Assembly: GCA_916048095.2 (NCBI GenBank)
Contig: OU696572.1
Coordinates: 3,335,862-3,399,861 of the forward strand
Length of the DNA stretch: 64,000 bases
Source: Sacculina carcini
Lineage: Eukaryota; Arthropoda; Thecostraca; Sacculinidae
Reading direction: 5' to 3'
Shown one piece after another: positions 1 through 64,000 of this stretch (positions are counted from its first letter, which is position 1; each line of letters starts with the position of its first letter). The notes beneath the pieces were generated by a model. It searched no databases. It had not been told where the DNA came from and saw nothing but the letters and a program-made list of their open reading frames with translations. A program made the translations under genes and the position numbers.

Positions 1-1
1 C

Positions 2-962
2 CGGCGGCCGTCGATCTCGCGTGCTGCGACGCAGCCCCTCAACCGGGCCTGCAGTGCCTGTGTCTGCAGGAGGCTGGGCAGCTGGATCACTGACAACGGC
101 CTGGCTTGCATGCTCTGCCTGTCCGCCGTCATCACTACCTGGCAGGTTCGTCACAATCAGTAGTGGCCCAGTAGCATCGTCCTCATCGATGCCGACGTCT
201 ACGTTGTCGCTGCCACCAGAGCAGTAGCGCGGCCGAACGTCGCGTACGTGACGAGGCATCCCGTTCACATTCACCACTTGCTCGGATACAACGCCAGTGA
301 CGCGGCCAGGTCGCGACTGCTCCGTGCAACGCGTGCCTCGCTGTCGCACCCACACTCTGTCGCCAGCGCGATACGGCGCCCCTCCGCTTTGCTGCCGCCG
401 GTCAGAGTTGTTGTCGCTACCGACGGCTGCAGACTCAGCTGCACGCACACTCTCTCACCGGGTATGTGTAGACGACGGCAGCAGGCGCAGGTGACGAATC
501 ACGCGGCGTCACGTTATAAAGGTGCACGGCTTCGGCAATGCTGCATTGCTTCCGCGCCGCCAGCACCTTTATCGTCCGGTGATTGCGCTCAACAATTGCA
601 TTGCCGCTCGGCGCGTGCGCGGCCCGAAAGCGCAGGCCAACGTTCCAGCTGGCAGCAAAAGCGGCGAAGCAGCGGCTGCGGAATATGGTGTCATTGTCGC
701 ACAGTAGTTCGACGCAACCACCGCGCTCGTAAAACACCTGCTGCAGCTGCTCGACGGCAGAGGCTGCATCCGGCCTGCGTAATGGCCGCCACACGCTGAA
801 ACGCGACGGGCCGCAGTCTACCACAGACAGGTAGTGCTGGCGGCCGTGATGAGTCACGTCAACTGCGAGGCGCGACCAATTGTCCTGCACGCTGAGCTCG
901 CCGTGTCGCCATTTTGCGGGCGCTGGATCCACAGAGCGGCACACATCACAGCTGCTCACCAC
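2..962 (-). pseudogene. Integrase core and C-terminal domain of LTR-A pol, frameshifted
   Basis: The catalytic core carries a D-D-E set: AVDVTHHG, LLCDNDTIF and NAIVERNHRTIK. The frame containing the core ends near 435. A different frame then continues with an SH3-like integrase tail (GDRVWVRQRG, RPGRVTGVVSEQ, RHVRDVRPRY) and ends close to the window edge with RRSTRDRRPP, a common C-terminal signature of Gypsy integrases. The frame change near 440-460 and the separation from the upstream RNase H frame at 994 mean the protein is not continuous as it stands. Confidence 0.75.
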
Positions 963-993
963 CGCCTAGGACCTCCGCACGTGAGACACGCGG

Positions 994-1557
994 TCAGATT
1001 TCGCGCTTCGCGAAATACAGCGTGCGTCGCACGCCCGGATGCCCAGCGTTGGCATGAACGTCGGCTATCTGCTGCCGCGACCACGCTGCTGCCGCCACAA
1101 CAGCGGTCGACTTCTGATCAGCAGCAGTATCAGCACGGGCCAACCACTCACGCGGCACCCTGGTCAGCGCATCAGCCTTGTTCTCCGCCGTGCGCACCAG
1201 CTTCACGATCATCTTCAGGTCAAATTCAGTCACTAACTGCCGAATCACATCGACCCGTCGGCGAATCAGCATCTCATTGCTAGCTTTTGTTCGTAGCCTG
1301 GCGCGACCGCTGATGGCATCGCTCAGCCAGCGGTGGACCGTGGCCGAATCTGTGCACAAATCGACCTCACGCATCTGCCACGCAATTGCCAAGTTCACAC
1401 CGCGAATGGCGGCATCCAGCTCGGCCATATTTATATGGCTGCAATCGTCCGGTTTCCGCAGCCAGCTAGCATCCTCGATAATACCTCTGCCTGACACTTC
1501 CACTGCAACACCCGCGGCCAGCGAGCTGGCATCGCACCAGACGACAGCACGACGGCC
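994..1557 (-). CDS. RNase H and integrase zinc-binding region of LTR-A pol
   Basis: This is the continuation, in the same reading frame, of the RT polyprotein after the UGA at 1558-1560. Visible motifs are VVWCDASSLAAGV (first catalytic Asp region), NMAELDAAIRG (catalytic Glu), DLCTDSATVHRWL (second Asp) and ENKADALTR (last Asp), all typical of RNase H. The C-terminal part has the HANAGHPGVRRTLYF stretch of an integrase HHCC region. No ATG marks a separate start, so it is either pol interrupted by a nonsense mutation or reached by UGA readthrough. Confidence 0.75.
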   Translation of the reverse strand, partial: GRRAVVWCDASSLAAGVAVEVSGRGIIEDASWLRKPDDCSHINMAELDAAIRGVNLAIAWQMREVDLCTDSATVHRWLSDAISGRARLRTKASNEMLIRRRVDVIRQLVTEFDLKMIVKLVRTAENKADALTRVPREWLARADTAADQKSTAVVAAAAWSRQQIADVHANAGHPGVRRTLYFAKREI

Positions 1558-3597
1558 TCACACCCTCCACGGTCCGCGCGCTGGGTCTTCGCTTTTTAGA
1601 CGTGCATCCACCTGGTCCAGCTGCCGTCGTAGTTCTGCGTCGTGAGTGACGTCGTCCCAGCCGGATGTCAGCTCGTTGACGCGCCGCTTGAGCCAGGCGG
1701 CCGCCGGGCGCAGCCAGCCACTGACAGGCACGTGAGCTACGGCGCGGCCGCACCACGAAAAAAGTGACCGGCGCGTCATCTTGTCGGGCGGGGCTTCAAC
1801 GGGCGAATCACGGCGCCATGTCAAACATTGGCCCTCAGCATGCACTCGCAGGCCCAGCATGCGTGCACCAGCATCAGCGGTCACGCGCTCAGGCGGCTTG
1901 CACTCCAGGCCGAACGCCTGAAAATGAGCCACTACCTGCTCGGCAGATGCAATATCCTCGTTGACCAAAAGGTCATCAACAAACGGCAGTACAGCCGCCT
2001 CGATGCGTGAATCTTGGGCCAGCACCAGACGCACCACAGCACGCATAATCGACGGCGCGACGCTCAGGCCCAGTCCGAGCCGCGTTAAGCAGTATCGCTT
2101 GCCGCGCACCAGCACCGTCTCGTATGCCCACAAGTGCCGGTCCACGTGCAACTGCAAATATGCACGGCGCAAGTCGACGACAGTAGTTTTCGCGCCGTGG
2201 CGCCGCCACTTTCGTAGCTGTTCGGCACACACTTCGGCGTCAGCTGTGTGCGCGCTCAAATGTCCGTTTAGCTCGCGGAAGTCAAGCACTGGTCGCACTC
2301 GATTGCGGCCTTTCTGGCGGGCTACCATAAGCGGCACTAGGCCACACACCTCTCCATGCTGGACTGGGTCGTACGGCACCAACCATCCCTGCTCGATCCA
2401 GGAAGTCAGTTCAGCATCGTACTCTTGACGCTCGCAATCACGCATATGGTACTGCGCCGTTGCGTTGCGCAGGCACTCTGGACCGGCAGACTGAGCCCAC
2501 TTCCACTGCACGCGCCACCGTCGTTTCTGTGGCTTAAATATGGCTTGATAATCCGGCGCGTCGAAGGAGAGGCTGGCAGACTCCCGCGCAGCGCCGCCGC
2601 AAAAACGGACTGCAGAAGGCGACTGCACGGCAACACCACCAAGTGCTTGGATGCCCGACATACCAAGGATCATGTCAAAGCCAAGCGGAGGACTGGACAC
2701 TACCAGCACCGCCAACTCCGCACTCTGACCTTGCGGAGCCACCACAGTGAGCCGAACGGTGCCCTGACACACAAGCCTGGCATCACCCAACGTTGCAAGC
2801 GAGACGGTCCGCTTCTGCCAACTATGGCAGCACGACACATGCACGATGTTGTCTGTACAGCCTGTATCCACCAACGCGCGGCGCGCTTTGCCTCTGACGT
2901 GCAGCTGCACCACTGGCAGAGCAGCACTGATTGCCGGAGAGAATACACCGGTGCAGACGTGCCCATCGTTTCCTTGTCTCTTCGGACAGCTGGCCAGCCG
3001 ATGCGCGGTGCTGCCACATATCCAGCAACGCCGTCTCCACGGCCGTGCACTCGCCCTTTTCCTTGCTCCAGTGCGTGCTGAGTCGGCACCAGCGGGATGG
3101 TCGCCGCGACCTGCAGCAACGACAGACAGGCGCTCGTCGCTCAGCACGGCGCGTGCACGACACAACATGCTATCCAAGTCTAGGCCTTCGGCCCTCGACC
3201 CTGCACGAATCATCTGTCGCACGCTATCCGGCAGGCCTGCCACGAATGCGCAGCACAACGCGCTGTCCGGTACACCGCCGAACAGCCTGGCTAGTCGCCG
3301 TAAATCCGCCAAAAATACATCGGGCGACTCCGCAGCGTGCAGCCTGCGTGCAGTGAACGCATCATACGCTGCAAATTTGTCCAGTCCAAACGCAGCGTAG
3401 AGGCGGTCGCGAACAGCATCACCGACTTGCTGCAAAGCGAGAGGCATCTCCGCCCAGACAGCGAAAGCACCGCCGGTCAGCCACAGTGGCACCACCGACA
3501 CCGCAGGAATCCCGCGGAGACTGCAGAGTAGCTCTGTCCGTGTCCACCACTCGACAACATCACCAGAGCCGTCATACTCGGATATCAATATGCGCAT
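1558..3597 (-). CDS. Gag-protease-reverse transcriptase polyprotein of LTR-A element
   Basis: The 679-codon frame starts at an ATG (MRILISEYDG) and begins with a retrotransposon gag domain (GGAFAVWAEMP, then an LFGGVPDSALCCAFVAGLP stretch). A CCHC zinc knuckle follows (CWICGSTAHRLASC), then an aspartic protease motif (ALVDTGCTDN) and a reverse transcriptase (VRPVLDFRELN, DLRRAYLQL, LTRLGLGLSVAPS, FVDDLLV). The original gag start is probably the ATG at 3677. A 17-nt near-tandem duplication around 3590-3610, absent from the homologous gag stub at 26283-26409, breaks that frame but supplies a new in-frame ATG at 3597. The frame ends at a UGA at the RT/RNase H boundary. Confidence 0.85.
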   Translation of the reverse strand: MRILISEYDGSGDVVEWWTRTELLCSLRGIPAVSVVPLWLTGGAFAVWAEMPLALQQVGDAVRDRLYAAFGLDKFAAYDAFTARRLHAAESPDVFLADLRRLARLFGGVPDSALCCAFVAGLPDSVRQMIRAGSRAEGLDLDSMLCRARAVLSDERLSVVAAGRGDHPAGADSARTGARKRASARPWRRRCWICGSTAHRLASCPKRQGNDGHVCTGVFSPAISAALPVVQLHVRGKARRALVDTGCTDNIVHVSCCHSWQKRTVSLATLGDARLVCQGTVRLTVVAPQGQSAELAVLVVSSPPLGFDMILGMSGIQALGGVAVQSPSAVRFCGGAARESASLSFDAPDYQAIFKPQKRRWRVQWKWAQSAGPECLRNATAQYHMRDCERQEYDAELTSWIEQGWLVPYDPVQHGEVCGLVPLMVARQKGRNRVRPVLDFRELNGHLSAHTADAEVCAEQLRKWRRHGAKTTVVDLRRAYLQLHVDRHLWAYETVLVRGKRYCLTRLGLGLSVAPSIMRAVVRLVLAQDSRIEAAVLPFVDDLLVNEDIASAEQVVAHFQAFGLECKPPERVTADAGARMLGLRVHAEGQCLTWRRDSPVEAPPDKMTRRSLFSWCGRAVAHVPVSGWLRPAAAWLKRRVNELTSGWDDVTHDAELRRQLDQVDARLKSEDPARGPWRV

Positions 3598-3678
3598 ATC
3601 ATTATGCGCATATCAAACAACAGTCCCTGCCATGCCTGCTGTACCTGGCCACTTAGCGGCTTACCCCTCTCATTCATG

Positions 3679-3690
3679 GCCGAAATAGCT
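3679..3690 (-). other. Putative primer-binding site complementary to the tRNA-Phe 5' end
   Basis: On the minus strand the 12 nt directly after the LTR read AGCTATTTCGGC. The same block follows the LTRs ending at 26269, 49810 and 62121. It is the exact reverse complement of nucleotides 1-12 of known eukaryotic tRNA-Phe (GCCGAAATAGCT). The bases after it differ between elements. Confidence 0.6.
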
Positions 3691-3956
3691 TGTAGTAAAA
3701 AGTAAAATTTAGCGCTGAACCAGCAGGCAATGCACACAGTGTAATTATACACACAACAACCACAAACATGCGTACACACCGCCGCAACACAATCCGACCA
3801 TCACGCAGATCGAAAACACACTCACCCTCGTGCACACGAGCGCACACTCACACCCACTCACACACACACACACACCGTGACCTCCACGCAACCTTGACCA
3901 CACAACACACGCATGCGCACAGTAAGTTACACACAAGCACACAACACTCAACTACA
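3691..3956 (-). repeat. 5' LTR of LTR-A element (266 bp)
   Basis: The block begins TGTA and ends TACA on either strand. A second copy of the same length lies at 26004-26269 in the opposite orientation. On the minus strand it is followed directly by the 12-nt putative primer site and the gag start codon. Much of it is (CA)n-like. Confidence 0.85.
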
Positions 3957-4793
3957 CAATATCATAATATGTTGTTGGTAGCCATGGCTACGCCAAAAAC
4001 TGACAATAACGCGCGTTCGTCAGCGACAATCGAGCCCCAGCAAATTGCGTCCGAATTCGCGTAGTCTTTATAAAGACTGGTGCATGCGAGAATTGCCGAT
4101 ACAATTTGCCTTGAAAAAGGCAACGATGCGTGGAATTCGCTTTAAAGTCCGTCCTTAAAAGGACGGTTAATTATGTCGTGCAAAACGATGCGAATAGTTC
4201 TATCGGCTACTATATTCGCACGGACACGCAACACAGTAAGCAGTAGCACAGCAATGACGAGGCAGAGCAATCGAGTCGAGCGAACACAAGTCAGAAATCG
4301 AGGCGCGATAGGCGATGCACTGTGCCCAACAGCGCACGTGCTTAGTTGTGTTTTGGATTTATGTGAGTATCGGCCAATAAGCGCGCTCACCGATAGTTGT
4401 CCGATACTGGCATAAATCCGCGCTGAGTGGGTCTACTTGAGCGTTGCGCAAAATGTGCTTTTGTCGAGAACATGCTGCACCAGACAACGTTCATATATAC
4501 ATAATGTGCGACAGCGACCATATACAATTACAATGAAAACACACACTATACAATACCAACAATGCAGTACACACATGCAATCTAATACGACGATACACGA
4601 CACATATCACATATGTCAATGGCACGAATTAACACGCAAAACAATATGACTAATATTAAAGTCAGATTATGATTAAATAATAAACAATCGACACAATCCA
4701 GTTTAGAATAATAAAATAGCAGAAAGGTGTGATATGGCGCCTACAATGCAAAGGTAATAGCACACACAAATACACGCTACATTACTTTACATT
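3957..4793. repeat. Duplicated block, left copy part 1 (inverted partner near 31217-32433)
   Basis: The sequence matches, in inverse orientation, the region from about 31217 to 32433, apart from the SINE in the right copy. It shows no coding capacity. It contains three closely spaced perfect hairpins: 4063-4078, 4106-4123 and 4149-4166. Confidence 0.8.
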
Positions 4794-4877
4794 CAGTCTA
4801 TTTCTGTGCGTGTTACTGAGTGGACGTGCCTTGTCCCGTCACATGAGCCTGTGATTTTCGAGCGTGAGTGAGCAGCT

Positions 4878-5717
4878 ATGTCAATCAGCGCAAGTGAACT
4901 ACAGGAGTGCATGATGCACTGTCTGCAAAACGAGGAAGTACTTGGCAGGATACGAGACCTCATCGTAGTGCCGGCTGTGAAAGCGGCAGTTGAAGAAGCA
5001 GTTGCAGCCAAAGATGCCGAAATAACGAAGTTACGCGACGAATTGACCGAAACGAAACGGCGACTGAACGACCTTGATCAATACTCCCGACGACAAAATC
5101 TGTGTGTGTCGGGAATCAAGGAGGAACCAGGTGAGAACTTGGACAAAATTGTTGAAGAAGTGGCTGATACTCTGGGTGTCCCAATATCTTCTCAGGATAT
5201 TGAGGCTGCACACAGGTTAGGCCGAGCTGCCCCAGGAAAATCTAGACCTCTATTGATTCGCTTTGAAAGAGTAAAAAAACGAGCCGAGTTCTTCAATGCA
5301 AAAAAAACTCTTAAAAGACTGAATCCAAACGGTGGCAGAAGCTTTGATCCTCACAGAGTATATATAAATGAGCATCTGACGCCAGCCAACAGCCAGCTTT
5401 TGTACGAGATTCGCCAAATGAAAAAAGCGGGAAAACTTTACGCAGCCTGGTCAGATTTCGGAAATATCAAAATTCGAATATCCGAGAATGCGCGGGCAGT
5501 ACGTGTCTCATCGCTGGATGACGTCATGCGTCAGACCGGGCCGGCGGGATCAATGACCCGACCTCTGACTGAACAGAGAGACGACGGGTCAACCACCGAT
5601 TGGCGCCCTGCCAGTAGCGACGGCCGGTCACTCTACACCAGAACAGCTGATCGCGGCAGGACATTCCGGCCAGTGACCCGGTCAACCAGTCGGGCAGACA
5701 CCGGTATGTGTATGTGA
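4878..5717 (+). CDS. LINE-1 ORF1 protein, coiled-coil RNA-binding type
   Basis: The 279-codon frame starts at ATG 4878. An N-terminal helical and charged segment (KDAEITKLRDELTETKRRL) predicts a coiled coil and runs into LDQYSRRQNLCVSGI, the start of an RRM-like domain common to L1- and CR1-type ORF1 proteins. A conserved central region follows (EAAHRLG, RPLLIRFERVKKRAEFF, INEHLTPANSQLLYEIRQ). This class of protein binds element RNA as a multimer and acts as a chaperone during target-primed reverse transcription; that role is inferred from the family. The C-terminus is low-complexity and Arg/Thr-rich. Confidence 0.85.
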   Translation: MSISASELQECMMHCLQNEEVLGRIRDLIVVPAVKAAVEEAVAAKDAEITKLRDELTETKRRLNDLDQYSRRQNLCVSGIKEEPGENLDKIVEEVADTLGVPISSQDIEAAHRLGRAAPGKSRPLLIRFERVKKRAEFFNAKKTLKRLNPNGGRSFDPHRVYINEHLTPANSQLLYEIRQMKKAGKLYAAWSDFGNIKIRISENARAVRVSSLDDVMRQTGPAGSMTRPLTEQRDDGSTTDWRPASSDGRSLYTRTADRGRTFRPVTRSTSRADTGMCM

Positions 5718-5782
5718 CTGTTTTTTTTCTCAGCCGTATATATGTTGTGAGTGAATGGGAGCTGGTTGTGTAATGTGTATGT

Positions 5783-5998
5783 ATGTGTGTGTGTATGTGC
5801 GCTTCTGTTGGTGAGTGCATGTGTGCGTTTGTTATGTATGAGCGAAGACCTGTGCGTTCATGTATTAGCGACTGTTTTCGTTCAATGCGCGCTTTTGTAT
5901 GTGTATGTGTGTGTATGTGCGCTTCTGTGGGTGCATGTGTGCGTTTCTATGAGCGAAGACCTGTGCGTTTATGTATCAGCGATTGCTTTCGTTCAATG
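5783..5998 (+). repeat. Tandem duplication in the LINE-1 inter-ORF spacer
   Basis: Two diverged copies of a unit of roughly 110 bp lie between ORF1 and ORF2. Each has a (TG)-rich stretch, then GAGCGAAGACCTGTGCGTT and a TTTCGTTCAATG end. Confidence 0.75.
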
Positions 5999-6261
5999 TG
6001 TACCGCATTTCGGTGCAGGTTCATTTACCACTGAAGTAGCATTGGACATGCAAACTCCCGAACTATGCATTACACCTTACCATTCACTTTGCTTAAACTT
6101 GCGCAGTCTCATGTATTCCGGAAAATATCAACTTGAGCTGCTCACTTCACTCTCGATATTGTGGAACCTAACTGACGTCAACTACTGTGAATACCGAAAA
6201 CAATGGCGCACCCCAGCCGCTAACCGAATTTTTCGGAGATGATGTAGATGAATCTAATGAA

Positions 6262-9144
6262 ATGAGTATGTGTGATACGCTCAACACTGAGTACGGAACT
6301 TATGACTTGGACAGTTTTAAACAAAAATCTGCTTCTTTCAAAAGTAAGCTTTCTGTAATCCATATAAATGCTAGAAGCCTGAGAGCAAATTTTGACGATG
6401 TTCTGATGTTTCTAAATGACCTGGAAACCGTTGTGGACATAATTGCTGTAACAGAGACATGGTTCGATGATAACACTCCACTAGAGTATTTCCAAATTTA
6501 TGGTTATCAGTTATTTTCTTTGCACAGAACAAATTGCAAGGGAGGTGGCGTAGCCTTGTACGCACGGGACGTCTACAATCCAGTCCTGGTACTGGAAAGC
6601 ACACAGAAAGTTGAAAATCTCTACGAATGTGTCACTATAAAATGTAAAGTAGGAAATATAAGCGTCGTGGTGTCATCAGTTTATAGGATGCCCTCATCCA
6701 GTATAGAAGACTTCAATGCCAACTTGTCGGACCTGTTTGAAAATTGTAACGCGAAAAATTGCTTCATACTAGGCGATTTTAACGTTAACACTTTGAACAT
6801 AGAACAAACGCATACAATACACTTTCTGAACGCTATGTACAGTCTCGGTTTTCTACCGCTTATAAAAACGCCAACTAGGATAACCCAAAACTCTGCTACA
6901 TTAATCGACAACATTTTTTGTAATTCAGTGGATAAAACCTTGATTGCAGGCACGATCTGTTACGATTTAAGTGACCATACACCGATATTTGTGATTGCAA
7001 ATCTTCAAAAAAACGAAATACAATCGCGAAAACGCGCTTATTTTCGGGAAATGAATCACGTACAACAGGAGAAGTTTTGCTATTTGTTGCGCAACTATGA
7101 TTGGCAGTCCGTGAAGTGCGAGGATGCTAACTCCTCTTTCGATTGTTTTTTAGGAATTTTTTTAAAGTTAACTGATGAATGTTTCCCCATGAAAGAAGTA
7201 ACATACAGCCGAACAAAAAACCAGCCTTGGCTCACTAAAGGTCTAAAAACCTCTTGTAAACGAAAACTGAGGCTATATAATCAGTGCATTCGGAACCCTG
7301 ATATACAACCCGTTTACAAAAATTATAGAAACAGGCTAACCAGTTTATTGCATCTCGCTAAGCGTCGCTATTATGAAGAAAAGATGATAGAGTACAAACA
7401 CAACATGAAGAAAACATGGGATACAATAAATGATGTCCTCAAAAATAAGAACAGAGCTGAGCAGCCTGACACCTTTAAACATAACAACTGCTTAATAAAA
7501 GGTGAAAAAGACATAGCTGATGGTTTCAACAATTTCTTCGTCAACATTGGGAGAGAATTAGAATCGAAAATACCTATACATTCGAAACAATTACCGCAAA
7601 GTATCCACATAAATGAAAACACAATGTTTGTTCGACCAACTGATAGAAATGAAATTCGGAATATCATTAAATTGAGCGCCAGCAAAAACTCCTACGATTA
7701 CTATGGCCTTAACATGAAAATTGTCAAACTATCTTGTGATTTCATTTTAGAACCTTTAGAGTATATAATTAACCAATCTTTGAGCCAAGGGATATTTCCA
7801 GAAAAAATGAAAATTTCCAAAGTTGTTCCGATTTTTAAAAATGGCGACAAAACATTGTTCACAAATTATAGGCCGATATCACTACTATCACAGTTTTCAA
7901 AGATCTTAGAAAAAGTCTTTGACAAACGATTGAGCGACTTCTTGAAAAAAATTTCTATCATCGACCAATGTCAGTATGGATTCCAGTCAGGAAAGAGTGT
8001 AAATCATGCTCTTCTGGACGCACTAAATTATATTACTGATGCCATCGACAAAAAGCTCATAACTGTAGGGGTGTTTGTTGATCTAAAAAAAGCCTTCGAT
8101 ACGGTAAACCACAAAATTCTTCTCAAAAAGCTCGAACAGTACGGAATTAGGGGACAAGGTCACAAATGGCTGACTAGCTACCTCGAATCTCGTAAACAAA
8201 CTGTGTGTTTCAATAATTCAAAAACTTACTCTGAAGTCATGGACATTGCTTGTGGTGTTCCTCAAGGATCGATTTTGGGACCTAAACTCTTCATCATATA
8301 CATAAATGACCTTTTTCAAGTGCCAATGAATTGCAAAAGAGTTCTGTTTGCAGATGACACCACATTATTTTTCTCAGGCTCAGACATGTGTGTACTCAGA
8401 CGAACCATCACCGAAAATTTGAATACCTTGGTAACCTGGCTTAATGTTAATAAGCTTACTCTAAACGTTGAAAAAACGGTTTCAGTAGTTTTCAGCAAAA
8501 CAAAAACTGATACGAAATTGCCGCTCGAAATAAACTCAGTGCAAATCAAACAACTGAATGAGGCAAAATTCCTGGGAGTGTATATAGATAGAGATCTAAG
8601 CTGGAAGCCTCAAATTAAAATGCAAACCTCCAAATTAGCCAAACTTGCTTTTTTTATCAGGAAAATCAGGCAATCACTGAATGAACAAACATCTATAACT
8701 GTCTACAAAACACTGGTTCAACCTGTTCTAAATTACTGTGATGAGACATGGGGCTCTACGTACAAACATTCCATAAAATGTATCACAACTCTGCAAAAAA
8801 GAATTATAAGATCCATCGGTTGTCTGAAACACTCTGAGACTACTGAACCTTTACGGAAAAAGTACAGTCTATTATTATTTGATGAATTGGTGCAGCTCAA
8901 CATTGGATGCCTTATGTACAAAATTCACAAGGGGAACATTCCGAAAAATCTTAGCTATCACTTCAAAATTAACCGCAGACACCCAGAGAAGTTCTTCATT
9001 ACCTTTCCCAGAACTCGTTGTAGACAATTCAATTTTTTCGTCAGAGGTCCCTCACTCTGGAATAATTTGGACATTACACTAAAAAACTGTCCTAGTATAA
9101 AAACGTTTAAGGTAAAGTTGAGAAAGACTCTCATGTATAAATGA
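6262..9144 (+). CDS. LINE-1 ORF2: endonuclease-reverse transcriptase
   Basis: The frame is open from 6187, but the first ATG is at 6262, giving about 960 residues. The N-terminus is an exonuclease-endonuclease-phosphatase domain: INARSLRANFDD, VTETWFDD, GGGVALYARD, LGDFNVN, DNIFCN and SDHTPIF carry the usual catalytic Asn, Glu, Asp and His residues. The reverse transcriptase follows (PIFKNGDKTLFTNYRPISLL, FVDLKKAFDTVNHKIL, GVPQGSILGP, LFADDTTLF), with the catalytic FADD intact. The C-terminus has the usual FFPRT-like motif (FPRTRCRQFNFFVRGPSLWNN). It nicks the target and copies element RNA in place. I see no internal stop. Confidence 0.92.
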   Translation: MSMCDTLNTEYGTYDLDSFKQKSASFKSKLSVIHINARSLRANFDDVLMFLNDLETVVDIIAVTETWFDDNTPLEYFQIYGYQLFSLHRTNCKGGGVALYARDVYNPVLVLESTQKVENLYECVTIKCKVGNISVVVSSVYRMPSSSIEDFNANLSDLFENCNAKNCFILGDFNVNTLNIEQTHTIHFLNAMYSLGFLPLIKTPTRITQNSATLIDNIFCNSVDKTLIAGTICYDLSDHTPIFVIANLQKNEIQSRKRAYFREMNHVQQEKFCYLLRNYDWQSVKCEDANSSFDCFLGIFLKLTDECFPMKEVTYSRTKNQPWLTKGLKTSCKRKLRLYNQCIRNPDIQPVYKNYRNRLTSLLHLAKRRYYEEKMIEYKHNMKKTWDTINDVLKNKNRAEQPDTFKHNNCLIKGEKDIADGFNNFFVNIGRELESKIPIHSKQLPQSIHINENTMFVRPTDRNEIRNIIKLSASKNSYDYYGLNMKIVKLSCDFILEPLEYIINQSLSQGIFPEKMKISKVVPIFKNGDKTLFTNYRPISLLSQFSKILEKVFDKRLSDFLKKISIIDQCQYGFQSGKSVNHALLDALNYITDAIDKKLITVGVFVDLKKAFDTVNHKILLKKLEQYGIRGQGHKWLTSYLESRKQTVCFNNSKTYSEVMDIACGVPQGSILGPKLFIIYINDLFQVPMNCKRVLFADDTTLFFSGSDMCVLRRTITENLNTLVTWLNVNKLTLNVEKTVSVVFSKTKTDTKLPLEINSVQIKQLNEAKFLGVYIDRDLSWKPQIKMQTSKLAKLAFFIRKIRQSLNEQTSITVYKTLVQPVLNYCDETWGSTYKHSIKCITTLQKRIIRSIGCLKHSETTEPLRKKYSLLLFDELVQLNIGCLMYKIHKGNIPKNLSYHFKINRRHPEKFFITFPRTRCRQFNFFVRGPSLWNNLDITLKNCPSIKTFKVKLRKTLMYK

Positions 9145-9471
9145 CTCTCCACTGAAAGTCGGGTGCGCCTCCACACCTTCACATCGTCGCAATACAGGCA
9201 CCAGCGGGACAGGGATGCGCCAATATGGAAATGTGCGTGTGTGTGTGTTTTGTGTACTGTTTATGTGCGTAAGTATACATGTGTAGGTGTACATTCATGT
9301 ATGTGTGTGCGTGTGTGTGTGAGTGTGTTACTGTAAATGAGCATGTATGTGGAAGATCGTAGATCGGTCTCTTTGGACGAGCCGATAAGCCACTGTTGGC
9401 TTTGGCCACTTTATAATGATATGTTTAAACTGAAATTGAATATGTCCAATACAATGAACAATGAACAATGA

Positions 9472-10440
9472 ACATTAAGACATTTATATCGTGTTTTACA
9501 CGCGAAGATTAGAAAAGCGCTCTCACACACTCACACACATGCACATATACACACACACTCATGACACAGTGTGTATGTGCGTGTGTGTATGTGTGTGAGA
9601 GGCCGCATGATGTTTGTATGCGCGTGTGTCAGGGTGCATATGTATGTGTGCGACTTGGCTGCGAGCGGGCTGGAGATTTGCGTGTGCTTGTATGTCTGTA
9701 TGTGAGAAGTTAGTTGGTACCTGGCATCTGGAGAAGCCCCTCGAATGAGAACCCCTAGCAGGAAATAGCACCTTGGCGTGATCAGTGCATTTGATCTTTG
9801 CATTTTTCGTCACATAATAATAGGATAAAACGCCAAAATTTATCACATAAAATTCCCAACTCTAGTGATGTGTGTGTGTGTGTGTGTTATGGGGAGCCTG
9901 AAAAGCATTCCAGTTGGGTAATGCAAATTATTTTTCCCCCAAATTAATGCCACGCTGCGGAAATGGATCTCTGTTGGCGGGCAATTTTGATGAAAACAAC
10001 ACCCATTTAACATTTAGAACACTAATTAAGAACAATTTAAGCATCTCAAAACACGTTACCCTATCAATTATCCTGGATACCGGTATCTGGATGACATCCC
10101 AGTCTCTCCACCGGGTTCTTCTTGAGAAATCCCTTGAAGATGTTACGCGCCTCCACCGACAAGAACGGTGGAATGAGGATGGTCTTCTTGAGAGCACACA
10201 TCACCTCACTCACGATGACAGCATGATTATTTCTGATGTCCAGTCACTTTTTATTTTCCTCCGCTGCGTCAAAAATAGACTTGTCCATGTGGCTGAAACA
10301 TCTACTGTGGCTACAGGTCCCCCTTTCCCAGAGGAAAGTATTATCCGCTCAGAGGCGGGGGTATCATAGCTGCCAAGCTACTCATTGTCGCCTGCTTTCA
10401 GTGTCTTCACAAATTCACCATGACATCGTGGCACCTCGAG
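9472..10440 (-). repeat. Duplicated block, left copy part 2: 3' flank of chimeric kinase copy 1
   Basis: On the minus strand this follows the stop codon of the chimeric gene. It matches 30352-31216 in inverse orientation, including a (TG)n tract, the stretch around 9735-9790 (related to 25620-25670) and the 9480-9530 end. A kinase fragment at about 10073-10200 is present only here. Confidence 0.8.
10073..10200 (-). pseudogene. Kinase C-lobe fragment inserted downstream of chimeric copy 1
   Basis: About 130 bp repeat part of the kinase coding region (ALKKTIL through PVERL..CHPDTG) already present at 10675-10800. The matching 3' flank at about 30590-30625 reads straight through without it, so it is a secondary insertion, by gene conversion or templated repair. 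It is too short to encode a domain. Confidence 0.75.
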
Positions 10441-12789
10441 CTATATCAGTAACGGGTTGACATAGTCGAATCCGTCAAAGTCGCTCTGGTTGATACGTTG
10501 AATACACGTATTGTTGTCGAGTGTCAGTTGCACCGGCTCATCGGTGAACTCGGGCGGAAAGTTGGCCAGGTCGCGTTCGGTCTCGACGTGCGGCTTGTAC
10601 GGTGGTGTCAGCTGTTTTTGTTCCAGTAGCTGCCAGTCGACGCTCTTAAAGAACGCGTGTCCAAATATATCCTGGATACCGGTATCTGGATGACAGCCCA
10701 GTCGCTCCACCGGGTTCTTCTTGAGAAATCTCTTGAGGATGTTACGCGCCTCCACCGACAAGAACGGTGAAATGAGGATGGTCTTCTTGAGAGCACACCT
10801 CATACGCCATATAATTGGTGGTATGTTGGTGTCCTCATTGGACGTATGAAAATTATCGTCACTATAGGACGTATCAGAATCGTCTTCACTATAGGATGTA
10901 TCAGAATTGACGTCACTATAGGACGTATCAGAATTGTCGTCAATATCGAACGGATTGCGACCCGTCATCATCTCTAACATGAGCACGCCCAGCGACCACC
11001 AGTCCACACTGAAGTCGTAACTCTCGCCATACACAATCTCCGGCGCTATGTAGCCGGGCGTGCCGTAGAAGCCGGACGTTTTGTCGCCCGGTCGCATTCC
11101 CTGCTGGCATATGCCGTAGTCAGTGAGCTTTATATGACCCTCATGGTCTATCAGAACATTGTCCGGCTTCAGGTCACGGTGGATGATGCCTTTCTCGTGC
11201 AGAAATTTGAGCGCCACGCAAATCTCTGCCGAGTAGAACTTGGCGAGCTCCTCGGGCAGTTTGCCTTTGTCGTCCATGTGAAACGAGAGGTCGCCGCCAC
11301 GCACAAGCTCAATCACGAAAAACAGTCGACTGGGACTCTGGAAACACGAGTGCAGTCCCACCAGGAACGGGTGGTTGGACGACGTCTCAAACACGCGCTT
11401 CTCGGTGTATAATGAATCGATTTTCACGCCGTTGGTGAGCTGTTCCTTCTTTATTACTTTCATAGCGTACACGCGCCGAGTTTGTCGCAACTCCGCCATC
11501 ATGACCTTGCCGAAGCCTCCGCGTCCTATCACGCGGATCAGCTCAAAATCGGCCAGTGAGTAATTGATGGGACTTGTGACCGCGTCCGTCCAGCTGCTCG
11601 TCTCGGCCGCCGCAGGCTCCAGGTCCACACTGACCGTCTCAGTGTTTTTGCGGTCGACGACGAATTGAGACGAGAAAAGCTGAGAGCAGGGCAAAGAACA
11701 TGTCCTAGATGATGGTGGTGGTGATGGCAGTGAGGATAATGGTGGTAGTGATTTGTGTTTCAGCTGTAAATTGAATTTCACACTTGGCCTTGGCGATGAT
11801 AATGGCGACGTGTATGGGTATAATTCTGGTGATAATGTGCTTGCACATTCCACAGATCCCTCTGGTGTCGTCGACATTTTCATATCACCGGCACATGACG
11901 GTGAGAACTCATCATTTGCAAATATGACCTCATCGGTTGCATCTTGCATCTCAATGCATGGCAATTCAGGCCCAGGCTCTTCAAATTGGGTGACCACATC
12001 GCTTAATTTGTCCAGTTGATGATTGCAGAGATCCATGTGGCGAGCCTCTTCAAGCTCAGCGCCGACATTTGGGTCGTATTTGGCCAACGTATTGAGAATG
12101 TCCGTGATCGTTGATGCCATTTGATCGATATTGATCGTTTCCGAAGACTCCTGTTTGATTAAGTCAACGTAACGCACCAGTACTAGTATATTGTCCCGAT
12201 TGAGCACGATATTACTGATGGATTTCTTGTCGCCGACTATGGCCTTGAGACAGAGCACACACTGGTGTAACACCTGGTGTGCATTGGTAATTCCTGTTGA
12301 CTTTTTGCTGCTTGATTTTGATGCTTGGAAAAGCGGCATGCAGCAAGTATGAGCGGTGGTCTGCTCTTCTTGGTCGATGCGTTCTCTGGCCGACAGTATA
12401 ATGTTCATATAATCGAGCAGCACAATGACTCCTTGCTGCTGTTCTACGAAGTCTTGAAGCCACCTTATTGTGTACATTCTTAGGGAGATCTCCAAGTCTT
12501 TCATCAATGTCGTGTGCTTGCCACACATAGCCAGAACTTTGCTGGGCTTCTTGTTGGTCATTTTCGCCGAGTAGTTTTTTAGGTTGCGCACATAGTACGC
12601 TGGACATTGGCGAATTGTTTTCTTCCAGTTGGAAAGCATTGCCCACTTTGATGTGATGTTGTAGTGGACGCATATCTGTGCTGCCGGTTCGGTAACACCG
12701 GTCCAGGCGAGGTGTTTGGCAAACGCCTCCTCAATGTCGATGTTGTTGCTCATTGCTTGCATGTCTTCAGGCATATTCACCTTGAACAT
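10441..12789 (-). CDS. Chimeric protein: formin GBD/FH3-like N-terminus with atypical-PKC-like kinase (copy 1, intact)
   Basis: The intronless frame has 782 codons from ATG 12789 and is open upstream to 12864. Residues 1 to about 255 resemble the GBD/FH3 region of FMNL-type formins ([34 protein letters not shown]). An acidic, Ser/Pro-rich linker follows. From about residue 410 there is a kinase closest to atypical [31 protein letters not shown], the aPKC-type LTDYG in place of DFG, and [17 protein letters not shown]. The C-tail has the turn motif EPVQLTLD and the hydrophobic motif [14 protein letters not shown]1, PB1 and FH2 domains are absent. The activation-loop Thr of aPKC (TSTFCGTP) is Gly here (TSGFYGTP). 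A TTTAATGCAG upstream of 12850 could be a splice acceptor. The family assignments rest on recall, not a search. Confidence 0.8.
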
Positions 12790-12879
12790 TGTAGCTAAAC
12801 TGATAGTTTGTGATAAAGATGTTCCACAACCGAAATCCAGTTCAGAAATGGCTGCATTAAACACAAAGCTACTTGATTA

Positions 12880-13788
12880 TTCAACTCGTAAATAAATGTC
12901 TAATAAAAACTCATGATAATCAACTAATCGGCACTTTCGGTTGGAATATATATATTATTCCTACATATGTCTATATATTTCCTCGTAAATAAATTTCATA
13001 ATAAAAACTCCTGAAATCAACTAATGGGTACTTGCTAATTTAGGAATTAGCCCTAAATGGCTAGCATAATTTAGGGAATTTCATTTAGAAATTTTATATA
13101 GAAATTAATATAATTGTATAGCATAAAATTGCCTAAATTATGCTAGCCATTTATTAGTCCCCGGACTGTATAAATCATGTATGTACCACAGAACCTGCGT
13201 ATTCTGTTCATTGTCTTGTGTATATGATTGTATGTGTTATGTAACTTTGGTCCAAAATAAAAGGGATAGCTAGAAAAAAATTAAATACACAAATATTATG
13301 TTATGATGGCATGTATATGATTGTATCATACATGTTATATATATGATTTGATATATATATAATTTGATTATTTCTAGCTATCCCATTCATGCATTTGTTA
13401 ATTATGGAATGGAATCCACATGTTGACCATACTTTTTTTATAAGGCACCGCAATAATCGGGCAAAGCACCGTTGCGTTGCAACGGCACTTGCGGCACTCA
13501 CGCAGGTTCTGTGGTACATACATGAAAAAAAATTCTTCTGCTAATTTAGGAATTAGCCCTAAATGGCTAGCATAATTCAAGGAATTTTATTTATTTTTTT
13601 TATTTCTAGCTATCCCTTTTATTTTTGGACCAAAGTTACATAACACATACAATCATATACACAAGGCAATGAACAGAACACGCAGGTTCTGTGGTACATA
13701 CATGAAAAAAAAATTACTTGCTAATTTAGGAATTAGCCCTAAATGGCTAGCATAATTTAGGGAATTTTATGCTATACAATTTATGATA
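12880..13788. repeat. Fold-back / MITE-like repeat cluster, no genes
   Basis: An AT-rich unit beginning GCTAATTTAGGAATTAGCCC and containing TGGCTAGCATAATT occurs near 13034, 13540 and 13722. A second unit, from GTACCACAGAACCTGCG to GGGATAGCTAG (about 13177-13285), recurs inverted at about 13603-13708, so the region can fold into long arms. Short ORFs here are uninformative. Confidence 0.7.
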
Positions 13789-13997
13789 TATATCAGAAAT
13801 CAGAATCAGAAATGTATTGCCACTTTATACAACAAAGTATTGGCATGGATGGAAATATACATACAAATCACACAATGTACACACAAATGAAAATGCATCA
13901 TAAAAAAAAAAAAACTTGGGCTCACAGCGGGATAAGACACACAAGAGTCACACAAAAACACGTATACAACAGAAAAACGAATGATATCGGTGTGGGC

Positions 13998-16910
13998 TCA
14001 TGAATCTATGTACACATCCAAAAGATGTTTATATAATTTGCTGCTGAAAGATTTATAGGAGCTGGAAGATTTAATTGAACGGGGAAGTTTATTGTACAGA
14101 CGGGGGGCAATGTATTGGAAGGATTTAGAAGACCATGATGATTCGGAAACTGCTCGGGGTTCTAGAAGGGCGCTAGATGATCGAGTGTTAGTGTTGTGTG
14201 AGACTGGCACTACCAGCTCCTTCAGATAGGGTGGAGGATAGGGGGAGTTGATCAATTTGAAAGTGAGACAGCATATTTTGTGTTGGGTCATATATTTAAA
14301 AGGAAGCCATCTCAATGTTTTTAGGTGTCGAGAGGTAGGATGACGGGAAGGAAGTCTGAAAACAAAACGGCACGATTGGTTGAGAATAGATTGGAAGGAA
14401 GAAATGTCTTTTTTTGGTAGAGAATAAAACAAAGAGGAACAATAATTTAGATGGGGGAAAATGAAGGCATTAATTAGAGCAATGGAGGAACGGTGATCTA
14501 GGTATTTACGCGACATATAGAGGTTACGTAGTATATAGCGACACTTTCGTAAAGTGATTTTAATGTGGTGAGAGAAGCTGAGTGAGGCATCAATATATAC
14601 ACCAAGACTTTTAACTTGTGGCAGTATTTTCAGTTGGTTCACTTGGAAATCCATACAAGGGGTTTGCAATAGTAGGAATTGGGTTTTAGAGTGGTTAATA
14701 ACAAGTGATCTAGAGGAAGCCCAGGAATTAATAGCGTTGAATATGTTAGGAATATCGTTCTCGCGAAAAGCAGGTAAATATATTTGTATATCGTCGGCAA
14801 AGAGGTGATAAGATAGAGACATGGATCGGAGGAGAGGACAAATGGAATACATGAAAATGTTGAACAAAATGGGACCGAGGATAGATCCTTGAGGGACACC
14901 AGAAGTGATTGGATGTGAAGGGGACTCATCGGAATCAATTTGGACAGAAAAGCTACGGTCGGATAGGTAAGAAATGAGCAGTGAAAGAGCAGAATCAGAT
15001 ATACCAAATGAACGAAGATCCTGGATGAGGACAGAATGATCAACTAAATCAAAAGCTGAGGAAAGGTCGATTAAAATAAGGATAATTGGAGTTTTAGATG
15101 AAAACTGTTGGAGAACGTCATTTTGAATTTTGAGAAGAGCTGTTTCGGTGGATCTATGTTTGATAAAACCAGATTGAAATTGATCGACAAAATTGTTATC
15201 CATGATATAATGCGATAATTGTTTGTAAATGGCAGCTTCAATAATTTTGGCTGAGAATGTTAGAAGGGAAATGGGGCGATAATTTGCTGTAGAAAACGTG
15301 TCTAAATTAGGTTTTTTTAGTATAGGTTTGACAACCGCGTGTTTTGAAGCGAGGAATGAGCCTTGGAGGAAGGAACTGTTGATGAGGTGGGTATAAAAAG
15401 GGGCTAATAAGTAGATACTTTTTGAAATCTTTCCATAGCAAATGGGATTTCGAGGGCATGACGAAGGTCTTGTTTTCCTTAGAATTTGTAAGGTGTCGAA
15501 TAAAGTTAATTGGTCAAATGACTGTAAAGGATTCACTGCACTTTTAACTACTGTGTGAGGTACTGGTGCTGGGGACGAGTTAATTCCCAAAAGAGAAGAA
15601 GCCTTAGATATGAGGAAATTTGCAAACTCTTTCGCAGTGAATGAGGGAGATATACGAGTCTGTTTACCAATGAGTTTGTTTAGCAAGCACCACCGAGAAC
15701 AAGAATGACTATTGGCGAGCAGATTTGAAACCCTATCAACTTTGAATTTCTCGAGAGATGATATATAGGCTCGACGATATGAGGTAAATGCTTCCCAGTC
15801 GGCATCGCAACGAGTTCGAGACCAAACCCGCTCAAGTTTGCGCAACTCCCTCCTAGATTGTATGATATTTTTCGGAAGATCTAGTTTTTTAGGGGAAGTC
15901 AAGGTTTTAATGTGTTTGATAGGAAAAAGCAAATCTCGGATACCAGAAAGCCGCGAGTCTAAAAATGACTCCAGGAGTTCAGCAGGTACATTTAAGAAGC
16001 TAAGAGGCGGAAGGAACTGAGCGAAGTAAAATGAGAACGTGCCATGATCATACACCCGATAATCATGGAAGGAAATAGTTTTGGAATCCGCCTGGATTGT
16101 AGGAGTTGAATGGAGAGTAGGTAGGGTAATCAACAACAGGGAGTGGTCGGAAATGTTTTGATCAGGTGGCAGAACCTGCACTAGGGGGTTACTAGTGTTG
16201 GGCATGAAGAGAGGAGAGGGAACGAGAACAACGTCTAGTGTGTGGCCAGATATATGCGTGGGACAATTTGGGAGTAGAGAAAGTGCATAAGAATCTATAA
16301 GAGATAGGAATCTGTGGGTCGATGGAGTTGGAGGGGACACATTTGTCCAGAAATTAAAGTCCCCTAAGATAGCGAAAGAATCAGAGAATGTCGCAGTCAA
16401 ATTCTCAATGAGTGCAGAGAACTCATCGAAGAAAGCAGGCAATGTCCCTGCGTGATTATGCCTGTAGACAATAGAAATACAAAATATTTTGCCATAGGAG
16501 TAATGTGTGACTAGGGATAAGTATTCAAAGGATATGGGAACAAATGTGAGTGTTTGATGTTTGCGGGCAGAATAAGGTTTGCGAAAAACTATACCAACAC
16601 CACCGCCTTTGGAGTGATGTGACGAGGAAGACCTCGACGCGTGCAAAAAAGAGTATGAGGAAGGTAAAGCCGCCAGGAAAGAGTTACATTCCAGATCTTG
16701 TAGCCAAGTTTCCGTGAGGCAAAGGAAGTCTAGGTCATATCTTGAAAGGAGATCAGTGAGGTAAGAAACTTTATTCCTGGCCGATCGAATGTTGAGAAGG
16801 CCAATTTGTGGCTTAATTTCCCATTCAGAGACACCAGGAATAATTGAAGTGACGGAAGGAAAGGTGGTGCGAGGGCTCACTGGGATCAAAGCATTCAGAA
16901 TCAGTTTTTT
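13998..16910 (-). CDS. LINE-2a ORF2: endonuclease-reverse transcriptase, probably expressed by -1 frameshift
   Basis: About 965 residues. The EEP endonuclease shows NIRSARNKVSYL, LTETWLQD, GGGVGIVFRK, LGDFNFW and SDHSLLLI. The RT shows KPNLDTFSTANYRPISLL, LIDLSSAFDLVDHSVL, GVPQGSILGP and LFADDIQIY. There is no ATG near the start; the frame simply continues from the -1 frame at the end of ORF1. The heptamer AAAAAAC lies directly before the ORF1 UGA. A TTG at 16889 is open but not a convincing start. The enzyme would nick target DNA and reverse transcribe element RNA; that role is known for the family. Confidence 0.9.
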   Translation of the reverse strand, partial: KKLILNALIPVSPRTTFPSVTSIIPGVSEWEIKPQIGLLNIRSARNKVSYLTDLLSRYDLDFLCLTETWLQDLECNSFLAALPSSYSFLHASRSSSSHHSKGGGVGIVFRKPYSARKHQTLTFVPISFEYLSLVTHYSYGKIFCISIVYRHNHAGTLPAFFDEFSALIENLTATFSDSFAILGDFNFWTNVSPPTPSTHRFLSLIDSYALSLLPNCPTHISGHTLDVVLVPSPLFMPNTSNPLVQVLPPDQNISDHSLLLITLPTLHSTPTIQADSKTISFHDYRVYDHGTFSFYFAQFLPPLSFLNVPAELLESFLDSRLSGIRDLLFPIKHIKTLTSPKKLDLPKNIIQSRRELRKLERVWSRTRCDADWEAFTSYRRAYISSLEKFKVDRVSNLLANSHSCSRWCLLNKLIGKQTRISPSFTAKEFANFLISKASSLLGINSSPAPVPHTVVKSAVNPLQSFDQLTLFDTLQILRKTRPSSCPRNPICYGKISKSIYLLAPFYTHLINSSFLQGSFLASKHAVVKPILKKPNLDTFSTANYRPISLLTFSAKIIEAAIYKQLSHYIMDNNFVDQFQSGFIKHRSTETALLKIQNDVLQQFSSKTPIILILIDLSSAFDLVDHSVLIQDLRSFGISDSALSLLISYLSDRSFSVQIDSDESPSHPITSGVPQGSILGPILFNIFMYSICPLLRSMSLSYHLFADDIQIYLPAFRENDIPNIFNAINSWASSRSLVINHSKTQFLLLQTPCMDFQVNQLKILPQVKSLGVYIDASLSFSHHIKITLRKCRYILRNLYMSRKYLDHRSSIALINAFIFPHLNYCSSLFYSLPKKDISSFQSILNQSCRFVFRLPSRHPTSRHLKTLRWLPFKYMTQHKICCLTFKLINSPYPPPYLKELVVPVSHNTNTRSSSALLEPRAVSESSWSSKSFQYIAPRLYNKLPRSIKSSSSYKSFSSKLYKHLLDVYIDS

Positions 16911-18496
16911 GAATCCTCAGTACGTTGTTTCAAGTCAACAATGGCGTCAACAAATGAAGGGCAAGATAGCGAGAAGGCGGAGTGGTGAGACATCAACCCT
17001 GCTAAACTACATCTGTAGCATTTTGGGTTGCCACGATCATGACATTGGGAAGAAGGATGTGTGCCGGCACAGTGACCGCACCTAGGGGAGGATGGTCTGG
17101 AGCGACACTTGGAAGCACTGTGACCCAGGCCTAGGCACGATTTACAACAAGAAATCCAGTATCTAGAGTGTACAGGGAGACATGAAAGGTGGGCGTATAC
17201 TCTGTCCCCAAGGACGCGTATGGCATCTCGACAAATGGGGGTCACGGCAAAAACAGCACAGCGCGAATTAGACTTAGCGAAAGTGAAGAACAAGAACTTC
17301 ATGCTTCCATCCTCTATGAACGGGGAGAGCGACGGATTTTTGGCGGATATTGATTCAACAAGAGCATTGGAAGACAAACTAGGAGGAATGTTGGGAATAG
17401 TGATCTTAGGCGTAATAGGGGCTCGAGAAGGCTGTGATATGTCGGAATTTGGGAAAGATTTCGACAGGGAATTCATGGTCAATGCCACACCGGAGGCGGA
17501 GTCGCATTTGATCACAAATGCTGTCTCAGTTTTTGAGACACCCCTAATAGGGATATTGGATAGGGCAGACGCAATTTGCTCGCTTGACACAGAATCAGAT
17601 TTCAGAATGCATGAGTACGATGCATTTATCTTCGGAGCCAAACCACCCACCGCAGACAAATTACCGTTATGACCATCACAAAATGTTTTGCGGGTAGTGA
17701 CGGCAGAGGTTACAGTACTTACAGGCGCAGGTGCAGGCGCAGGTGCAGGCGCAGGTGCAGCAGTGGCGTCGACAGCAGCAGCAGTGGCGGCGACAGCAGC
17801 AGTGGCGGTGACAGGATCAGTGGCGGCGACAGGAGCTGCAGTGGCGGTGACAGGAGCTGCAGTGGCGGTGACAGCAGCAGTGGAGGCGACAGGATCAGTG
17901 GCGGTGACAGTAGCAGTGGCGGCGACAGGAGCAGCAGTGGCGGTGACAGGATCAGCAGTGGCGGCGACAGGAGCTGCAGTGGCGGCGACAGGAGCTGCAG
18001 TGGCGGTGACAGCAGCAGTGGCGGCGACAGGATCAGCAGTGGAGGCGACAGGAGCAGCAGTGGCGGTGACAGCAGCAGTGGCGGCGACAGGATCAGCAGT
18101 GGAGGCGACAGGAGCAGTGGCGGCGACAGGATCATCAGTGGCGGCGACAGGAGGTATATTGGTGGCGTTATCAAGTGAATCCATAAACTCAGCCCTCAGT
18201 GCAGCAACAGCTGTGGATATCTTGGTGTCAATTTGTTTTTCGAGAGATGGACTCAACCCGGTGATGAGACCACCGTCAGAAGATCTTGTGAATGGGCGAT
18301 GATTGTCAGCAATCAAGGATAACTTTTCATGGCAATCCATGCAGTGCCAACGGAGTGAAGATTTTGCGATTTGTCGCAGCAAACCTGCTGAGACATTGAT
18401 GCACTTTTTGTGCAGGTGCTGCCCACAGAGTCCACACGAAATATCGCTGGACGGTGTGTTGCACACCGTACAATCAGCGTTCGTCATTACAGGCAT
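16901..18496 (-). CDS. LINE-2a ORF1: PHD-like finger and zinc-knuckle protein
   Basis: The start chosen is ATG 18496, which has a strong context (CCCACCATGC); the frame is open to 18655. The N-terminus has a Cys/His cluster of PHD type (CTVCNTPSSDISCGLCGQHL, then HKKCI and HCMDC). A long Ala/Thr/Pro/Val repeat follows (17720-18165), then a conserved globular region, and a C-terminus with several CCHC-like knuckles (CCKSCLGLGHSASKC, CGHCAGTHPSSQC, CYRCSL). PHD-type ORF1 proteins are known from CR1 and L2-like LINEs. Nucleic-acid binding within the element particle is inferred. Confidence 0.87.
   Translation of the reverse strand: MPVMTNADCTVCNTPSSDISCGLCGQHLHKKCINVSAGLLRQIAKSSLRWHCMDCHEKLSLIADNHRPFTRSSDGGLITGLSPSLEKQIDTKISTAVAALRAEFMDSLDNATNIPPVAATDDPVAATAPVASTADPVAATAAVTATAAPVASTADPVAATAAVTATAAPVAATAAPVAATADPVTATAAPVAATATVTATDPVASTAAVTATAAPVTATAAPVAATDPVTATAAVAATAAAVDATAAPAPAPAPAPAPVSTVTSAVTTRKTFCDGHNGNLSAVGGLAPKINASYSCILKSDSVSSEQIASALSNIPIRGVSKTETAFVIKCDSASGVALTMNSLSKSFPNSDISQPSRAPITPKITIPNIPPSLSSNALVESISAKNPSLSPFIEDGSMKFLFFTFAKSNSRCAVFAVTPICRDAIRVLGDRVYAHLSCLPVHSRYWISCCKSCLGLGHSASKCRSRPSSPRCGHCAGTHPSSQCHDRGNPKCYRCSLAGLMSHHSAFSLSCPSFVDAIVDLKQRTEDSKN
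16904..16910 (-). promoter_or_regulatory. Predicted -1 ribosomal frameshift heptamer A AAA AAC (LINE-2a ORF1/ORF2)
   Basis: On the minus strand the ORF1 codons read TCA AAA AAC TGA. The heptamer is in the zero frame as X XXY YYZ, and a -1 slip enters the ORF2 frame exactly. The same sequence is kept in LINE-2b (60489-60495). I do not see a clear downstream stem. Confidence 0.6.
17718..18165 (-). repeat. Coding minisatellite in LINE-2a ORF1 (Pro-Val-Ala-Ala-Thr-Ala repeats)
   Basis: Short in-phase units encode PVAATA, AVTATA and DPVAAT variants. The matching tract in LINE-2b (about 59340-59665) is shorter and differently arranged, although the flanking ORF1 sequence is almost identical, so the array changes length quickly. 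Confidence 0.85.
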
Positions 18497-18778
18497 GGTG
18501 GGGTGGACGAATAAAGCAGACGAAAAACTGGTGAGAAAGAGCACAGCACAGGACAACGATGGCGACGGGTCGCACACCGGACACGTGCACACAGACACAC
18601 ACACGAATGTACCCACGTACAAACCACGCGGACTGGCGCACTCACTTACGGGCACGCGACTGACTCACTCGCTCACTCACTCAATAGCACACGAACACGT
18701 AAACAAGGGTAAAGGTACAAACAGTGGTTTAGAGGGAACGAGGAAAGCACGACCGTTCGCGGAGAAAGTTCACACAAG

Positions 18779-18932
18779 ACTGTGAATATATTGTATGTTC
18801 TTAACTAGCGACAAATTGCTATTTTTAAGCTATTTAGAAGCTATTTAGTATTTGGTCATATGGCATATCCAATGTTTTCTATGATTGTTTTCTATGATTG
18901 TCGTATTTTTTGCGTGTCGGCTCGAATGCAAT
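18779..18932. other. Short spacer between LINE-2a and Gypsy-1a
   Basis: AT-rich, with a 12-bp tandem (TTTTCTATGATTG repeated) and the GCAAT target duplication at its end. No gene seen. Confidence 0.6.
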
Positions 18933-19248
18933 TGTAGTGCCGAGTGGCCCCGAGATGACACGCCCTTAGCCAGAACTCTAACGTATATTTAACAGAACTA
19001 AACACCGATAACAACCTGACACCTAGACGTCCCAATACCGAATGCCCCGCCTCAGTGTGTCTGTGTACCACGAAACAGTGCTTACCAGGAACAATACAAA
19101 ATGCCAACACACCTCCACGTCATTACACGTTAATTCCTAAAGCGTAACCAGAGACAAAACTGAAGCAGTATACACATAAACAAAGCTACGAGAATGAACA
19201 GCGGAACACAAACAGTTGCGCATAAACAACACAGGTAAGAACATTACA
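18933..19248 (-). repeat. Gypsy-1a 3' LTR
   Basis: 316 bp, TGTA...TACA; near-identical to the LTRs starting at 23361, 45172 and 49226. Confidence 0.95.
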
Positions 19249-19266
19249 CACCCCCACACTTAAGAA

Positions 19267-22200
19267 TTACGTGACATAGTCTCTAAACCGAGCAGGGCGT
19301 CGTCTACGACGACCTCTCGACGAAGGTGGTAACTCTTCGGGGACCGCCTCTGGCGTAATAGACTCCGGAGCCACCGCGTCTGAAGGCGACGTGTCTGCCG
19401 CGTCTGCACGGTCCGCGTCGACACCAGCTTCTGTAGTATCGGCCGGCGCTGGTTCCACTACACATTGAGGCTCGGAGGTCGACGACGGTCGGGCAGCACG
19501 AGTCGGGACCAGGTGGTGCGAATTCCGAGTAGACCCGTCTGATAGCCGGAAGGCGGAACCTTGGCGACCTATAATCTGTAAAGGCCCCCGAAATTTTCCT
19601 AGCAGTTTTGGGCACATGGCCCGGGATGCGGGCGAACACACGGTCACCAGGCTTCAGTTGCGACGGTTTTACAGCGTGACGTCGGTCGTAGTGCAACTTG
19701 TTTCGACGTTGCTGATTCTCCACCCGCTCTCGCGCTCTGTCTTCGTCCGGAGACCTCTGTTGCTGGACCACAGGCAACTTGAGCCGCATGACTCTTCCGT
19801 GCAGCATCACCGACGGTGAGTAACCAGTGGAGCAGTGCGGTGTCGCTCGATAGCTGGCCAACAGACGGCGAACACGTTCTACGACCCCGCCGTCGTGGTG
19901 GTCCTGTAGCCATGATTTAAAGGTTCGGTTAAACCGTTCTACGGCTCCGTTACCTTGAGGCCAGTAAGCTGACGATCGGTGATGAGTGATATCGCGTTCA
20001 GTGAGGTAGGTTTCGAACTGCTCACTGGTGAACGGAGTACCGTTGTCAGTCACTAGGGACTCGGGGTACCCTTCCCGAGACCAAACGCTGTCCAAGAAGC
20101 AGATAATATTAGTTGATTCGGTAGAAGCCATCAGCCCGACCTCGGCCCACTTGGAAAAATAATCAATCAGCGTCACAGCATACCTGCAGTCAGCCGGCGC
20201 AGACCGTATTGGGCCGACGATGTCGACTCCGAGCTTCATCCATGGTTGTCCCGGAAATTCGACCGGCTGTAGAGGCTCTGTTCGGACGCGGCTGCTGAGA
20301 GTTTTGTCGCTAGAACAGCACTTCTCACACTCCGAGACGATCCGTGTGACGTCTGCGTCCAGGCCAGGCCACCAAGCTACTGCGCGCAGCAGTTGTTTGC
20401 ACCGCACAATGCCGTCGTGTGACGAGTGTGCGTGCTGCAGATACTTTTGCCGTAGACTGTATGGCACCACCACCTGAGTAGCCGCCCTGATCACGAGTTC
20501 GCCGTCGGTAGAGAGCTCGTGTCGCATCGGGAAAAACGGTTTGACAGCTGGCTCGCAGTCTTTTGCCGATTTGGGGAAACCGTGCCGTAACCAGTGACGC
20601 ACTGCTATCAACTGCGAGTCCTTCAAAGACGACTCACGCAGCTTCTCCCTGGACACACAGTTCTCTTCCTCGGACAACAGCGCGATTACCTCGAAGTCGT
20701 CATCCGCGGCTGTTACTACGTCCTCGGCAGCAGCATCCAGTGGAAGTCGGGATAGCGCGTCGGCACCTGGCAACCGATCGCCTGGCACGTACTGGACGGT
20801 ATACGAAAAAGGCATCAGTCGCGCCTGCCAACGGGCGACTCGGGCACCAGCACGTCCAGTGAACCGGGCAGACAGCACCGACTGCAACGCTGAGTGATCA
20901 GTTCTGAGCGTAAAATGCCGTCCCCACAAAAAATTACGCCACTTCTCGACTGCTTGTATCGCCGCCAGAGCCTCACGTTCCGTCACGGAGTAGTTGGCTT
21001 CGCTGGCCGTGAACCGACGACTCCACATCGCCACGACGCGCTCTACACCCTGGGCGTCGGCCTGCGATAACACAGCACCGGCACCCTTCTCGCTGGCGTC
21101 CGTGGTGACGAATGTGGTCTTTTTCAAGTCGAACGGTTGTAACGGTTGAGCGGCCTCGATACGTTTTTTTAGCAGCTCGAAGGCGGTGATCTGACGTTCA
21201 CCCCATACGAAACTCATGTTCTTCCGCAGCAGCTCGAACAGAGGGGACGTCACCTCGGCGTACCCCGGCACGAATTTAGCCACCCAGCCGCAGAGTCCCA
21301 GAAAACTCCGTAGTTCCTTGACGTTCTCGGGAGCCGGAGCGTCGCGAATGGCAAGAAGGTGATCGTCTGACAGAGAGACTCCTTCTCCCGACAGAAAAAA
21401 TCCGCAGAATTTTATGCGGGTCTGCGCCTCGGTAGATTTTTCTGTGTTAAGCGTTACGTTGGCCTCCTGCAGTCGTTTCTTGACCAGGGACAGGCGTTCA
21501 TCATGCAGTTGTCGACTAGGTCCACATACGACGATGTCGTCTAAATAGTGGCAACAGCCAGGAATGCCTTCCAGCAGACGGTCCAACAAGCGTTGGAACG
21601 CTGCTCCAGCTGAGACGAGCCCAAACGGCACTCGCCGGAATTGAAAAAGGCCGTCCTGTGTTATGAACGCCGTAATGTTCTTCGATTGTGGGTCCAGCTT
21701 CATCTGGTGGTATGCGCAGCGTACGTCGAGATGGGAGAAATACCGTCCGTTCAATTGTGATTGCAGCTCCTCCAGCGTCGGTAGAGGGTGCACCTCGTCC
21801 ACAATCTGACTGTTGGGCCCTCTGAGGTCCACGCACAGTCTGATCTCGCCGGAACGTTTCCGCGCGACGACAATCGGACTCACCCAGGGTGAGGCGTCCA
21901 CGCGCTCTATGATGCCCTGAGCAAGCAGTTTTCTCAACTCTGCCGAAACATCACTCTGTATGGAGAGCGGCAGTCTACGGAGTGGAATTCGCGTAGGCAC
22001 AGCTGATGATTTCAGCCGGATCCGGTGTCGGTAGCCGACGATCGAAGGTAGCTCCTCTGTTTTCGACGATTTTGTTGTCGAGACTGCAGCGATCAGCCCA
22101 CGGTCCGGATGTATGGTGAGACCTAGCATCGAGAGTGCGTCAAGTCCCAGCAGTCCCTCGGACGCGTTGGTGTCGACGATGTAAAACTCGACCGAAGCCG

Positions 22201-23296
22201 TGTGGGAGCCGACGGACACCTGTGTAGGCAAAACCCCGACCACTTTTAGCGGTTGGCGGCCAACGCCAAATAGTCTAGTTGAGGTTGAATGCACCGGCGT
22301 ACCCTTAAAATGCTGACGCGCCAGTGGCAGGCTCAGCACACACACACTCGCTCCGGTGTCGATTTGCAGCTGCACCTCAGCGGAGCGACCAGAATCCACC
22401 GTCAGTCTGGCATCACAGGAAAGACGCTTGGTCTTGTCGGCGCTGCAGGACAGGATCGTGACGCCTTTCACCGGTCCATAACGTCTCACGTTGGTTGCTC
22501 GCCTGTCGTCGGTGGAGTCTGACGACTGACAGACAGCCGCCCAGTGGCCCTTGCGACCACATTTGTTGCAGATCGAGTCTTTTGCTGGACAGTGCTGTTG
22601 TCGGGGATGGTTGTGCCGTCGACCACAGTGTGTACAGGATGTTGACGAGCGCGCAGGCGGATGACGCGCTGGTGTGCTAGTGGCGTTGGGTTTGCCCCTG
22701 AAACGTACCTTGTTCGCCACAGCGTGCGGTGTACCGTCGTCCTTGGCTGTCCCTGTCATCTGAGCAGACTGTTTCAATGACATTTCGTACGCGGTGGCGA
22801 CGGCGAGGAGAGAGTCCAGCGTCAACCTGGAATCCTGTAAGAACCTCTCCCGCAACCGTGGGTGGCGTGTGTGTTCGACAACCTGGTCTCGTATGAGTTC
22901 ATCCGTCAGGGTGCCGAAACTGCACTTCACCGCCAGACCTCGAAGAACTGATACGTAGTCGCTTGTCGACTCAGCCTCGTCTTGTCTGCGCTGTCTAAAA
23001 GTGAAGCGTTCAACGATCACGTTGACTTTAGGGGAGTAATGAGCGCCGATAATTCTTCTGGCTTGGTCGTAGTGACTCTCGCTTTCCCGCTTCGTCTCCG
23101 CTGGCAGACTCAGGTACGCTCGCCGGGCTTCGTTGCCGATGCAGTGAATTAACATGGCCTTTCGTCGGTCGTCGCTGAAATTCTCACCTCCGATCGCCAG
23201 AAGGTAATTTTCAAAATCATATATCCAGTTAGACCACGGAGTTTGTGGCGTACCCGGGCTTTGCAAGAATGGTTGCGGAGCGCACACCCCTTCCAT
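19267..23296 (-). CDS. Gypsy-1a Gag-Pol polyprotein, one late frameshift
   Basis: The single frame starts at ATG 23296 (MEGVCAPQPFLQ). Order: gag domain; two zinc knuckles (CTHCGRRHNHPRQQHC, CNKCGRKGHWAAVC); protease (QIDTGASVCVLSL); RT (LCVDLRGPNSQIVDEVHPLP, FGLVSAGAAFQ, YLDDIVV); RNase H (TTDASEKGAGAVLS, TDHSALQ); integrase zinc region (HSSHDGIVRCKQLL, CEKCC); integrase core D-D-E (GVDIVGPI, TDNGTPFTS, GAVERFNRTFK). Near 19594-19598 this copy has TTTT where Gypsy-1b has TTT. The extra base shifts the integrase tail, so the original C-terminus continues in another frame to 19267. All catalytic residues lie upstream of the shift. Confidence 0.93.
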
Positions 23297-23360
23297 TGCA
23301 AGCGTTCAGAAATAACGAAAAATTTGAAAAAGGCACGTAGAAAACTTACTCGTCGCCAAT

Positions 23361-23676
23361 TGTAGTGCCGAGTGGCCCCGAGATGACACGCCCTTAGCCA
23401 GAACTCTAACGTATATTTAACAGAACTAAACACCGATAACAACCTGACACCTAGACGTCCCAATACCGAATGCCCCGCCTCAGTGTGTCTGTGTACCACG
23501 AAACAGTGCTTACCAGGAACAATACAAAATGCCAACACACCTCCACGTCATTACACGTTAATTCCTAAAGCGTAACCAGAGACAAAACTGAAGCAGTATA
23601 CACATAAACAAAGCTACGAGAATGAACAGCGGAACACAAACAGTGGCGCATAAACAACACAGGTAAGAACATTACA
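23361..23676 (-). repeat. Gypsy-1a 5' LTR
   Basis: 316 bp. It differs from the partner LTR by one base (CAGTGGCG here, CAGTTGCG in the other). Confidence 0.95.
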
Positions 23677-23885
23677 GCAATAAAATATGTACTTATTCCA
23701 TGTGTTCATCGATTACCTGTGTGTGTGTGTGTGTTGTTTTGTTATTATATATTGCCTGATCAGTTGTGATTTGCTATTACTGGCAGGTTGACACTTCTCG
23801 CAGCGACCCAATGTTCCGTCCTTCAGCTAACTGTGCCTATCAAATGCTCGTCAACATCAGATCTCACTAAATTCTTCAATAATAG

Positions 23886-24375
23886 CAACAACTGAAGAAG
23901 GAAAAGCTACAATCAGAGGACAGTGGTGACGTCTCACCTCCTGTGTCCGGCCGCACATCCAACGACCACCCGTCTCACACTACTGAACACCAAGCTCAAT
24001 CAACACCAGTCACTGTGTCTCCTGATCATCAACCAACTGACGTGACGGATAAACTGACTCGCGGTCGCACAACCTCTTCATCATCCATTTCTTCCTGTTC
24101 ATCCAGTTCTTCTTCAACCTCTTCATCTGGCTCACCTTCGTCAAATTCCACTGCCTCCAGTAAATCTGGCATAGGTCAGCACCAGCAGGATTGTCGGCGG
24201 CGGCGGCGGCATCGCTCATCTGCTTCGTCGAGGAACCACAGCGACCACGAGGACGAGAACAACAGCATCATAAAGCTGAAAGACACGCAGCTGGGAGAGA
24301 ATCGGCCGGAGACCAGTCGAGAACGGCGCAGAAAACGACGTCTACGACAACGACACAACGACACTTTTTACATGT
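23886..24375 (+). CDS. Possible host-gene exon, Ser-rich and basic, unidentified
   Basis: The frame is open directly after a TAG that could belong to a splice acceptor (AATAATAG at 23878-23885). It encodes QQLKKEKLQSEDSGDVSPPV, a Ser/Thr-rich linker with a long poly-Ser tract, then a basic region (RRRRRHRSS, RERRRKRRLRQRHN). This composition resembles the disordered tail of a regulatory protein, and no transposon similarity is evident. The 3' end is uncertain because I find no strong donor. It may pair with 24531-24818, which is in compatible phase across the (TG)n tract. I do not recognise the gene, and the call could be wrong. Confidence 0.3.
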
Positions 24376-24443
24376 TTTTTCTCTCGCACAAGTTGTATGC
24401 GGGTGTGTATGTATCAGTTTTCAGCTGGTCGTGCGAATAATTG

Positions 24444-24508
<65 letters not shown>
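24444..24508. repeat. (TG)n microsatellite
   Basis: About thirty uninterrupted TG units. It lies immediately upstream of a TTGTCAG acceptor-like site, where it could act as a splicing enhancer-like tract. Confidence 0.95.
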
Positions 24509-24510
<2 letters not shown>

Positions 24511-24530
24511 TCTGTGTGCTGTGTTGTCAG

Positions 24531-24818
24531 CCGCGACACCGTGTGTCCAACGCGTCAGGAGTGGCTCAGTCACAGTCAGCCTTCCAGTTATCATCCACCA
24601 ACAATAATAATAATAATAATCATAATAATAATACCAACTCAACCACGACCGTCACAGCAGTTCGTCTTAACGACGGCTATGAGAACAGCTCGGACGACGA
24701 GCAGACACAACAGCTGCAGCTGGCGGAGGTGACAGCTGGTGCCCGCCCGCCCGTCCTTATGACTGTCTCCTGGCAACAACAACAACAACAACAGCCTGGC
24801 TCGGTGCGACGACGGTGA
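24531..24818 (+). CDS. Possible terminal host-gene exon, Asn/Gln-rich
   Basis: The exon would begin after the acceptor-like TGTTGTCAG ending at 24530 and runs 95 codons to a TGA. It encodes PRHRVSNASGVAQSQSAFQL, a poly-Asn run from AAT repeats, an acidic patch (LNDGYENSSDDEQTQQLQL), and a poly-Gln run before QPGSVRRR. Trinucleotide runs in frame and the acidic/Gln context fit a disordered C-terminus. The product is unidentified, and an artefact of repeat-rich sequence is possible. Confidence 0.3.
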   Translation, partial: PRHRVSNASGVAQSQSAFQLSSTNNNNNNNHNNNTNSTTTVTAVRLNDGYENSSDDEQTQQLQLAEVTAGARPPVLMTVSWQQQQQQQPGSVRRR

Positions 24819-25264
24819 TCAGTGCTGCCAGACGCCAAGTGGTTTGCCAGTTCTAGCGAAATTTGTTAGACGGAGTGGTTGACTCTAGCTTTTGCTATGT
24901 GTGTATGTTTGTGTGTGTGTGTGTGTGTGTGATTATTGTGCAAAAAGTGTGGTGTTCACAAATGATTGTATTATACACAAAGCGTGGGTATTTTCTATTA
25001 AGCCAGCTGTTTCAACGAGTTTGCATGAAGTGTTGAAAATTACAGCCAACAATGAAATTTTTGTTTTTCCTCAAGGAAATGTTGACCTGATAATACGTCC
25101 TATGAAGCTAATTATTAATTATTTGCTTATGAGTGTGTGTTTGTGTGTTTTATTGGTGATTTTGAGCTTACACTTTATATGTTGACGTTTTATAGCCAGA
25201 TTGGCTTTGTGTGTCAAATATTTGTGTGCGGTGCTTGCAAATGTTATCTAGCAATATTATGTCA
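24819..25264. other. Non-coding stretch, microsatellite-rich
   Basis: Contains (TG)n tracts near 24905 and AT-rich sequence. If the preceding exon is real this could be its 3' UTR. No ORF with recognisable product. Confidence 0.4.
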
Positions 25265-25615
25265 GCAAAATGACCAATGTGTGTGTGTGTGTTATTTTTA
25301 TTATATTATTTTTGTATGAACAATATAATTAGGTATTTGTATTTGGGTATTTATACTGGCGTGTATGTGTGTGCGTATGTGTGTGTGTGTATTTTCTGAG
25401 ATTGGTCAGTGTTTGATTGTGGTTGTGAGGCCGGAAGATATCTTGCATCAATTATCATATATTTGTTGTGTAATTAACTGTCGCCCCTCGGTGGTCCAAG
25501 TGAATTTCAGCGTACAATAACTTATTTTTTATTATATTTTTCTTGGCGTTTTTTGTAAAATTATATTTGACCAGACGTAAATGTGTTTAACTCACAAAAA
25601 ATGCCTTCACAAAAT
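25265..25615. repeat. Dispersed repeat, inverted partner of 57118-57295 plus 58545-58717
   Basis: The reverse complement is collinear with 57118-57295 and then 58545-58717, and it lacks the LTR-C element that separates those two pieces. It therefore preserves the unoccupied target site (ATAT at about 25437-25442). Confidence 0.8.
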
Positions 25616-26003
25616 TCGCCCCCTCGAATGAGAACCCTAGCAGGAAATAGCACCTTGCGTGACCAGTGAGAGATAGCACTTCCGCTAGATCATGTGTGAC
25701 TTCACGTATGATACCTTGAGATTGTGGACGTGTGTCGCGACCAGCTACGCCACCTGCCTATGGCGCCACCTAGCGGCGAGGAGAGCGTGGCGTGTTGTCT
25801 CGACGATATGATAGCACGACCGCCAACACCCAGCTATGGCTACCTGTCTCCAGCTTCTCTCACGACGCTAGTGCCATCTGGTGGCACTTCTTGTGCTTAT
25901 GTGTGTGTGTATCTTGAATCTTAACCTATCTCTGAATCTTGTGTTTGTGTGTGTATGTATATTTCATCTGTTTGACTGCCATAATTATGCGTGTTTATGT
26001 GCT
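25616..26003. other. Non-coding spacer with small dispersed repeats
   Basis: 25620-25670 repeats a segment also at 9735-9790 and 30885-30930. 25960-26003 matches 56240-56285, which continues without the LTR found here. No gene seen. Confidence 0.6.
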
Positions 26004-26269
26004 TGTAGTTGAGTGTTGTGTGCTTGTGTGTGATTTACTGTGCACATGCGTGTGTTGTGTGGTCAAGGCTGCGTGGAGGGCACGGTGTTTGTGTGGGTGT
26101 GAATGGGTGTGAGTGTGCGCCCGTGTGCACGAGGGAGAGTGTGTTTTCGATCTGCGTGATGGTCGGATTGTGTTGCGGCGGTGTGTACGCATGGTTGTGG
26201 TTGTTGTGTGTGTAATTACACTGTGTGCATTGCCTGCTGGTTCACCGTTAAATTTTACTTTTTACTACA
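26004..26269 (+). repeat. LTR-A 5' LTR (second copy)
   Basis: 266 bp, TGTA...TACA, homologous to 3691-3956 in opposite orientation. The sequence around 56240-56290 shows the left flank continuing without an LTR. No matching 3' LTR is visible downstream in the window. Confidence 0.85.
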
Positions 26270-26281
26270 AGCTATTTCGGC
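26270..26281 (+). other. Putative tRNA-Phe 5'-end primer-binding site
   Basis: AGCTATTTCGGC immediately after the LTR, identical to 3679-3690 (minus), 49811-49822 and 62122-62133. Confidence 0.6.
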
Positions 26282-26282
26282 T

Positions 26283-26409
26283 ATGAATGAGAGGGGTAAG
26301 CCGCTAAGTGGCCAGGTACAGCAGGCATGGCAGGGACTGTTGTTTGATATGCGCATAATCCCCGAGTATGACGGCTCTGGTGATGTTGTCGAGTGGTGGA
26401 CACGGACAG
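26283..26409 (+). pseudogene. LTR-A gag stub, 42 codons, joined to chimeric kinase copy 2
   Basis: It starts with ATG (MNERGKPLSGQV) and runs through PEYDGSGDVVEWWTRT, matching the gag N-terminus of the left LTR-A element without its 17-nt duplication. At 26409/26410 the homology ends and the FH3/aPKC chimera begins, in a different reading frame. No gag or pol sequence follows. Confidence 0.85.
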
Positions 26410-28985
26410 ATGGATTTCGGTTGTGGAACATCTTTTTCACAAACTATCAGTTTAGCTACAATGCTCAAGGTGAATATGCCTGAAGACATGCAAGCAATGA
26501 GCAACAACATCGACATTGAGGAGGCGTTTGCCAAACACCTCGCCTGGACCGTTGTTACCGAACAGGCAGCACAGATATGCGTCCACTACAACATCACATC
26601 AAAGTGGGCAATGCTTTACAACTGGAAGAAAACAATTCGCCAATGTTTAGCATACTATGTGCGCAACCTCAAAAACTACTCGGCGAAAATGACCAACAAG
26701 AAGCCCAACAAAGTTCTGGCTATGTGTGTAATGCACACGACATTGATGAAAGACTTGGAGATCTCCCTACGAATGTACACCATATGGTGGCTTCAAGACT
26801 TCGTAGAGCAGCAGCAAGGAGTCATTGTTCTGCTCGATTATATGGACATTATACTGTCGGCCAGAGAACGCATCGACCAAGAAGAGCAGACCACCGCTCA
26901 AACTTGCTGCATGCCGCTTTTCCAAGCATCAAAATCAAGCAGCAAAAAGTCAACAGGAATTACCCATGCACACCATGTGTTACACCAGTGTGTGCTCTGT
27001 CTCAAGGCCATAGTCGGCGACAAGAAGTCCATCAGTAATATCGTGCTGAATCAGGACAATATACTAGTACTAGTTCGTTACGTTGACTTCATCAAACAGG
27101 AGTCTTCGGAAACGATCAATATCGTTCAAATGTCATCAACGATCACGGGCATTCTCAATACGTTGGCCAAATACAACCCAAATGTCGGCGCTGTGCTTGA
27201 GTAGGTTCGCCACATGGATCGCTGCAATCATCAACTGGACAAATTAAGCGATGTGGTCGCCCAATTTGAAGAACCTGGGCCTGAATTGCCATGCATTGAG
27301 ATGCAAGATGCAACCGATGAGGTCATATTTGCAAATGATGAGTTCTCACCGTCATGTGCCGGTGATATTAAAATGACGACGACACCAGAGGGATCTGTGG
27401 AATGTGCAAGCACATTATCACCAGAATTATTCCCATACACGTCGCCATTATCACCGCCAAAGCCGAGTGTGAAATTCAATTTACAGCTGAAACACAAATC
27501 ACTACCACCATTATCCTCACTGCCATCACCACCACCATCATCTAGGACATGTTCTTTGCCCTGATCTCAGCTTATCTCGTCAAAACTCGTCGTCGACCGC
27601 ACCAACACTGAGACGGTCAGTGTTTATCTGGTGCCTGCGGCGGCCGCGACGAGCAGCTGGACGGACGCGGCCGCAAGTCCCACCAATTACTCACTGGCTG
27701 ATTTTGAGCTGATCCGCGTGATTGGACGCGGAGGCTTCGGCAAGGATATGATGGCGGAGTTGCGATAAACTCGGCACGTGTACGCCGTGAAAGTGATAAC
27801 GAAGGAACGGTTCACCAACGGTGCGAAAAACGACATATTACAGACAGAGAAGCGCGTGTTTGAGACGGCGTCGAACCACCCGTTCCTGGTGGGACTGCAC
27901 TTGTGCTTCCAAAGTCTCACTAGGCTGTTTTTCGTTATTGAGCTCGTGCGTGGCGGAGAACTCTTGTTTCACATCGACGACAAAAGCAAACTGCCCGAGC
28001 AGCTCGCCAAACTCTACTCGGCCGAGATTTGCGTGGTGCTCAAATTTCTGCACGAGAAAGGCATCATCCACCGTGACCTGAAGCCGGAAAATGTGCTGAT
28101 CGACCACCAGGGTCATATCAAGCTCACTGACTACGGCCTGTGTAAAGAGGAAATGCGACCGGGCGACAGAACGTCCAGATTCTGCGGCTCACCCGGCTAC
28201 ATGGCGCCGGAGATTGTGTATGGCGGGAGTTACGACTTCAGTGTTGACTGGTGGCTGCTGGGCGTGCTCATGTTAGAGATGATGACGGGTCGCAATCTTC
28301 AATATTGAAGACAATTCTGATACGTCATCTATTGGCGAGACTTCTGATAAGTCATCTGTTGAAGACAATTCTGATACGTCCTATATTGACGAGAATTCTG
28401 ATACGTCATCTATTGGCGAGAATTCTCATACGTCATCGATTGAAGACAATTCTGATATGTCATCTATTGACGAGAATTCTGATACGTCATCTATTGAAGA
28501 CAATTCTGATACGTCATCTATTGAAGACAATTCTGATACGTCATCTACTGACGAGAATTCTGATACGTCATCTATTGAAGACAATTCTGATACGTCATCT
28601 ATTGAAGACAATTCTGATACGTCATCTATTGGCAAGAATTATGATACGTCATCTATTGACGAGAATTCTGATACGTCATCCAGTGACGAGAATCATGATA
28701 CGCCATCCAGTGACGAGAATCATGATACCTCCTATAGTGACAAAAAGTTTCATATGTCCAATGAGGACACCATCATACCACCAGATATATGGCGTCTGAG
28801 GTGTGCTCTCAAGAAGACCATCCACATTCCGTCGTTCTTGTCGGCTGAGGCGCGCAACATCATCAAGGGATTTCTCAAGAAGAACCCGGTGGAGCGACTG
28901 GGCTGTCATCCAGATACCGGTATCCAGGATATATTTGGTCACAAGTTCTTTAAGAGCGTCGACTGGAAATTACTGGAGCAAAAAC
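26410..28985 (+). pseudogene. Chimeric FH3-like/aPKC-like kinase, copy 2, broken
   Basis: Homologous to the 10441-12789 gene. The junction itself supplies an ATG (26410) in frame with the FH3-like part, which is open to a TAG at 27202-27204 (Glu codon in copy 1). The linker (27214-27564) ends at a TGA. The kinase N-lobe has a CAA to TAA change just before 27778, and its G-loop reads GRGGFGKD. The segment 27778-28308 keeps [21 protein letters not shown] and LTDYGLC. It then shifts frame at GRN and enters a greatly expanded acidic repeat (28311-28735). The C-lobe resumes ([12 protein letters not shown]) and stops before the C-tail. At least two nonsense changes and two frameshifts make it a pseudogene as assembled. 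Confidence 0.85.
28311..28735 (+). repeat. 27-bp minisatellite inside kinase copy 2
   Basis: About fifteen units of the type GATACGTCATCTATTGAAGA plus seven bases, encoding DTSSIEDNS-like nonapeptides. Copies 1 and 3 have only three to four related units (SDTSYSDVN) at the same point of the C-lobe. Confidence 0.9.
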
Positions 28986-28989
28986 TGGC

Positions 28990-30351
28990 CAAGTGTGAAA
29001 TTCAATTTACAGCCGACACACAAATCACTGCCACCATTATCCTCACTGTCATCGCCATCACCATAATCTAGGACATGTTCGTTGCCTTGTTCTCAGCTTG
29101 TCTCGTCTCAACTCAACGTCGACCGCAACAACACTGAGACGGTCAGTGTGGACCTGGAGCCTGCGGCGGCCGCGACAAGCAGCTGGACGGACGTGGTCGC
29201 AATTCCCACCAATTACTCACTGGCCGATTTTGAGCTGATCCGCGTGATTGGACGCGGCGGCTTCGGCAAGGTCATGATGGCGGAGTTCCGACAAACTCGG
29301 CGCCTGTACGCCATGAAAGTGATAAGGAAGGAACCGCTCACCAACGGTGCGAAAATCGATTTATTATACACCGAGAAGCGCGTGTTTGAGACGGCGTCGA
29401 ACCACCCGTTCCTCGTGGGACTGCATTCGTGTTTCTAGAGTCCCAGTCGACTGTTTTTCGTGATTGAGCTTGTGCGTGGCGGCGATCTCTCGTTTCACAT
29501 GGACGACAAAGGCAAACTACCCGAGGAGCTCGCCAAGTTCTACTCGGCTGAGATTTGCGTGGCGCTCAAATTTCTGCACGAGAAAGGCATCATCCACCGT
29601 GACCTGAAGCCGGAAAATGTGCTGATAGACCACGAGTGTCATATCAAGCTCACTGACTACGGCATATGCAAGCAGGGAATGCGACCGGGCGACAGAACGT
29701 CCGGCTTCTTCGGCACGCCCGGCTACATAGCGCCGGAGATTGTGTATGGCGAGAGTTACGACTTCAGTGTGGACTGGTGGTCGCTGGGCGTGCTCATGTT
29801 AGAGATGATGACGGGTCGCAATCCGTTCAATATTGACGACAATTATGATACGTCTTATAGTGACGACGATTCTGATACATCCTATAGTGACGTCAATTCT
29901 GATACGTTCTATAGTGACGAGAATTTTCATACGTCCAATGAGGACACCAGCATACCACCAATTATATGGTGTATGAGGTGTGCTCTCAAGAAGACCATCT
30001 TCATTCCGCCGTTCTTGTCGGTGGAGGCGCGTAACATCATCAAGGGATTTCTCAAGAAGAACCCGGTGGAGCGACTGGGCTGTCATCCAGATACTGGTAT
30101 CCAGGATATATTTGGACACGCGTTCTTTAAGAGCGTCGACTGGCAGCTACTGGACCAAAAAACAGCTGACACCACCGTACAAGCCGCACGTCGAGACCGA
30201 ACGCGACCTGGCCAACTTTCCACCCGGGTTCACCGATGAGCCGGTGCAACTGACACTCGACAACAATACGTGTATTCAACGTATCAACCAGAGAGACTTT
30301 GACGGATTCGACTGTTGAAAAATGCAACATGTCAACCCGTTACTGATATAG
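28990..30351 (+). pseudogene. Chimeric kinase, copy 3, lacking the FH3-like part, broken
   Basis: The sequence resumes inside the Ser/Pro linker directly after copy 2, giving a tandem arrangement. The kinase N-lobe ([29 protein letters not shown]) is open to a CAG to TAG change at about 29436. The catalytic part (29460-30170) keeps [19 protein letters not shown] and [10 protein letters not shown]. One extra A in a run near 30165 shifts the frame, and the final motif is interrupted by a short insertion with a stop (DGFDC, then stop) before VNPLL reappears. The aPKC activation-loop Thr is again Gly (TSGFFGTP). The 3' flank is shared with copy 1. Confidence 0.85.
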
Positions 30352-31216
30352 CTTGAGGTGCCACGGTGTCATGGTGAATTAGTGAAGACACTGAAAGCAG
30401 GCGACAATGAGTAGCTTGGCAGCTATGATACCCCATATGATATGCACATAGATGCATATCCCGCCTCTGAGCGGATAATACTTTCCTCTGGGAAAGGGGG
30501 ACCTGTAGCCCCAGTAGATGTTTCAGCCACATGTACAATTCTATTTTTGACGCAGTGGACGAAAATAAAAACAGACTGGACAGCAGAAATAATCATGCTG
30601 CCATCGTGAGTGATGTGGTTTGAGATGCTTAAATTGTTCTTAGTTCTTGTTCTAAATGTTAAATCGGTGTTGTTTTTTCATCAAAATTGCCCGCAAACAG
30701 AGATCCATTTCTGCAGAGTGGCATTGATTTGGGGGGAAAATAATTTGCATTACCAAACTGGAATGCTTTTCAGGCTCCCCATAGCACACACACACACACA
30801 CATCACTAGAGTTGGAAATGTTGTGATAAATTTTGGCGTTTTATCCTATTATTATGTGACGAAAAATGCAAAGATCAAATGCACTGATCACGCCAAGGTG
30901 CTATTTCCTGCTAGGGGTTCTCATTCGATGGTTGCTTCTCCAGATGCCAGGTACCAACTAACTTCTCACATACATACATACAAACACACGCAAATCTCCA
31001 GCCCGCTCGCAGCCAAGTCGCACACATACATATGCACCCTGACACACGCGCATACAAACATCATGCGGCCACTCACACACAGACATGCGCACCCCCTCAC
31101 ACACACACACGCACATACACACTGTGTCATGAGTGTGTGTATATGTACATATGTGTAAGTGTGTGAGAGCGCTTTTCTAATCTTCGCGTGAAAAACGCGA
31201 TATAAATGTCTTAATG
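30352..31216 (+). repeat. Duplicated block, right copy: 3' flank of kinase copies with (CA)n
   Basis: Collinear with the reverse complement of 9472-10440 but without the 130-bp kinase fragment. Includes (CA)n tracts near 30786 and 31060-31120. No gene seen. Confidence 0.8.
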
Positions 31217-32433
31217 TAAAGTGATGTAGCGTGTATTTGTGTGTGCTGTTACCTTTTCATTGTAGGCGCCATATCACACCTTTTTGCTATTTTATTATTG
31301 TGAACTGAATTGTGTCGATTGTTTATTATTCAATCATAATGTGACATTAATATTAGTCATATTGTTTCGCGTGTTAATTCGTGTCATTGATATATATGAT
31401 ATGTGTCATGTATCGTCGTATTAGATTGCATGTGTGTACTGCATTGTTCGTATTGTATAGTGTGTGTTTTCATTGTAATTGTATATGGTCGCTGTCGCAC
31501 TATATGTGTATATGAGCGTTGTCTGGTGCAACATGTTCTCGACATTTTGCGCAACGCTCAAGTAGACCCACTCAGCGCGGATTTATGCCAGTATTGGACA
31601 ACTTCCGGTGAACGCCGTCATTGTCCGATACTCACATGAATCCAAAACACAAATAAGCACGCGCATTGCGCTGTTGAGCACCGTGCATCGCCTATCGCGC
31701 CTCGATTTGTGACTTGTGTTCGCTCGTCTTGATTTGTGACTTGTGTTCGCTCGACTCGATTGTTCTAGCACGTCATTACTGTGCTACTGCTTACTGTTAA
31801 ATAAAGGTTAAATGCCTAAGTGACAGCTGTTACACGGGAAGAAGCCGAAGCTTATGAACACACAGGCGTGCCCCGTGTAGCTCGCTGCCACCGCAGAACC
31901 GACCCTCTCCACGCTATGGCGCCACAAGGACGTAAGACGTATTAGAGAGGGCCACCTCCCCAGAATGCATGACACAACTCATGACTGATATCTGGTACCA
32001 TCATTTACTGCTGGGTGAACAGGGGCTGTGGGATTGTAGAATTTGCCCAATGAAATTCTACTCCGCCGGGTTTCGAACCACGGATCTCCCGCTTGTGAGG
32101 CGGGTGTGCTAACAACTGCACCACGGAGTCCACAAGTCCTGACACCGTCCTGTGCTGATTGTTCGTGCGGATATAGTAGCCGATAGAATTATTCGCATCG
32201 TTTTGCACGACATAATCAAGCGTCCTTTTAAAGAGAGACTTTAAAGCGAATTCCACGTACCGTTGCCTTTTTTAAGGCAAATTGTATTGGCAATTCTCGC
32301 ATGCACCAGTCTTTATAAAGACTACGCGAATTCGGACGCAATTTGCTGGGGCTCGATTGTCGCTGACGAACGCGCGTTATTGTCAGTTTTTGGCATAGCC
32401 ATGGCTACCAACAACATATTATGATATTGTCAT
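31217..32433 (+). repeat. Duplicated block, right copy: partner of 3957-4793
   Basis: Matches the reverse complement of 3957-4793 with one extra segment (the SINE at 31798-32149). Where the left copy has LINE-1 (at ACATT) and the LTR-A element (at 3956), this copy is uninterrupted. Confidence 0.8.
31798..32149 (-). mobile_element. tRNA-derived SINE
   Basis: About 352 bp present here but absent from the left paralogue (near 4240), bounded by a short ACAG repeat. On the minus strand the head at 32058-32130 folds as a tRNA: anticodon stem CCCGC/GCGGG around loop CTCACAA (anticodon CAC, Val-like), D-arm GTGC/GCAC and TTCGAAA T-loop. The T-stem is imperfect, so it is not a functional tRNA gene. 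The body contains CTGTTCACCCAGCAGTAAAT, which I recall, without certainty, as similar to a central domain shared by metazoan SINEs. The tail is TTTATTTA-like. Confidence 0.75.
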
Positions 32434-32887
32434 TTGTTCGACCACTTGTTACTGTGCTTAATAAATATGAAATAACATATCGTTTAGCGTAATGGTCGTA
32501 TAACGTTTTCAGCCTGATAGTTTTTTTCATTATAATAGTGATATTTTTAAAAGCCATAGATATAAATTGGGAAAATATGTACATACATATATACAATTTC
32601 TCTCACCCGTATACTTGGTATCACATTTTATCATATATACTCTAGTCGAAGATACTACCCAGATTATACGCAATTTTAGATTCATCCCTCGCAGATATTA
32701 TACAATATTTTGACCAGCATTTTTCGATAACAATTTGAATTTATTCATTTTTCTTCACGTTAACTATTGCTCCTTTCTATTCTATTTCTTACCGGAGAAT
32801 CACTTTTCCACCTTGTAATCTATACTCAATCAATCGTGTCGTTTTGTTTTGTTTTTATGTTCCCCATTCGTCATCCTACCTCTACCC
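32434..32887. repeat. AT-rich spacer with dispersed repeat
   Basis: 32565-32770 matches 56015-56215 (shared GGGAAAATATGTACATACAT and TCTAGTCGAAGATACT). Otherwise no gene or RNA seen. Confidence 0.6.
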
Positions 32888-34953
32888 TCATCTACATCTA
32901 CGTCTCGGCTGGGGAGGAGAAGGGATCTCTGATCTCAGGACAAGGTGGACTGCCGCCAAGCAATCCACCTTGTCCTGCTCCAATAAAAAATGGTTTGGTG
33001 TTATCGCTTCTGGATCTCCAACATCGTTTGAAACGTAAGTGAGCGGCCGTGAATTCATCATAAACTCCACCTCTGCTATTATCGTCTGCAAAACGTCATC
33101 GGTAGGTTTTTGCTCGCGCATGACTACTCGGATTGCTCTTTTTACAGAACCAACTAACCGCTCCCACACTCCACCCATGTGACTCGCCAGCGGCGGATTG
33201 AATTTCCAGTCTATTTGTCGTTGACACAGTTCATCTACAATCACTTCTTGGTTCTACAGACGAATGGCATCACGAAATGGCGCTCTCTGCCCACGAAATT
33301 TGTACCGTTATCTGAGAAAATAACCTTGACCTGGCATCTACGTGCGATAAACCTCCGCAGAGCTAACAGAAAACAATCCGTGTTCATAGAATAGGTGACT
33401 TCAAGATGTACAGCCCATGTGATCAGAAGAATATATCGTTTTTCAACTTTTCGGAAGTTTTTTACTTCCATAGGTCCGAAGTAGTCTATTCCGACTGACG
33501 AAAACGGTCTTGACATATCGATCCGTTCACATGGCAAAATGATGGGATGTCGAGTGTACTCAGCTAGCGGTGCTCTACTGATACGTCCCTTGTATCGAAT
33601 CAATCCTCGCTGGTCAATCACAGAACCATCTGAGGTCACACTTGACGACTGCATTTGTTGATCCCGACTGATAACAAACAGTTCTGCTGAATTTACTTCA
33701 TGTACACTCAAGGATCCACACTGTGCAGATTCCTCTTTCTTCACTTTCACCTTGAGATTTCGAACGAAGCGATGGATCCACGCCACAGCCCGTGGATCTT
33801 CGACCACGATGAAAATCTTGTAGGATCAACTGGATGTTCGAGTTGTACATTTTTTACAGACGCAATCATAGAATACTTCTTGATCTCACAATGTTCTTGG
33901 TCAATATCTACAACATCACATACAGGCCAGAAATCTGCCAACTCCGCCAACAACTTCGGTCCAAGCCACCATAATTTGGATGAAGTGAGTACACGCACAT
34001 GAACACCGCGGGACGCCAGATCCGCTGGATTACTGCCACCAGCCACATGTCTCCACTGGTGCTCTTCACTCGAACATTTTATTTCTGAGACTCTGTTTGC
34101 CACAAACGTTTTGAACTTCCTACCTGGATGCTGGATCATCTGCAAAACAACCATACTATCAGTTCACAACACAATTCTACTGAATGAATACATTGACTCT
34201 TGTTTCAACATACAGACCATGCCTACTGCCATCACAGCCCGAGCACATCACAGCCCCTTGCAGCTCCAACCGCATAATGGACAATGCCTTCAAAGGCGCA
34301 AGCCTGGTCCGAGACGTTATCAGAGACATAAGCCCGCGACCCTCTTCACTCACGAACCGAGCATACGCCACTGCAGCAAAGGCCAACTCGGATGCATCGC
34401 AAAACACATGAAGCTCAACGGTTCTAGCGAAATTCCCTGATCCCTTGCGCAAACATCGAGCAATGTGCAGCTCTCTGAGATATGAAGATTCTTGAAGCAA
34501 CGAGTGCCATTCAGAAGCATCAGCTGAGTTAAACGTATCGTCCCAATCTTGCTTCTTGAGCCACAGACGCTGGAAAAATAGTTTCAATTTCAACACAAAC
34601 GGCGCAGCAAGACCAAGAGGATCGAATATGGTCGCTATACGTCGCAGCAAACCTCTTTTCGTGTTAGTAACGTCCATTTCACCAACAGAAATCTGAATGT
34701 AATCTTCGTCTGTATCCCAGATACACCCCGACACGTTTCGCTGTGCTGAAATTCCTTCTTCCGGCAGTTCAGAAAGACTTGATGCCCATTTGTGGAGACG
34801 AAACCCTCCTTGTTGCAAGATCTTCGTCATGTCTTCTTTCATAATTGAAGCGTCAGCCGAACATTTTTCTGAGCGCACAAAATCATCCATATACATATTT
34901 CGATGAACTGCTTCGGCGGTCGCTTCCGGTCGCTTCCGGTCGCTGACAAACAT
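32888..34953 (-). pseudogene. BEL/Pao RT C-part, RNase H and integrase, multiply frameshifted
   Basis: 34953-34177 holds MYMDDFVRSEKC, the RT thumb (GFRLHKWASS, RRIATIFDPLGLAAPFV) and the start of RNase H (HVFCDASELAFAAVAYA). 34154-33747 holds the rest (HVAGGSNPADLASRGV). 33807-33241 and 33244-32888 hold the integrase (HPIILP, VGIDYFGPMEV, FSDNGTNFVG, MGGVWERLVGSVKRA, MMNSRPLTYV). At least three frame changes separate the parts. Confidence 0.8.
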
Positions 34954-36748
34954 CTATATTATCTTCGACTACACGTCTCAAAATGAAATTCGCGATTGAG
35001 GGACTACACTTTGCTCCGAATATAAGCACCAACATTCGGTACAATCGTGGTTTGACAGCAGTATTTCCATTTCTCCAGAGAAAACTCAAAGCTGGTTGAT
35101 CATCAGGTCGAACCAGGATCTGATGGTACATTTGTTCAATATCTGCTGATATACCAATAAACTCCTCTCGGAAGCGAAGCAGTACGCCACACATGTTTAC
35201 AAGTAGATCGAGTCCAGATAAAAGTTCACTGTTCAACGATATCCCTTCACACACAGCAGCAGCGTTAAACACAACGCGTGGTTTAGTCTTCCTTGGGTGG
35301 TAAACAGCATGATGCGGAATCACCCATCTCCTTGGAGAGTCACAGTCGATTTTGTCTTCTGGAATCACCTTCATGAACCCCTTGTCAACATAGCTTTGAA
35401 GAACCTGGTCATATACCTCAAGCTTCCCGGGAGTACGTTTCAGTGACATTTCCAACGACCTTAGCCTAGAGAAAGCCATCGAGTAGTTATTCGGCATAAC
35501 CACATCGTCATCTCTCCATAGTAGTCCAACTTCATACCTTTTGCCTCGCTGACATGTTGTTTCATTTAGCATCTTCAACGCTCTTGCATCGTCAGCGTGA
35601 ACAGGGTACTCGCACCGTGTACCAAACGTTTCTGTTGACCACCAACACTGCAACAGATCATCTAGCTCCGACATCGCCTCTGACTTTCTCACAAACATCA
35701 CATGTTTCACATGAGCAGGCACCATGGATAACATCGAGCCAGTTAAAGACCAACCGAAAGCGGTGCGGACAGCAATCGGCTGACCTGGACGACCAATACG
35801 AACCTCGAGCTGTATCACAGCTTCAATCACATTTGCCCCCAGTAGAACTTCCACCTCAGCGCCCGAAGAATAAACTGGCAATGCAATATCCTGCAGATGA
35901 TCCCACTTTCTAGCATCGAACCTTGACGTCGCTGGTGTTCTGATATTCAAATTTGACACAGAATAAGCTTCTTGTACTTTGATTTCCTTTGTTTGATCCT
36001 CACCGTCAGCTATCGGACTCAGTGACAATTTCACCTTCACAGAAGTTTTCGGTGATCCAGACGATTCCACATTTTCCAGAATCAGAGATTGTGGAGTACC
36101 TGAAATATTGAGCTCCTCCAGCACCTTTTCACAACACAAATATGTCTCAGCACCAGGATCAAGAAGTGCCAGCGTGTCTCGGAACTCACCATTATCACCA
36201 TGAATACGAACAGAGACAACCTGCAGCAGAACCTGTGAATGACCTCCAGAAACTGTGCGGACCGCTCGAGTTGTAGCTTCGCGACCGTCCGTTGACTGAG
36301 CGCTAACTGGATTCGCTTGCTCAGCAGCCTGCGGAGAACTGTGATCATTAGCAGCAAACACATGCAACAATCGATGATGCTTCCAAGTACACCATTGTAA
36401 CCCACATGTTCTTGAATATCTACAATATCGTGCCCGGTGACCCTTCCTTAGACAACACAAACAACAACCATTTTTACGCACAAATACCATTCTTTCTGAT
36501 GGTTCCATACCTTTGAATCTTTCACAGACACTTACACTGTGTGCTCCCTCACACAACATACATATCACTTTCCGTTGTTGTTCTTGTTCAGACGCGGACG
36601 TCACAAACATCTTCCGGCAAGCGACTGGTTGCGCCGTCTGATGCCGCACAGAACCAGAAGATGACACCTGAGAATAGCTCAGAGCAATTCTTACGCGATC
36701 TTTCAACCACACGTCAAATTCAGTCAGCGACGGACGATCCATGGTCAT
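34883..36748 (-). CDS. BEL/Pao zinc knuckles, protease and reverse transcriptase N-part
   Basis: The 621-codon frame carries Cys/His knuckles (CMLCEGAHSVSVC, CCLCCLRKGHRARYC), an aspartic-protease motif (LALLDPGAETYLCC) and the BEL hallmark RT region: RWVIPHHAVYHPRKTKPRVV, FNAAA, EEFIGISADIEQMYHQILV, LIFGAKCSPSIANF. The frame ends in an ATG-less shift before the YMDDFV active-site motif, which is read in the next frame (34953 downward). So the polymerase is split in the middle of its palm. Inactive by inspection. Confidence 0.85.
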   Translation of the reverse strand: MTMDRPSLTEFDVWLKDRVRIALSYSQVSSSGSVRHQTAQPVACRKMFVTSASEQEQQRKVICMLCEGAHSVSVCERFKGMEPSERMVFVRKNGCCLCCLRKGHRARYCRYSRTCGLQWCTWKHHRLLHVFAANDHSSPQAAEQANPVSAQSTDGREATTRAVRTVSGGHSQVLLQVVSVRIHGDNGEFRDTLALLDPGAETYLCCEKVLEELNISGTPQSLILENVESSGSPKTSVKVKLSLSPIADGEDQTKEIKVQEAYSVSNLNIRTPATSRFDARKWDHLQDIALPVYSSGAEVEVLLGANVIEAVIQLEVRIGRPGQPIAVRTAFGWSLTGSMLSMVPAHVKHVMFVRKSEAMSELDDLLQCWWSTETFGTRCEYPVHADDARALKMLNETTCQRGKRYEVGLLWRDDDVVMPNNYSMAFSRLRSLEMSLKRTPGKLEVYDQVLQSYVDKGFMKVIPEDKIDCDSPRRWVIPHHAVYHPRKTKPRVVFNAAAVCEGISLNSELLSGLDLLVNMCGVLLRFREEFIGISADIEQMYHQILVRPDDQPALSFLWRNGNTAVKPRLYRMLVLIFGAKCSPSIANFILRRVVEDNIDVCQRPEATGSDRRSSSSKYVYG

Positions 36749-36760
36749 CGCGTGCTCCGC

Positions 36761-37879
36761 TCACTCCTTCTTGAGCTCAACAGATAGCTTTTCCGCGCAT
36801 CGTCGCCAGTTTTCACACGACCGTAGATCACCATCATATCGGCGCTCACGTAACGTCATAACCGCAGCATGCACAGCGCTGTAAAACTTCTCAGTGCTGT
36901 TGACGTCTAGATACCTCGGTGAGGAGCAATCGAAAACACTGCGCATAACGGCTTGCACTACGTCTTGATCTCTACCGAAACGATTTTTTAGAACCTCCAG
37001 TGCTTCATCGTATGAAATACCATCACTCAGTATGCAGCTTATCACATTGCCTGCTACACCAGTCAATGAATTTTGAAGCAGAATCATTTTCTCTGCATCC
37101 GAGTAGTTCTGATCATGAACAATCGACTTGAAAAGAGAAAACCATCGCGGCCACTCCGCTATTTTACCACTGAACGACGGCAGGGTGCGTCTTGTTAATG
37201 TGTGCATGAACGAAGCTGAGTGGGCTGCACAACCCGAGCCCGTAACTTTTGGCTGTGATGTACTAGGCGCAACGGGTAAAGATGCTTCACCGATAAAATA
37301 GTTCTGTCTTTCCCACGCGAGATCATCTTCTGCCGCTTTGAGCAGCTCTGCTCTACTTTTGACCGCCTCGACTGCATCACGCTATTCTTGTAGAAGAAGT
37401 CTTTTTTCTAGCTGGTCTTTCTCGCGCATCAAGGAGAGACGTCTCTTCAGTTAAGCCTCCTCCATCTCCAACACTTTTGTCTCTACCTTCATCGCTCTGG
37501 ACTGAGCCTTTGATGAAGCGCTGGACTACACAGACCTAGCAGCACTACCGGACATAACAGACGGGGCATCGTTTTTTCTTTATTTCAAATACACTTCCAA
37601 CTTCTCCCTAAATTGGTCACATTCTCTAGTCACATCTTATTGATAGTTATCAGCCTCGGTTACAGTTTCAGCGTCTTCATGTGAACGTGAAATCAGTTCT
37701 GCATTTACATCAATTAATTCCGATAGCGCACTCTCCAAACTTTGCAGCACCACAAATAACTGTGTACGACTACCCAAATTTTCAATCATCACAAGTCCAT
37801 TTCGCCGAATTTTAGTCACTGCTGACTTCTTTTTCGCTCTTTTGCGTACCAAATCCGAGATTGACATTGACATTGACAT
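36761..37879 (-). pseudogene. BEL/Pao gag, disrupted
   Basis: The N-terminal part begins at ATG 37879 with a triple Met-Ser repeat. The middle is broken by stops. The segment 37207-36761 shows the typical BEL gag core (LPSFSGKIAEWPRWFSLFKS, MILLQNSLTGVA, LKNRFGRDQDVV). Confidence 0.75.
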
Positions 37880-38739
37880 GGCAGCAGCAAATTTTGTGAT
37901 CCAAATAACGATGTTTAGTACTTATGTTCGATCCCAAAACGAACTGTTGTTACGCGCGCCCAAGCAAAACTCCACGGTGTTCAGATCACATAATATTTCA
38001 CACAATATATTTTTCTGATGAATGGTTTCACTTTGACACGGTACTAAACAGATACGCTTCCTTCCTTTTCAATACTTCACAAAATCAAAACCAAACACAT
38101 TATCAACCACAACAACCTCAACCACCATCTATCTTGTTGTTATCACACAAAATAGCCCAAATATTCAATCCAACAATGCAAAAGCAAGATCATGTAAGCC
38201 AACAAATATAAACACAAAAAACCAACAGTCTCCACACGCCCTATATAGTCCCGTCTTCTCTCTGTATAGTTCCGTCTCCTCCTTTCAGCGTGCAGGCGCC
38301 AACATCGTCTCCACAACGTACGTGCTCTCACATCCGCTGGTCTTGAACCCGCTACAACACTACACAACTACAATCTTCCACGATCTGCCTCGTATACGAG
38401 TCACTCAACACACATTTCGGATATATTAACTATATATACATACATATAATTTCGGATGTATTAACTATAGATCAAGGTGTACCACAAGAGAGGCTTATCG
38501 CTGTAGTGACGTCAAACTCACAACATTCATAATCAAGCACAACATTCATAATCAATTATTATTGTTCAACGCAATACCAGGGATACACAAAAACCCAACA
38601 GACAATACACGACCAATCCCAGGACAAGAGTAACACGCGGCCAGCAGTCACCACCCAGAAATCCCGATCCTGCACGCGTGTGACAATACTATATAAACAA
38701 TACGCTACATCTACCCGCACTTTAAAAACATCTACTCGG
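37880..38739. other. Non-coding region, possible remnant BEL leader/LTR
   Basis: Low-complexity CA- and AT-rich sequence with small direct repeats (CACAACATTCATAATCAA twice near 38520; TTTCGGATGTATTAACTATA-like pairs near 38415-38470). I could not define LTR termini. Confidence 0.4.
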
Positions 38740-40160
38740 CTAAGCGAGAAGGAAACCATCGCCTGCGACCTCTGGAGGAGGACGGTAGTTCTCGTCGAGA
38801 CCTTCCGTCATCCGGGGGCTTAGCGTGACTCGATGTCGCCCCTGTCTGCGTTGCGCCTGCGAGCTTAAGCTGATCGCCTTCAACCGGTCTCCCGAGCCCG
38901 GGTGCTGATGCCGAGTCCTGCTCAGCAATTGCGTCCTCCGTTGACGCATCACCTTCAGCCGGTCTCTCGAGGCTGCGTGACGGCGCCGTGTCTCGTTCTG
39001 TCACAGCGTCTTCTGTTGGCGACTGAGGAAGCCAACAGTCCGTTTCGTCCTCCAATAATGGTGAACCGGTTCGGTGAACAGCTGCATTTTTGGCGAGATG
39101 GGCCGCATTCCGCACAGACCCGTCTTCCAGGCGGTACGCCGATCCTCTCATCGCCGTTATACGCAACGTACCCTTGAAACGACGTCCCGATTTGCCGACG
39201 CGGTCTTGCACCCGAACAAACACCGAGTCTCCCGGGGCGAACGTCGGAATCTTCGTGGCGTTACGGCGATCATAGCTCCGCTTGTTGCGTGATTGCTGCC
39301 TGCGGACCCGCTGCTCGATAGATGAATCCACGCACTTGTTAAAAACCGGTAAAGTCAGCTCATGCGTCGGCCGTGCAATATCGCCGATGGAGACGCTCCG
39401 GTAGTGCAGTGTGGCGTGGCTCTGTACTCGGTCAACAGCGCCCGCATACGCTCTTGGAACTTTGATTTACCGAGATACTGTTGAGCCCATGCTTTGAATG
39501 TCCTGTTGAATCGTTCGACGATCGAGTTACCCCGTGGACAGTAGGCCACCGATCGCCGATATTTGATATCCCGTTGATTGAGATAGCGCTCAAACGCCTC
39601 ACTGGCGAATTGTCGCCCATTGTCGGTGACCAACTCGTCCGGGAAGCCCTCGCGACTCCAGATGACATCCAGGAATCTCATGATGTGATCACTGTCAATG
39701 GTGCTGGTAAAGCCTACTTCGACCCGCTTCGAGAGATAATCAACTAGAGTTAACTAGAGTTAGTCATCTCCCGCACCGCTGAGTTCAGCTCTGTGACGGC
39801 GGCAAGCTGTTGCTGCACGGCCGGGTCCGCCCTGCTGTTGGCACCGGCCGAACCGTGCGTCGATTGGACTGCCGCTACAGGCACCAGCGGTTGATCGGCT
39901 TGTGTGGCGCCCATGAAGCGGTCGGCGGCGGCGGCCAGCTCGTTCAGCTGCGTTGAGTCCGGCAGGAGTGATATGGCCGCCTTCACGTTGCTGGGCAGCC
40001 TCTGCATGAAGAGGGTTCGCAGCAGACCGGTGTCAATGGACAAGCTGCCGGCACCCTCCAGTTCGCCCCTCATGCGACGAAGCAGCTGCGACGGCTGCTG
40101 ATCGCCCAGGTGCTGATGACGTAGCATAGCGTCCAGCCGGGCCGCTCGCGAGTGTGCCAT
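38740..40160 (-). mobile_element. Gypsy-4: internally deleted Gypsy remnant (gag joined to integrase)
   Basis: On the minus strand, a gag C-terminal fragment (40160-39750; GDQQPSQLLRRMRGEL, FMQRLPSNVKAAISLLPDS, ELAAAADRFMG) is followed without protease, RT or RNase H by the integrase core (from about 39745; TSTIDSDHIMRFLDV, VTDNGRQFASEAFE, GNSIVERFNRTFKAW) and, after a frameshift, by the integrase tail (39331-38750; KRSYDRRNATKIPTFAPGDS). The junction at about 39735-39760 contains a doubled AACTAGAGTT. The integrase is related to that of Gypsy-1. Confidence 0.78.
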
Positions 40161-40189
40161 GCGCGTAGTGAGGTTAACACAGAGAAGCC

Positions 40190-40560
40190 GGTAGCTTGGC
40201 GGATGTTAATAGACAAGTAATAAATAACAATCAACAACAATAAATATGACTCAATAAGAAACAACCAACAATAAATAAAAGTATGATTCAATAGGTAACA
40301 ACAACACAAATAAATATGATTCAATAGACAACAACACAACTAAATACGATTCAATAAGCCACAACACATTAATATGATTCAATGAATAACAATGGCCGAC
40401 ACTGAGTAAAACTATGATTAAATGAATAACAACAACCAATAATAAACATTAATAAATAAAGCAAAATAAGAATAAACATAAATAGAAAATAAATAACAAT
40501 AAATATGAATGAATAACGATAAATATAAGTAAGTAAATCATTAATAACTTCTCGCCGTTT
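40190..40560. repeat. AT-rich minisatellite, left of the receptor gene
   Basis: Irregular 30-bp-like units around AATAAATATGATTCAATA, the same family as 43740-44330 and in the same orientation. ORFs across it are repeat artefacts. Confidence 0.8.
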
Positions 40561-40694
40561 CAATATATTGACATCGAGCAATTGGTATCATGATGTGGTC
40601 AGGTTATCCTGAGACATATGTGTGAATATGTTTGAATGTATGTGTGTGTGTGTGTGTCTATATCTGTGTGCGTGTGTCTGTGAGTTTGTGTGTC

Positions 40695-40725
<31 letters not shown>

Positions 40726-40741
40726 CTATATCTGTGTGCGT

Positions 40742-40782
<41 letters not shown>

Positions 40783-41214
40783 ACTGCGTGTCAATATGGG
40801 CCACATGATCAACCATATATAAATGTTCAACGTGTCGACCGAAGGAAAATTATTGTATCAGTTGTTGGGCCGATAGCCGCTTCTCGCCGTTTCAATATAT
40901 TGACATCGATCAATTGTTCTCTTGGTGTGGTCTGGCTATCCTGAGACCTACAGGTGATCGACATTATGAATTTATATCAAGCTATTGAGTTATACGCTTG
41001 ATTTCCTAATGAAGTTATTGGCCAGCTATATAATTCATTTGCCAGCCATTGGAAGGAGCAGCGGTCAATCAAACTGTCAATATTTCTGGCATTATTTAAC
41101 GTTATGAAGTTTCAAATACGGATGTTTTGCTGATTTTTACCATTACTGGACCGAAACTGTGTCTGATAGGATCTTATGAGGGCGTGCTGAGGTGTTCTCA
41201 CCGAGTCAGCAAAC
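40561..41214. other. Upstream region of receptor gene: (TG)n and a local duplication
   Basis: TTCTCGCCGTTTCAATATAT occurs at about 40551 and again at about 40880. (TG)n lies between (40640-40780). The 235 bp directly before the receptor ATG show no recognised promoter element. Confidence 0.5.
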
Positions 41215-43014
41215 ATGAACTCGGTAAACGTTATAATTGAATTATGCATTTTGTCCCTTATTTCGGCCATCTCGGAAAGCATGCCTGCAGGTACAAGTAT
41301 TATAGCTCAGGTTCTTTCTGAAGTCACCACTAGCCAAGACGTGGTTATTGTACCGATCGGTACAAAGCGCTCACTTCTATGGGATACACTAGAATTCACA
41401 GCCTGGAAATCAGTTATCGTAATTGATGAAGAACATATGGACAGATTTGTCATGATTGGAAAAAAAGCAAGCACGTGCGTCATATATGCTGGAGACGAAG
41501 CAGGCAGCCACAGGATACTGCAGAATTTTTCGGAATTCACAAGAAATTGGAGACTCACGTGTACGAAAATTGTAGTTCTGGAATCCATGAGGAACATATC
41601 AGAATCCACATCGCTCAAATTGGTGAATTACGAGGCTGTGGACACACTCATTTCTACAATGATAAGTGACGATCGCCAGACAGTGTATGGATATAAATAC
41701 GTCATAAACTGTGTCTCTAGAGCATACAAAACTGTGCTGGTCTTCAACAGTACCAGACATAAAGCTGTATCGAAAGAACTGTACTCCAAAAATAATCTGG
41801 TATTATCTGAAGTTTCTTTACGGATTAGTACAACAGCTTATGGCGCCACTTTATATGCATTCTACACTGAAAAAAATGGAATGCGAGTTCGTTCTGGCAT
41901 TGATATATTTATCATTGAAACACTCGCAAAATTGCTTGGTTTCAGGATAACTTATTCAGGCGATCCACAAAAATCACCGTGGGGAGGACAAACAGCCAAT
42001 GGAACATGGGCCGGTGTTGTGGGAAAAGTTAGGAGGAACGAATGTGATGTTGGCTTTGGTGATGTATCCGTCACATATTTGAGATCACACGTTGTCAATT
42101 TCACATACCCGCATTTCGTTGAAGATAACGTGCTTGCTATAAGGAAGCCTCCTCCTAATTCCAGACTAACTGTCATCATTGAGCCATTTGATTTATTTGC
42201 TTGGATCATCATTGTCTTCAGTTTTATGTCGGCCATTTTTGTGTATATACTGACAACACCCAGGAAACCTGGTGATTCAGCCATTGACAAATTGTCCGCA
42301 TCTGTGCTGTTTCTATGGGGAGCGTTAGTGCATACCTCAGTCTCCTCAAATCCTACGAAAATGCGACCGAGAATTTTTGTGGCGATGTGGTGGTTCTACA
42401 CTATTATAATCGGAACCAACTACGTGAGTGAACTGACGTCCAGACTTTCTGTTGTGACATATCCAAAAAGTATGGGATCGCTGGAAGAAGTAGGAAACTC
42501 TGATTACAGTCTCGTTTACGTTAAGGCCACAGCGATACAACGGTACCTGGAAACTATTGCAGATACCAGAGAATATGCTCGAAAATTGTTAAAAAACGGC
42601 AACACATTTTCCCTTTATACTGATTTTCACGTTGATAAATACGATGCTAAATCAGTTTTCATTAAGGAGCGCACAACCATGTTATATTCGCTGGCGGAAA
42701 GAATACGAACTGGAGAAATAATAGTAACATCTAGAGGAATATTTCCAACTGGAATCGGGTTTTTGATGAGAGAAAACTTCTGCTGCCTTCCTGTTTTCGA
42801 CACGCTTCTCCTGGACGTGGCCGCCAGTGGTCTTCGACAACATTGGGAGGCGGATTTTCTCTATGAGCCATATGCTAGTGAAACTGAGGAAATTACCCTG
42901 ACTATAGAATCTCTTGCGGTCGCATTTGTTGTTCTGGGCTCGGGGTTGGCCCTATCTATAATGGTGTTTCTGTGTGAAGTAATGTATAACAGAGTTGTTA
43001 AACATAACCAATGA
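41215..43014 (+). CDS. Ionotropic receptor (IR/iGluR family), intronless
   Basis: The 599-codon frame starts at ATG with a hydrophobic N-terminus that fits a signal peptide (MNSVNVIIELCILSLISAIS). A divergent extracellular region precedes the S1 half of the ligand-binding domain (IDIFIIETLAKLLGF, TWAGVVGKVRRNECDVGFG, VVNFTYPHF). TM1 is about residues 325-346 (LFAWIIIVFSFMSAIFVYIL). The pore region (SVLFLWGALVHTSV) and TM3 (MWWFYTIIIGTNYVSELTSR) span about 362-412. Then come S2 and a C-terminal TM4 (about 565-592). The classic SYTANLAAF of glutamate receptors is replaced (GTNYVSELTSRL), as in chemosensory IRs. Such receptors are ligand-gated cation channels of sensory neuron membranes. Single-exon structure is common for divergent IRs. 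This is the most convincing ordinary host gene in the window. Confidence 0.88.
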   Translation: MNSVNVIIELCILSLISAISESMPAGTSIIAQVLSEVTTSQDVVIVPIGTKRSLLWDTLEFTAWKSVIVIDEEHMDRFVMIGKKASTCVIYAGDEAGSHRILQNFSEFTRNWRLTCTKIVVLESMRNISESTSLKLVNYEAVDTLISTMISDDRQTVYGYKYVINCVSRAYKTVLVFNSTRHKAVSKELYSKNNLVLSEVSLRISTTAYGATLYAFYTEKNGMRVRSGIDIFIIETLAKLLGFRITYSGDPQKSPWGGQTANGTWAGVVGKVRRNECDVGFGDVSVTYLRSHVVNFTYPHFVEDNVLAIRKPPPNSRLTVIIEPFDLFAWIIIVFSFMSAIFVYILTTPRKPGDSAIDKLSASVLFLWGALVHTSVSSNPTKMRPRIFVAMWWFYTIIIGTNYVSELTSRLSVVTYPKSMGSLEEVGNSDYSLVYVKATAIQRYLETIADTREYARKLLKNGNTFSLYTDFHVDKYDAKSVFIKERTTMLYSLAERIRTGEIIVTSRGIFPTGIGFLMRENFCCLPVFDTLLLDVAASGLRQHWEADFLYEPYASETEEITLTIESLAVAFVVLGSGLALSIMVFLCEVMYNRVVKHNQ

Positions 43015-43218
43015 TGATTGTTGTAAGTAAGGAGCGCACAGCGCCCATATAAATAGAGGAAACACATGCTTGAATTAACATAATTACTCCGTGAGGTTAA
43101 TGTAAAACCCCTTTTCATGTCTCAAAACGCAGAAGCATCTATTCGCCCTGTTCTCATGTTTTCAAGCTTGAATAATCATTATTAGACGAAAAATAATACC
43201 ACTGAGGTTGATTGTTCT
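43015..43218. other. Downstream flank of receptor gene
   Basis: AT-rich, non-coding. It presumably contains the receptor 3' UTR, although I see no clear AATAAA placed at the expected distance. Confidence 0.4.
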
Positions 43219-43472
43219 TGTGGTGCGACACAACTTCCGTCTCGCGCCACCTCCCGACCCTACCAGCTCTGTGTGCGCCTGTTTGTCTGTATGTCTGTGT
43301 GTCATGTTTGTCCGTGTCATTGTGTATGTATTGTAGGACCATGTGTGCGTGAGCTTGTTTGTACGTGTGTCCGATCGTCCTGTCTGTGTCTATATCTGTG
43401 CTTGTAAATACAGTCGGTCCATAGCACTCACGTTGTTAACTTGTGTTGTTCCGTGGCAACCCAAACGCCACA
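43219..43472 (+). repeat. Solo LTR of family LTR-C (254 bp)
   Basis: TGTGG...CCACA ends, homologous to the LTRs of the element at 57296-58544. The flanks carry TTCT on both sides (43215-43218 and 43473-43476), a 4-bp duplication. No internal sequence remains, as expected from LTR-LTR recombination. Confidence 0.85.
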
Positions 43473-43739
43473 TTCTCGTTCCGATCTCAATCTACATCAT
43501 TTTGCATCTAGCACATGCAAGTCATTTTGCTAATTACGCACACATCATTTATTCAATTATTGATTTCATTGGCGACTATTATTATTATTAATTACAGGCA
43601 AATCCAGTAGCATGGGAAGAGTGCAAGCACTATTACCACCCTCAGGTGGCCCCATGTACCGGAAGCGCCCAAAAGATTAAGAGAGAAAGAGAGTTCGAAG
43701 AGAAATAAGTCTAGAAAGAGAGTTGGAAAGAAAATAATA
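43473..43739. other. Non-coding spacer
   Basis: AT-rich with an (ATT)n tract near 43580 and AG-rich repeats near 43680-43735. No gene seen. Confidence 0.5.
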
Positions 43740-44330
43740 AATAAATAACAATAAATAATAAACCATCATCCGATAACAATCCATAATGTCACTCCGCCCA
43801 CGTTCCTCAATAAATAATAACAATCAACAATAAATATGTGATTCATTAAAAAACAGCCATCAATAAATAATAATAAATATTAATAAATAAGTAATAAATA
43901 ACAATCAAGAACAATACATATGATTCAAAAAAGAAACATCCAACAATAAATATAAATATGATTCAATAAGTAACAACAACACAAATAAATATGATTCAAT
44001 AAACAGTAACACCAATAAATATGATTCAATAAACAACAACAACAATAAATATGATTCAATAAACAGCAACAACAATAAATATGATTCAATAAACAACAAC
44101 AACAATAAATATGACTCAATAAACAGCAACAACAATAAATATGATTCAATAAACAACAACAGCCAACACTGAGTAAAAGTATAATTTAATAAATAACAAC
44201 AACCAATAATAAATAGTAATAAATAGAGAGTAAAATAGGAATAAATATAAATAAATAGAAAACAAATAACAATAAGCATGAATAAATAACAATAAATATG
44301 AATAAATATACAATTAATAAGACTCAACAG
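43740..44330. repeat. 30-bp AT-rich minisatellite, right of the receptor gene
   Basis: At least six near-perfect 30-bp units of AATAAATATGATTCAATAAA plus ten variable bases between about 43990 and 44160, embedded in diverged units. Read on the minus strand it gives an artefactual FIESYLLLL repeat protein. Confidence 0.9.
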
Positions 44331-44639
44331 TCAATTCCGCTCTTTCAGTAGCATTTCATTTACTTTGGCCTTGAATTTGTTCAAATTGCTCTGCAAGAAA
44401 GCCTCCTCCTTCAACGTGTTCCAAGTAGACACAGTGGCCGGAAGAAAGCAACGTTGGAATTGTTTTGTACGACAACGAATTGGAGCCATGCACTGGGAAT
44501 GCTGTTTGGATGTAAACCGTGTGCTTCTTGCTGCCACGAAATCATCAGGAATTGACTTGCTCATCGGATGATGGTCGTTGTGCTTGATCTTGTACAGCAT
44601 GCATACACTGCTGACCTTTATCAATAATATATCAACCAA
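44331..44639 (-). pseudogene. C-terminal fragment of a LINE reverse-transcriptase ORF
   Basis: The 102-codon minus-strand frame contains RTKQFQRCFLPATVSTWNTL followed by a hydrophobic-charged tail (NLNKFKAKVNEMLL). This is the usual C-terminal signature of ORF2-type RT proteins (FxPxTxxxWNxL). The frame ends right at the AT-rich array, as a 5'-truncated LINE with its 3' tail would. Confidence 0.6.
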
Positions 44640-44649
44640 ACAGGCATTT

Positions 44650-45048
44650 ATGACAATGATTGAACAATTTTGTCCTACTTTTGTTTCTTCTGATTAATGT
44701 TGTGGTGGTACTCCGGGAGTGATAATGGCCATGTTCACAAGCACTATATTTGAACGAAGAACTCCACGCAAAGTAACACGCACAAGCAATTGATACACAC
44801 GACCAGCCACATGGCGCAGATGACACATGGTGCAGAATCAGGCGCAGATGAATTATCGAAATAATTTCACTTAGCATCACACCATCCTCACTCGGGGCAC
44901 CAGTGTGGCGTTTGGGTTGCCACGGAACAACACACGTTGATAACGTGAGTGCTATGGACCGACTGTATTTACAAGCACAGACAAACAGGCGTACACACAG
45001 CTGGTAGGGTCACGAGGTGGCTCGAGACGAAATTCGTGTGGCACCACA
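44650..45048 (-). mobile_element. LTR-C element fragment: 5' LTR (internally deleted), primer site and leader
   Basis: On the minus strand, a 145-bp shortened LTR (44904-45048, ends TGTGG/CCACA) is followed by TGGTGCCCCGAGTG (primer site) and internal sequence matching the leader after 57818 (ATGCTAAGTGAAATTATTT). The remainder is lost. Confidence 0.75.
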
Positions 45049-45171
45049 ATACTATTAATTTTGTATTCAATTCATAAGAGAAAAGGAATATGAATTAATA
45101 AAGAGTGGAGTAAACCCATGAAAAAGTCTAAATTTCTATATCTTCATATTTATTTTCACAAAATAGTTTGC
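45049..45171. repeat. Satellite-like AT-rich repeat, segment 1
   Basis: Collinear with 51360-51480. Interrupted at TTTGC by Gypsy-1b and continued at 49542. Confidence 0.75.
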
Positions 45172-45487
45172 TGTAGTGCCGAGTGGCCCCGAGATGACAC
45201 GCCCTTAGCCAGAACTCTAACGTATATTTAACAGAACTAAACACCGATAACAACCTGACACCTAGACGTCCCAATACCGAATGCCCCGCCTCAGTGTGTC
45301 TGTGTACCACGAAACAGTGCTTACCAGGAACAATACAAAATGCCAACACACCTCCACGTCATTACACGTTAATTCCTAAAGCGTAACCAGAGACAAAACT
45401 GAAGCAGTATACACATAAACAAAGCTACGAGAATGAACAGCGGAACACAAACGGTGGCGCATAAACAACACAGGTAAGAACATTACA
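45172..45487 (-). repeat. Gypsy-1b 3' LTR
   Basis: 316 bp, TGTA...TACA, near-identical to the Gypsy-1a LTRs. Confidence 0.95.
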
Positions 45488-45505
45488 CACCCCCACACTT
45501 AAGAA

Positions 45506-48500
45506 TTACGTGACATAGTCTCTAAACCGAGCAGGGCGTCGTCTACGACGACCTCTCGACGAAGGTGGTAACTCTTCGGGGACCGCCTCTGGCGTAATAG
45601 ACTCCGGAGCCACCGCGTCTGAAGGCGACGTGTCTGCCGCGTCTGCACGGTCCGCGTCGACACCAGCTTCTGTAGTATCGGCCGGCGCTGGTTCCACTAC
45701 ACATTGAGGCTCGGAGGTCGACGACGGTCGGGCAGCACGAGTCGGGACCAGGTGGTGCGAATTCCGAGTAGACCCGTCTGATAGCCGGAAGGCGGAACCT
45801 TGGCGACCTATAATCTGTAAAGGCCCCCGAAATTTCCTAGCAGTTTTGGGCACATGGCCCGGGATGCGGGCGAACACACGGTCACCAGGCTTCAGTTGCG
45901 ACGGTTTTACAGCGTGACGTCGGTCGTAGTGCAACTTGTTTCGACGTTGCTGATTCTCCACCCGCTCTCGCGCTCTGTCTTCGTCCGGAGACCTCTGTTG
46001 CTGGACCACAGGCAACTTGAGCCGCATGACTCTTCCGTGCAGCATCACCGACGGTGAGTAACCAGTGGAGCAGTGCGGTGTCGCTCGATAGCTGGCCAAC
46101 AGACGGCGAACACGTTCTACGACCCCGCCGTCGTGGTGGTCCTGTAGCCATGATTTAAAGGTTCGGTTAAACCGTTCTACGGCTCCGTTACCTTGAGGCC
46201 AGTAAGCTGACGATCGGTGATGAGTGATATCGCGTTCAGTGAGGTAGGTTTCGAACTGCTCACTGGTGAACGGAGTACCGTTGTCAGTCACTAGGGACTC
46301 GGGGTACCCTTCCCGAGACCAAACGCTGTCCAAGAAGCAGATAATATTAGTTGATTCGGTAGAAGCCATCAGCCCGACCTCGGCCCACTTAGAGAAATAA
46401 TCAATCAGCGTCACAGCATACCTGCAGTCAGCCGGCGCAGACCGTATTGGGCCGACGATGTCGACTCCGAGCTTCATCCATGGTTGTCCCGGAAATTCGA
46501 CCGGCTGTAGAGGCTCTGTTCGGACGCGGCTGCTGAGAGTTTTGTCGCTAGAACAGCACTTCTCACACTCCGAGACGATCCGTGTGACGTCTGCGTCCAG
46601 GCCAGGCCACCAAGCTACTGCGCGCAGCAGTTGTTTGCACCGCACAATGCCGTCGTGTGACGAGTGTGCGTGCTGCAGATACTTTTGCCGTAGACTGTAT
46701 GGCACCACCACCTGAGTAGCCGCCCTGATCACGAGTTCGCCGTCGGTAGAGAGCTCGTGTCGCATCGGGAAAAACGGTTTGACAGCTGGCTCGCAGTCTT
46801 TTGCCGATTTGGGGAAACCGTGCCGTAACCAGTGACGCACTGCTATCAACTGCGAGTCCTTCAAAGACGACTCACGCAGCTTCTCCCTGGACACACAGTT
46901 CTCTTCCTCGGACAACAGCGCGATTACCTCGAAGTCGTCATCCGCGGCTGTTACTACGTCCTCGGCAGCAGCATCCAGTGGAAGTCGGGATAGCGCGTCG
47001 GCACCTGGCAACCGATCGCCTGGCACGTACTGGACGGTATACGAAAAAGGCATCAGTCGCGCCTGCCAACGGGCGACTCGGGCACCAGCACGTCCAGTGA
47101 ACCGGGCAGACAGCACCGACTGCAACGCTGAGTGATCAGTTCTGAGCGTAAAATGCCGTCCCCACAAAAAATTACGCCACTTCTCGACTGCTTGTATCGC
47201 CGCCAGAGCCTCACGTTCCGTCACGGAGTAGTTGGCTTCGCTGGCCGTGAACCGACGACTCCACATCGCCACGACGCGCTCTACACCCTGGGCGTCGGCC
47301 TGCGATAACACAGCACCGGCACCCTTCTCGCTGGCGTCCGTGGTGACGAATGTGGTCTTTTTCAAGTCGAACGGTTGTAACGGTTGAGCGGCCTCGATAC
47401 GTTTTTTTAGCAGCTTGAAGGCGGTGATCTGACGTTCACCCCATACGAAACTCATGTTCTTCCGCAGCAGCTCGAACAGAGGGGACGTCACCTCGGCGTA
47501 CCCCGGCACGAATTTAGCCACCCAGCCGCAGAGTCCCAGAAAACTCCGTAGTTCCTTGACGTTCTCGGGAGCCGGAGCGTCGCGAATGGCAAGAAGGTGA
47601 TCGTCTGACAGAGAGACTCCTTCTCCCGACAGAAAAAATCCGCAGAATTTTATGCGGGTCTGCGCCTCGGTAGATTTTTCTGTGTTAAGCGTTACGTTGG
47701 CCTCCTGCAGTCGTTTCTTGACCAGGGACAGGCGTTCATCATGCAGTTGTCGACTAGGTCCACATACGACGATGTCGTCTAAATAGTGGCAACAGCCAGG
47801 AATGCCTTCCAGCAGACGGTCCAACAAGCGTTGGAACGCTGCTCCAGCTGAGACGAGCCCAAACGGCACTCGCCGGAATTGAAAAAGGCCGTCCTGTGTT
47901 ATGAACGCCGTAATGTTCTTCGATTGTGGGTCCAGCTTCATCTGGTGGTATGCGCAGCGTACGTCGAGATGGGAGAAATACCGTCCGTTCAATTGTGATT
48001 GCAGCTCCTCCAGCGTCGGTAGAGGGTGCACCTCGTCCACAATCTGACTGTTGGGCCCTCTGAGGTCCACGCACAGTCTGATCTCGCCGGAACGTTTCCG
48101 CGCGACGACAATCGGACTCACCCAGGGTGAGGCGTCCACGCGCTCTATGATGCCCTGAGCAAGCAGTTTTCTCAACTCTGCCGAAACATCACTCTGTATG
48201 GAGAGCGGCAGTCTACGGAGTAGAATTCGCGTAGGCACAGCTGATGATTTCAGCCGGATCCGGTGTCGGTAGCCGACGATCGAAGGTAGCTCCTCTGGTT
48301 TCGACGATTTTGTTGTCGAGACTGCAGCGATCAGCCCACGGTCCGGATGTATGGTGAGACCTAGCATCGAGAGTGCGTCAAGTCCCAGCAGTCCCTCCGA
48401 CGCGTTGGTGTCGACGATGTAAAACTCGACCGAAGCCGTGTGGGAGCCGACGGACACCTGTGTAGGCAAAACCCCGACCACTTTTAGCGGTTGGCGGCCA

Positions 48501-49168
48501 ACGCCAAATAGTCTAGTTGAGGTTGAATGCACCGGCGTACCCTTAAAATGCTGACGCGCCAGTGGCAGGCTCAGCACACACACACTAGCTCCGGTGTCGA
48601 TTTGCAGCTGCACCTCAGCGGAGCGACCAGAATCCACCGTCAGTCTAGCATCACAGGAAAGACGCTTGGTCTTGTCGGCGCTGCAGGACAGGATCGTGAC
48701 GCCTTTCACCGGTCCATAACGTCTCACGTTGGTTGCTCGCCTGTCGTCGGTGGAGTCTGACGACTGACAGACAGCCGCCCAGTGGCCCTTGCGACCACAT
48801 TTGTTGCAGGTCGAGTCTTTTGCTTGACAGTGCTGTTGTCGGGGATGGTTGTGCCGTCGACGACAGTGTGTACAGGATGTTGACGAGCACGCAGGCGGAT
48901 GACGCGCTGGTGTGCTAGTGGCGTTGGGTTTGCCCCTGAAACGTACCTTGTTCGCCACAGCGTGCGGTGTACCGTCGTCCTTGGCTGTCCCTGTCATCTG
49001 AGCAGACTGTTTCAATGACAGTTCGTACTTGGTGGCGACGGCGAGGAGAGAGTCCAGCGTCAGCCTGGAATCCTGTAAGAACCTCTCCCGCAACCGTGGG
49101 TGGCGTGTGTGTTCGACAACCTGGTCTCGTATGAGTTCATCCGTCAGGGTGCCGAAACTGCACTTCAC
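45506..49168 (-). CDS. Gypsy-1b Gag(C-part)-Pol frame, uninterrupted
   Basis: The 1220-codon frame runs from the middle of gag (MKCSFGTLTDELIRDQVVEH) through both zinc knuckles (second CNKCGRKGHWAAVC), protease (QIDTGASVCVLSL), RT (YLDDIVV), RNase H (TTDASEKGAGAV) and integrase (GVDIVGPI, TDNGTPFTS, GAVERFNRTFK) to a full C-terminus (RPARFRDYVT). Unlike Gypsy-1a it has no frameshift in the integrase tail. The first roughly 100 gag residues and the normal start codon are missing, so capsid assembly would have to come from another copy. Differences from Gypsy-1a are few. Confidence 0.9.
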   Translation of the reverse strand: MKCSFGTLTDELIRDQVVEHTRHPRLRERFLQDSRLTLDSLLAVATKYELSLKQSAQMTGTAKDDGTPHAVANKVRFRGKPNATSTPARHPPACSSTSCTHCRRRHNHPRQQHCQAKDSTCNKCGRKGHWAAVCQSSDSTDDRRATNVRRYGPVKGVTILSCSADKTKRLSCDARLTVDSGRSAEVQLQIDTGASVCVLSLPLARQHFKGTPVHSTSTRLFGVGRQPLKVVGVLPTQVSVGSHTASVEFYIVDTNASEGLLGLDALSMLGLTIHPDRGLIAAVSTTKSSKPEELPSIVGYRHRIRLKSSAVPTRILLRRLPLSIQSDVSAELRKLLAQGIIERVDASPWVSPIVVARKRSGEIRLCVDLRGPNSQIVDEVHPLPTLEELQSQLNGRYFSHLDVRCAYHQMKLDPQSKNITAFITQDGLFQFRRVPFGLVSAGAAFQRLLDRLLEGIPGCCHYLDDIVVCGPSRQLHDERLSLVKKRLQEANVTLNTEKSTEAQTRIKFCGFFLSGEGVSLSDDHLLAIRDAPAPENVKELRSFLGLCGWVAKFVPGYAEVTSPLFELLRKNMSFVWGERQITAFKLLKKRIEAAQPLQPFDLKKTTFVTTDASEKGAGAVLSQADAQGVERVVAMWSRRFTASEANYSVTEREALAAIQAVEKWRNFLWGRHFTLRTDHSALQSVLSARFTGRAGARVARWQARLMPFSYTVQYVPGDRLPGADALSRLPLDAAAEDVVTAADDDFEVIALLSEEENCVSREKLRESSLKDSQLIAVRHWLRHGFPKSAKDCEPAVKPFFPMRHELSTDGELVIRAATQVVVPYSLRQKYLQHAHSSHDGIVRCKQLLRAVAWWPGLDADVTRIVSECEKCCSSDKTLSSRVRTEPLQPVEFPGQPWMKLGVDIVGPIRSAPADCRYAVTLIDYFSKWAEVGLMASTESTNIICFLDSVWSREGYPESLVTDNGTPFTSEQFETYLTERDITHHRSSAYWPQGNGAVERFNRTFKSWLQDHHDGGVVERVRRLLASYRATPHCSTGYSPSVMLHGRVMRLKLPVVQQQRSPDEDRARERVENQQRRNKLHYDRRHAVKPSQLKPGDRVFARIPGHVPKTARKFRGPLQIIGRQGSAFRLSDGSTRNSHHLVPTRAARPSSTSEPQCVVEPAPADTTEAGVDADRADAADTSPSDAVAPESITPEAVPEELPPSSRGRRRRRPARFRDYVT

Positions 49169-49225
49169 CGCCAGACCTCGAAGAACTGATACGTAGTTGC
49201 TTGTAATCCCACCTTCGTCGCCAAT

Positions 49226-49541
49226 TGTAGTGCCGAGTGGCCCCGAGATGACACGCCCTTAGCCAGAACTCTAACGTATATTTAACAGAACTAAACACCG
49301 ATAACAACCTGACACCTAGACGTCCCAATACCGAATGCCCCGCCTCAGTGTGTCTGTGTACCACGAAACAGTGCTTACCAGGAACAATACAAAATGCCAA
49401 CACACCTCCACGTCATTACACGTTAATTCCTAAAGCGTAACCAGAGACAAAACTGAAGCAGTATACACATAAACAAAGCTACGAGAATGAACAGCGGAAC
49501 ACAAACAGTGGCGCATAAACAACACAGGTAAGAACATTACA
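49226..49541 (-). repeat. Gypsy-1b 5' LTR
   Basis: 316 bp, TGTA...TACA. On the minus strand it is followed by ATTGGCGACGA and then non-homologous filler. Confidence 0.95.
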
Positions 49542-49546
49542 TTTGC

Positions 49547-49729
49547 CTAAGCCGCCTCATATTTAAACTTGCCCGTCGTGCTGAATAATTCAGAACTTAG
49601 ACACAAAACAATGAAAAATTACTGCACTTTTCATCATAATGTTTCCAAAATATTTTTATAACTTATCATCACCGTCTAGCATTGAAACCCGCCAGTTGTG
49701 CGGAGCAATTCATAAAACGAAATTCATAT
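49547..49729. repeat. Satellite-like AT-rich repeat, segment 2
   Basis: Continues the array after Gypsy-1b with the GCCCGTCGTGCTGAATAATT motif. Interrupted at CATAT by TRIM-1. Collinear with 51481-51660. Confidence 0.75.
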
Positions 49730-50955
49730 TGTAGGCGCGCGTGGGGCGGTGATGCCCACGCGCGCCTGTCTGTAATATAATTTAGATTTTTAGTCCCTGG
49801 TTTTGTTACAAGCTATTTCGGCCTTTTTGTTTTGGAATTATTTTTGTCTGCGACCCGGCTTCAGCAGCGGAGATGGTGCCTTCCAGCATCAGTAGCGGCC
49901 TACCAGCGGAGAACAGCGGTGGAGGTGCTCGGTGGCGTGTCAGGTTGGTGTGCAGGGGGACGGCAGTGCAGCATGATGCCGGCGGGAGGCAGCTGAGGAG
50001 CTGTGGCCGAGGGATGCTGGTCGTCTCGCCTGCACTGGTGTAAGGCACGTCGCCGGGCAACTACAGGATTGTCGGTGGAGGCGACGATCGCTCGTGGAGG
50101 ATGCTGGTGCTGGATGGCAGGTGACAGAGAGGGGCTGCTGAAGCCGGAAGAAAACATGACGAACGACGGCGACGGCGTGGCCTGTGTGAGCGGCGACGTC
50201 CCGGCTGTTTGCGGCAGGGTGCTGAAGAGCACTAGAGTCGACGGGAGCATAGTGGGTGCTGGGGTCGAAGTGTTGTGCCCTGTCGCGGCTGCCGGTGATG
50301 AAGAGGACGGCAGGCTGCGGCGGAGCACTGAAGAGTACTGGCGAGGCGGGAGCGTGGTGGATGCTGGGCCTGACGTGTTGTGTTTCGCCGCAGCCAAGGT
50401 GTGTGCATCTGGTGGAGGCCGTCGTCTAATTAGATTTTGGTTATTGGTTCATTTTTCCTGGTTTGCTTGGTTCGCGGTTTTTTGTTGATTTATGTTTCTT
50501 TAAAAACAGGTGGAGGTGTGGTGTAATCGTGTGTAGTGAGAGAGAGAGTGTGTGTGTGAAAGATTGTGAGTGCGTGAACGTGTTAGTGTGTCTATGTGTG
50601 ATCGTGTATAGTTGAATTGTATATTGCGTGCGAGAGTGTGTGAGCGAGTGTGTCTAGTTGTTTCGGTTTGTGTGTGTGCAGTTGTTTCGGTGTGTGTGTG
50701 TGTATGCGTTTGTGAATTGTCCATGCCCCGCAGCGGCGAGTGAATGACCGGCTCGCCGCTGATTGGTTGTTGCGGCGGGTGAGGACTGTGTGTGTGTGTG
50801 TGTCCGTGTGTGCTCCCGTGTGACACGGTGTGAGCGGACAGTCTTGTTCGTGGTGCGATTGTGGTGTGACGTCTTGTAGGCGCGCGTGGGGCGGTGATGC
50901 CCACGCGCGCCTGTCTGTAATATAATTTAGATTTTTAGTCCCTGGTTTTGTTACA
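49730..50955 (+). mobile_element. TRIM-1: miniature LTR retrotransposon with 81-bp LTRs
   Basis: Two identical-looking 81-bp repeats (49730-49810 and 50875-50955, TGTA...TACA) are flanked by the 5-bp duplication CATAT (49725-49729 and 50956-50960). Inside the LTR, GGCGCGCGTGGG pairs with CCCACGCGCGCC around a 9-nt loop. The primer block AGCTATTTCGGC follows the first LTR directly. The 1.06-kb interior is GC-rich with internal near-repeats and no gag or pol motif. The open frames at 50003-50488 (plus) and 49900-50397 (minus) overlap and look like composition artefacts. The 3' interior is (TG)n-rich. It fits a TRIM mobilised in trans. Confidence 0.9.
49811..49822 (+). other. Putative tRNA-Phe 5'-end primer-binding site of TRIM-1
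   Basis: AGCTATTTCGGC immediately after the 5' LTR, as in LTR-A and LTR-B elements. Confidence 0.6.
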
Positions 50956-50960
50956 CATAT

Positions 50961-51720
50961 TTAATTCATAAGCATATTGCAAATTAAAAAAGAAAACAGA
51001 TATACTCATCTTACGCAATTGAAAAGTCTAAATTTAATATTTATTTTTTTTGACAACATATTTTCCTCATATTCAAACCCGCCCGTCGTGCTGAATAATT
51101 CATAAATTATAATGCACATTTAATCCATAAAATATACTGAATACAAATTAATAAGCAAAAAATTTAACCTGTAAATACGTTAACCAATAAAAACTCTAAA
51201 TGTGAATATTTTAATTATAAATTTGACAAAATATTATCCCTTAATCAACCTCATATTTAAACCTACCCGTCGTGCGGAATAATTCAGAACACTAACACGT
51301 AACTCGTACAAAACAATGAAAATTCTATCATGTAAACCCGCCCGTCGTGCGAAACAGTTCATACTATTTATTTTGTATTCAATTCATAAGATAAAAGAAA
51401 TATGAATTAAAAAAGAAAAGAGTAAACCCATAAAAAATCAAAATTTATATATTTATATAATATTTTGACAAAATAGTTTGCCTAAACCGCCTCATATTTA
51501 AACCTGCCCGTCGTGCCGAATAATTCAGAATTCAGACACGAAACAATGAAAAATGACTACACTTTTTCATTATAATGTTTCCGAAATATATGTATAACTT
51601 AACATCACCATCTAGCATTAAAACCCGCCCGTTGTGCAGAACAATTAATAAAGTAAAATAAATATCAAATTAATAAAAACCATTAGAAATTTAAAAAGAA
51701 ATAGTAAACCCATAAAAATG
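50961..51720. repeat. Satellite-like AT-rich repeat, segment 3
   Basis: Several diverged units each containing AAACCCGCCCGTCGTGC followed by AATAATTCA-like sequence (about 51075, 51265, 51340, 51505, 51625). Supplies the unoccupied version of the Gypsy-1b insertion site. Confidence 0.75.
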
Positions 51721-51742
51721 CACCCCAGGTGCGGAGCACCGA

Positions 51743-52969
51743 CTACTGAAAGCGAACCGGGGCGCGAATTGGCCTGGCGCGCCTGGACCAAACGATTCTG
51801 GGAGGCCGGAGTGTGTGCGAAGTGTCAGCAGGAACAGGCGACTCCGTTACCGACGTGGGAACCGCAGCTGCCTCGGCGGCGCCTTGAGAAGTTTGGGCTG
51901 AAGGCGGCAGTGGTGAGCTGCAGGTTTGGCTTCTCTCGGAAAATGCCGGCTTCAAACGGTCGATGGCGACTGTGTCCGGGCGCCCGTTGAAGTCCAAAAC
52001 GAATGCTTTGTCACCGCGCTGAAGCACGGCATACGGTCCGCGGTAAGGGGGAGTCAGTGGTGGACGCACATCATCCACACGAACAAACACATGTGTCGCC
52101 GTCATCAGCGGCTGCGACACAAGCGGACGGTCGGCGTCGTAGCGCCGGTGCCAAGCGGTCGGTGTTGGCCGGAGTCTGGACATGGAGGTGGCGAGCTGTC
52201 GAGCTGTCTCATTCGCTGGTGACAACTCAGCCTGTGAGAAAAATTGGCCCGGGAGGCGCATTTTTTCGCCAAACACCATCTCCGCTGATGATGAATTGAT
52301 GTCCGGCTTGTACGCCGCCCGCATGCCCATCAGAACCAAGGGCAGGGCCGCCATCCAGTTGACATTGCTCTCTAGAGCAGCAGTAAGAGAGGATTTCAGC
52401 TGGCGATGAATACGCTCTACTAAACCATTCTGCTGAGGAGAATAGGCGCACGTTGTCTTCAGCTGAACCCCGAGGATGGACCAAAACTCGGTCCACAGGT
52501 CGGACACAAACTGTCGGCCACGGTCGGACGTAATGCACAGGCACATACCAAACCGAGACGTCCAGTCAAGTAATGCGCGAGCACAAGACGCAGCAGAAGC
52601 CTCTGGCATCGGTATTGCCTCGGGGTAACGCGTGTACCTGTCCACTATTGTGAACAAATAGCGATGACCACTGTCTTCCGGAAGTGGTCCGACGACGTCA
52701 ACGTGAAGCGCCTTGAAACGTCCAGATGGTGTTGCAGGGCGGCGCAACGACGTATGTTGGTGACGGCCGACTTTGCATCGTTGACAGAGGGTACAATTCC
52801 TCACCCAAGCTGACACTTTCGAGCTTATGCGACTAAACACAAAGCGTTCCGAGATCAGGCGCCGGGTTGTTCGCGCGCTGGGATGGTGCATGCTGTGAAA
52901 TAGCAGATAGATCTCGTGCTGCAACGCCTCAGGTCCAAGTGGGCGGTCAACACCGGTGGAGACGTCCAC
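51743..52969 (-). CDS. Gypsy-3 integrase
   Basis: The 408-residue frame has an HHCC zinc region (HSMHHPSARTTRRLI, CTLCQRC), a DDE core (ALHVDVVGPLPED, CITSDRGRQFVSD, NGLVERIHRQLKSSL) and a tail with a GPYAVLQRG-type GPY/F domain and DRLKPAF. It ends PIRAPVRFQ. The frame has no ATG joined to the upstream RNase H and is separated from it by a frame change, so it would need repair or frameshifting to be made as Pol. Confidence 0.82.
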   Translation of the reverse strand: MDVSTGVDRPLGPEALQHEIYLLFHSMHHPSARTTRRLISERFVFSRISSKVSAWVRNCTLCQRCKVGRHQHTSLRRPATPSGRFKALHVDVVGPLPEDSGHRYLFTIVDRYTRYPEAIPMPEASAASCARALLDWTSRFGMCLCITSDRGRQFVSDLWTEFWSILGVQLKTTCAYSPQQNGLVERIHRQLKSSLTAALESNVNWMAALPLVLMGMRAAYKPDINSSSAEMVFGEKMRLPGQFFSQAELSPANETARQLATSMSRLRPTPTAWHRRYDADRPLVSQPLMTATHVFVRVDDVRPPLTPPYRGPYAVLQRGDKAFVLDFNGRPDTVAIDRLKPAFSERSQTCSSPLPPSAQTSQGAAEAAAVPTSVTESPVPADTSHTLRPPRIVWSRRARPIRAPVRFQ

Positions 52970-53047
52970 CAGAAGACCAGTCGGGAGAAGCGGCGAGAGC
53001 GGCGATATCTGAAGCTCCTTGTTGTGCTAAGGCAAGCATTTTAAGGT

Positions 53048-55237
53048 CTAAGCCTTGCTGAGCCTCAGCATGTATCTCATACACTGAACGCAAGGCAGCG
53101 TCTGGTGGACGACTGAGACAGTCTGAGACGGCATTGTCACGACCCTTGATGTGCCTGACGTCAGTCGAGAATTCGCTGAGGTACGCCAGTTGGCGCTGAA
53201 CGCGAGCTGATCGCTCGGATGAGCTGAGCTGGTGAATGCATGAATCAGCGGTTTGTGGTCAGTCCACAGTTGTAAATTCGGACGGCCTTCTAAGAGGTGT
53301 CTGAACCGTTTCACGGCGCTGAACAAGGCAAACAATTCTTTGTCTCCTGTAAACCACTTTAGCTGTGAACCGGTCAGTATGCGCGAGTGATACGCAAGTG
53401 GTACCCACTTGTGATTATGCAGCTGCAGGATCACTGCACCTACTGCGCGATCCGATGCGTCAGCTACGACCTTGGTTAGCGCGTCGTGCAGAGGATACGC
53501 GAGACGGGATACGGCCGCTAACGCTGACTTGGTGCTCTCAAAAGCTGCTGCTTGCTGGGGTCCCCAGACGAACTCGCGTTTGAGCTTTGCTGCTGCATGG
53601 AGCGGTTCGAGAGTTGCTGCCAGGTTGGGTAGGAACCGATGGAAATGGCTGACCATTCCCAGATAGCGCCTGCATTGCGTGGCGTCGCGAGGGGGCTGCA
53701 TGGCCAGCAAGTCGGCGACTTTGTCTGGGAGAGGTTCTATGCCGCAGGCTGACACCTCGAGGCCTACGAATCGAACGCTGGATGCACCGAAAACGCACTT
53801 CTCTGGCTTCACAGCCAGTCCAGCCAGCAGCAGGCGGCGGAAAAGTTCCTGCAGGTCCTCGCGATGGGTCTCAGCGTCTGGCGAGAACACGAGAATATCG
53901 TCCAGGTAGCAGTAAACTCGTGGAATGCCTCGAAGTACGGTGTCCATTAGCCTCTGGAACGTCTGAGCCGCGTTGCAGAGACCAAACGGCATCCTCGTGT
54001 AATGGAAAAGCCCAAATGGGGTCGTGACGGCTGTCTTTTCTTGATCGTCTTCATGCACCGGTACTTGGGCAAATGCACGGGGTAGGTCAATTGTGCTGAA
54101 GATTTTGGCTCCAGCCAGTTGGTCGGCAAACGTTTGCATATGTGGTACGGGGTACCTGTCAGGTACAGTTATGGCGTTCAGACGCTCATAACATCCCACC
54201 ATTCTGAAGGAAGTACCGCCGTCCTTCTCGACCAAGTGTATAGGGCTTGACCAAGGAGACGACGACGGCACCAGAATACCACGTGCGATCAGCTCGTCGA
54301 GTTCACGTTTGGCGGCGGCGAGTTTGGCAGGCATCAGGCGACGAGGACGCGCGAACACTGGGTTGCCGCGTGTGACGATACGATGCGTCACGCCTGGAAC
54401 AGTAACCACCGGAAAACCAGACGGCGGAACTGCCAGTTTCTCGAACGCGCTAGACTGGCGGATGTCGCGGAACAAATCACCATCTTGATTGGAGCGTTGA
54501 ACGGCACTTATGCACGTGAGGTCCGGATGGTCAACATGACGTGATGAATTAGTGGACAAAAATGTCGCACTGTCGACGAGTCGCCGGCCTTGCATGTCAA
54601 TCATGAGACCATATTCCCTCAAGAAGTCTGCACCGATTATCGGTGTGGGTACAGCCGCGACGATGAATTTGAAAGAATAGACTCTACCCAGGCCCAGATC
54701 GACGCTGACTAGGCGACCAACCTCGTAAACGGGTATGGAAGAGTCGTTAGCCGCTCGAAGTTTCGGTTGAGGCAACTCGCTGAGGTGTTTCTGACCGACG
54801 GCTAACAATGACACCTCTGAACCACTGTCAACAAGGTACTTGCGGCCAGAGATGTCGGTCACAAACAACAGGTGGCACTCACGTTTGAGGCAACCGGAGT
54901 GGCCATTACCGCCGGTTGCCGTGCCCGTTTCCCCGTCGCTGGAGCTGTGGCAGGTCAGCGCGGTACGTGCACGGTCCAGAACAATGCCGCGCAGCGGGAC
55001 CGTATTTGCGGTGGAGGCGACACCAGCGGTTGACGAAACTTGAGCCTGCAGTTGCTTGCTGCGAGCTGTTATGACGGCGGTTAACCGCGTCTGTTGGGGC
55101 ACGTGCGGCCACATGGTGCGTGACAGCAGCAACACATTCTTCGTCGTCACTGATCTCCTGGCTGACCACAAGAGTTGACGCTGGTGTCTCATGAGAGCGT
55201 GCACGATGGTGGATGTCGATTTGGAGGGCAGCCTCAT
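53048..55237 (-). CDS. Gypsy-3 protease, reverse transcriptase and RNase H
   Basis: After an unassignable N-terminus come the protease (KYLVDSGSEVSLLAVG), RT (PSSSPWSSPIHLVEKDGG, FSTIDLPRAFAQVPVHEDD, FGLCNAAQTFQRLMD, YLDDILVFSP) and RNase H (VADASDRAVGAVILQ, LKWFTGDKELFALF, LWTDHKPLIHAF). The usual RMVGDYR of this group reads RMVGCYE here, a Cys for the common Asp. Near 53195-53230 the expected RNase H end is lost by a frameshift, so the 3' part (53048-53190) is out of frame. The frame is long but probably defective. Confidence 0.8.
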   Translation of the reverse strand: MRLPSKSTSTIVHALMRHQRQLLWSARRSVTTKNVLLLSRTMWPHVPQQTRLTAVITARSKQLQAQVSSTAGVASTANTVPLRGIVLDRARTALTCHSSSDGETGTATGGNGHSGCLKRECHLLFVTDISGRKYLVDSGSEVSLLAVGQKHLSELPQPKLRAANDSSIPVYEVGRLVSVDLGLGRVYSFKFIVAAVPTPIIGADFLREYGLMIDMQGRRLVDSATFLSTNSSRHVDHPDLTCISAVQRSNQDGDLFRDIRQSSAFEKLAVPPSGFPVVTVPGVTHRIVTRGNPVFARPRRLMPAKLAAAKRELDELIARGILVPSSSPWSSPIHLVEKDGGTSFRMVGCYERLNAITVPDRYPVPHMQTFADQLAGAKIFSTIDLPRAFAQVPVHEDDQEKTAVTTPFGLFHYTRMPFGLCNAAQTFQRLMDTVLRGIPRVYCYLDDILVFSPDAETHREDLQELFRRLLLAGLAVKPEKCVFGASSVRFVGLEVSACGIEPLPDKVADLLAMQPPRDATQCRRYLGMVSHFHRFLPNLAATLEPLHAAAKLKREFVWGPQQAAAFESTKSALAAVSRLAYPLHDALTKVVADASDRAVGAVILQLHNHKWVPLAYHSRILTGSQLKWFTGDKELFALFSAVKRFRHLLEGRPNLQLWTDHKPLIHAFTSSAHPSDQLAFSANWRTSANSRLTSGTSRVVTMPSQTVSVVHQTLPCVQCMRYMLRLSKA

Positions 55238-55239
55238 AT

Positions 55240-55930
55240 CATTTGTGGGTATAAATTATAATTTTTTCGTGTAGAACACAAAATTATCTACACAATAGTA
55301 TAATTTTTATAGCTGTACCATTGCTGGTTTATGAGGAATCGATAGCGGAATATTGACCAAAATGTTCACGTTTCTTGTGCTAATTTTGCCATTTTGCCTT
55401 TTTGTCATTTACACTTCACACCGCCGTAACTTTTTTCAATACACTTTGGAAAATTATAAAATATACTGTGTTGTAGAAAACAAAATTCCCAGCATGATGG
55501 TATTATTTATTTAGATGTGTGATAATTAGTTTTTGAGAAATAGAGAAAAAAGTATAGAAAATCGGACGCGTGGAGTTTAAATAAAGTTTTGAATGTATAT
55601 TGAATTTTTTTTCCATTTTACATGTTTTATATTCCCTTTTTGGGTATGAATTACAATTTGTTGAGTAGAACAGAAAATTTTCTACACAGTGGTATAATTT
55701 GTATAGTTGTACCATTGCTGGTTTAGGAGAAGTAGTCTGCAGAAAATTTACCAAAATTTTCGCTTTTTTCAGGGTTGATTTTGTCTTTTCACCGCTATAC
55801 TTTTTTTTGATTTAATTTTTAAAATTTAAAATTTAGCATATCGTATAGACAACAACATTTCCAACGTAATGGTATAAACTGTTAGCGGGTAGGCCGAGTG
55901 GTTATTGAGTAGCAGCTTGCAGAATATGGA
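55240..55930. repeat. Diverged tandem repeat of roughly 190-200 bp units
   Basis: Four diverged units, each with a GTAGAACA-AAATT core followed by GTATAAT, at about 55265, 55465, 55660 and 55850. Non-coding. Confidence 0.65.
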
Positions 55931-55976
55931 CCAAGGAGGGTGGGACACACAGACACACAGACACACACAGAGGATC

Positions 55977-55981
<5 letters not shown>

Positions 55982-56017
<36 letters not shown>
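55982..56017. repeat. (TA)n microsatellite
   Basis: About eighteen TA units. Confidence 0.95.
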
Positions 56018-56018
<1 letters not shown>

Positions 56019-57117
56019 TGGGAAAATATGTACATACATATATACTCTTTCTCACACCCGTATACTTGTTATCACATTTGACTCTAGTCGAAGATACTGC
56101 CCAGATTATAAGAAAATGTAGATTCATCCCTAGCATATTTTAGAAAATATATTGACCAGCAGTTTCCGATCACAATTTCCATTTATTCATTTTCTTCACC
56201 TTAACTATTGCCCACCAAACTCACTCGGCATGTGCAAACTCACTCATATCTGTCTGACTGCCATGATTATGCGTGTTTATGTGCTTGAGATGAAATACAA
56301 TATATTTGTCATTTGTGCGTTTGTATGGGCATATTAGTATGAGAGTTTGTATGAACGCTAACTGGTCGCTTTAGTCACGAATTGAATGTGGCTTTTGTGC
56401 GTACAGTTTGATATTCGGTCAGTTACAGTAGCGGCGCCAGGATTTTTCGTTGTGGGCTTGGCGAAATATGAGGAGCAACACTGGAAATGTTCATAGTCAG
56501 GATTTTTGAGCAAGATCTGGGAGATGGGTTTAACACAATTTTATGGAGCGAGACTTCATCCATTCCAAGTCCCTCCTTGAACCGCCACTGGTTAGTTACG
56601 ATTTGGGAAGCACAATTATGTACCTCAATCCGAATTACATTTACACTTGTAGATATGACAGAGTTGTCGGTCTGACAGGCCGGCGTTTGAACGGCAATCA
56701 TGAGTGGAACCAGAGCAAGAACCTGCCTCGTATCGTGCGGTACCAGTCGGCTTGTGGTTCCTTGTGTGTACATTCAGCGCCTGTTTCCCTCTAGCGCATA
56801 TATCACTTTCTAGTTTCAATTACCTTCAAGCTGAGGTCTTCCTTCAATCCAACCATTTAAGCAGAGGTGGGCTAGTAAAATCATTACTGAAACCAAGTGT
56901 TTGAACAACACAAACACTAACATACATTTGGTTTAACAGTGGTGAATGTCGCTTGTTGTCGAATAAACACTGAATGAAGGCAAACTTACATATGTTTATG
57001 CCTGCAATTATAGATTTATGGTGGAATAAAAAAGTTATCACACGATATTCATGTTTATTTCGACTGTGAAACAAAAAGCGTTTGTAGAACAATCTGGAAA
57101 TATTCGCTGTTGAACTG
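56018..57117. other. Non-coding repeat-derived spacer
   Basis: 56018-56215 matches 32565-32770. 56240-56285 matches the left flank of the LTR at 26004 without an LTR. An open minus frame at 56423-56773 resembles nothing I recognise. No gene called. Confidence 0.5.
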
Positions 57118-57295
57118 TGAATTTTGTGAAGGCACTTTTTGTGAGTCAAACACACATTTACGCCTGGTCAAATATAATTTTACAAAAACAACCCAGAATC
57201 AAAAATGATAAGTTATTGTACGCTGAAATACACTTGGACCATAGAGGAGCGACAATTAATTACACAACAAATATCTGATAATTGATGGAAGATAT
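57118..57295. repeat. Dispersed repeat, part 1 (partner of 25438-25615, inverted)
   Basis: Left flank of the LTR-C element; ends in ATAT, the target duplication. Confidence 0.8.
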
Positions 57296-58544
57296 TGTGG
57301 TGCAACACAACTTCCGTCTCGCGCCACCTCCCAACCCTACCAGCTCTGTGTACGCCTGTTTGTTTGTATGTCCGTGTGCCATGCTTGTCCGTGTCATTGT
57401 GTATGTATTGTAAGACCATGTGTGTGCGTGAGCTTGTTTGTACGTGTGTACGGTCGTCCTGTCCTGTTATGTCTGTGCTTGTAAATACAGTCGGTCCATA
57501 GCACTCACGTTGTTAACTTGTGTTGTTCCGTGGCAACCCAAACGCCACACTGGTGCCCCGAGTGGTGCAACACAACTTCCGTCTCGCGCCACCTCCCAAC
57601 CCTACCAGCTCTGTGTACGCCTGTTTGTTTGTATGTCCGTGTGCCATGCTTGTCCGTGTCATTGTGTATGTATTGTAAGACCATGTGTGTGCGTGAGCTT
57701 GTTTGTACGTGTGTACGGTCGTCCTGTCCTGTTATGTCTGTGCTTGTAAATACAGTCGGTCCAAAGAAGCACTCACGTTATCAGCTTGTGTTGTTCCGTG
57801 GCAACCAAACGCCACACTGGTGCCCCGAGTGAGGATGGTGTGATGCTAAGTGAAATTATTTTGACAATTCATCTGCGCCTCATCTGTTGCATTTCGTCTG
57901 CCTGCGCATCGCCTATCCGTCTGTGTCGCAGCCTTATGTGTTTCGCTAAGAGCGAGGCATCATCAGTTGCTGACCAGACGCACCAGCATCACACCATCCA
58001 GGACCGACTCCGTCCGGTGCCCTACTCCGTCGATTTTCTCCTACGGACACCGGACGTAAAATCACCGACAAGCAAACGTCTGCGCAGCAAGAAGACAACT
58101 CAAGAATATTGCCTCGTCTTCTTGCTGTATGCAGTTTCTGCAATCACCTCTGAAGTTCGCTACCGGCTGTGCAGCACGAGGTCGACTATATTGCTGCAAA
58201 TTCACTTGGCCTCGTGCTGCAGTGTAGTATGACACGCCAGCATATTGCGCTGCCTACGAAAATACCGCTCCGCTTCTGGTGGGGGAGCCGTGTGGTGCAA
58301 CACAACTTCCGTCTCGCGCCACCTCCCAACCCTACCAGCTCTGTGTACGCCTGTTTGTTTGTATGTCCGTGTGCCATGCTTGTCCGTGTCATTGTGTATT
58401 TATTGTAAGACCATGTGTGTACGTGAGCTTGTTTGTACGTGTGTACGGTCGTCCTGTCCTGTTATGTCTGTGCTTGTAAATACAGTCGGTCCATAGCACT
58501 CACGTTGTTAACTTGTGTTGTTCCGTGGCAACCCAAACGCCACA
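57296..58544 (+). mobile_element. TRIM-2: miniature LTR-C element with three LTRs
   Basis: Three LTRs of about 254 bp (57296-57549, 57563-57816, 58291-58544), TGTGG...CCACA. After the first comes TGGTGCCCCGAG, directly abutting the second LTR, which lacks its first two bases. After the second comes TGGTGCCCCGAGTGAGGA (conventional TGG-type primer site) and 470 bp of non-coding interior ending in a purine tract (GGTGGGGGAGCCG) before the third LTR. ATAT flanks the whole (57292-57295 and 58545-58548). The interior has no gag or pol motif. Confidence 0.88.
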
Positions 58545-58717
58545 ATATCTTCCCGCCTCACAACCACAATCAAACACTGACCAATCTCAGAAAATACAGA
58601 CACACATAAGCACACACATATACGCCAGTAAAATACCCACATACAAATACCTAATTATATTGTTCATACGAAAATAATATAATAAAAATAATACAAACAC
58701 ACACATTGGTCATTTTG
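58545..58717. repeat. Dispersed repeat, part 2 (partner of 25265-25442, inverted)
   Basis: Right flank of TRIM-2. Interrupted by LINE-2b where the partner continues (CATTTTGCTGACATAATA). Confidence 0.8.
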
Positions 58718-58995
58718 TGTGAACTTTCTCCGCGAACGGTCGTGCTTTCCTCGTTCCCTCTAAACCACTGTTTGTACCTTTACCCTTGTTTACGTGTTCG
58801 TGTGCTATTGAGTGAGTGAGCGAGTGTGTCAGTCGCGTGCCCGTAAGTGAGTGCGCCAATCCGCGTGGTTTGTACGTGGGTACATTCGTGTGTGTGTCTG
58901 TGTGCACGTGTCCGGTGTGCGACCCGTCGCCATCGTTGTCCTGTGCTGTGCTCTTTCTCACCAGTTTTTCATCTGCTTTATTCGTCCACCCCACC

Positions 58996-60498
58996 ATGCC
59001 TGTAATGACGAACGCTGATTGTTCGGTGTGCAACACACCGTCCAGCGATATTTCGTGTGGACTCTGTGGGCAGCACCTGCACAAAAAGTGCATCAATGTC
59101 TCAGCAGGTTTGCTGCGACAAATCGCAAAATCTTCACTCCGTTGACACTGCATGGATTGCCATGAAAAGTTATCCTTGATTGCTGACAATCATCGCCCAT
59201 TCACAAGATCTTCTGACGGTGGCCTCATCACCGGGATGAGTCCATCTCTCGAAAAACAAATTGACACCAAGATATCCACAGCTGTTGCTGCACTGAGGGC
59301 TGAGTTTATGGATTCACTTGATAACGCCACCAATATACCTCCTGTCGCCGCCACTGATGATCCTGTCACCGCCACTGCTCCTGTCGCCGCCACTGCTCCT
59401 GTCGCCGCCACTGCAGCTCCTGTCACCGCCACCGCTGATCCTGTCGCCGCCACCGCTGATCCTGTCGCCGCCACTGCTGCTGTCACCGCCACTGCTGCTG
59501 TCACCGCCGCTGATCCTGTCACCGCCACTGCTGCTGTCACCGCCACTGCTGCTGTCACCGCCACTGCTGCTGTCACCGCCACCGCTGATCCTGTCGCCGC
59601 CACTGCTGCTGTCACCGCCACTGCTGCTGTCACCGCCACTGCTGCTGCTGTCGACGCCACTGCTGCACCTGCGCCTGCAAGTACTTTAACCTCTGCCGTC
59701 ACTACCCGCAAAACATTTTGTGATGGTCATAACGGTAATTTGTCTGCGGTGGGTGGTTTGGCTCCGAAGATAAATGCATCGTACACATGCATTCTGAAAT
59801 CTGATTCTGTGTCAAGCGAGCAAATTGCGTCTGCCCTATCCAATATCCCTATTAGGGGTGTCTCAAAAACTGAGACAGCATTTGTGATCAAATGCGACTC
59901 CGCCTCCGGTGTGGCATTGACCATGAATTCCCTGTCGAAATCTTTCCCAAATTCCGACATATCACAGCCTTCTCGAGCCCCTATTACGCCTAAGATCACT
60001 ATTCCCAACATTCCTCCTAGTTTGTCTTCCAATGCTCTTGTTGAATCAATATCCGCCAAAAATCCGTCGCTCTCCCCGTTCATAGAGGATGGAAGCATGA
60101 AGTTCTTGTTCTTCACTTTCGCTAAGTCTAATTCGCGCTGTGCTGTTTTTGCCGTGACCCCCATTTGTCGAGATGCCATACGCGTCCTTGGGGACAGAGT
60201 ATACGCCCACCTTTCATGTCTCCCTGTACACTCTAGATACTGGATTTCTTGTTGTAAATCGTGCCTAGGCCTGGGTCACAGTGCTTCCAAGTGTCGCTCC
60301 AGACCATCCTCCCCTAGGTGCGGTCACTGTGCCGGCACACATCCTTCTTCCCAATGTCATGATCGTGGCAACCCAAAATGCTACAGATGTAGTTTAGCAG
60401 GGTTGATGTCTCACCACTCCGCCTTCTCGCTATCTTGCCCTTCATTTGTTGACGCCATTGTTGACTTGAAACAACGTACTGAGGATTCAAAAAACTGA
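58996..60498 (+). pseudogene. LINE-2b ORF1 with one nonsense mutation
   Basis: Start ATG 58996 in the same context as LINE-2a. The PHD-like finger is interrupted by TGA at 59143-59145, where LINE-2a has TGG (Trp). Downstream the frame is open, with a shorter Ala/Thr repeat (59340-59665) and intact zinc knuckles (CCKSCLGLGHSASKC, CGHCAGTHPSSQC). It ends TCA AAA AAC TGA at the frameshift heptamer. Confidence 0.9.
60489..60495 (+). promoter_or_regulatory. Predicted -1 frameshift heptamer A AAA AAC (LINE-2b)
   Basis: Zero-frame heptamer directly before the ORF1 stop (60496-60498). The -1 frame continues CTG ATT CTG into ORF2. Confidence 0.6.
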
Positions 60499-61480
60499 TT
60501 CTGAATGCTTTGATCCCAGTGAGCCCTCGCACCACCTTTCCTTCCGTCACTTCAATTATTCCTGGTGTCTCTGAATGGGAAATTAAGCCACAAATTGGCC
60601 TTCTCAACATTCGATCGGCCAGGAATAAGGTTTCTTACCTCACTGATCTCCTTTCAAGATATGACCTAGACTTCCTTTGCCTCACGGAAACTTGGTTACA
60701 AGATCTGGAATGTAACTCTTTCCTGGCGGCTTTACCTTCCTCATACTCTTTTTTGCACGCGTCGAGGTCTTCCTCGTCACATCACTCCAATGGCGGTGGT
60801 GTTGGTATAGTTTTTCGCAAACCTTATTCTGCCCGCAAACATCAAACACTCACATTTGTTCCCATATCCTTTGAATACTTATCCCTAGTCACACATTACT
60901 CCTATGGCAAAATATTTTGTATTTCTATTGTCTACAGGCATAATCACGCAGGGACATTGCCTGCTTTCTTCGATGAGTTCTCTGCACTCATTGAGAATTT
61001 GACTGCGACATTCTCTGATTCTTTCGCTATCTTAGGGGACTTTAATTTCTGGACAAATGTGTCCCCTCCAACTCCATCGACCCACAGATTCCTATCTCTT
61101 ATAGATTCTTATGCACTTTCTCTACTCCCAAATTGTCCCACGCATATATCTGGCCACACACTAGACGTTGTTCTCGTTCCCTCTCCTCTCTTCATGCCCA
61201 ACACTAGTAACCCCCTAGTGCAGGTTCTGCCACCTGATCAAAACATTTCCGACCACTCCCTGTTGCTGATTACCCTACCTACTCTCCATTCAACTCCTAC
61301 AATCCAGGCGGATTCCAAAACTATTTCCTTCCATGATTATCGGGTGTATGATCATGGCACGTTCTCATTTTACTTCGCTCAGTTCCTTCCGCCTCTTAGC
61401 TTCTTAAATGTACCTGCTGAACTCCTGGAGTCATTTTTAGACTCGCGGCTTTCTGCTATCCGAGATTTGCTTTTTCCTAT
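60495..61480 (+). pseudogene. LINE-2b ORF2, endonuclease part only
   Basis: Contains the EEP endonuclease (LLNIRSARNKVSYL, LTETWLQD, GGGVGIVFRK, LGDFNFW, SDHSLLLI), almost identical to LINE-2a. The frame is cut by the LTR at 61481 before the RT. Confidence 0.9.
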
Positions 61481-62121
61481 TGTAATTTCACAGTGTTCAT
61501 CCGAGGCGCCAGAGCGAGCGATGCGCGAGTTGTTCCGATATATTGAACGTTTGCTTACATGACATTCAACGTTTGTATGTCTGTGTGTCTGTATACACGC
61601 GCAGCACTGGTCGCGTTGGCAGAGGCCGTGTATGTGTGTGTGCAGTCACGTGTTTGTGTGGCTGTGGTCCTTGCGCGAGCGGTAGATGTTTGTTTGTGAA
61701 TGCGTGCGTGTCTGTATGCGCAGCACTGGTTATACAGGCAGATGGTGTGCACGTGTGTGTATGTGTGTGCATGTGAGTGTGTGTGTGCGTGTGCATGTGT
61801 GCGCGTGTGCGTCTATCCTGTACTGTCTTGGTGGCGATGTAACTGGGGGAAGTATGGGCAGTGTAAAGGGGGTGCGATGACGCGTTGAGTTTCATGGGCA
61901 GTCGAGATCAAGCGTTCATGGTGTGAGTGTGAACGGTGCGCGGAAGCTTTGAGTGAGAGTGTACGGCGGGGTGCCGAGCGCGTTGTTCTTGGTGTTTTGT
62001 ACTCGTTTCCGCGGTGTGAATATCGAGCGTTGTGTGTATTTACTCGGTGTCATATTGTGCTATTGTGTGATTGTGTTATATATATTTCATCGTCCATCAT
62101 TTGTTCTCCAATACAACTACA
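61481..62121 (+). repeat. 5' LTR of LTR-B element (641 bp)
   Basis: Begins TGTAATTTCACAG and ends AACTACA, directly before the primer block. The left boundary is fixed by comparison with LINE-2a. (TG)n-rich in the middle. Confidence 0.8.
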
Positions 62122-62133
62122 AGCTATTTCGGC
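62122..62133 (+). other. Putative tRNA-Phe 5'-end primer-binding site of LTR-B
   Basis: AGCTATTTCGGC between LTR end and the gag ATG two bases later; fourth occurrence of this block in the window. Confidence 0.6.
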
Positions 62134-62134
62134 A

Positions 62135-62890
62135 ATGTCGGTGCACGGTGATGAACAAGGGACCAGCATGGACGTGCGTCTAATTCCGGAGTTCAGTGGA
62201 TCGGACGCGCAGAATATCACAGAGTGGTTGGACAGACTGGAACTCGTGTGCGAGCTTCGAGGCGTGACTGACGTGGCAACCGTCATTGCTCTGCGTTTGG
62301 CCGGCGGTGCTTTTGCTGTGTACCAGCAGCTACCGATCTCTGACAGAAAATGCGTGCAGAAAGTGAAGTCGGCCCTGCAAGCGGCATTTGGAATTGATCC
62401 GTACACAGCCTACGAGCGGTTTCATGCCCGCACTCTACACCCCAACGAGACGCCCGATGTATACCTGGCCGATCTCAAGAGATTGGCTTCAGCGTTTGGT
62501 GGAGTACCTGACATGGCTCTCCGGTGTGCATTTGTCTCGGGCTTGCCTGCAGAGGTGCGCACAACGTTGCGTGCGAATTCTCGACTTGAGTCGCTGGATC
62601 TGCCACAGCTGACAGCTAGGGCTCGCATACTGCTCCAAGAGACCCAGCACAACGAAGTGTGTCTGGCCGCCAGGGAACCAACAGCAACTCATACAGCACA
62701 ACGAGAAATCAAGTGTTTCTGTTGCGGAGGTATTGGTCATATCCAGCGTCATTGTCCATCCAACCGCAACCGCAGCAGATTTGATCACGACAAGCACAAC
62801 AAACAAAACGGCCGAGACAGTCAGGGCAAGTCGGGAAACGACAGCGGAGAGGCGTCGTCAGCGCCGGACTCCTCTCCGAGACAATATTAG
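62135..62890 (+). CDS. LTR-B Gag
   Basis: The start is ATG 62135, immediately after the primer block (MSVHGDEQGTSMDVRLIPEF), giving 251 residues. The frame is open further upstream but that part lies in the LTR. Capsid-like region: WLDRLELVCELRGVTDVATV, RLAGGAFAVYQQLP, VYLADLKRLASAFGGVPDMA. One CCHC knuckle (CFCCGGIGHIQRHC) lies near residue 195, followed by a basic and Ser-rich tail. It ends at TAG 62888. The last 35 codons overlap pol in the -1 frame. It would assemble the particle and bind RNA, by family analogy. Confidence 0.88.
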   Translation: MSVHGDEQGTSMDVRLIPEFSGSDAQNITEWLDRLELVCELRGVTDVATVIALRLAGGAFAVYQQLPISDRKCVQKVKSALQAAFGIDPYTAYERFHARTLHPNETPDVYLADLKRLASAFGGVPDMALRCAFVSGLPAEVRTTLRANSRLESLDLPQLTARARILLQETQHNEVCLAAREPTATHTAQREIKCFCCGGIGHIQRHCPSNRNRSRFDHDKHNKQNGRDSQGKSGNDSGEASSAPDSSPRQY

Positions 62891-64000
62891 CCAGGACGCT
62901 ACCGACGGTGAATGCGACCATCGACGGTGTTGAGCGACGTGCGCTCGTCGACACGGGCTGCAGTCAAAGCATAGCACATGTGTCCTGCTGCAGAAAATGG
63001 GCGCGCAAAAAGGTGAGTGTCGTAACCATGAGCGGTGAGAGATTCTCGACGTTGGGAACGGGCACAGTGACGCTCAGTATTGGTGATGATGTTCTACCGT
63101 GCCATGAAGTTGTTGTTTCACAGACAAGGCCACTGGGGTTCGATTTCATCTTGGGAATGAATGCCATCACGTCGTTGAAGGGTGTGTGTATATCTCCTGA
63201 CAGTAATATTACGTTCAATCCATGTGCGAATGATTCTGTGTTACGTGGTAAACTGGTGCACACTCACACTGCGTTGGGTTCGTCTGAGGATAAAAAGCAT
63301 GTGGATGACGACATACACGTCGATGAAAAGGATTTTTCACTATCATTCACCGACAGGGGTGGTTTCTGGACAGTTCGCTGGAAGTGGGCCAACGGTGTAG
63401 AGCCTGGGATGTTACACAATCAGATATCAGAATACCACGTGAAAAAGTCTAATCGACCTCAGTACGTGACGGAATTGCGTGATTGGATTGCCAGAGGTTG
63501 GCTGGTGGAGTATGATGAAGCCAGGTTCGGTCCGGTAAAAGGCCTCATACCGTTGATGGCTGTCGAGCAGCCAAATAAAAACAAGGTCCGGCCGGTACTC
63601 GACTACAGGGAAGTGAACAAAAGCATTGATAGCCACACAGCGGATGCTGACGCGTGCGGCCAAAAGCTGCGTGAATGGCGTCGTATGGGCGTCAATGTGG
63701 GTATATTGGACCTTGAGAAAGCTTACTTGCAGATTCGAGTTGATCAGTCACTGTGGCCGTATCAAACTGTTGTGATCGACGGAACTCGCTTTTGCCTCAC
63801 AAGACTTGGATTTGGTTTGAATGTGGCGCCAATGGTTATGAAGGCAGTGGTGGACGCAACACTGAAGATGGACCGAGAGATAGAAAGTGTGGCATCAGCC
63901 TATGTGGATGACATTTTGTTCAAGGCCGATATTGTCTCACCGGAACGCATCAAATGCCACTTTGCACGATATGGGTTGAGCAGCAAGGCTCCCGAAGTCG
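62785..64000 (+). CDS. LTR-B Pol: protease and reverse transcriptase (runs off the window)
   Basis: The frame is open from 62785 with no stop to the window end, about 405 codons. Protease: RRALVDTGCSQSIAHVSCC, then GFDFILGMNAI. RT: KNKVRPVLDYREVNKSI, TADADACGQKLREWRRMG, LDLEKAYLQIRVD, LTRLGFGLNVAPMV and AYVDDILF with the two catalytic Asp. It sits in the -1 frame relative to gag. RNase H and integrase would follow outside the window. Closely related in layout to the LTR-A pol (TADAEVCAEQLRKWRR). No defects seen. Confidence 0.9.
62833..62877 (+). promoter_or_regulatory. Predicted -1 ribosomal frameshift site: GGGAAAC, spacer, hairpin
   Basis: The gag codons read TCG GGA AAC, so G GGA AAC is in the zero frame and a -1 slip enters the pol frame. 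After a 6-nt spacer, GGAGAG (62846-62851) can pair with CTCTCC (62872-62877), enclosing an inner GGCG/CGCC. This is the full canonical layout. The GGGAAAC heptamer is known from retroviral gag-pro shifts. Confidence 0.8.

Follow-up and report, generated by a model that had tools for sequence, protein, structure and literature searches.

Which RNA primes reverse transcription in LTR retrotransposons whose 5′ LTR is followed by something other than a TGG-type site? The question is raised by a window of the Sacculina carcini genome (the whole analyzed stretch of DNA, 64,000 nucleotides), in which a first-pass annotation placed the same 12-nt block, AGCTATTTCGGC, at four LTR ends: 3690-3679 on the minus strand, and 26270, 49811, and 62122 on the plus strand. 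All four sites were recovered in our analysis, each preceded by ...TACA, and no further copy was found in the window within one mismatch. By chance, a mean of 0.17 copies would be expected, and none of 100 shuffles reached four. The block is carried by elements A and B (one family), the miniature element C, and element D; two copies of a conventional Ty3-type family in the same window serve as a comparison. The features are as follows:

1558..3597, minus strand: gag-pol reading frame of A, with Pfam matches to RVP (protease) and DUF7047
3679..3690, minus strand: candidate primer-binding block of A, AGCTATTTCGGC; next base C, then ATG
3691..3956, minus strand: 3′ part of the A 5′ LTR, as far as B matches (inverted pair I5)
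18929..23676, minus strand: conventional Ty3-type element, LTR...CTACA-AT-TGGCGACGA, a site of the normal tRNA 3′-end type
26004..26269, plus strand: LTR end of B, same family as A (inverted pair I5)
26270..26281, plus strand: candidate primer-binding block of B; next base T, then ATG
45172..49541, minus strand: second copy of the conventional Ty3-type family, same AT-TGGCGACGA site
49725..49729, no strand: target-site duplication CATAT of C; second copy at 50956-50960
49730..49810, plus strand: 5′ LTR of C, 81 bp, apparently truncated (LTR comparison)
49811..49822, plus strand: candidate primer-binding block of miniature element C (sequence match)
50875..50955, plus strand: last 81 bp of the C 3′ LTR (repeat match)
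61476..61480, no strand: target-site duplication CCTAT of D, within a LINE copy; the other CCTAT lies past the window end
61481..62121, plus strand: 5′ LTR of D, 641 bp, identical (641/641) to the 3′ LTR outside the window
62122..62133, plus strand: candidate primer-binding block of D, directly after the LTR CA
62134..62134, plus strand: variable base of D, next after the position complementary to tRNA-Phe nt 1
62135..62890, plus strand: start of the D gag, ATG two bases past the block (one base between)

Elements that carry the block

Element D has paired LTRs with a target-site duplication and a polypurine tract (caacaggggggag, before the 3′ LTR), the hallmarks of an LTR retrotransposon, and its empty insertion site was seen in another LINE copy. 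Of the LTR lengths assigned earlier, the 641 bp of D stood. The LTR of C, given as 81 bp, looks like a 5′-truncated copy. LTRs of related miniature elements measure 392 bp (L005), 426 bp (L018), 435 bp (L024), and 455 bp (L021), but 138 bp in L010, and the sequence before the C 3′ copy resembles, by eye, the interior of the longer miniature LTRs. For A and B, which are 96% alike over 356 bp and hence form one family, no LTR pair was found, so the 266 bp reported for them is merely the length over which the two match.

We examined 53 sites for LTR pairs, and 13 had a pair within reach. A target-site duplication was readable in six of these, of 4 bp (L047 GAAG, L010 CCAC) or 5 bp (L005 ATATC, L021 GTCGG, L024 ATTCT, and C of the window, CATAT). 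L018 has an LTR pair with no readable duplication, and the remaining six pairs were cut short or tandem. The polypurine tract AAAAACAGGTGGAGG precedes the 3′ LTR of L005, L010, L018, L024, and L021 (in L021 with the boundary two bases off), and L040 has gacgggggcg there; no polypurine tract was evident in L047 or in C as cut. In these LTR pairs with duplications, the block starts directly after the LTR-terminal CA with a gap of 0 nt. In elements that combine paired LTRs with duplications and a polypurine tract, the block directly follows the 5′ LTR CA and so occupies the position of a primer-binding site (PBS). A conventional TGG-type site directly after the LTR was sought and rejected: it is absent at all four window copies, and AGCTATTTCGGC stands in its place.

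The gag-pol frame of A has homologues that list RVT_1, RNase H, integrase, and DUF7047. The frame itself gave no RVT_1 match in Pfam at E 0.001, and the order protease, reverse transcriptase (RT), RNase H, integrase in A was read only by eye from translations. A PDB comparison of the window ORF gave no match, and a comparison of the alignment gave weak matches to retroviral and Ty3 integrase and RT. No DUF7047 relatives were confirmed in viral contigs. Our best reading is that the lineage comprises gag-pol elements with a DUF7047 domain together with miniature non-autonomous elements. Judging from their sequences, these elements look recently active, as the D LTRs are identical and 17 of 40 scored miniature copies are 100% identical over 166 bp.

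Distribution of the block in the genome

The sequence ACAAGCTATTTCGGC occurs in 1844 exact copies in the 264-Mb host assembly, compared with 0.49 expected under equal base frequencies and none for the reversed control. We grouped 74 sampled sites into 27 LTR-end groups and found that only the block was common to them; this sample was chosen by the block itself, and conservation falls off directly past it. The first-pass annotation had called for a check of conservation in related elements. Among copies picked without reference to the block, the exact block was present in 20 of 20 miniature copies (20 of the 40 scored matches were fetched) and in 10 of 10 D-family LTR pairs, the window copy included (10 of the 14 pairs spaced ~4.3 kb). 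Conservation was thus confirmed in 30 of 30 copies, and ACA preceded the block in nine of the ten D-family pairs.

Outside the host, ACAAGCTATTTCGGC was found in 33 IMG/VR stretches, 31 of which were tested and none of which had an LTR-like repeat, and at least 116 prokaryotic genome stretches also contain it; we take these occurrences as chance. The 5′ ends of 14 other tRNAs, compared as sites with 0.66 Mb, gave a single 11-nt match, at L063. A primer of 13 nt was also considered. Complementarity through nt 13 exists at only 15 genome sites, and in seven of these 15 the block is preceded by G (ACG); among 20 sites read of 31, six have T (ACT) and four have C (ACC) there. As G was not clearly favored over T and C, this length was rejected. 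A single ATG site, L038, would suit a 14-nt primer.

Identity of the primer

The block is exactly complementary to nt 1-12 of tRNA-Phe, as the first-pass annotation had stated. This agrees with the published 5′ probe for Drosophila tRNA-Phe(GAA), which in the available text of PMC7038984 ends in CTGAGCTATTTCGGC. The host's own nt 1-12 would be expected to read GCCGAAATAGCT; no tRNA-Phe gene was found by searching the host assembly. ARAGORN reported no tRNA at the 15 sites extending to nt 13 or at six further candidate sites. Another tRNA-Phe search returned eight matches against seven for the control, judged from the printed match only, and an RF00005 search, in which 63 of 15013 candidates were scored, does not show the gene to be absent.

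The base following the block had been noted to differ among the elements, and it differs even between A (C) and B (T), which belong to one family. In ten copies of the D family, the base corresponding to 62134 is A in four, C in five, and T in one. We counted variability over 123 distinct sites, 74 of which fell in families of at least two at a threshold of 0.8 (singletons were dropped). The base past tRNA nt 1 was variable in 7 of 15 families, compared with 0-3 of 15 at positions +4 to +20 (p=2.2e-4). Other thresholds gave 7/15 (p=0.0015) and 4/14 (p=0.0023). All these p-values are rough, as the +4 to +20 columns are partly coding and columns within a family are not independent. Variability at +2 was likewise raised (4 of 15 families). 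The miniature family is nearly invariant at the run-off base, with C in 32 of 33 copies. A variable base at this position is what a model would predict in which the plus strand is extended until it runs off the primer at its 5′ terminus.

Pieces of tRNA-Phe were detected in element-like DNA. L046 contains nt 38-72 (33/35) and L047 nt 38-67 (30/30); both start at nt 38 and match the 3′ half of canonical tRNA-Phe, L046 with A58 changed to T. When the internal region of L046 is aligned with miniature elements, its TTTCGGC is placed where their PBS ends (score 88, against at most 27 in 100 shuffles; offsets 28 and 29). Both loci are rearranged and have distant inverted repeats, and to account for L046 one would need either a switch or a primer that ends at nt 7. 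At L112, GC-CGAAAT-AGCTATTTCGGC stands where L308 has GC-TACA-AGCTATTTCGGC, a junction of the kind that a primer dimer formed through AGCU would give. Only this one locus shows it, and palindrome-templated DNA repair could also yield such a junction. Overall, the tRNA-Phe pieces point to tRNA-Phe as the primer source.

On the strength of the variable base past nt 1, the tRNA-Phe 3′ halves, and the primer-dimer-like junction, we propose a 5′ fragment of tRNA-Phe as the primer, in support of the interpretation given in the first-pass annotation. Specifically, the block is probably (with a probability of about 0.7) the minus-strand PBS of a large LTR lineage, primed by the 5′-terminal 12 nt of tRNA-Phe. 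In this scheme, tRNA-Phe would enter the particle, and its nt 1-12 would pair with the PBS. Cleavage of the tRNA between nt 12 and nt 13 would follow. It could be the work of a host nuclease or of the element's RNase H; the latter might act where the 12-bp RNA duplex ends, in the way that Tf1 cleaves its own RNA between bases 11 and 12. Minus-strand synthesis would start from U12, so that the LTR would end directly at the block, the position at which it is observed to end. Plus-strand strong-stop synthesis would copy the primer to nt 1 and run off its 5′ end, and an untemplated base would often be added before the second strand transfer, possibly giving rise to the observed variability. The 12-nt site would be rewritten from the tRNA in each cycle, which may be why unrelated LTRs share exactly a 12-nt stretch. 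The 12-bp duplex has a computed energy of -18.7 kcal/mol, compared with -21.9 for the competing tRNA fold.

We weighed several other explanations. The primer might be another host or element RNA bearing GCCGAAAUAGCU, for example a trans-spliced leader (Tf1-like) or a small RNA. This would suit both the tRNA-Phe gene not found in the assembly and the sense sequence being absent from the LTRs tested, but we regard it as improbable: inspection by eye of 15/15 GCCGAAATAGCTC, 20/31 GCCGAAATAGCTR, and 70/1844 main sites revealed no repeated gene-like copy outside the LTR-end context, the tRNA-Phe 3′ halves in element-like DNA indicate tRNA-Phe, and the chance that a random 12-mer matches any of ~50 tRNAs at its 5′ terminus is ~3 in a million. 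Equally doubtful is a tRNA-Phe 5′ end that stops at nt 10, with AG as a 2-nt spacer trimmed by integrase. The conventional Ty3-type family does have a 2-nt spacer, AT, between CA and its TGG site. However, AG equals the complement of nt 11-12 and is retained in 1844 of 1893 ACANNCTATTTCGGC sites (reversed control, 6) and in all 30 copies unselected on the block, the L112 palindrome is centered on AGCT, as a U12-ended primer predicts, and the duplex would drop from -18.7 to -13.7 kcal/mol.

That the block is a conserved functional motif (for packaging, translation start, or integrase contact), matching tRNA-Phe by accident while priming occurs elsewhere, seems very unlikely. An ATG lies within about 10 bases of the block in 38 of 74 sites, and in D only one base separates the block from the gag ATG; a TGG also occurs further in, 28 (A/B), 11 (C), and 36 (D) bases past the block. 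Yet these inner TGG sites match tRNA 3′ ends at only 6-8 of 12 positions (among 14 tRNAs that lack most host tRNAs), and the tRNA-Phe 3′-end site TGGTGCCGAAA was found once in 1.5 Mb of mostly bacterial and phage sequence. Moreover, the left edge of the block is the exact LTR end, which is set by primer position, and its match stops exactly at tRNA nt 1, the next base being the variable one. The least credible explanation is Tf1-type self-priming, in which an element would use the 5′ end of its own transcript, as encoded in the LTR. The similar primer lengths speak for it (11 nt in Tf1, as given in the accessible part of PMC7175516, and 12 here). The earlier claim that these LTRs lack a sense copy held: none occurs in the window within one mismatch, and in eight LTRs the best match was 6-8 of 12, the level of shuffles (averages of 6.6-7.4). 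Self-priming is therefore refuted for the LTRs tested, except in the case that a sequence outside the LTR supplies the RNA 5′ end.

Comparison with known priming modes

Priming by the 5′ end of a tRNA has its closest parallels in half-tRNA priming, in which the primer is 3′-truncated, as described in the available portions of the reports on Drosophila copia, yeast Ty5, plant Osser, Bryco, and Bianca, and fungal Copia and Helenus (PMC5371799, PMC6317226, PMC10886601). In both cases, the primer would derive from a tRNA without its 3′ part, and the PBS after the 5′ LTR is unlike the tRNA 3′ end. In those accounts, however, it is the anticodon-loop region that pairs with the PBS, and the elements belong to Copia lineages, whereas here the complementarity is to nt 1-12 rather than to the anticodon arm, implying a cut in the D-stem, and the carriers are DUF7047 gag-pol elements. 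Since copia and Ty5 are known to use 3′-truncated tRNAs as primers (PMC5371799, PMC10886601, as far as their available text goes), the novelty claimed for a 5′ tRNA fragment is partly a matter of degree. Our best reading is a new form of truncated-tRNA priming, a mode that we did not find described in the literature.

As in Tf1/sushi (PMC7175516, available part), the primer would be the extreme 5′ end of an RNA, 12 nt here and 11 nt there, perhaps freed at the end of an RNA duplex; Tf1 is described as using its own transcript, whereas here a tRNA would serve and the tested LTRs contain no sense copy. Conventional 3′-end priming likewise combines a host tRNA primer, a PBS after the 5′ LTR, a polypurine tract, and duplications, but the sites described here have no TGG start and no spacer, and the tRNA end to which they are complementary is the other one. 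A recognized TGG-type PBS is also lacking in two further kinds of LTR element, fungal GalEa Copia elements and bivalve TRIMs (PMC5445492, PMC6934838). The accessible passages describe a hairpin for the former and no clear mechanism for the latter, whereas here 12 nt match the 5′ end of a tRNA exactly. Priming by a tRNA 5′ end could account for LTR elements in which a PBS seems to be missing, as tools look for TGG, and the variable base beside the PBS would offer a diagnostic that needs only a genome and is usable in any species. 5′ tRNA fragments would gain a role as primers of DNA synthesis, an idea testable on living animals because the elements look recently active.

For plant LTR elements, the available text of PMC6317226 names three primer types, namely tRNA 3′ ends, half-tRNAs, and self-priming, to which a 12-nt 5′-terminal tRNA fragment would add another. 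The odds seem to us about even that a whole animal LTR lineage uses such a fourth mode, in which its RT/RNase H pairs with the tRNA-Phe 5′ end, cuts after nt 12 in the manner of Tf1, extends the 12-mer, and later, when the plus strand is made, runs off its 5′ end, leaving a hypervariable base next to the PBS in many families. If so, this mode would connect tRNA priming mechanistically with self-priming.

Occurrence and position of the probable primer-site block

The 12-nt block directly after the LTR ends is the exact complement of nucleotides 1–12 of metazoan tRNA-Phe, as the first-pass annotation had claimed; our reference was a published Drosophila tRNA-Phe(GAA) 5' Northern probe, which ends with the identical 12 letters (PMC7038984). 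Reading the sequences also bore out its four positions, each preceded by TACA, and no further copy with up to one mismatch was found in the window.

3690-3679, minus strand: block of element A
26270: block of element B, same family as A
49811: block of element C, a miniature element
62122: block of element D

A count over the 264 Mb of the host assembly (43 contigs) gave 1844 copies of ACAAGCTATTTCGGC, where about 0.5 would be expected by chance at equal base frequencies, and none of its reversed control. Pairing would most likely extend to tRNA-Phe nucleotide 12, since AG was kept at 1844 of 1893 sites when the two bases after ACA were left free (reversed control, 6).

We compared 74 sites, namely the four in the window and the first 70 of 100 assembly sites listed, all on contig C1. 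They fell into 27 groups by the 145 bases upstream of the block and 17 by the 145 downstream, with low information content outside ACA and the block (one representative per group). Judged by these alignments, which were selected on the block itself, the block alone is common to the groups. Because of this selection, we also picked miniature, non-autonomous elements by DNA further downstream: all 20 (from 40 scored matches out of 705 candidates) carried ACA and the exact block, despite differing U5 ends.

By its position, the block is a primer site. An LTR pair lay within reach at 13 of 53 flanked sites, and a target-site duplication was readable in six of these 13 (none in locus L018); in all six, the LTR reads TG...CA and the block begins at the very next base.

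Target-site duplications found by LTR-pair inspection
L005: ATATC
L021: GTCGG
L024: ATTCT
Window element C: CATAT
L047: 4 bp
L010: 4 bp

The best case is element D: its 641-bp 5' LTR and its 3' LTR, which lies outside the window, do not differ at any position. CCTAT lies on either side of the element, and a purine-rich tract stands before the 3' LTR. An empty site with a single CCTAT is present in the other LINE copy of the window. The two inverted LINE copies (15919-17736 and 59663-61480; 1818 nt) are 100% identical, and D breaks into one at 61480/61481. In ten D-family pairs, drawn from 14 pairs about 4.3 kb apart among the matches listed, the block followed the 5' LTR in D and in 9/9 others; among these nine, the three bases preceding it were ACA in eight and ACC in the last.

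Side observations were made at several loci.

L329/L330 (G000:C11:7309667-7314014): 5' LTR ends in ACC, its own 3' LTR in ACA, the change falling exactly at the primer junction
L111 (G000:C22:3902485-3902669): AGCTATTTC doubled immediately before the block, resembling primer slippage
L316 (G000:C1:13321842-13321901): CTACAAGCTATT repeated behind the intact block and continuing directly into the internal sequence, resembling the product of a mis-annealed strand transfer
L038 (G000:C19:3038829-3041841): ATG in place of ACA ahead of the block, which would correspond to the complement of tRNA-Phe nucleotides 13-14 and could reflect a single use of a 14-nt primer or be due to chance
L039 and L040 (G000:C23, ~7751600-7755700): miniature element as tandem LTR-internal-LTR-internal

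The window ORF at 1558-3597 (minus) encodes a retroviral protease and DUF7047. Among 7996 candidates sharing most words we counted 88 homologues, 32 with named species: Amphibalanus (barnacle) 18, Trichinella 8, Trichuris 4, Pollicipes 1 and Watersipora 1. The host is probably a crustacean of barnacle type. Inverted copies, about 93% similar, with Drf_GBD and protein kinase domains lie at 10441-12864 (minus) and 26368-30239 (plus); the latter begins right behind the LTR, primer site and short gag remnant of element B, as if captured by the retroelement.

The block edges and the adjoining base

The block is bounded by the LTR end on the left and tRNA nucleotide 1 on the right, edges that support a 5' tRNA fragment as the putative primer. 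Plus-strand strong-stop DNA would copy such a primer to its 5' end, where the enzyme would append one base without a template ahead of the second strand transfer. A hypervariable first base beyond the block (+1) is the outcome expected if synthesis ran off the RNA's physical 5' end in this way. Ten D-family copies, with LTR ends there matching at 97-100%, carry A (4), C (5) or T (1) at +1, and window copies A and B differ (C versus T). Across all families with at least two distinct members, +1 was variable in 7/15, compared with 0-3/15 at +4 to +20, columns that are partly coding and not independent (Fisher p=2.2e-4; when families were clustered at other thresholds, p=0.0015 and p=0.0023). Against run-off, however, the large miniature family is nearly uniform at +1 (C in 32/33), and variability is raised at +2 as well (4/15 families).

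Host tRNA-Phe and rearranged junctions

No tRNA-Phe gene was found in the assembly by searches with nucleotides 1-13, BLAST with the whole tRNA, the D-arm plus GAA anticodon (3 mismatches), the anticodon arm, the T-arm plus TTTCGGC, or the GAA loop plus T-loop; other tRNAs did turn up. Since every animal needs tRNA-Phe, the assembly is probably incomplete there, and we infer that nucleotides 1-12 of the host tRNA are complementary to the block. An ARAGORN tRNA-Cys call at 2735-2831 (minus), within the pol frame of element A and absent from the Rfam list, is probably spurious.

BLAST with tRNA-Phe gave only two assembly matches, both 3' halves starting exactly at nucleotide 38: L046 (nucleotides 38-72, 33/35 identical) and L047 (38-67, 30/30). 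Each locus also has inverted repeats, at a distance of 28-115 bases in L046 and of 153-854 bases, with an LTR element inserted in between, in L047. In L046, TTTCGGC is followed, in register, by a miniature-element internal region (score 88 against window element C, where shuffles reached no more than 27; offsets 28 and 29), and therefore the tRNA's acceptor-strand TTTCGGC occupies the usual primer-site end. A58, usually methylated, reads T in this piece. L046 would be explained if synthesis had switched templates, from element RNA to tRNA-Phe, at the TTTCGGC common to both; such a switch would place canonical tRNA-Phe together with the reverse transcriptase.

One miniature copy, L112, reads GC-CGAAAT-AGCTATTTCGGC where L308 has GC-TACA-AGCTATTTCGGC. 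Two 12-mers paired by their AGCU ends and then extended would give such a sequence; alternatively, palindrome-driven DNA repair could have produced this junction, a single locus and the sole overlapping palindrome pair in its site list.

Priming model and known primers

The computed duplex energy is -18.7 kcal/mol for 12 bp (-13.7 for 10 bp) versus -21.9 for the tRNA cloverleaf; priming would thus probably need nucleocapsid-type help or earlier cleavage. A normal primer arrangement exists in this genome, since the conventional Ty3-type family (18929-23676 and 45172-49541) has CTACA-AT-TGGCGACGA; its TGGCGACGA partly matches the 3' end of a tRNA ending in GTGGTCGCCA (8/12 and 10/12).

Taken together, the block edges, the +1 variability, the tRNA-Phe 3' halves and the L112 junction support the first-pass proposal of a 5' tRNA-Phe primer. 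Earlier papers describe tRNA 3' ends, anticodon half-tRNAs and self-priming (PMC5371799, PMC10886601, PMC6317226), and others report LTR elements lacking a recognised primer site (PMC6934838, PMC5445492). Our searches of an open-licence library, from which most subscription papers are absent, yielded no account of priming by a tRNA 5' end. The sequence evidence favours a new form of priming by truncated tRNA, which may deserve a separate class. The simplest model would be the Tf1 reaction: in Tf1, the first 11 bases of the element's own RNA pair with the primer site, and RNase H then cleaves this RNA between its bases 11 and 12 (PMC7175516), whereas here the paired RNA would be nucleotides 1-12 of tRNA-Phe.
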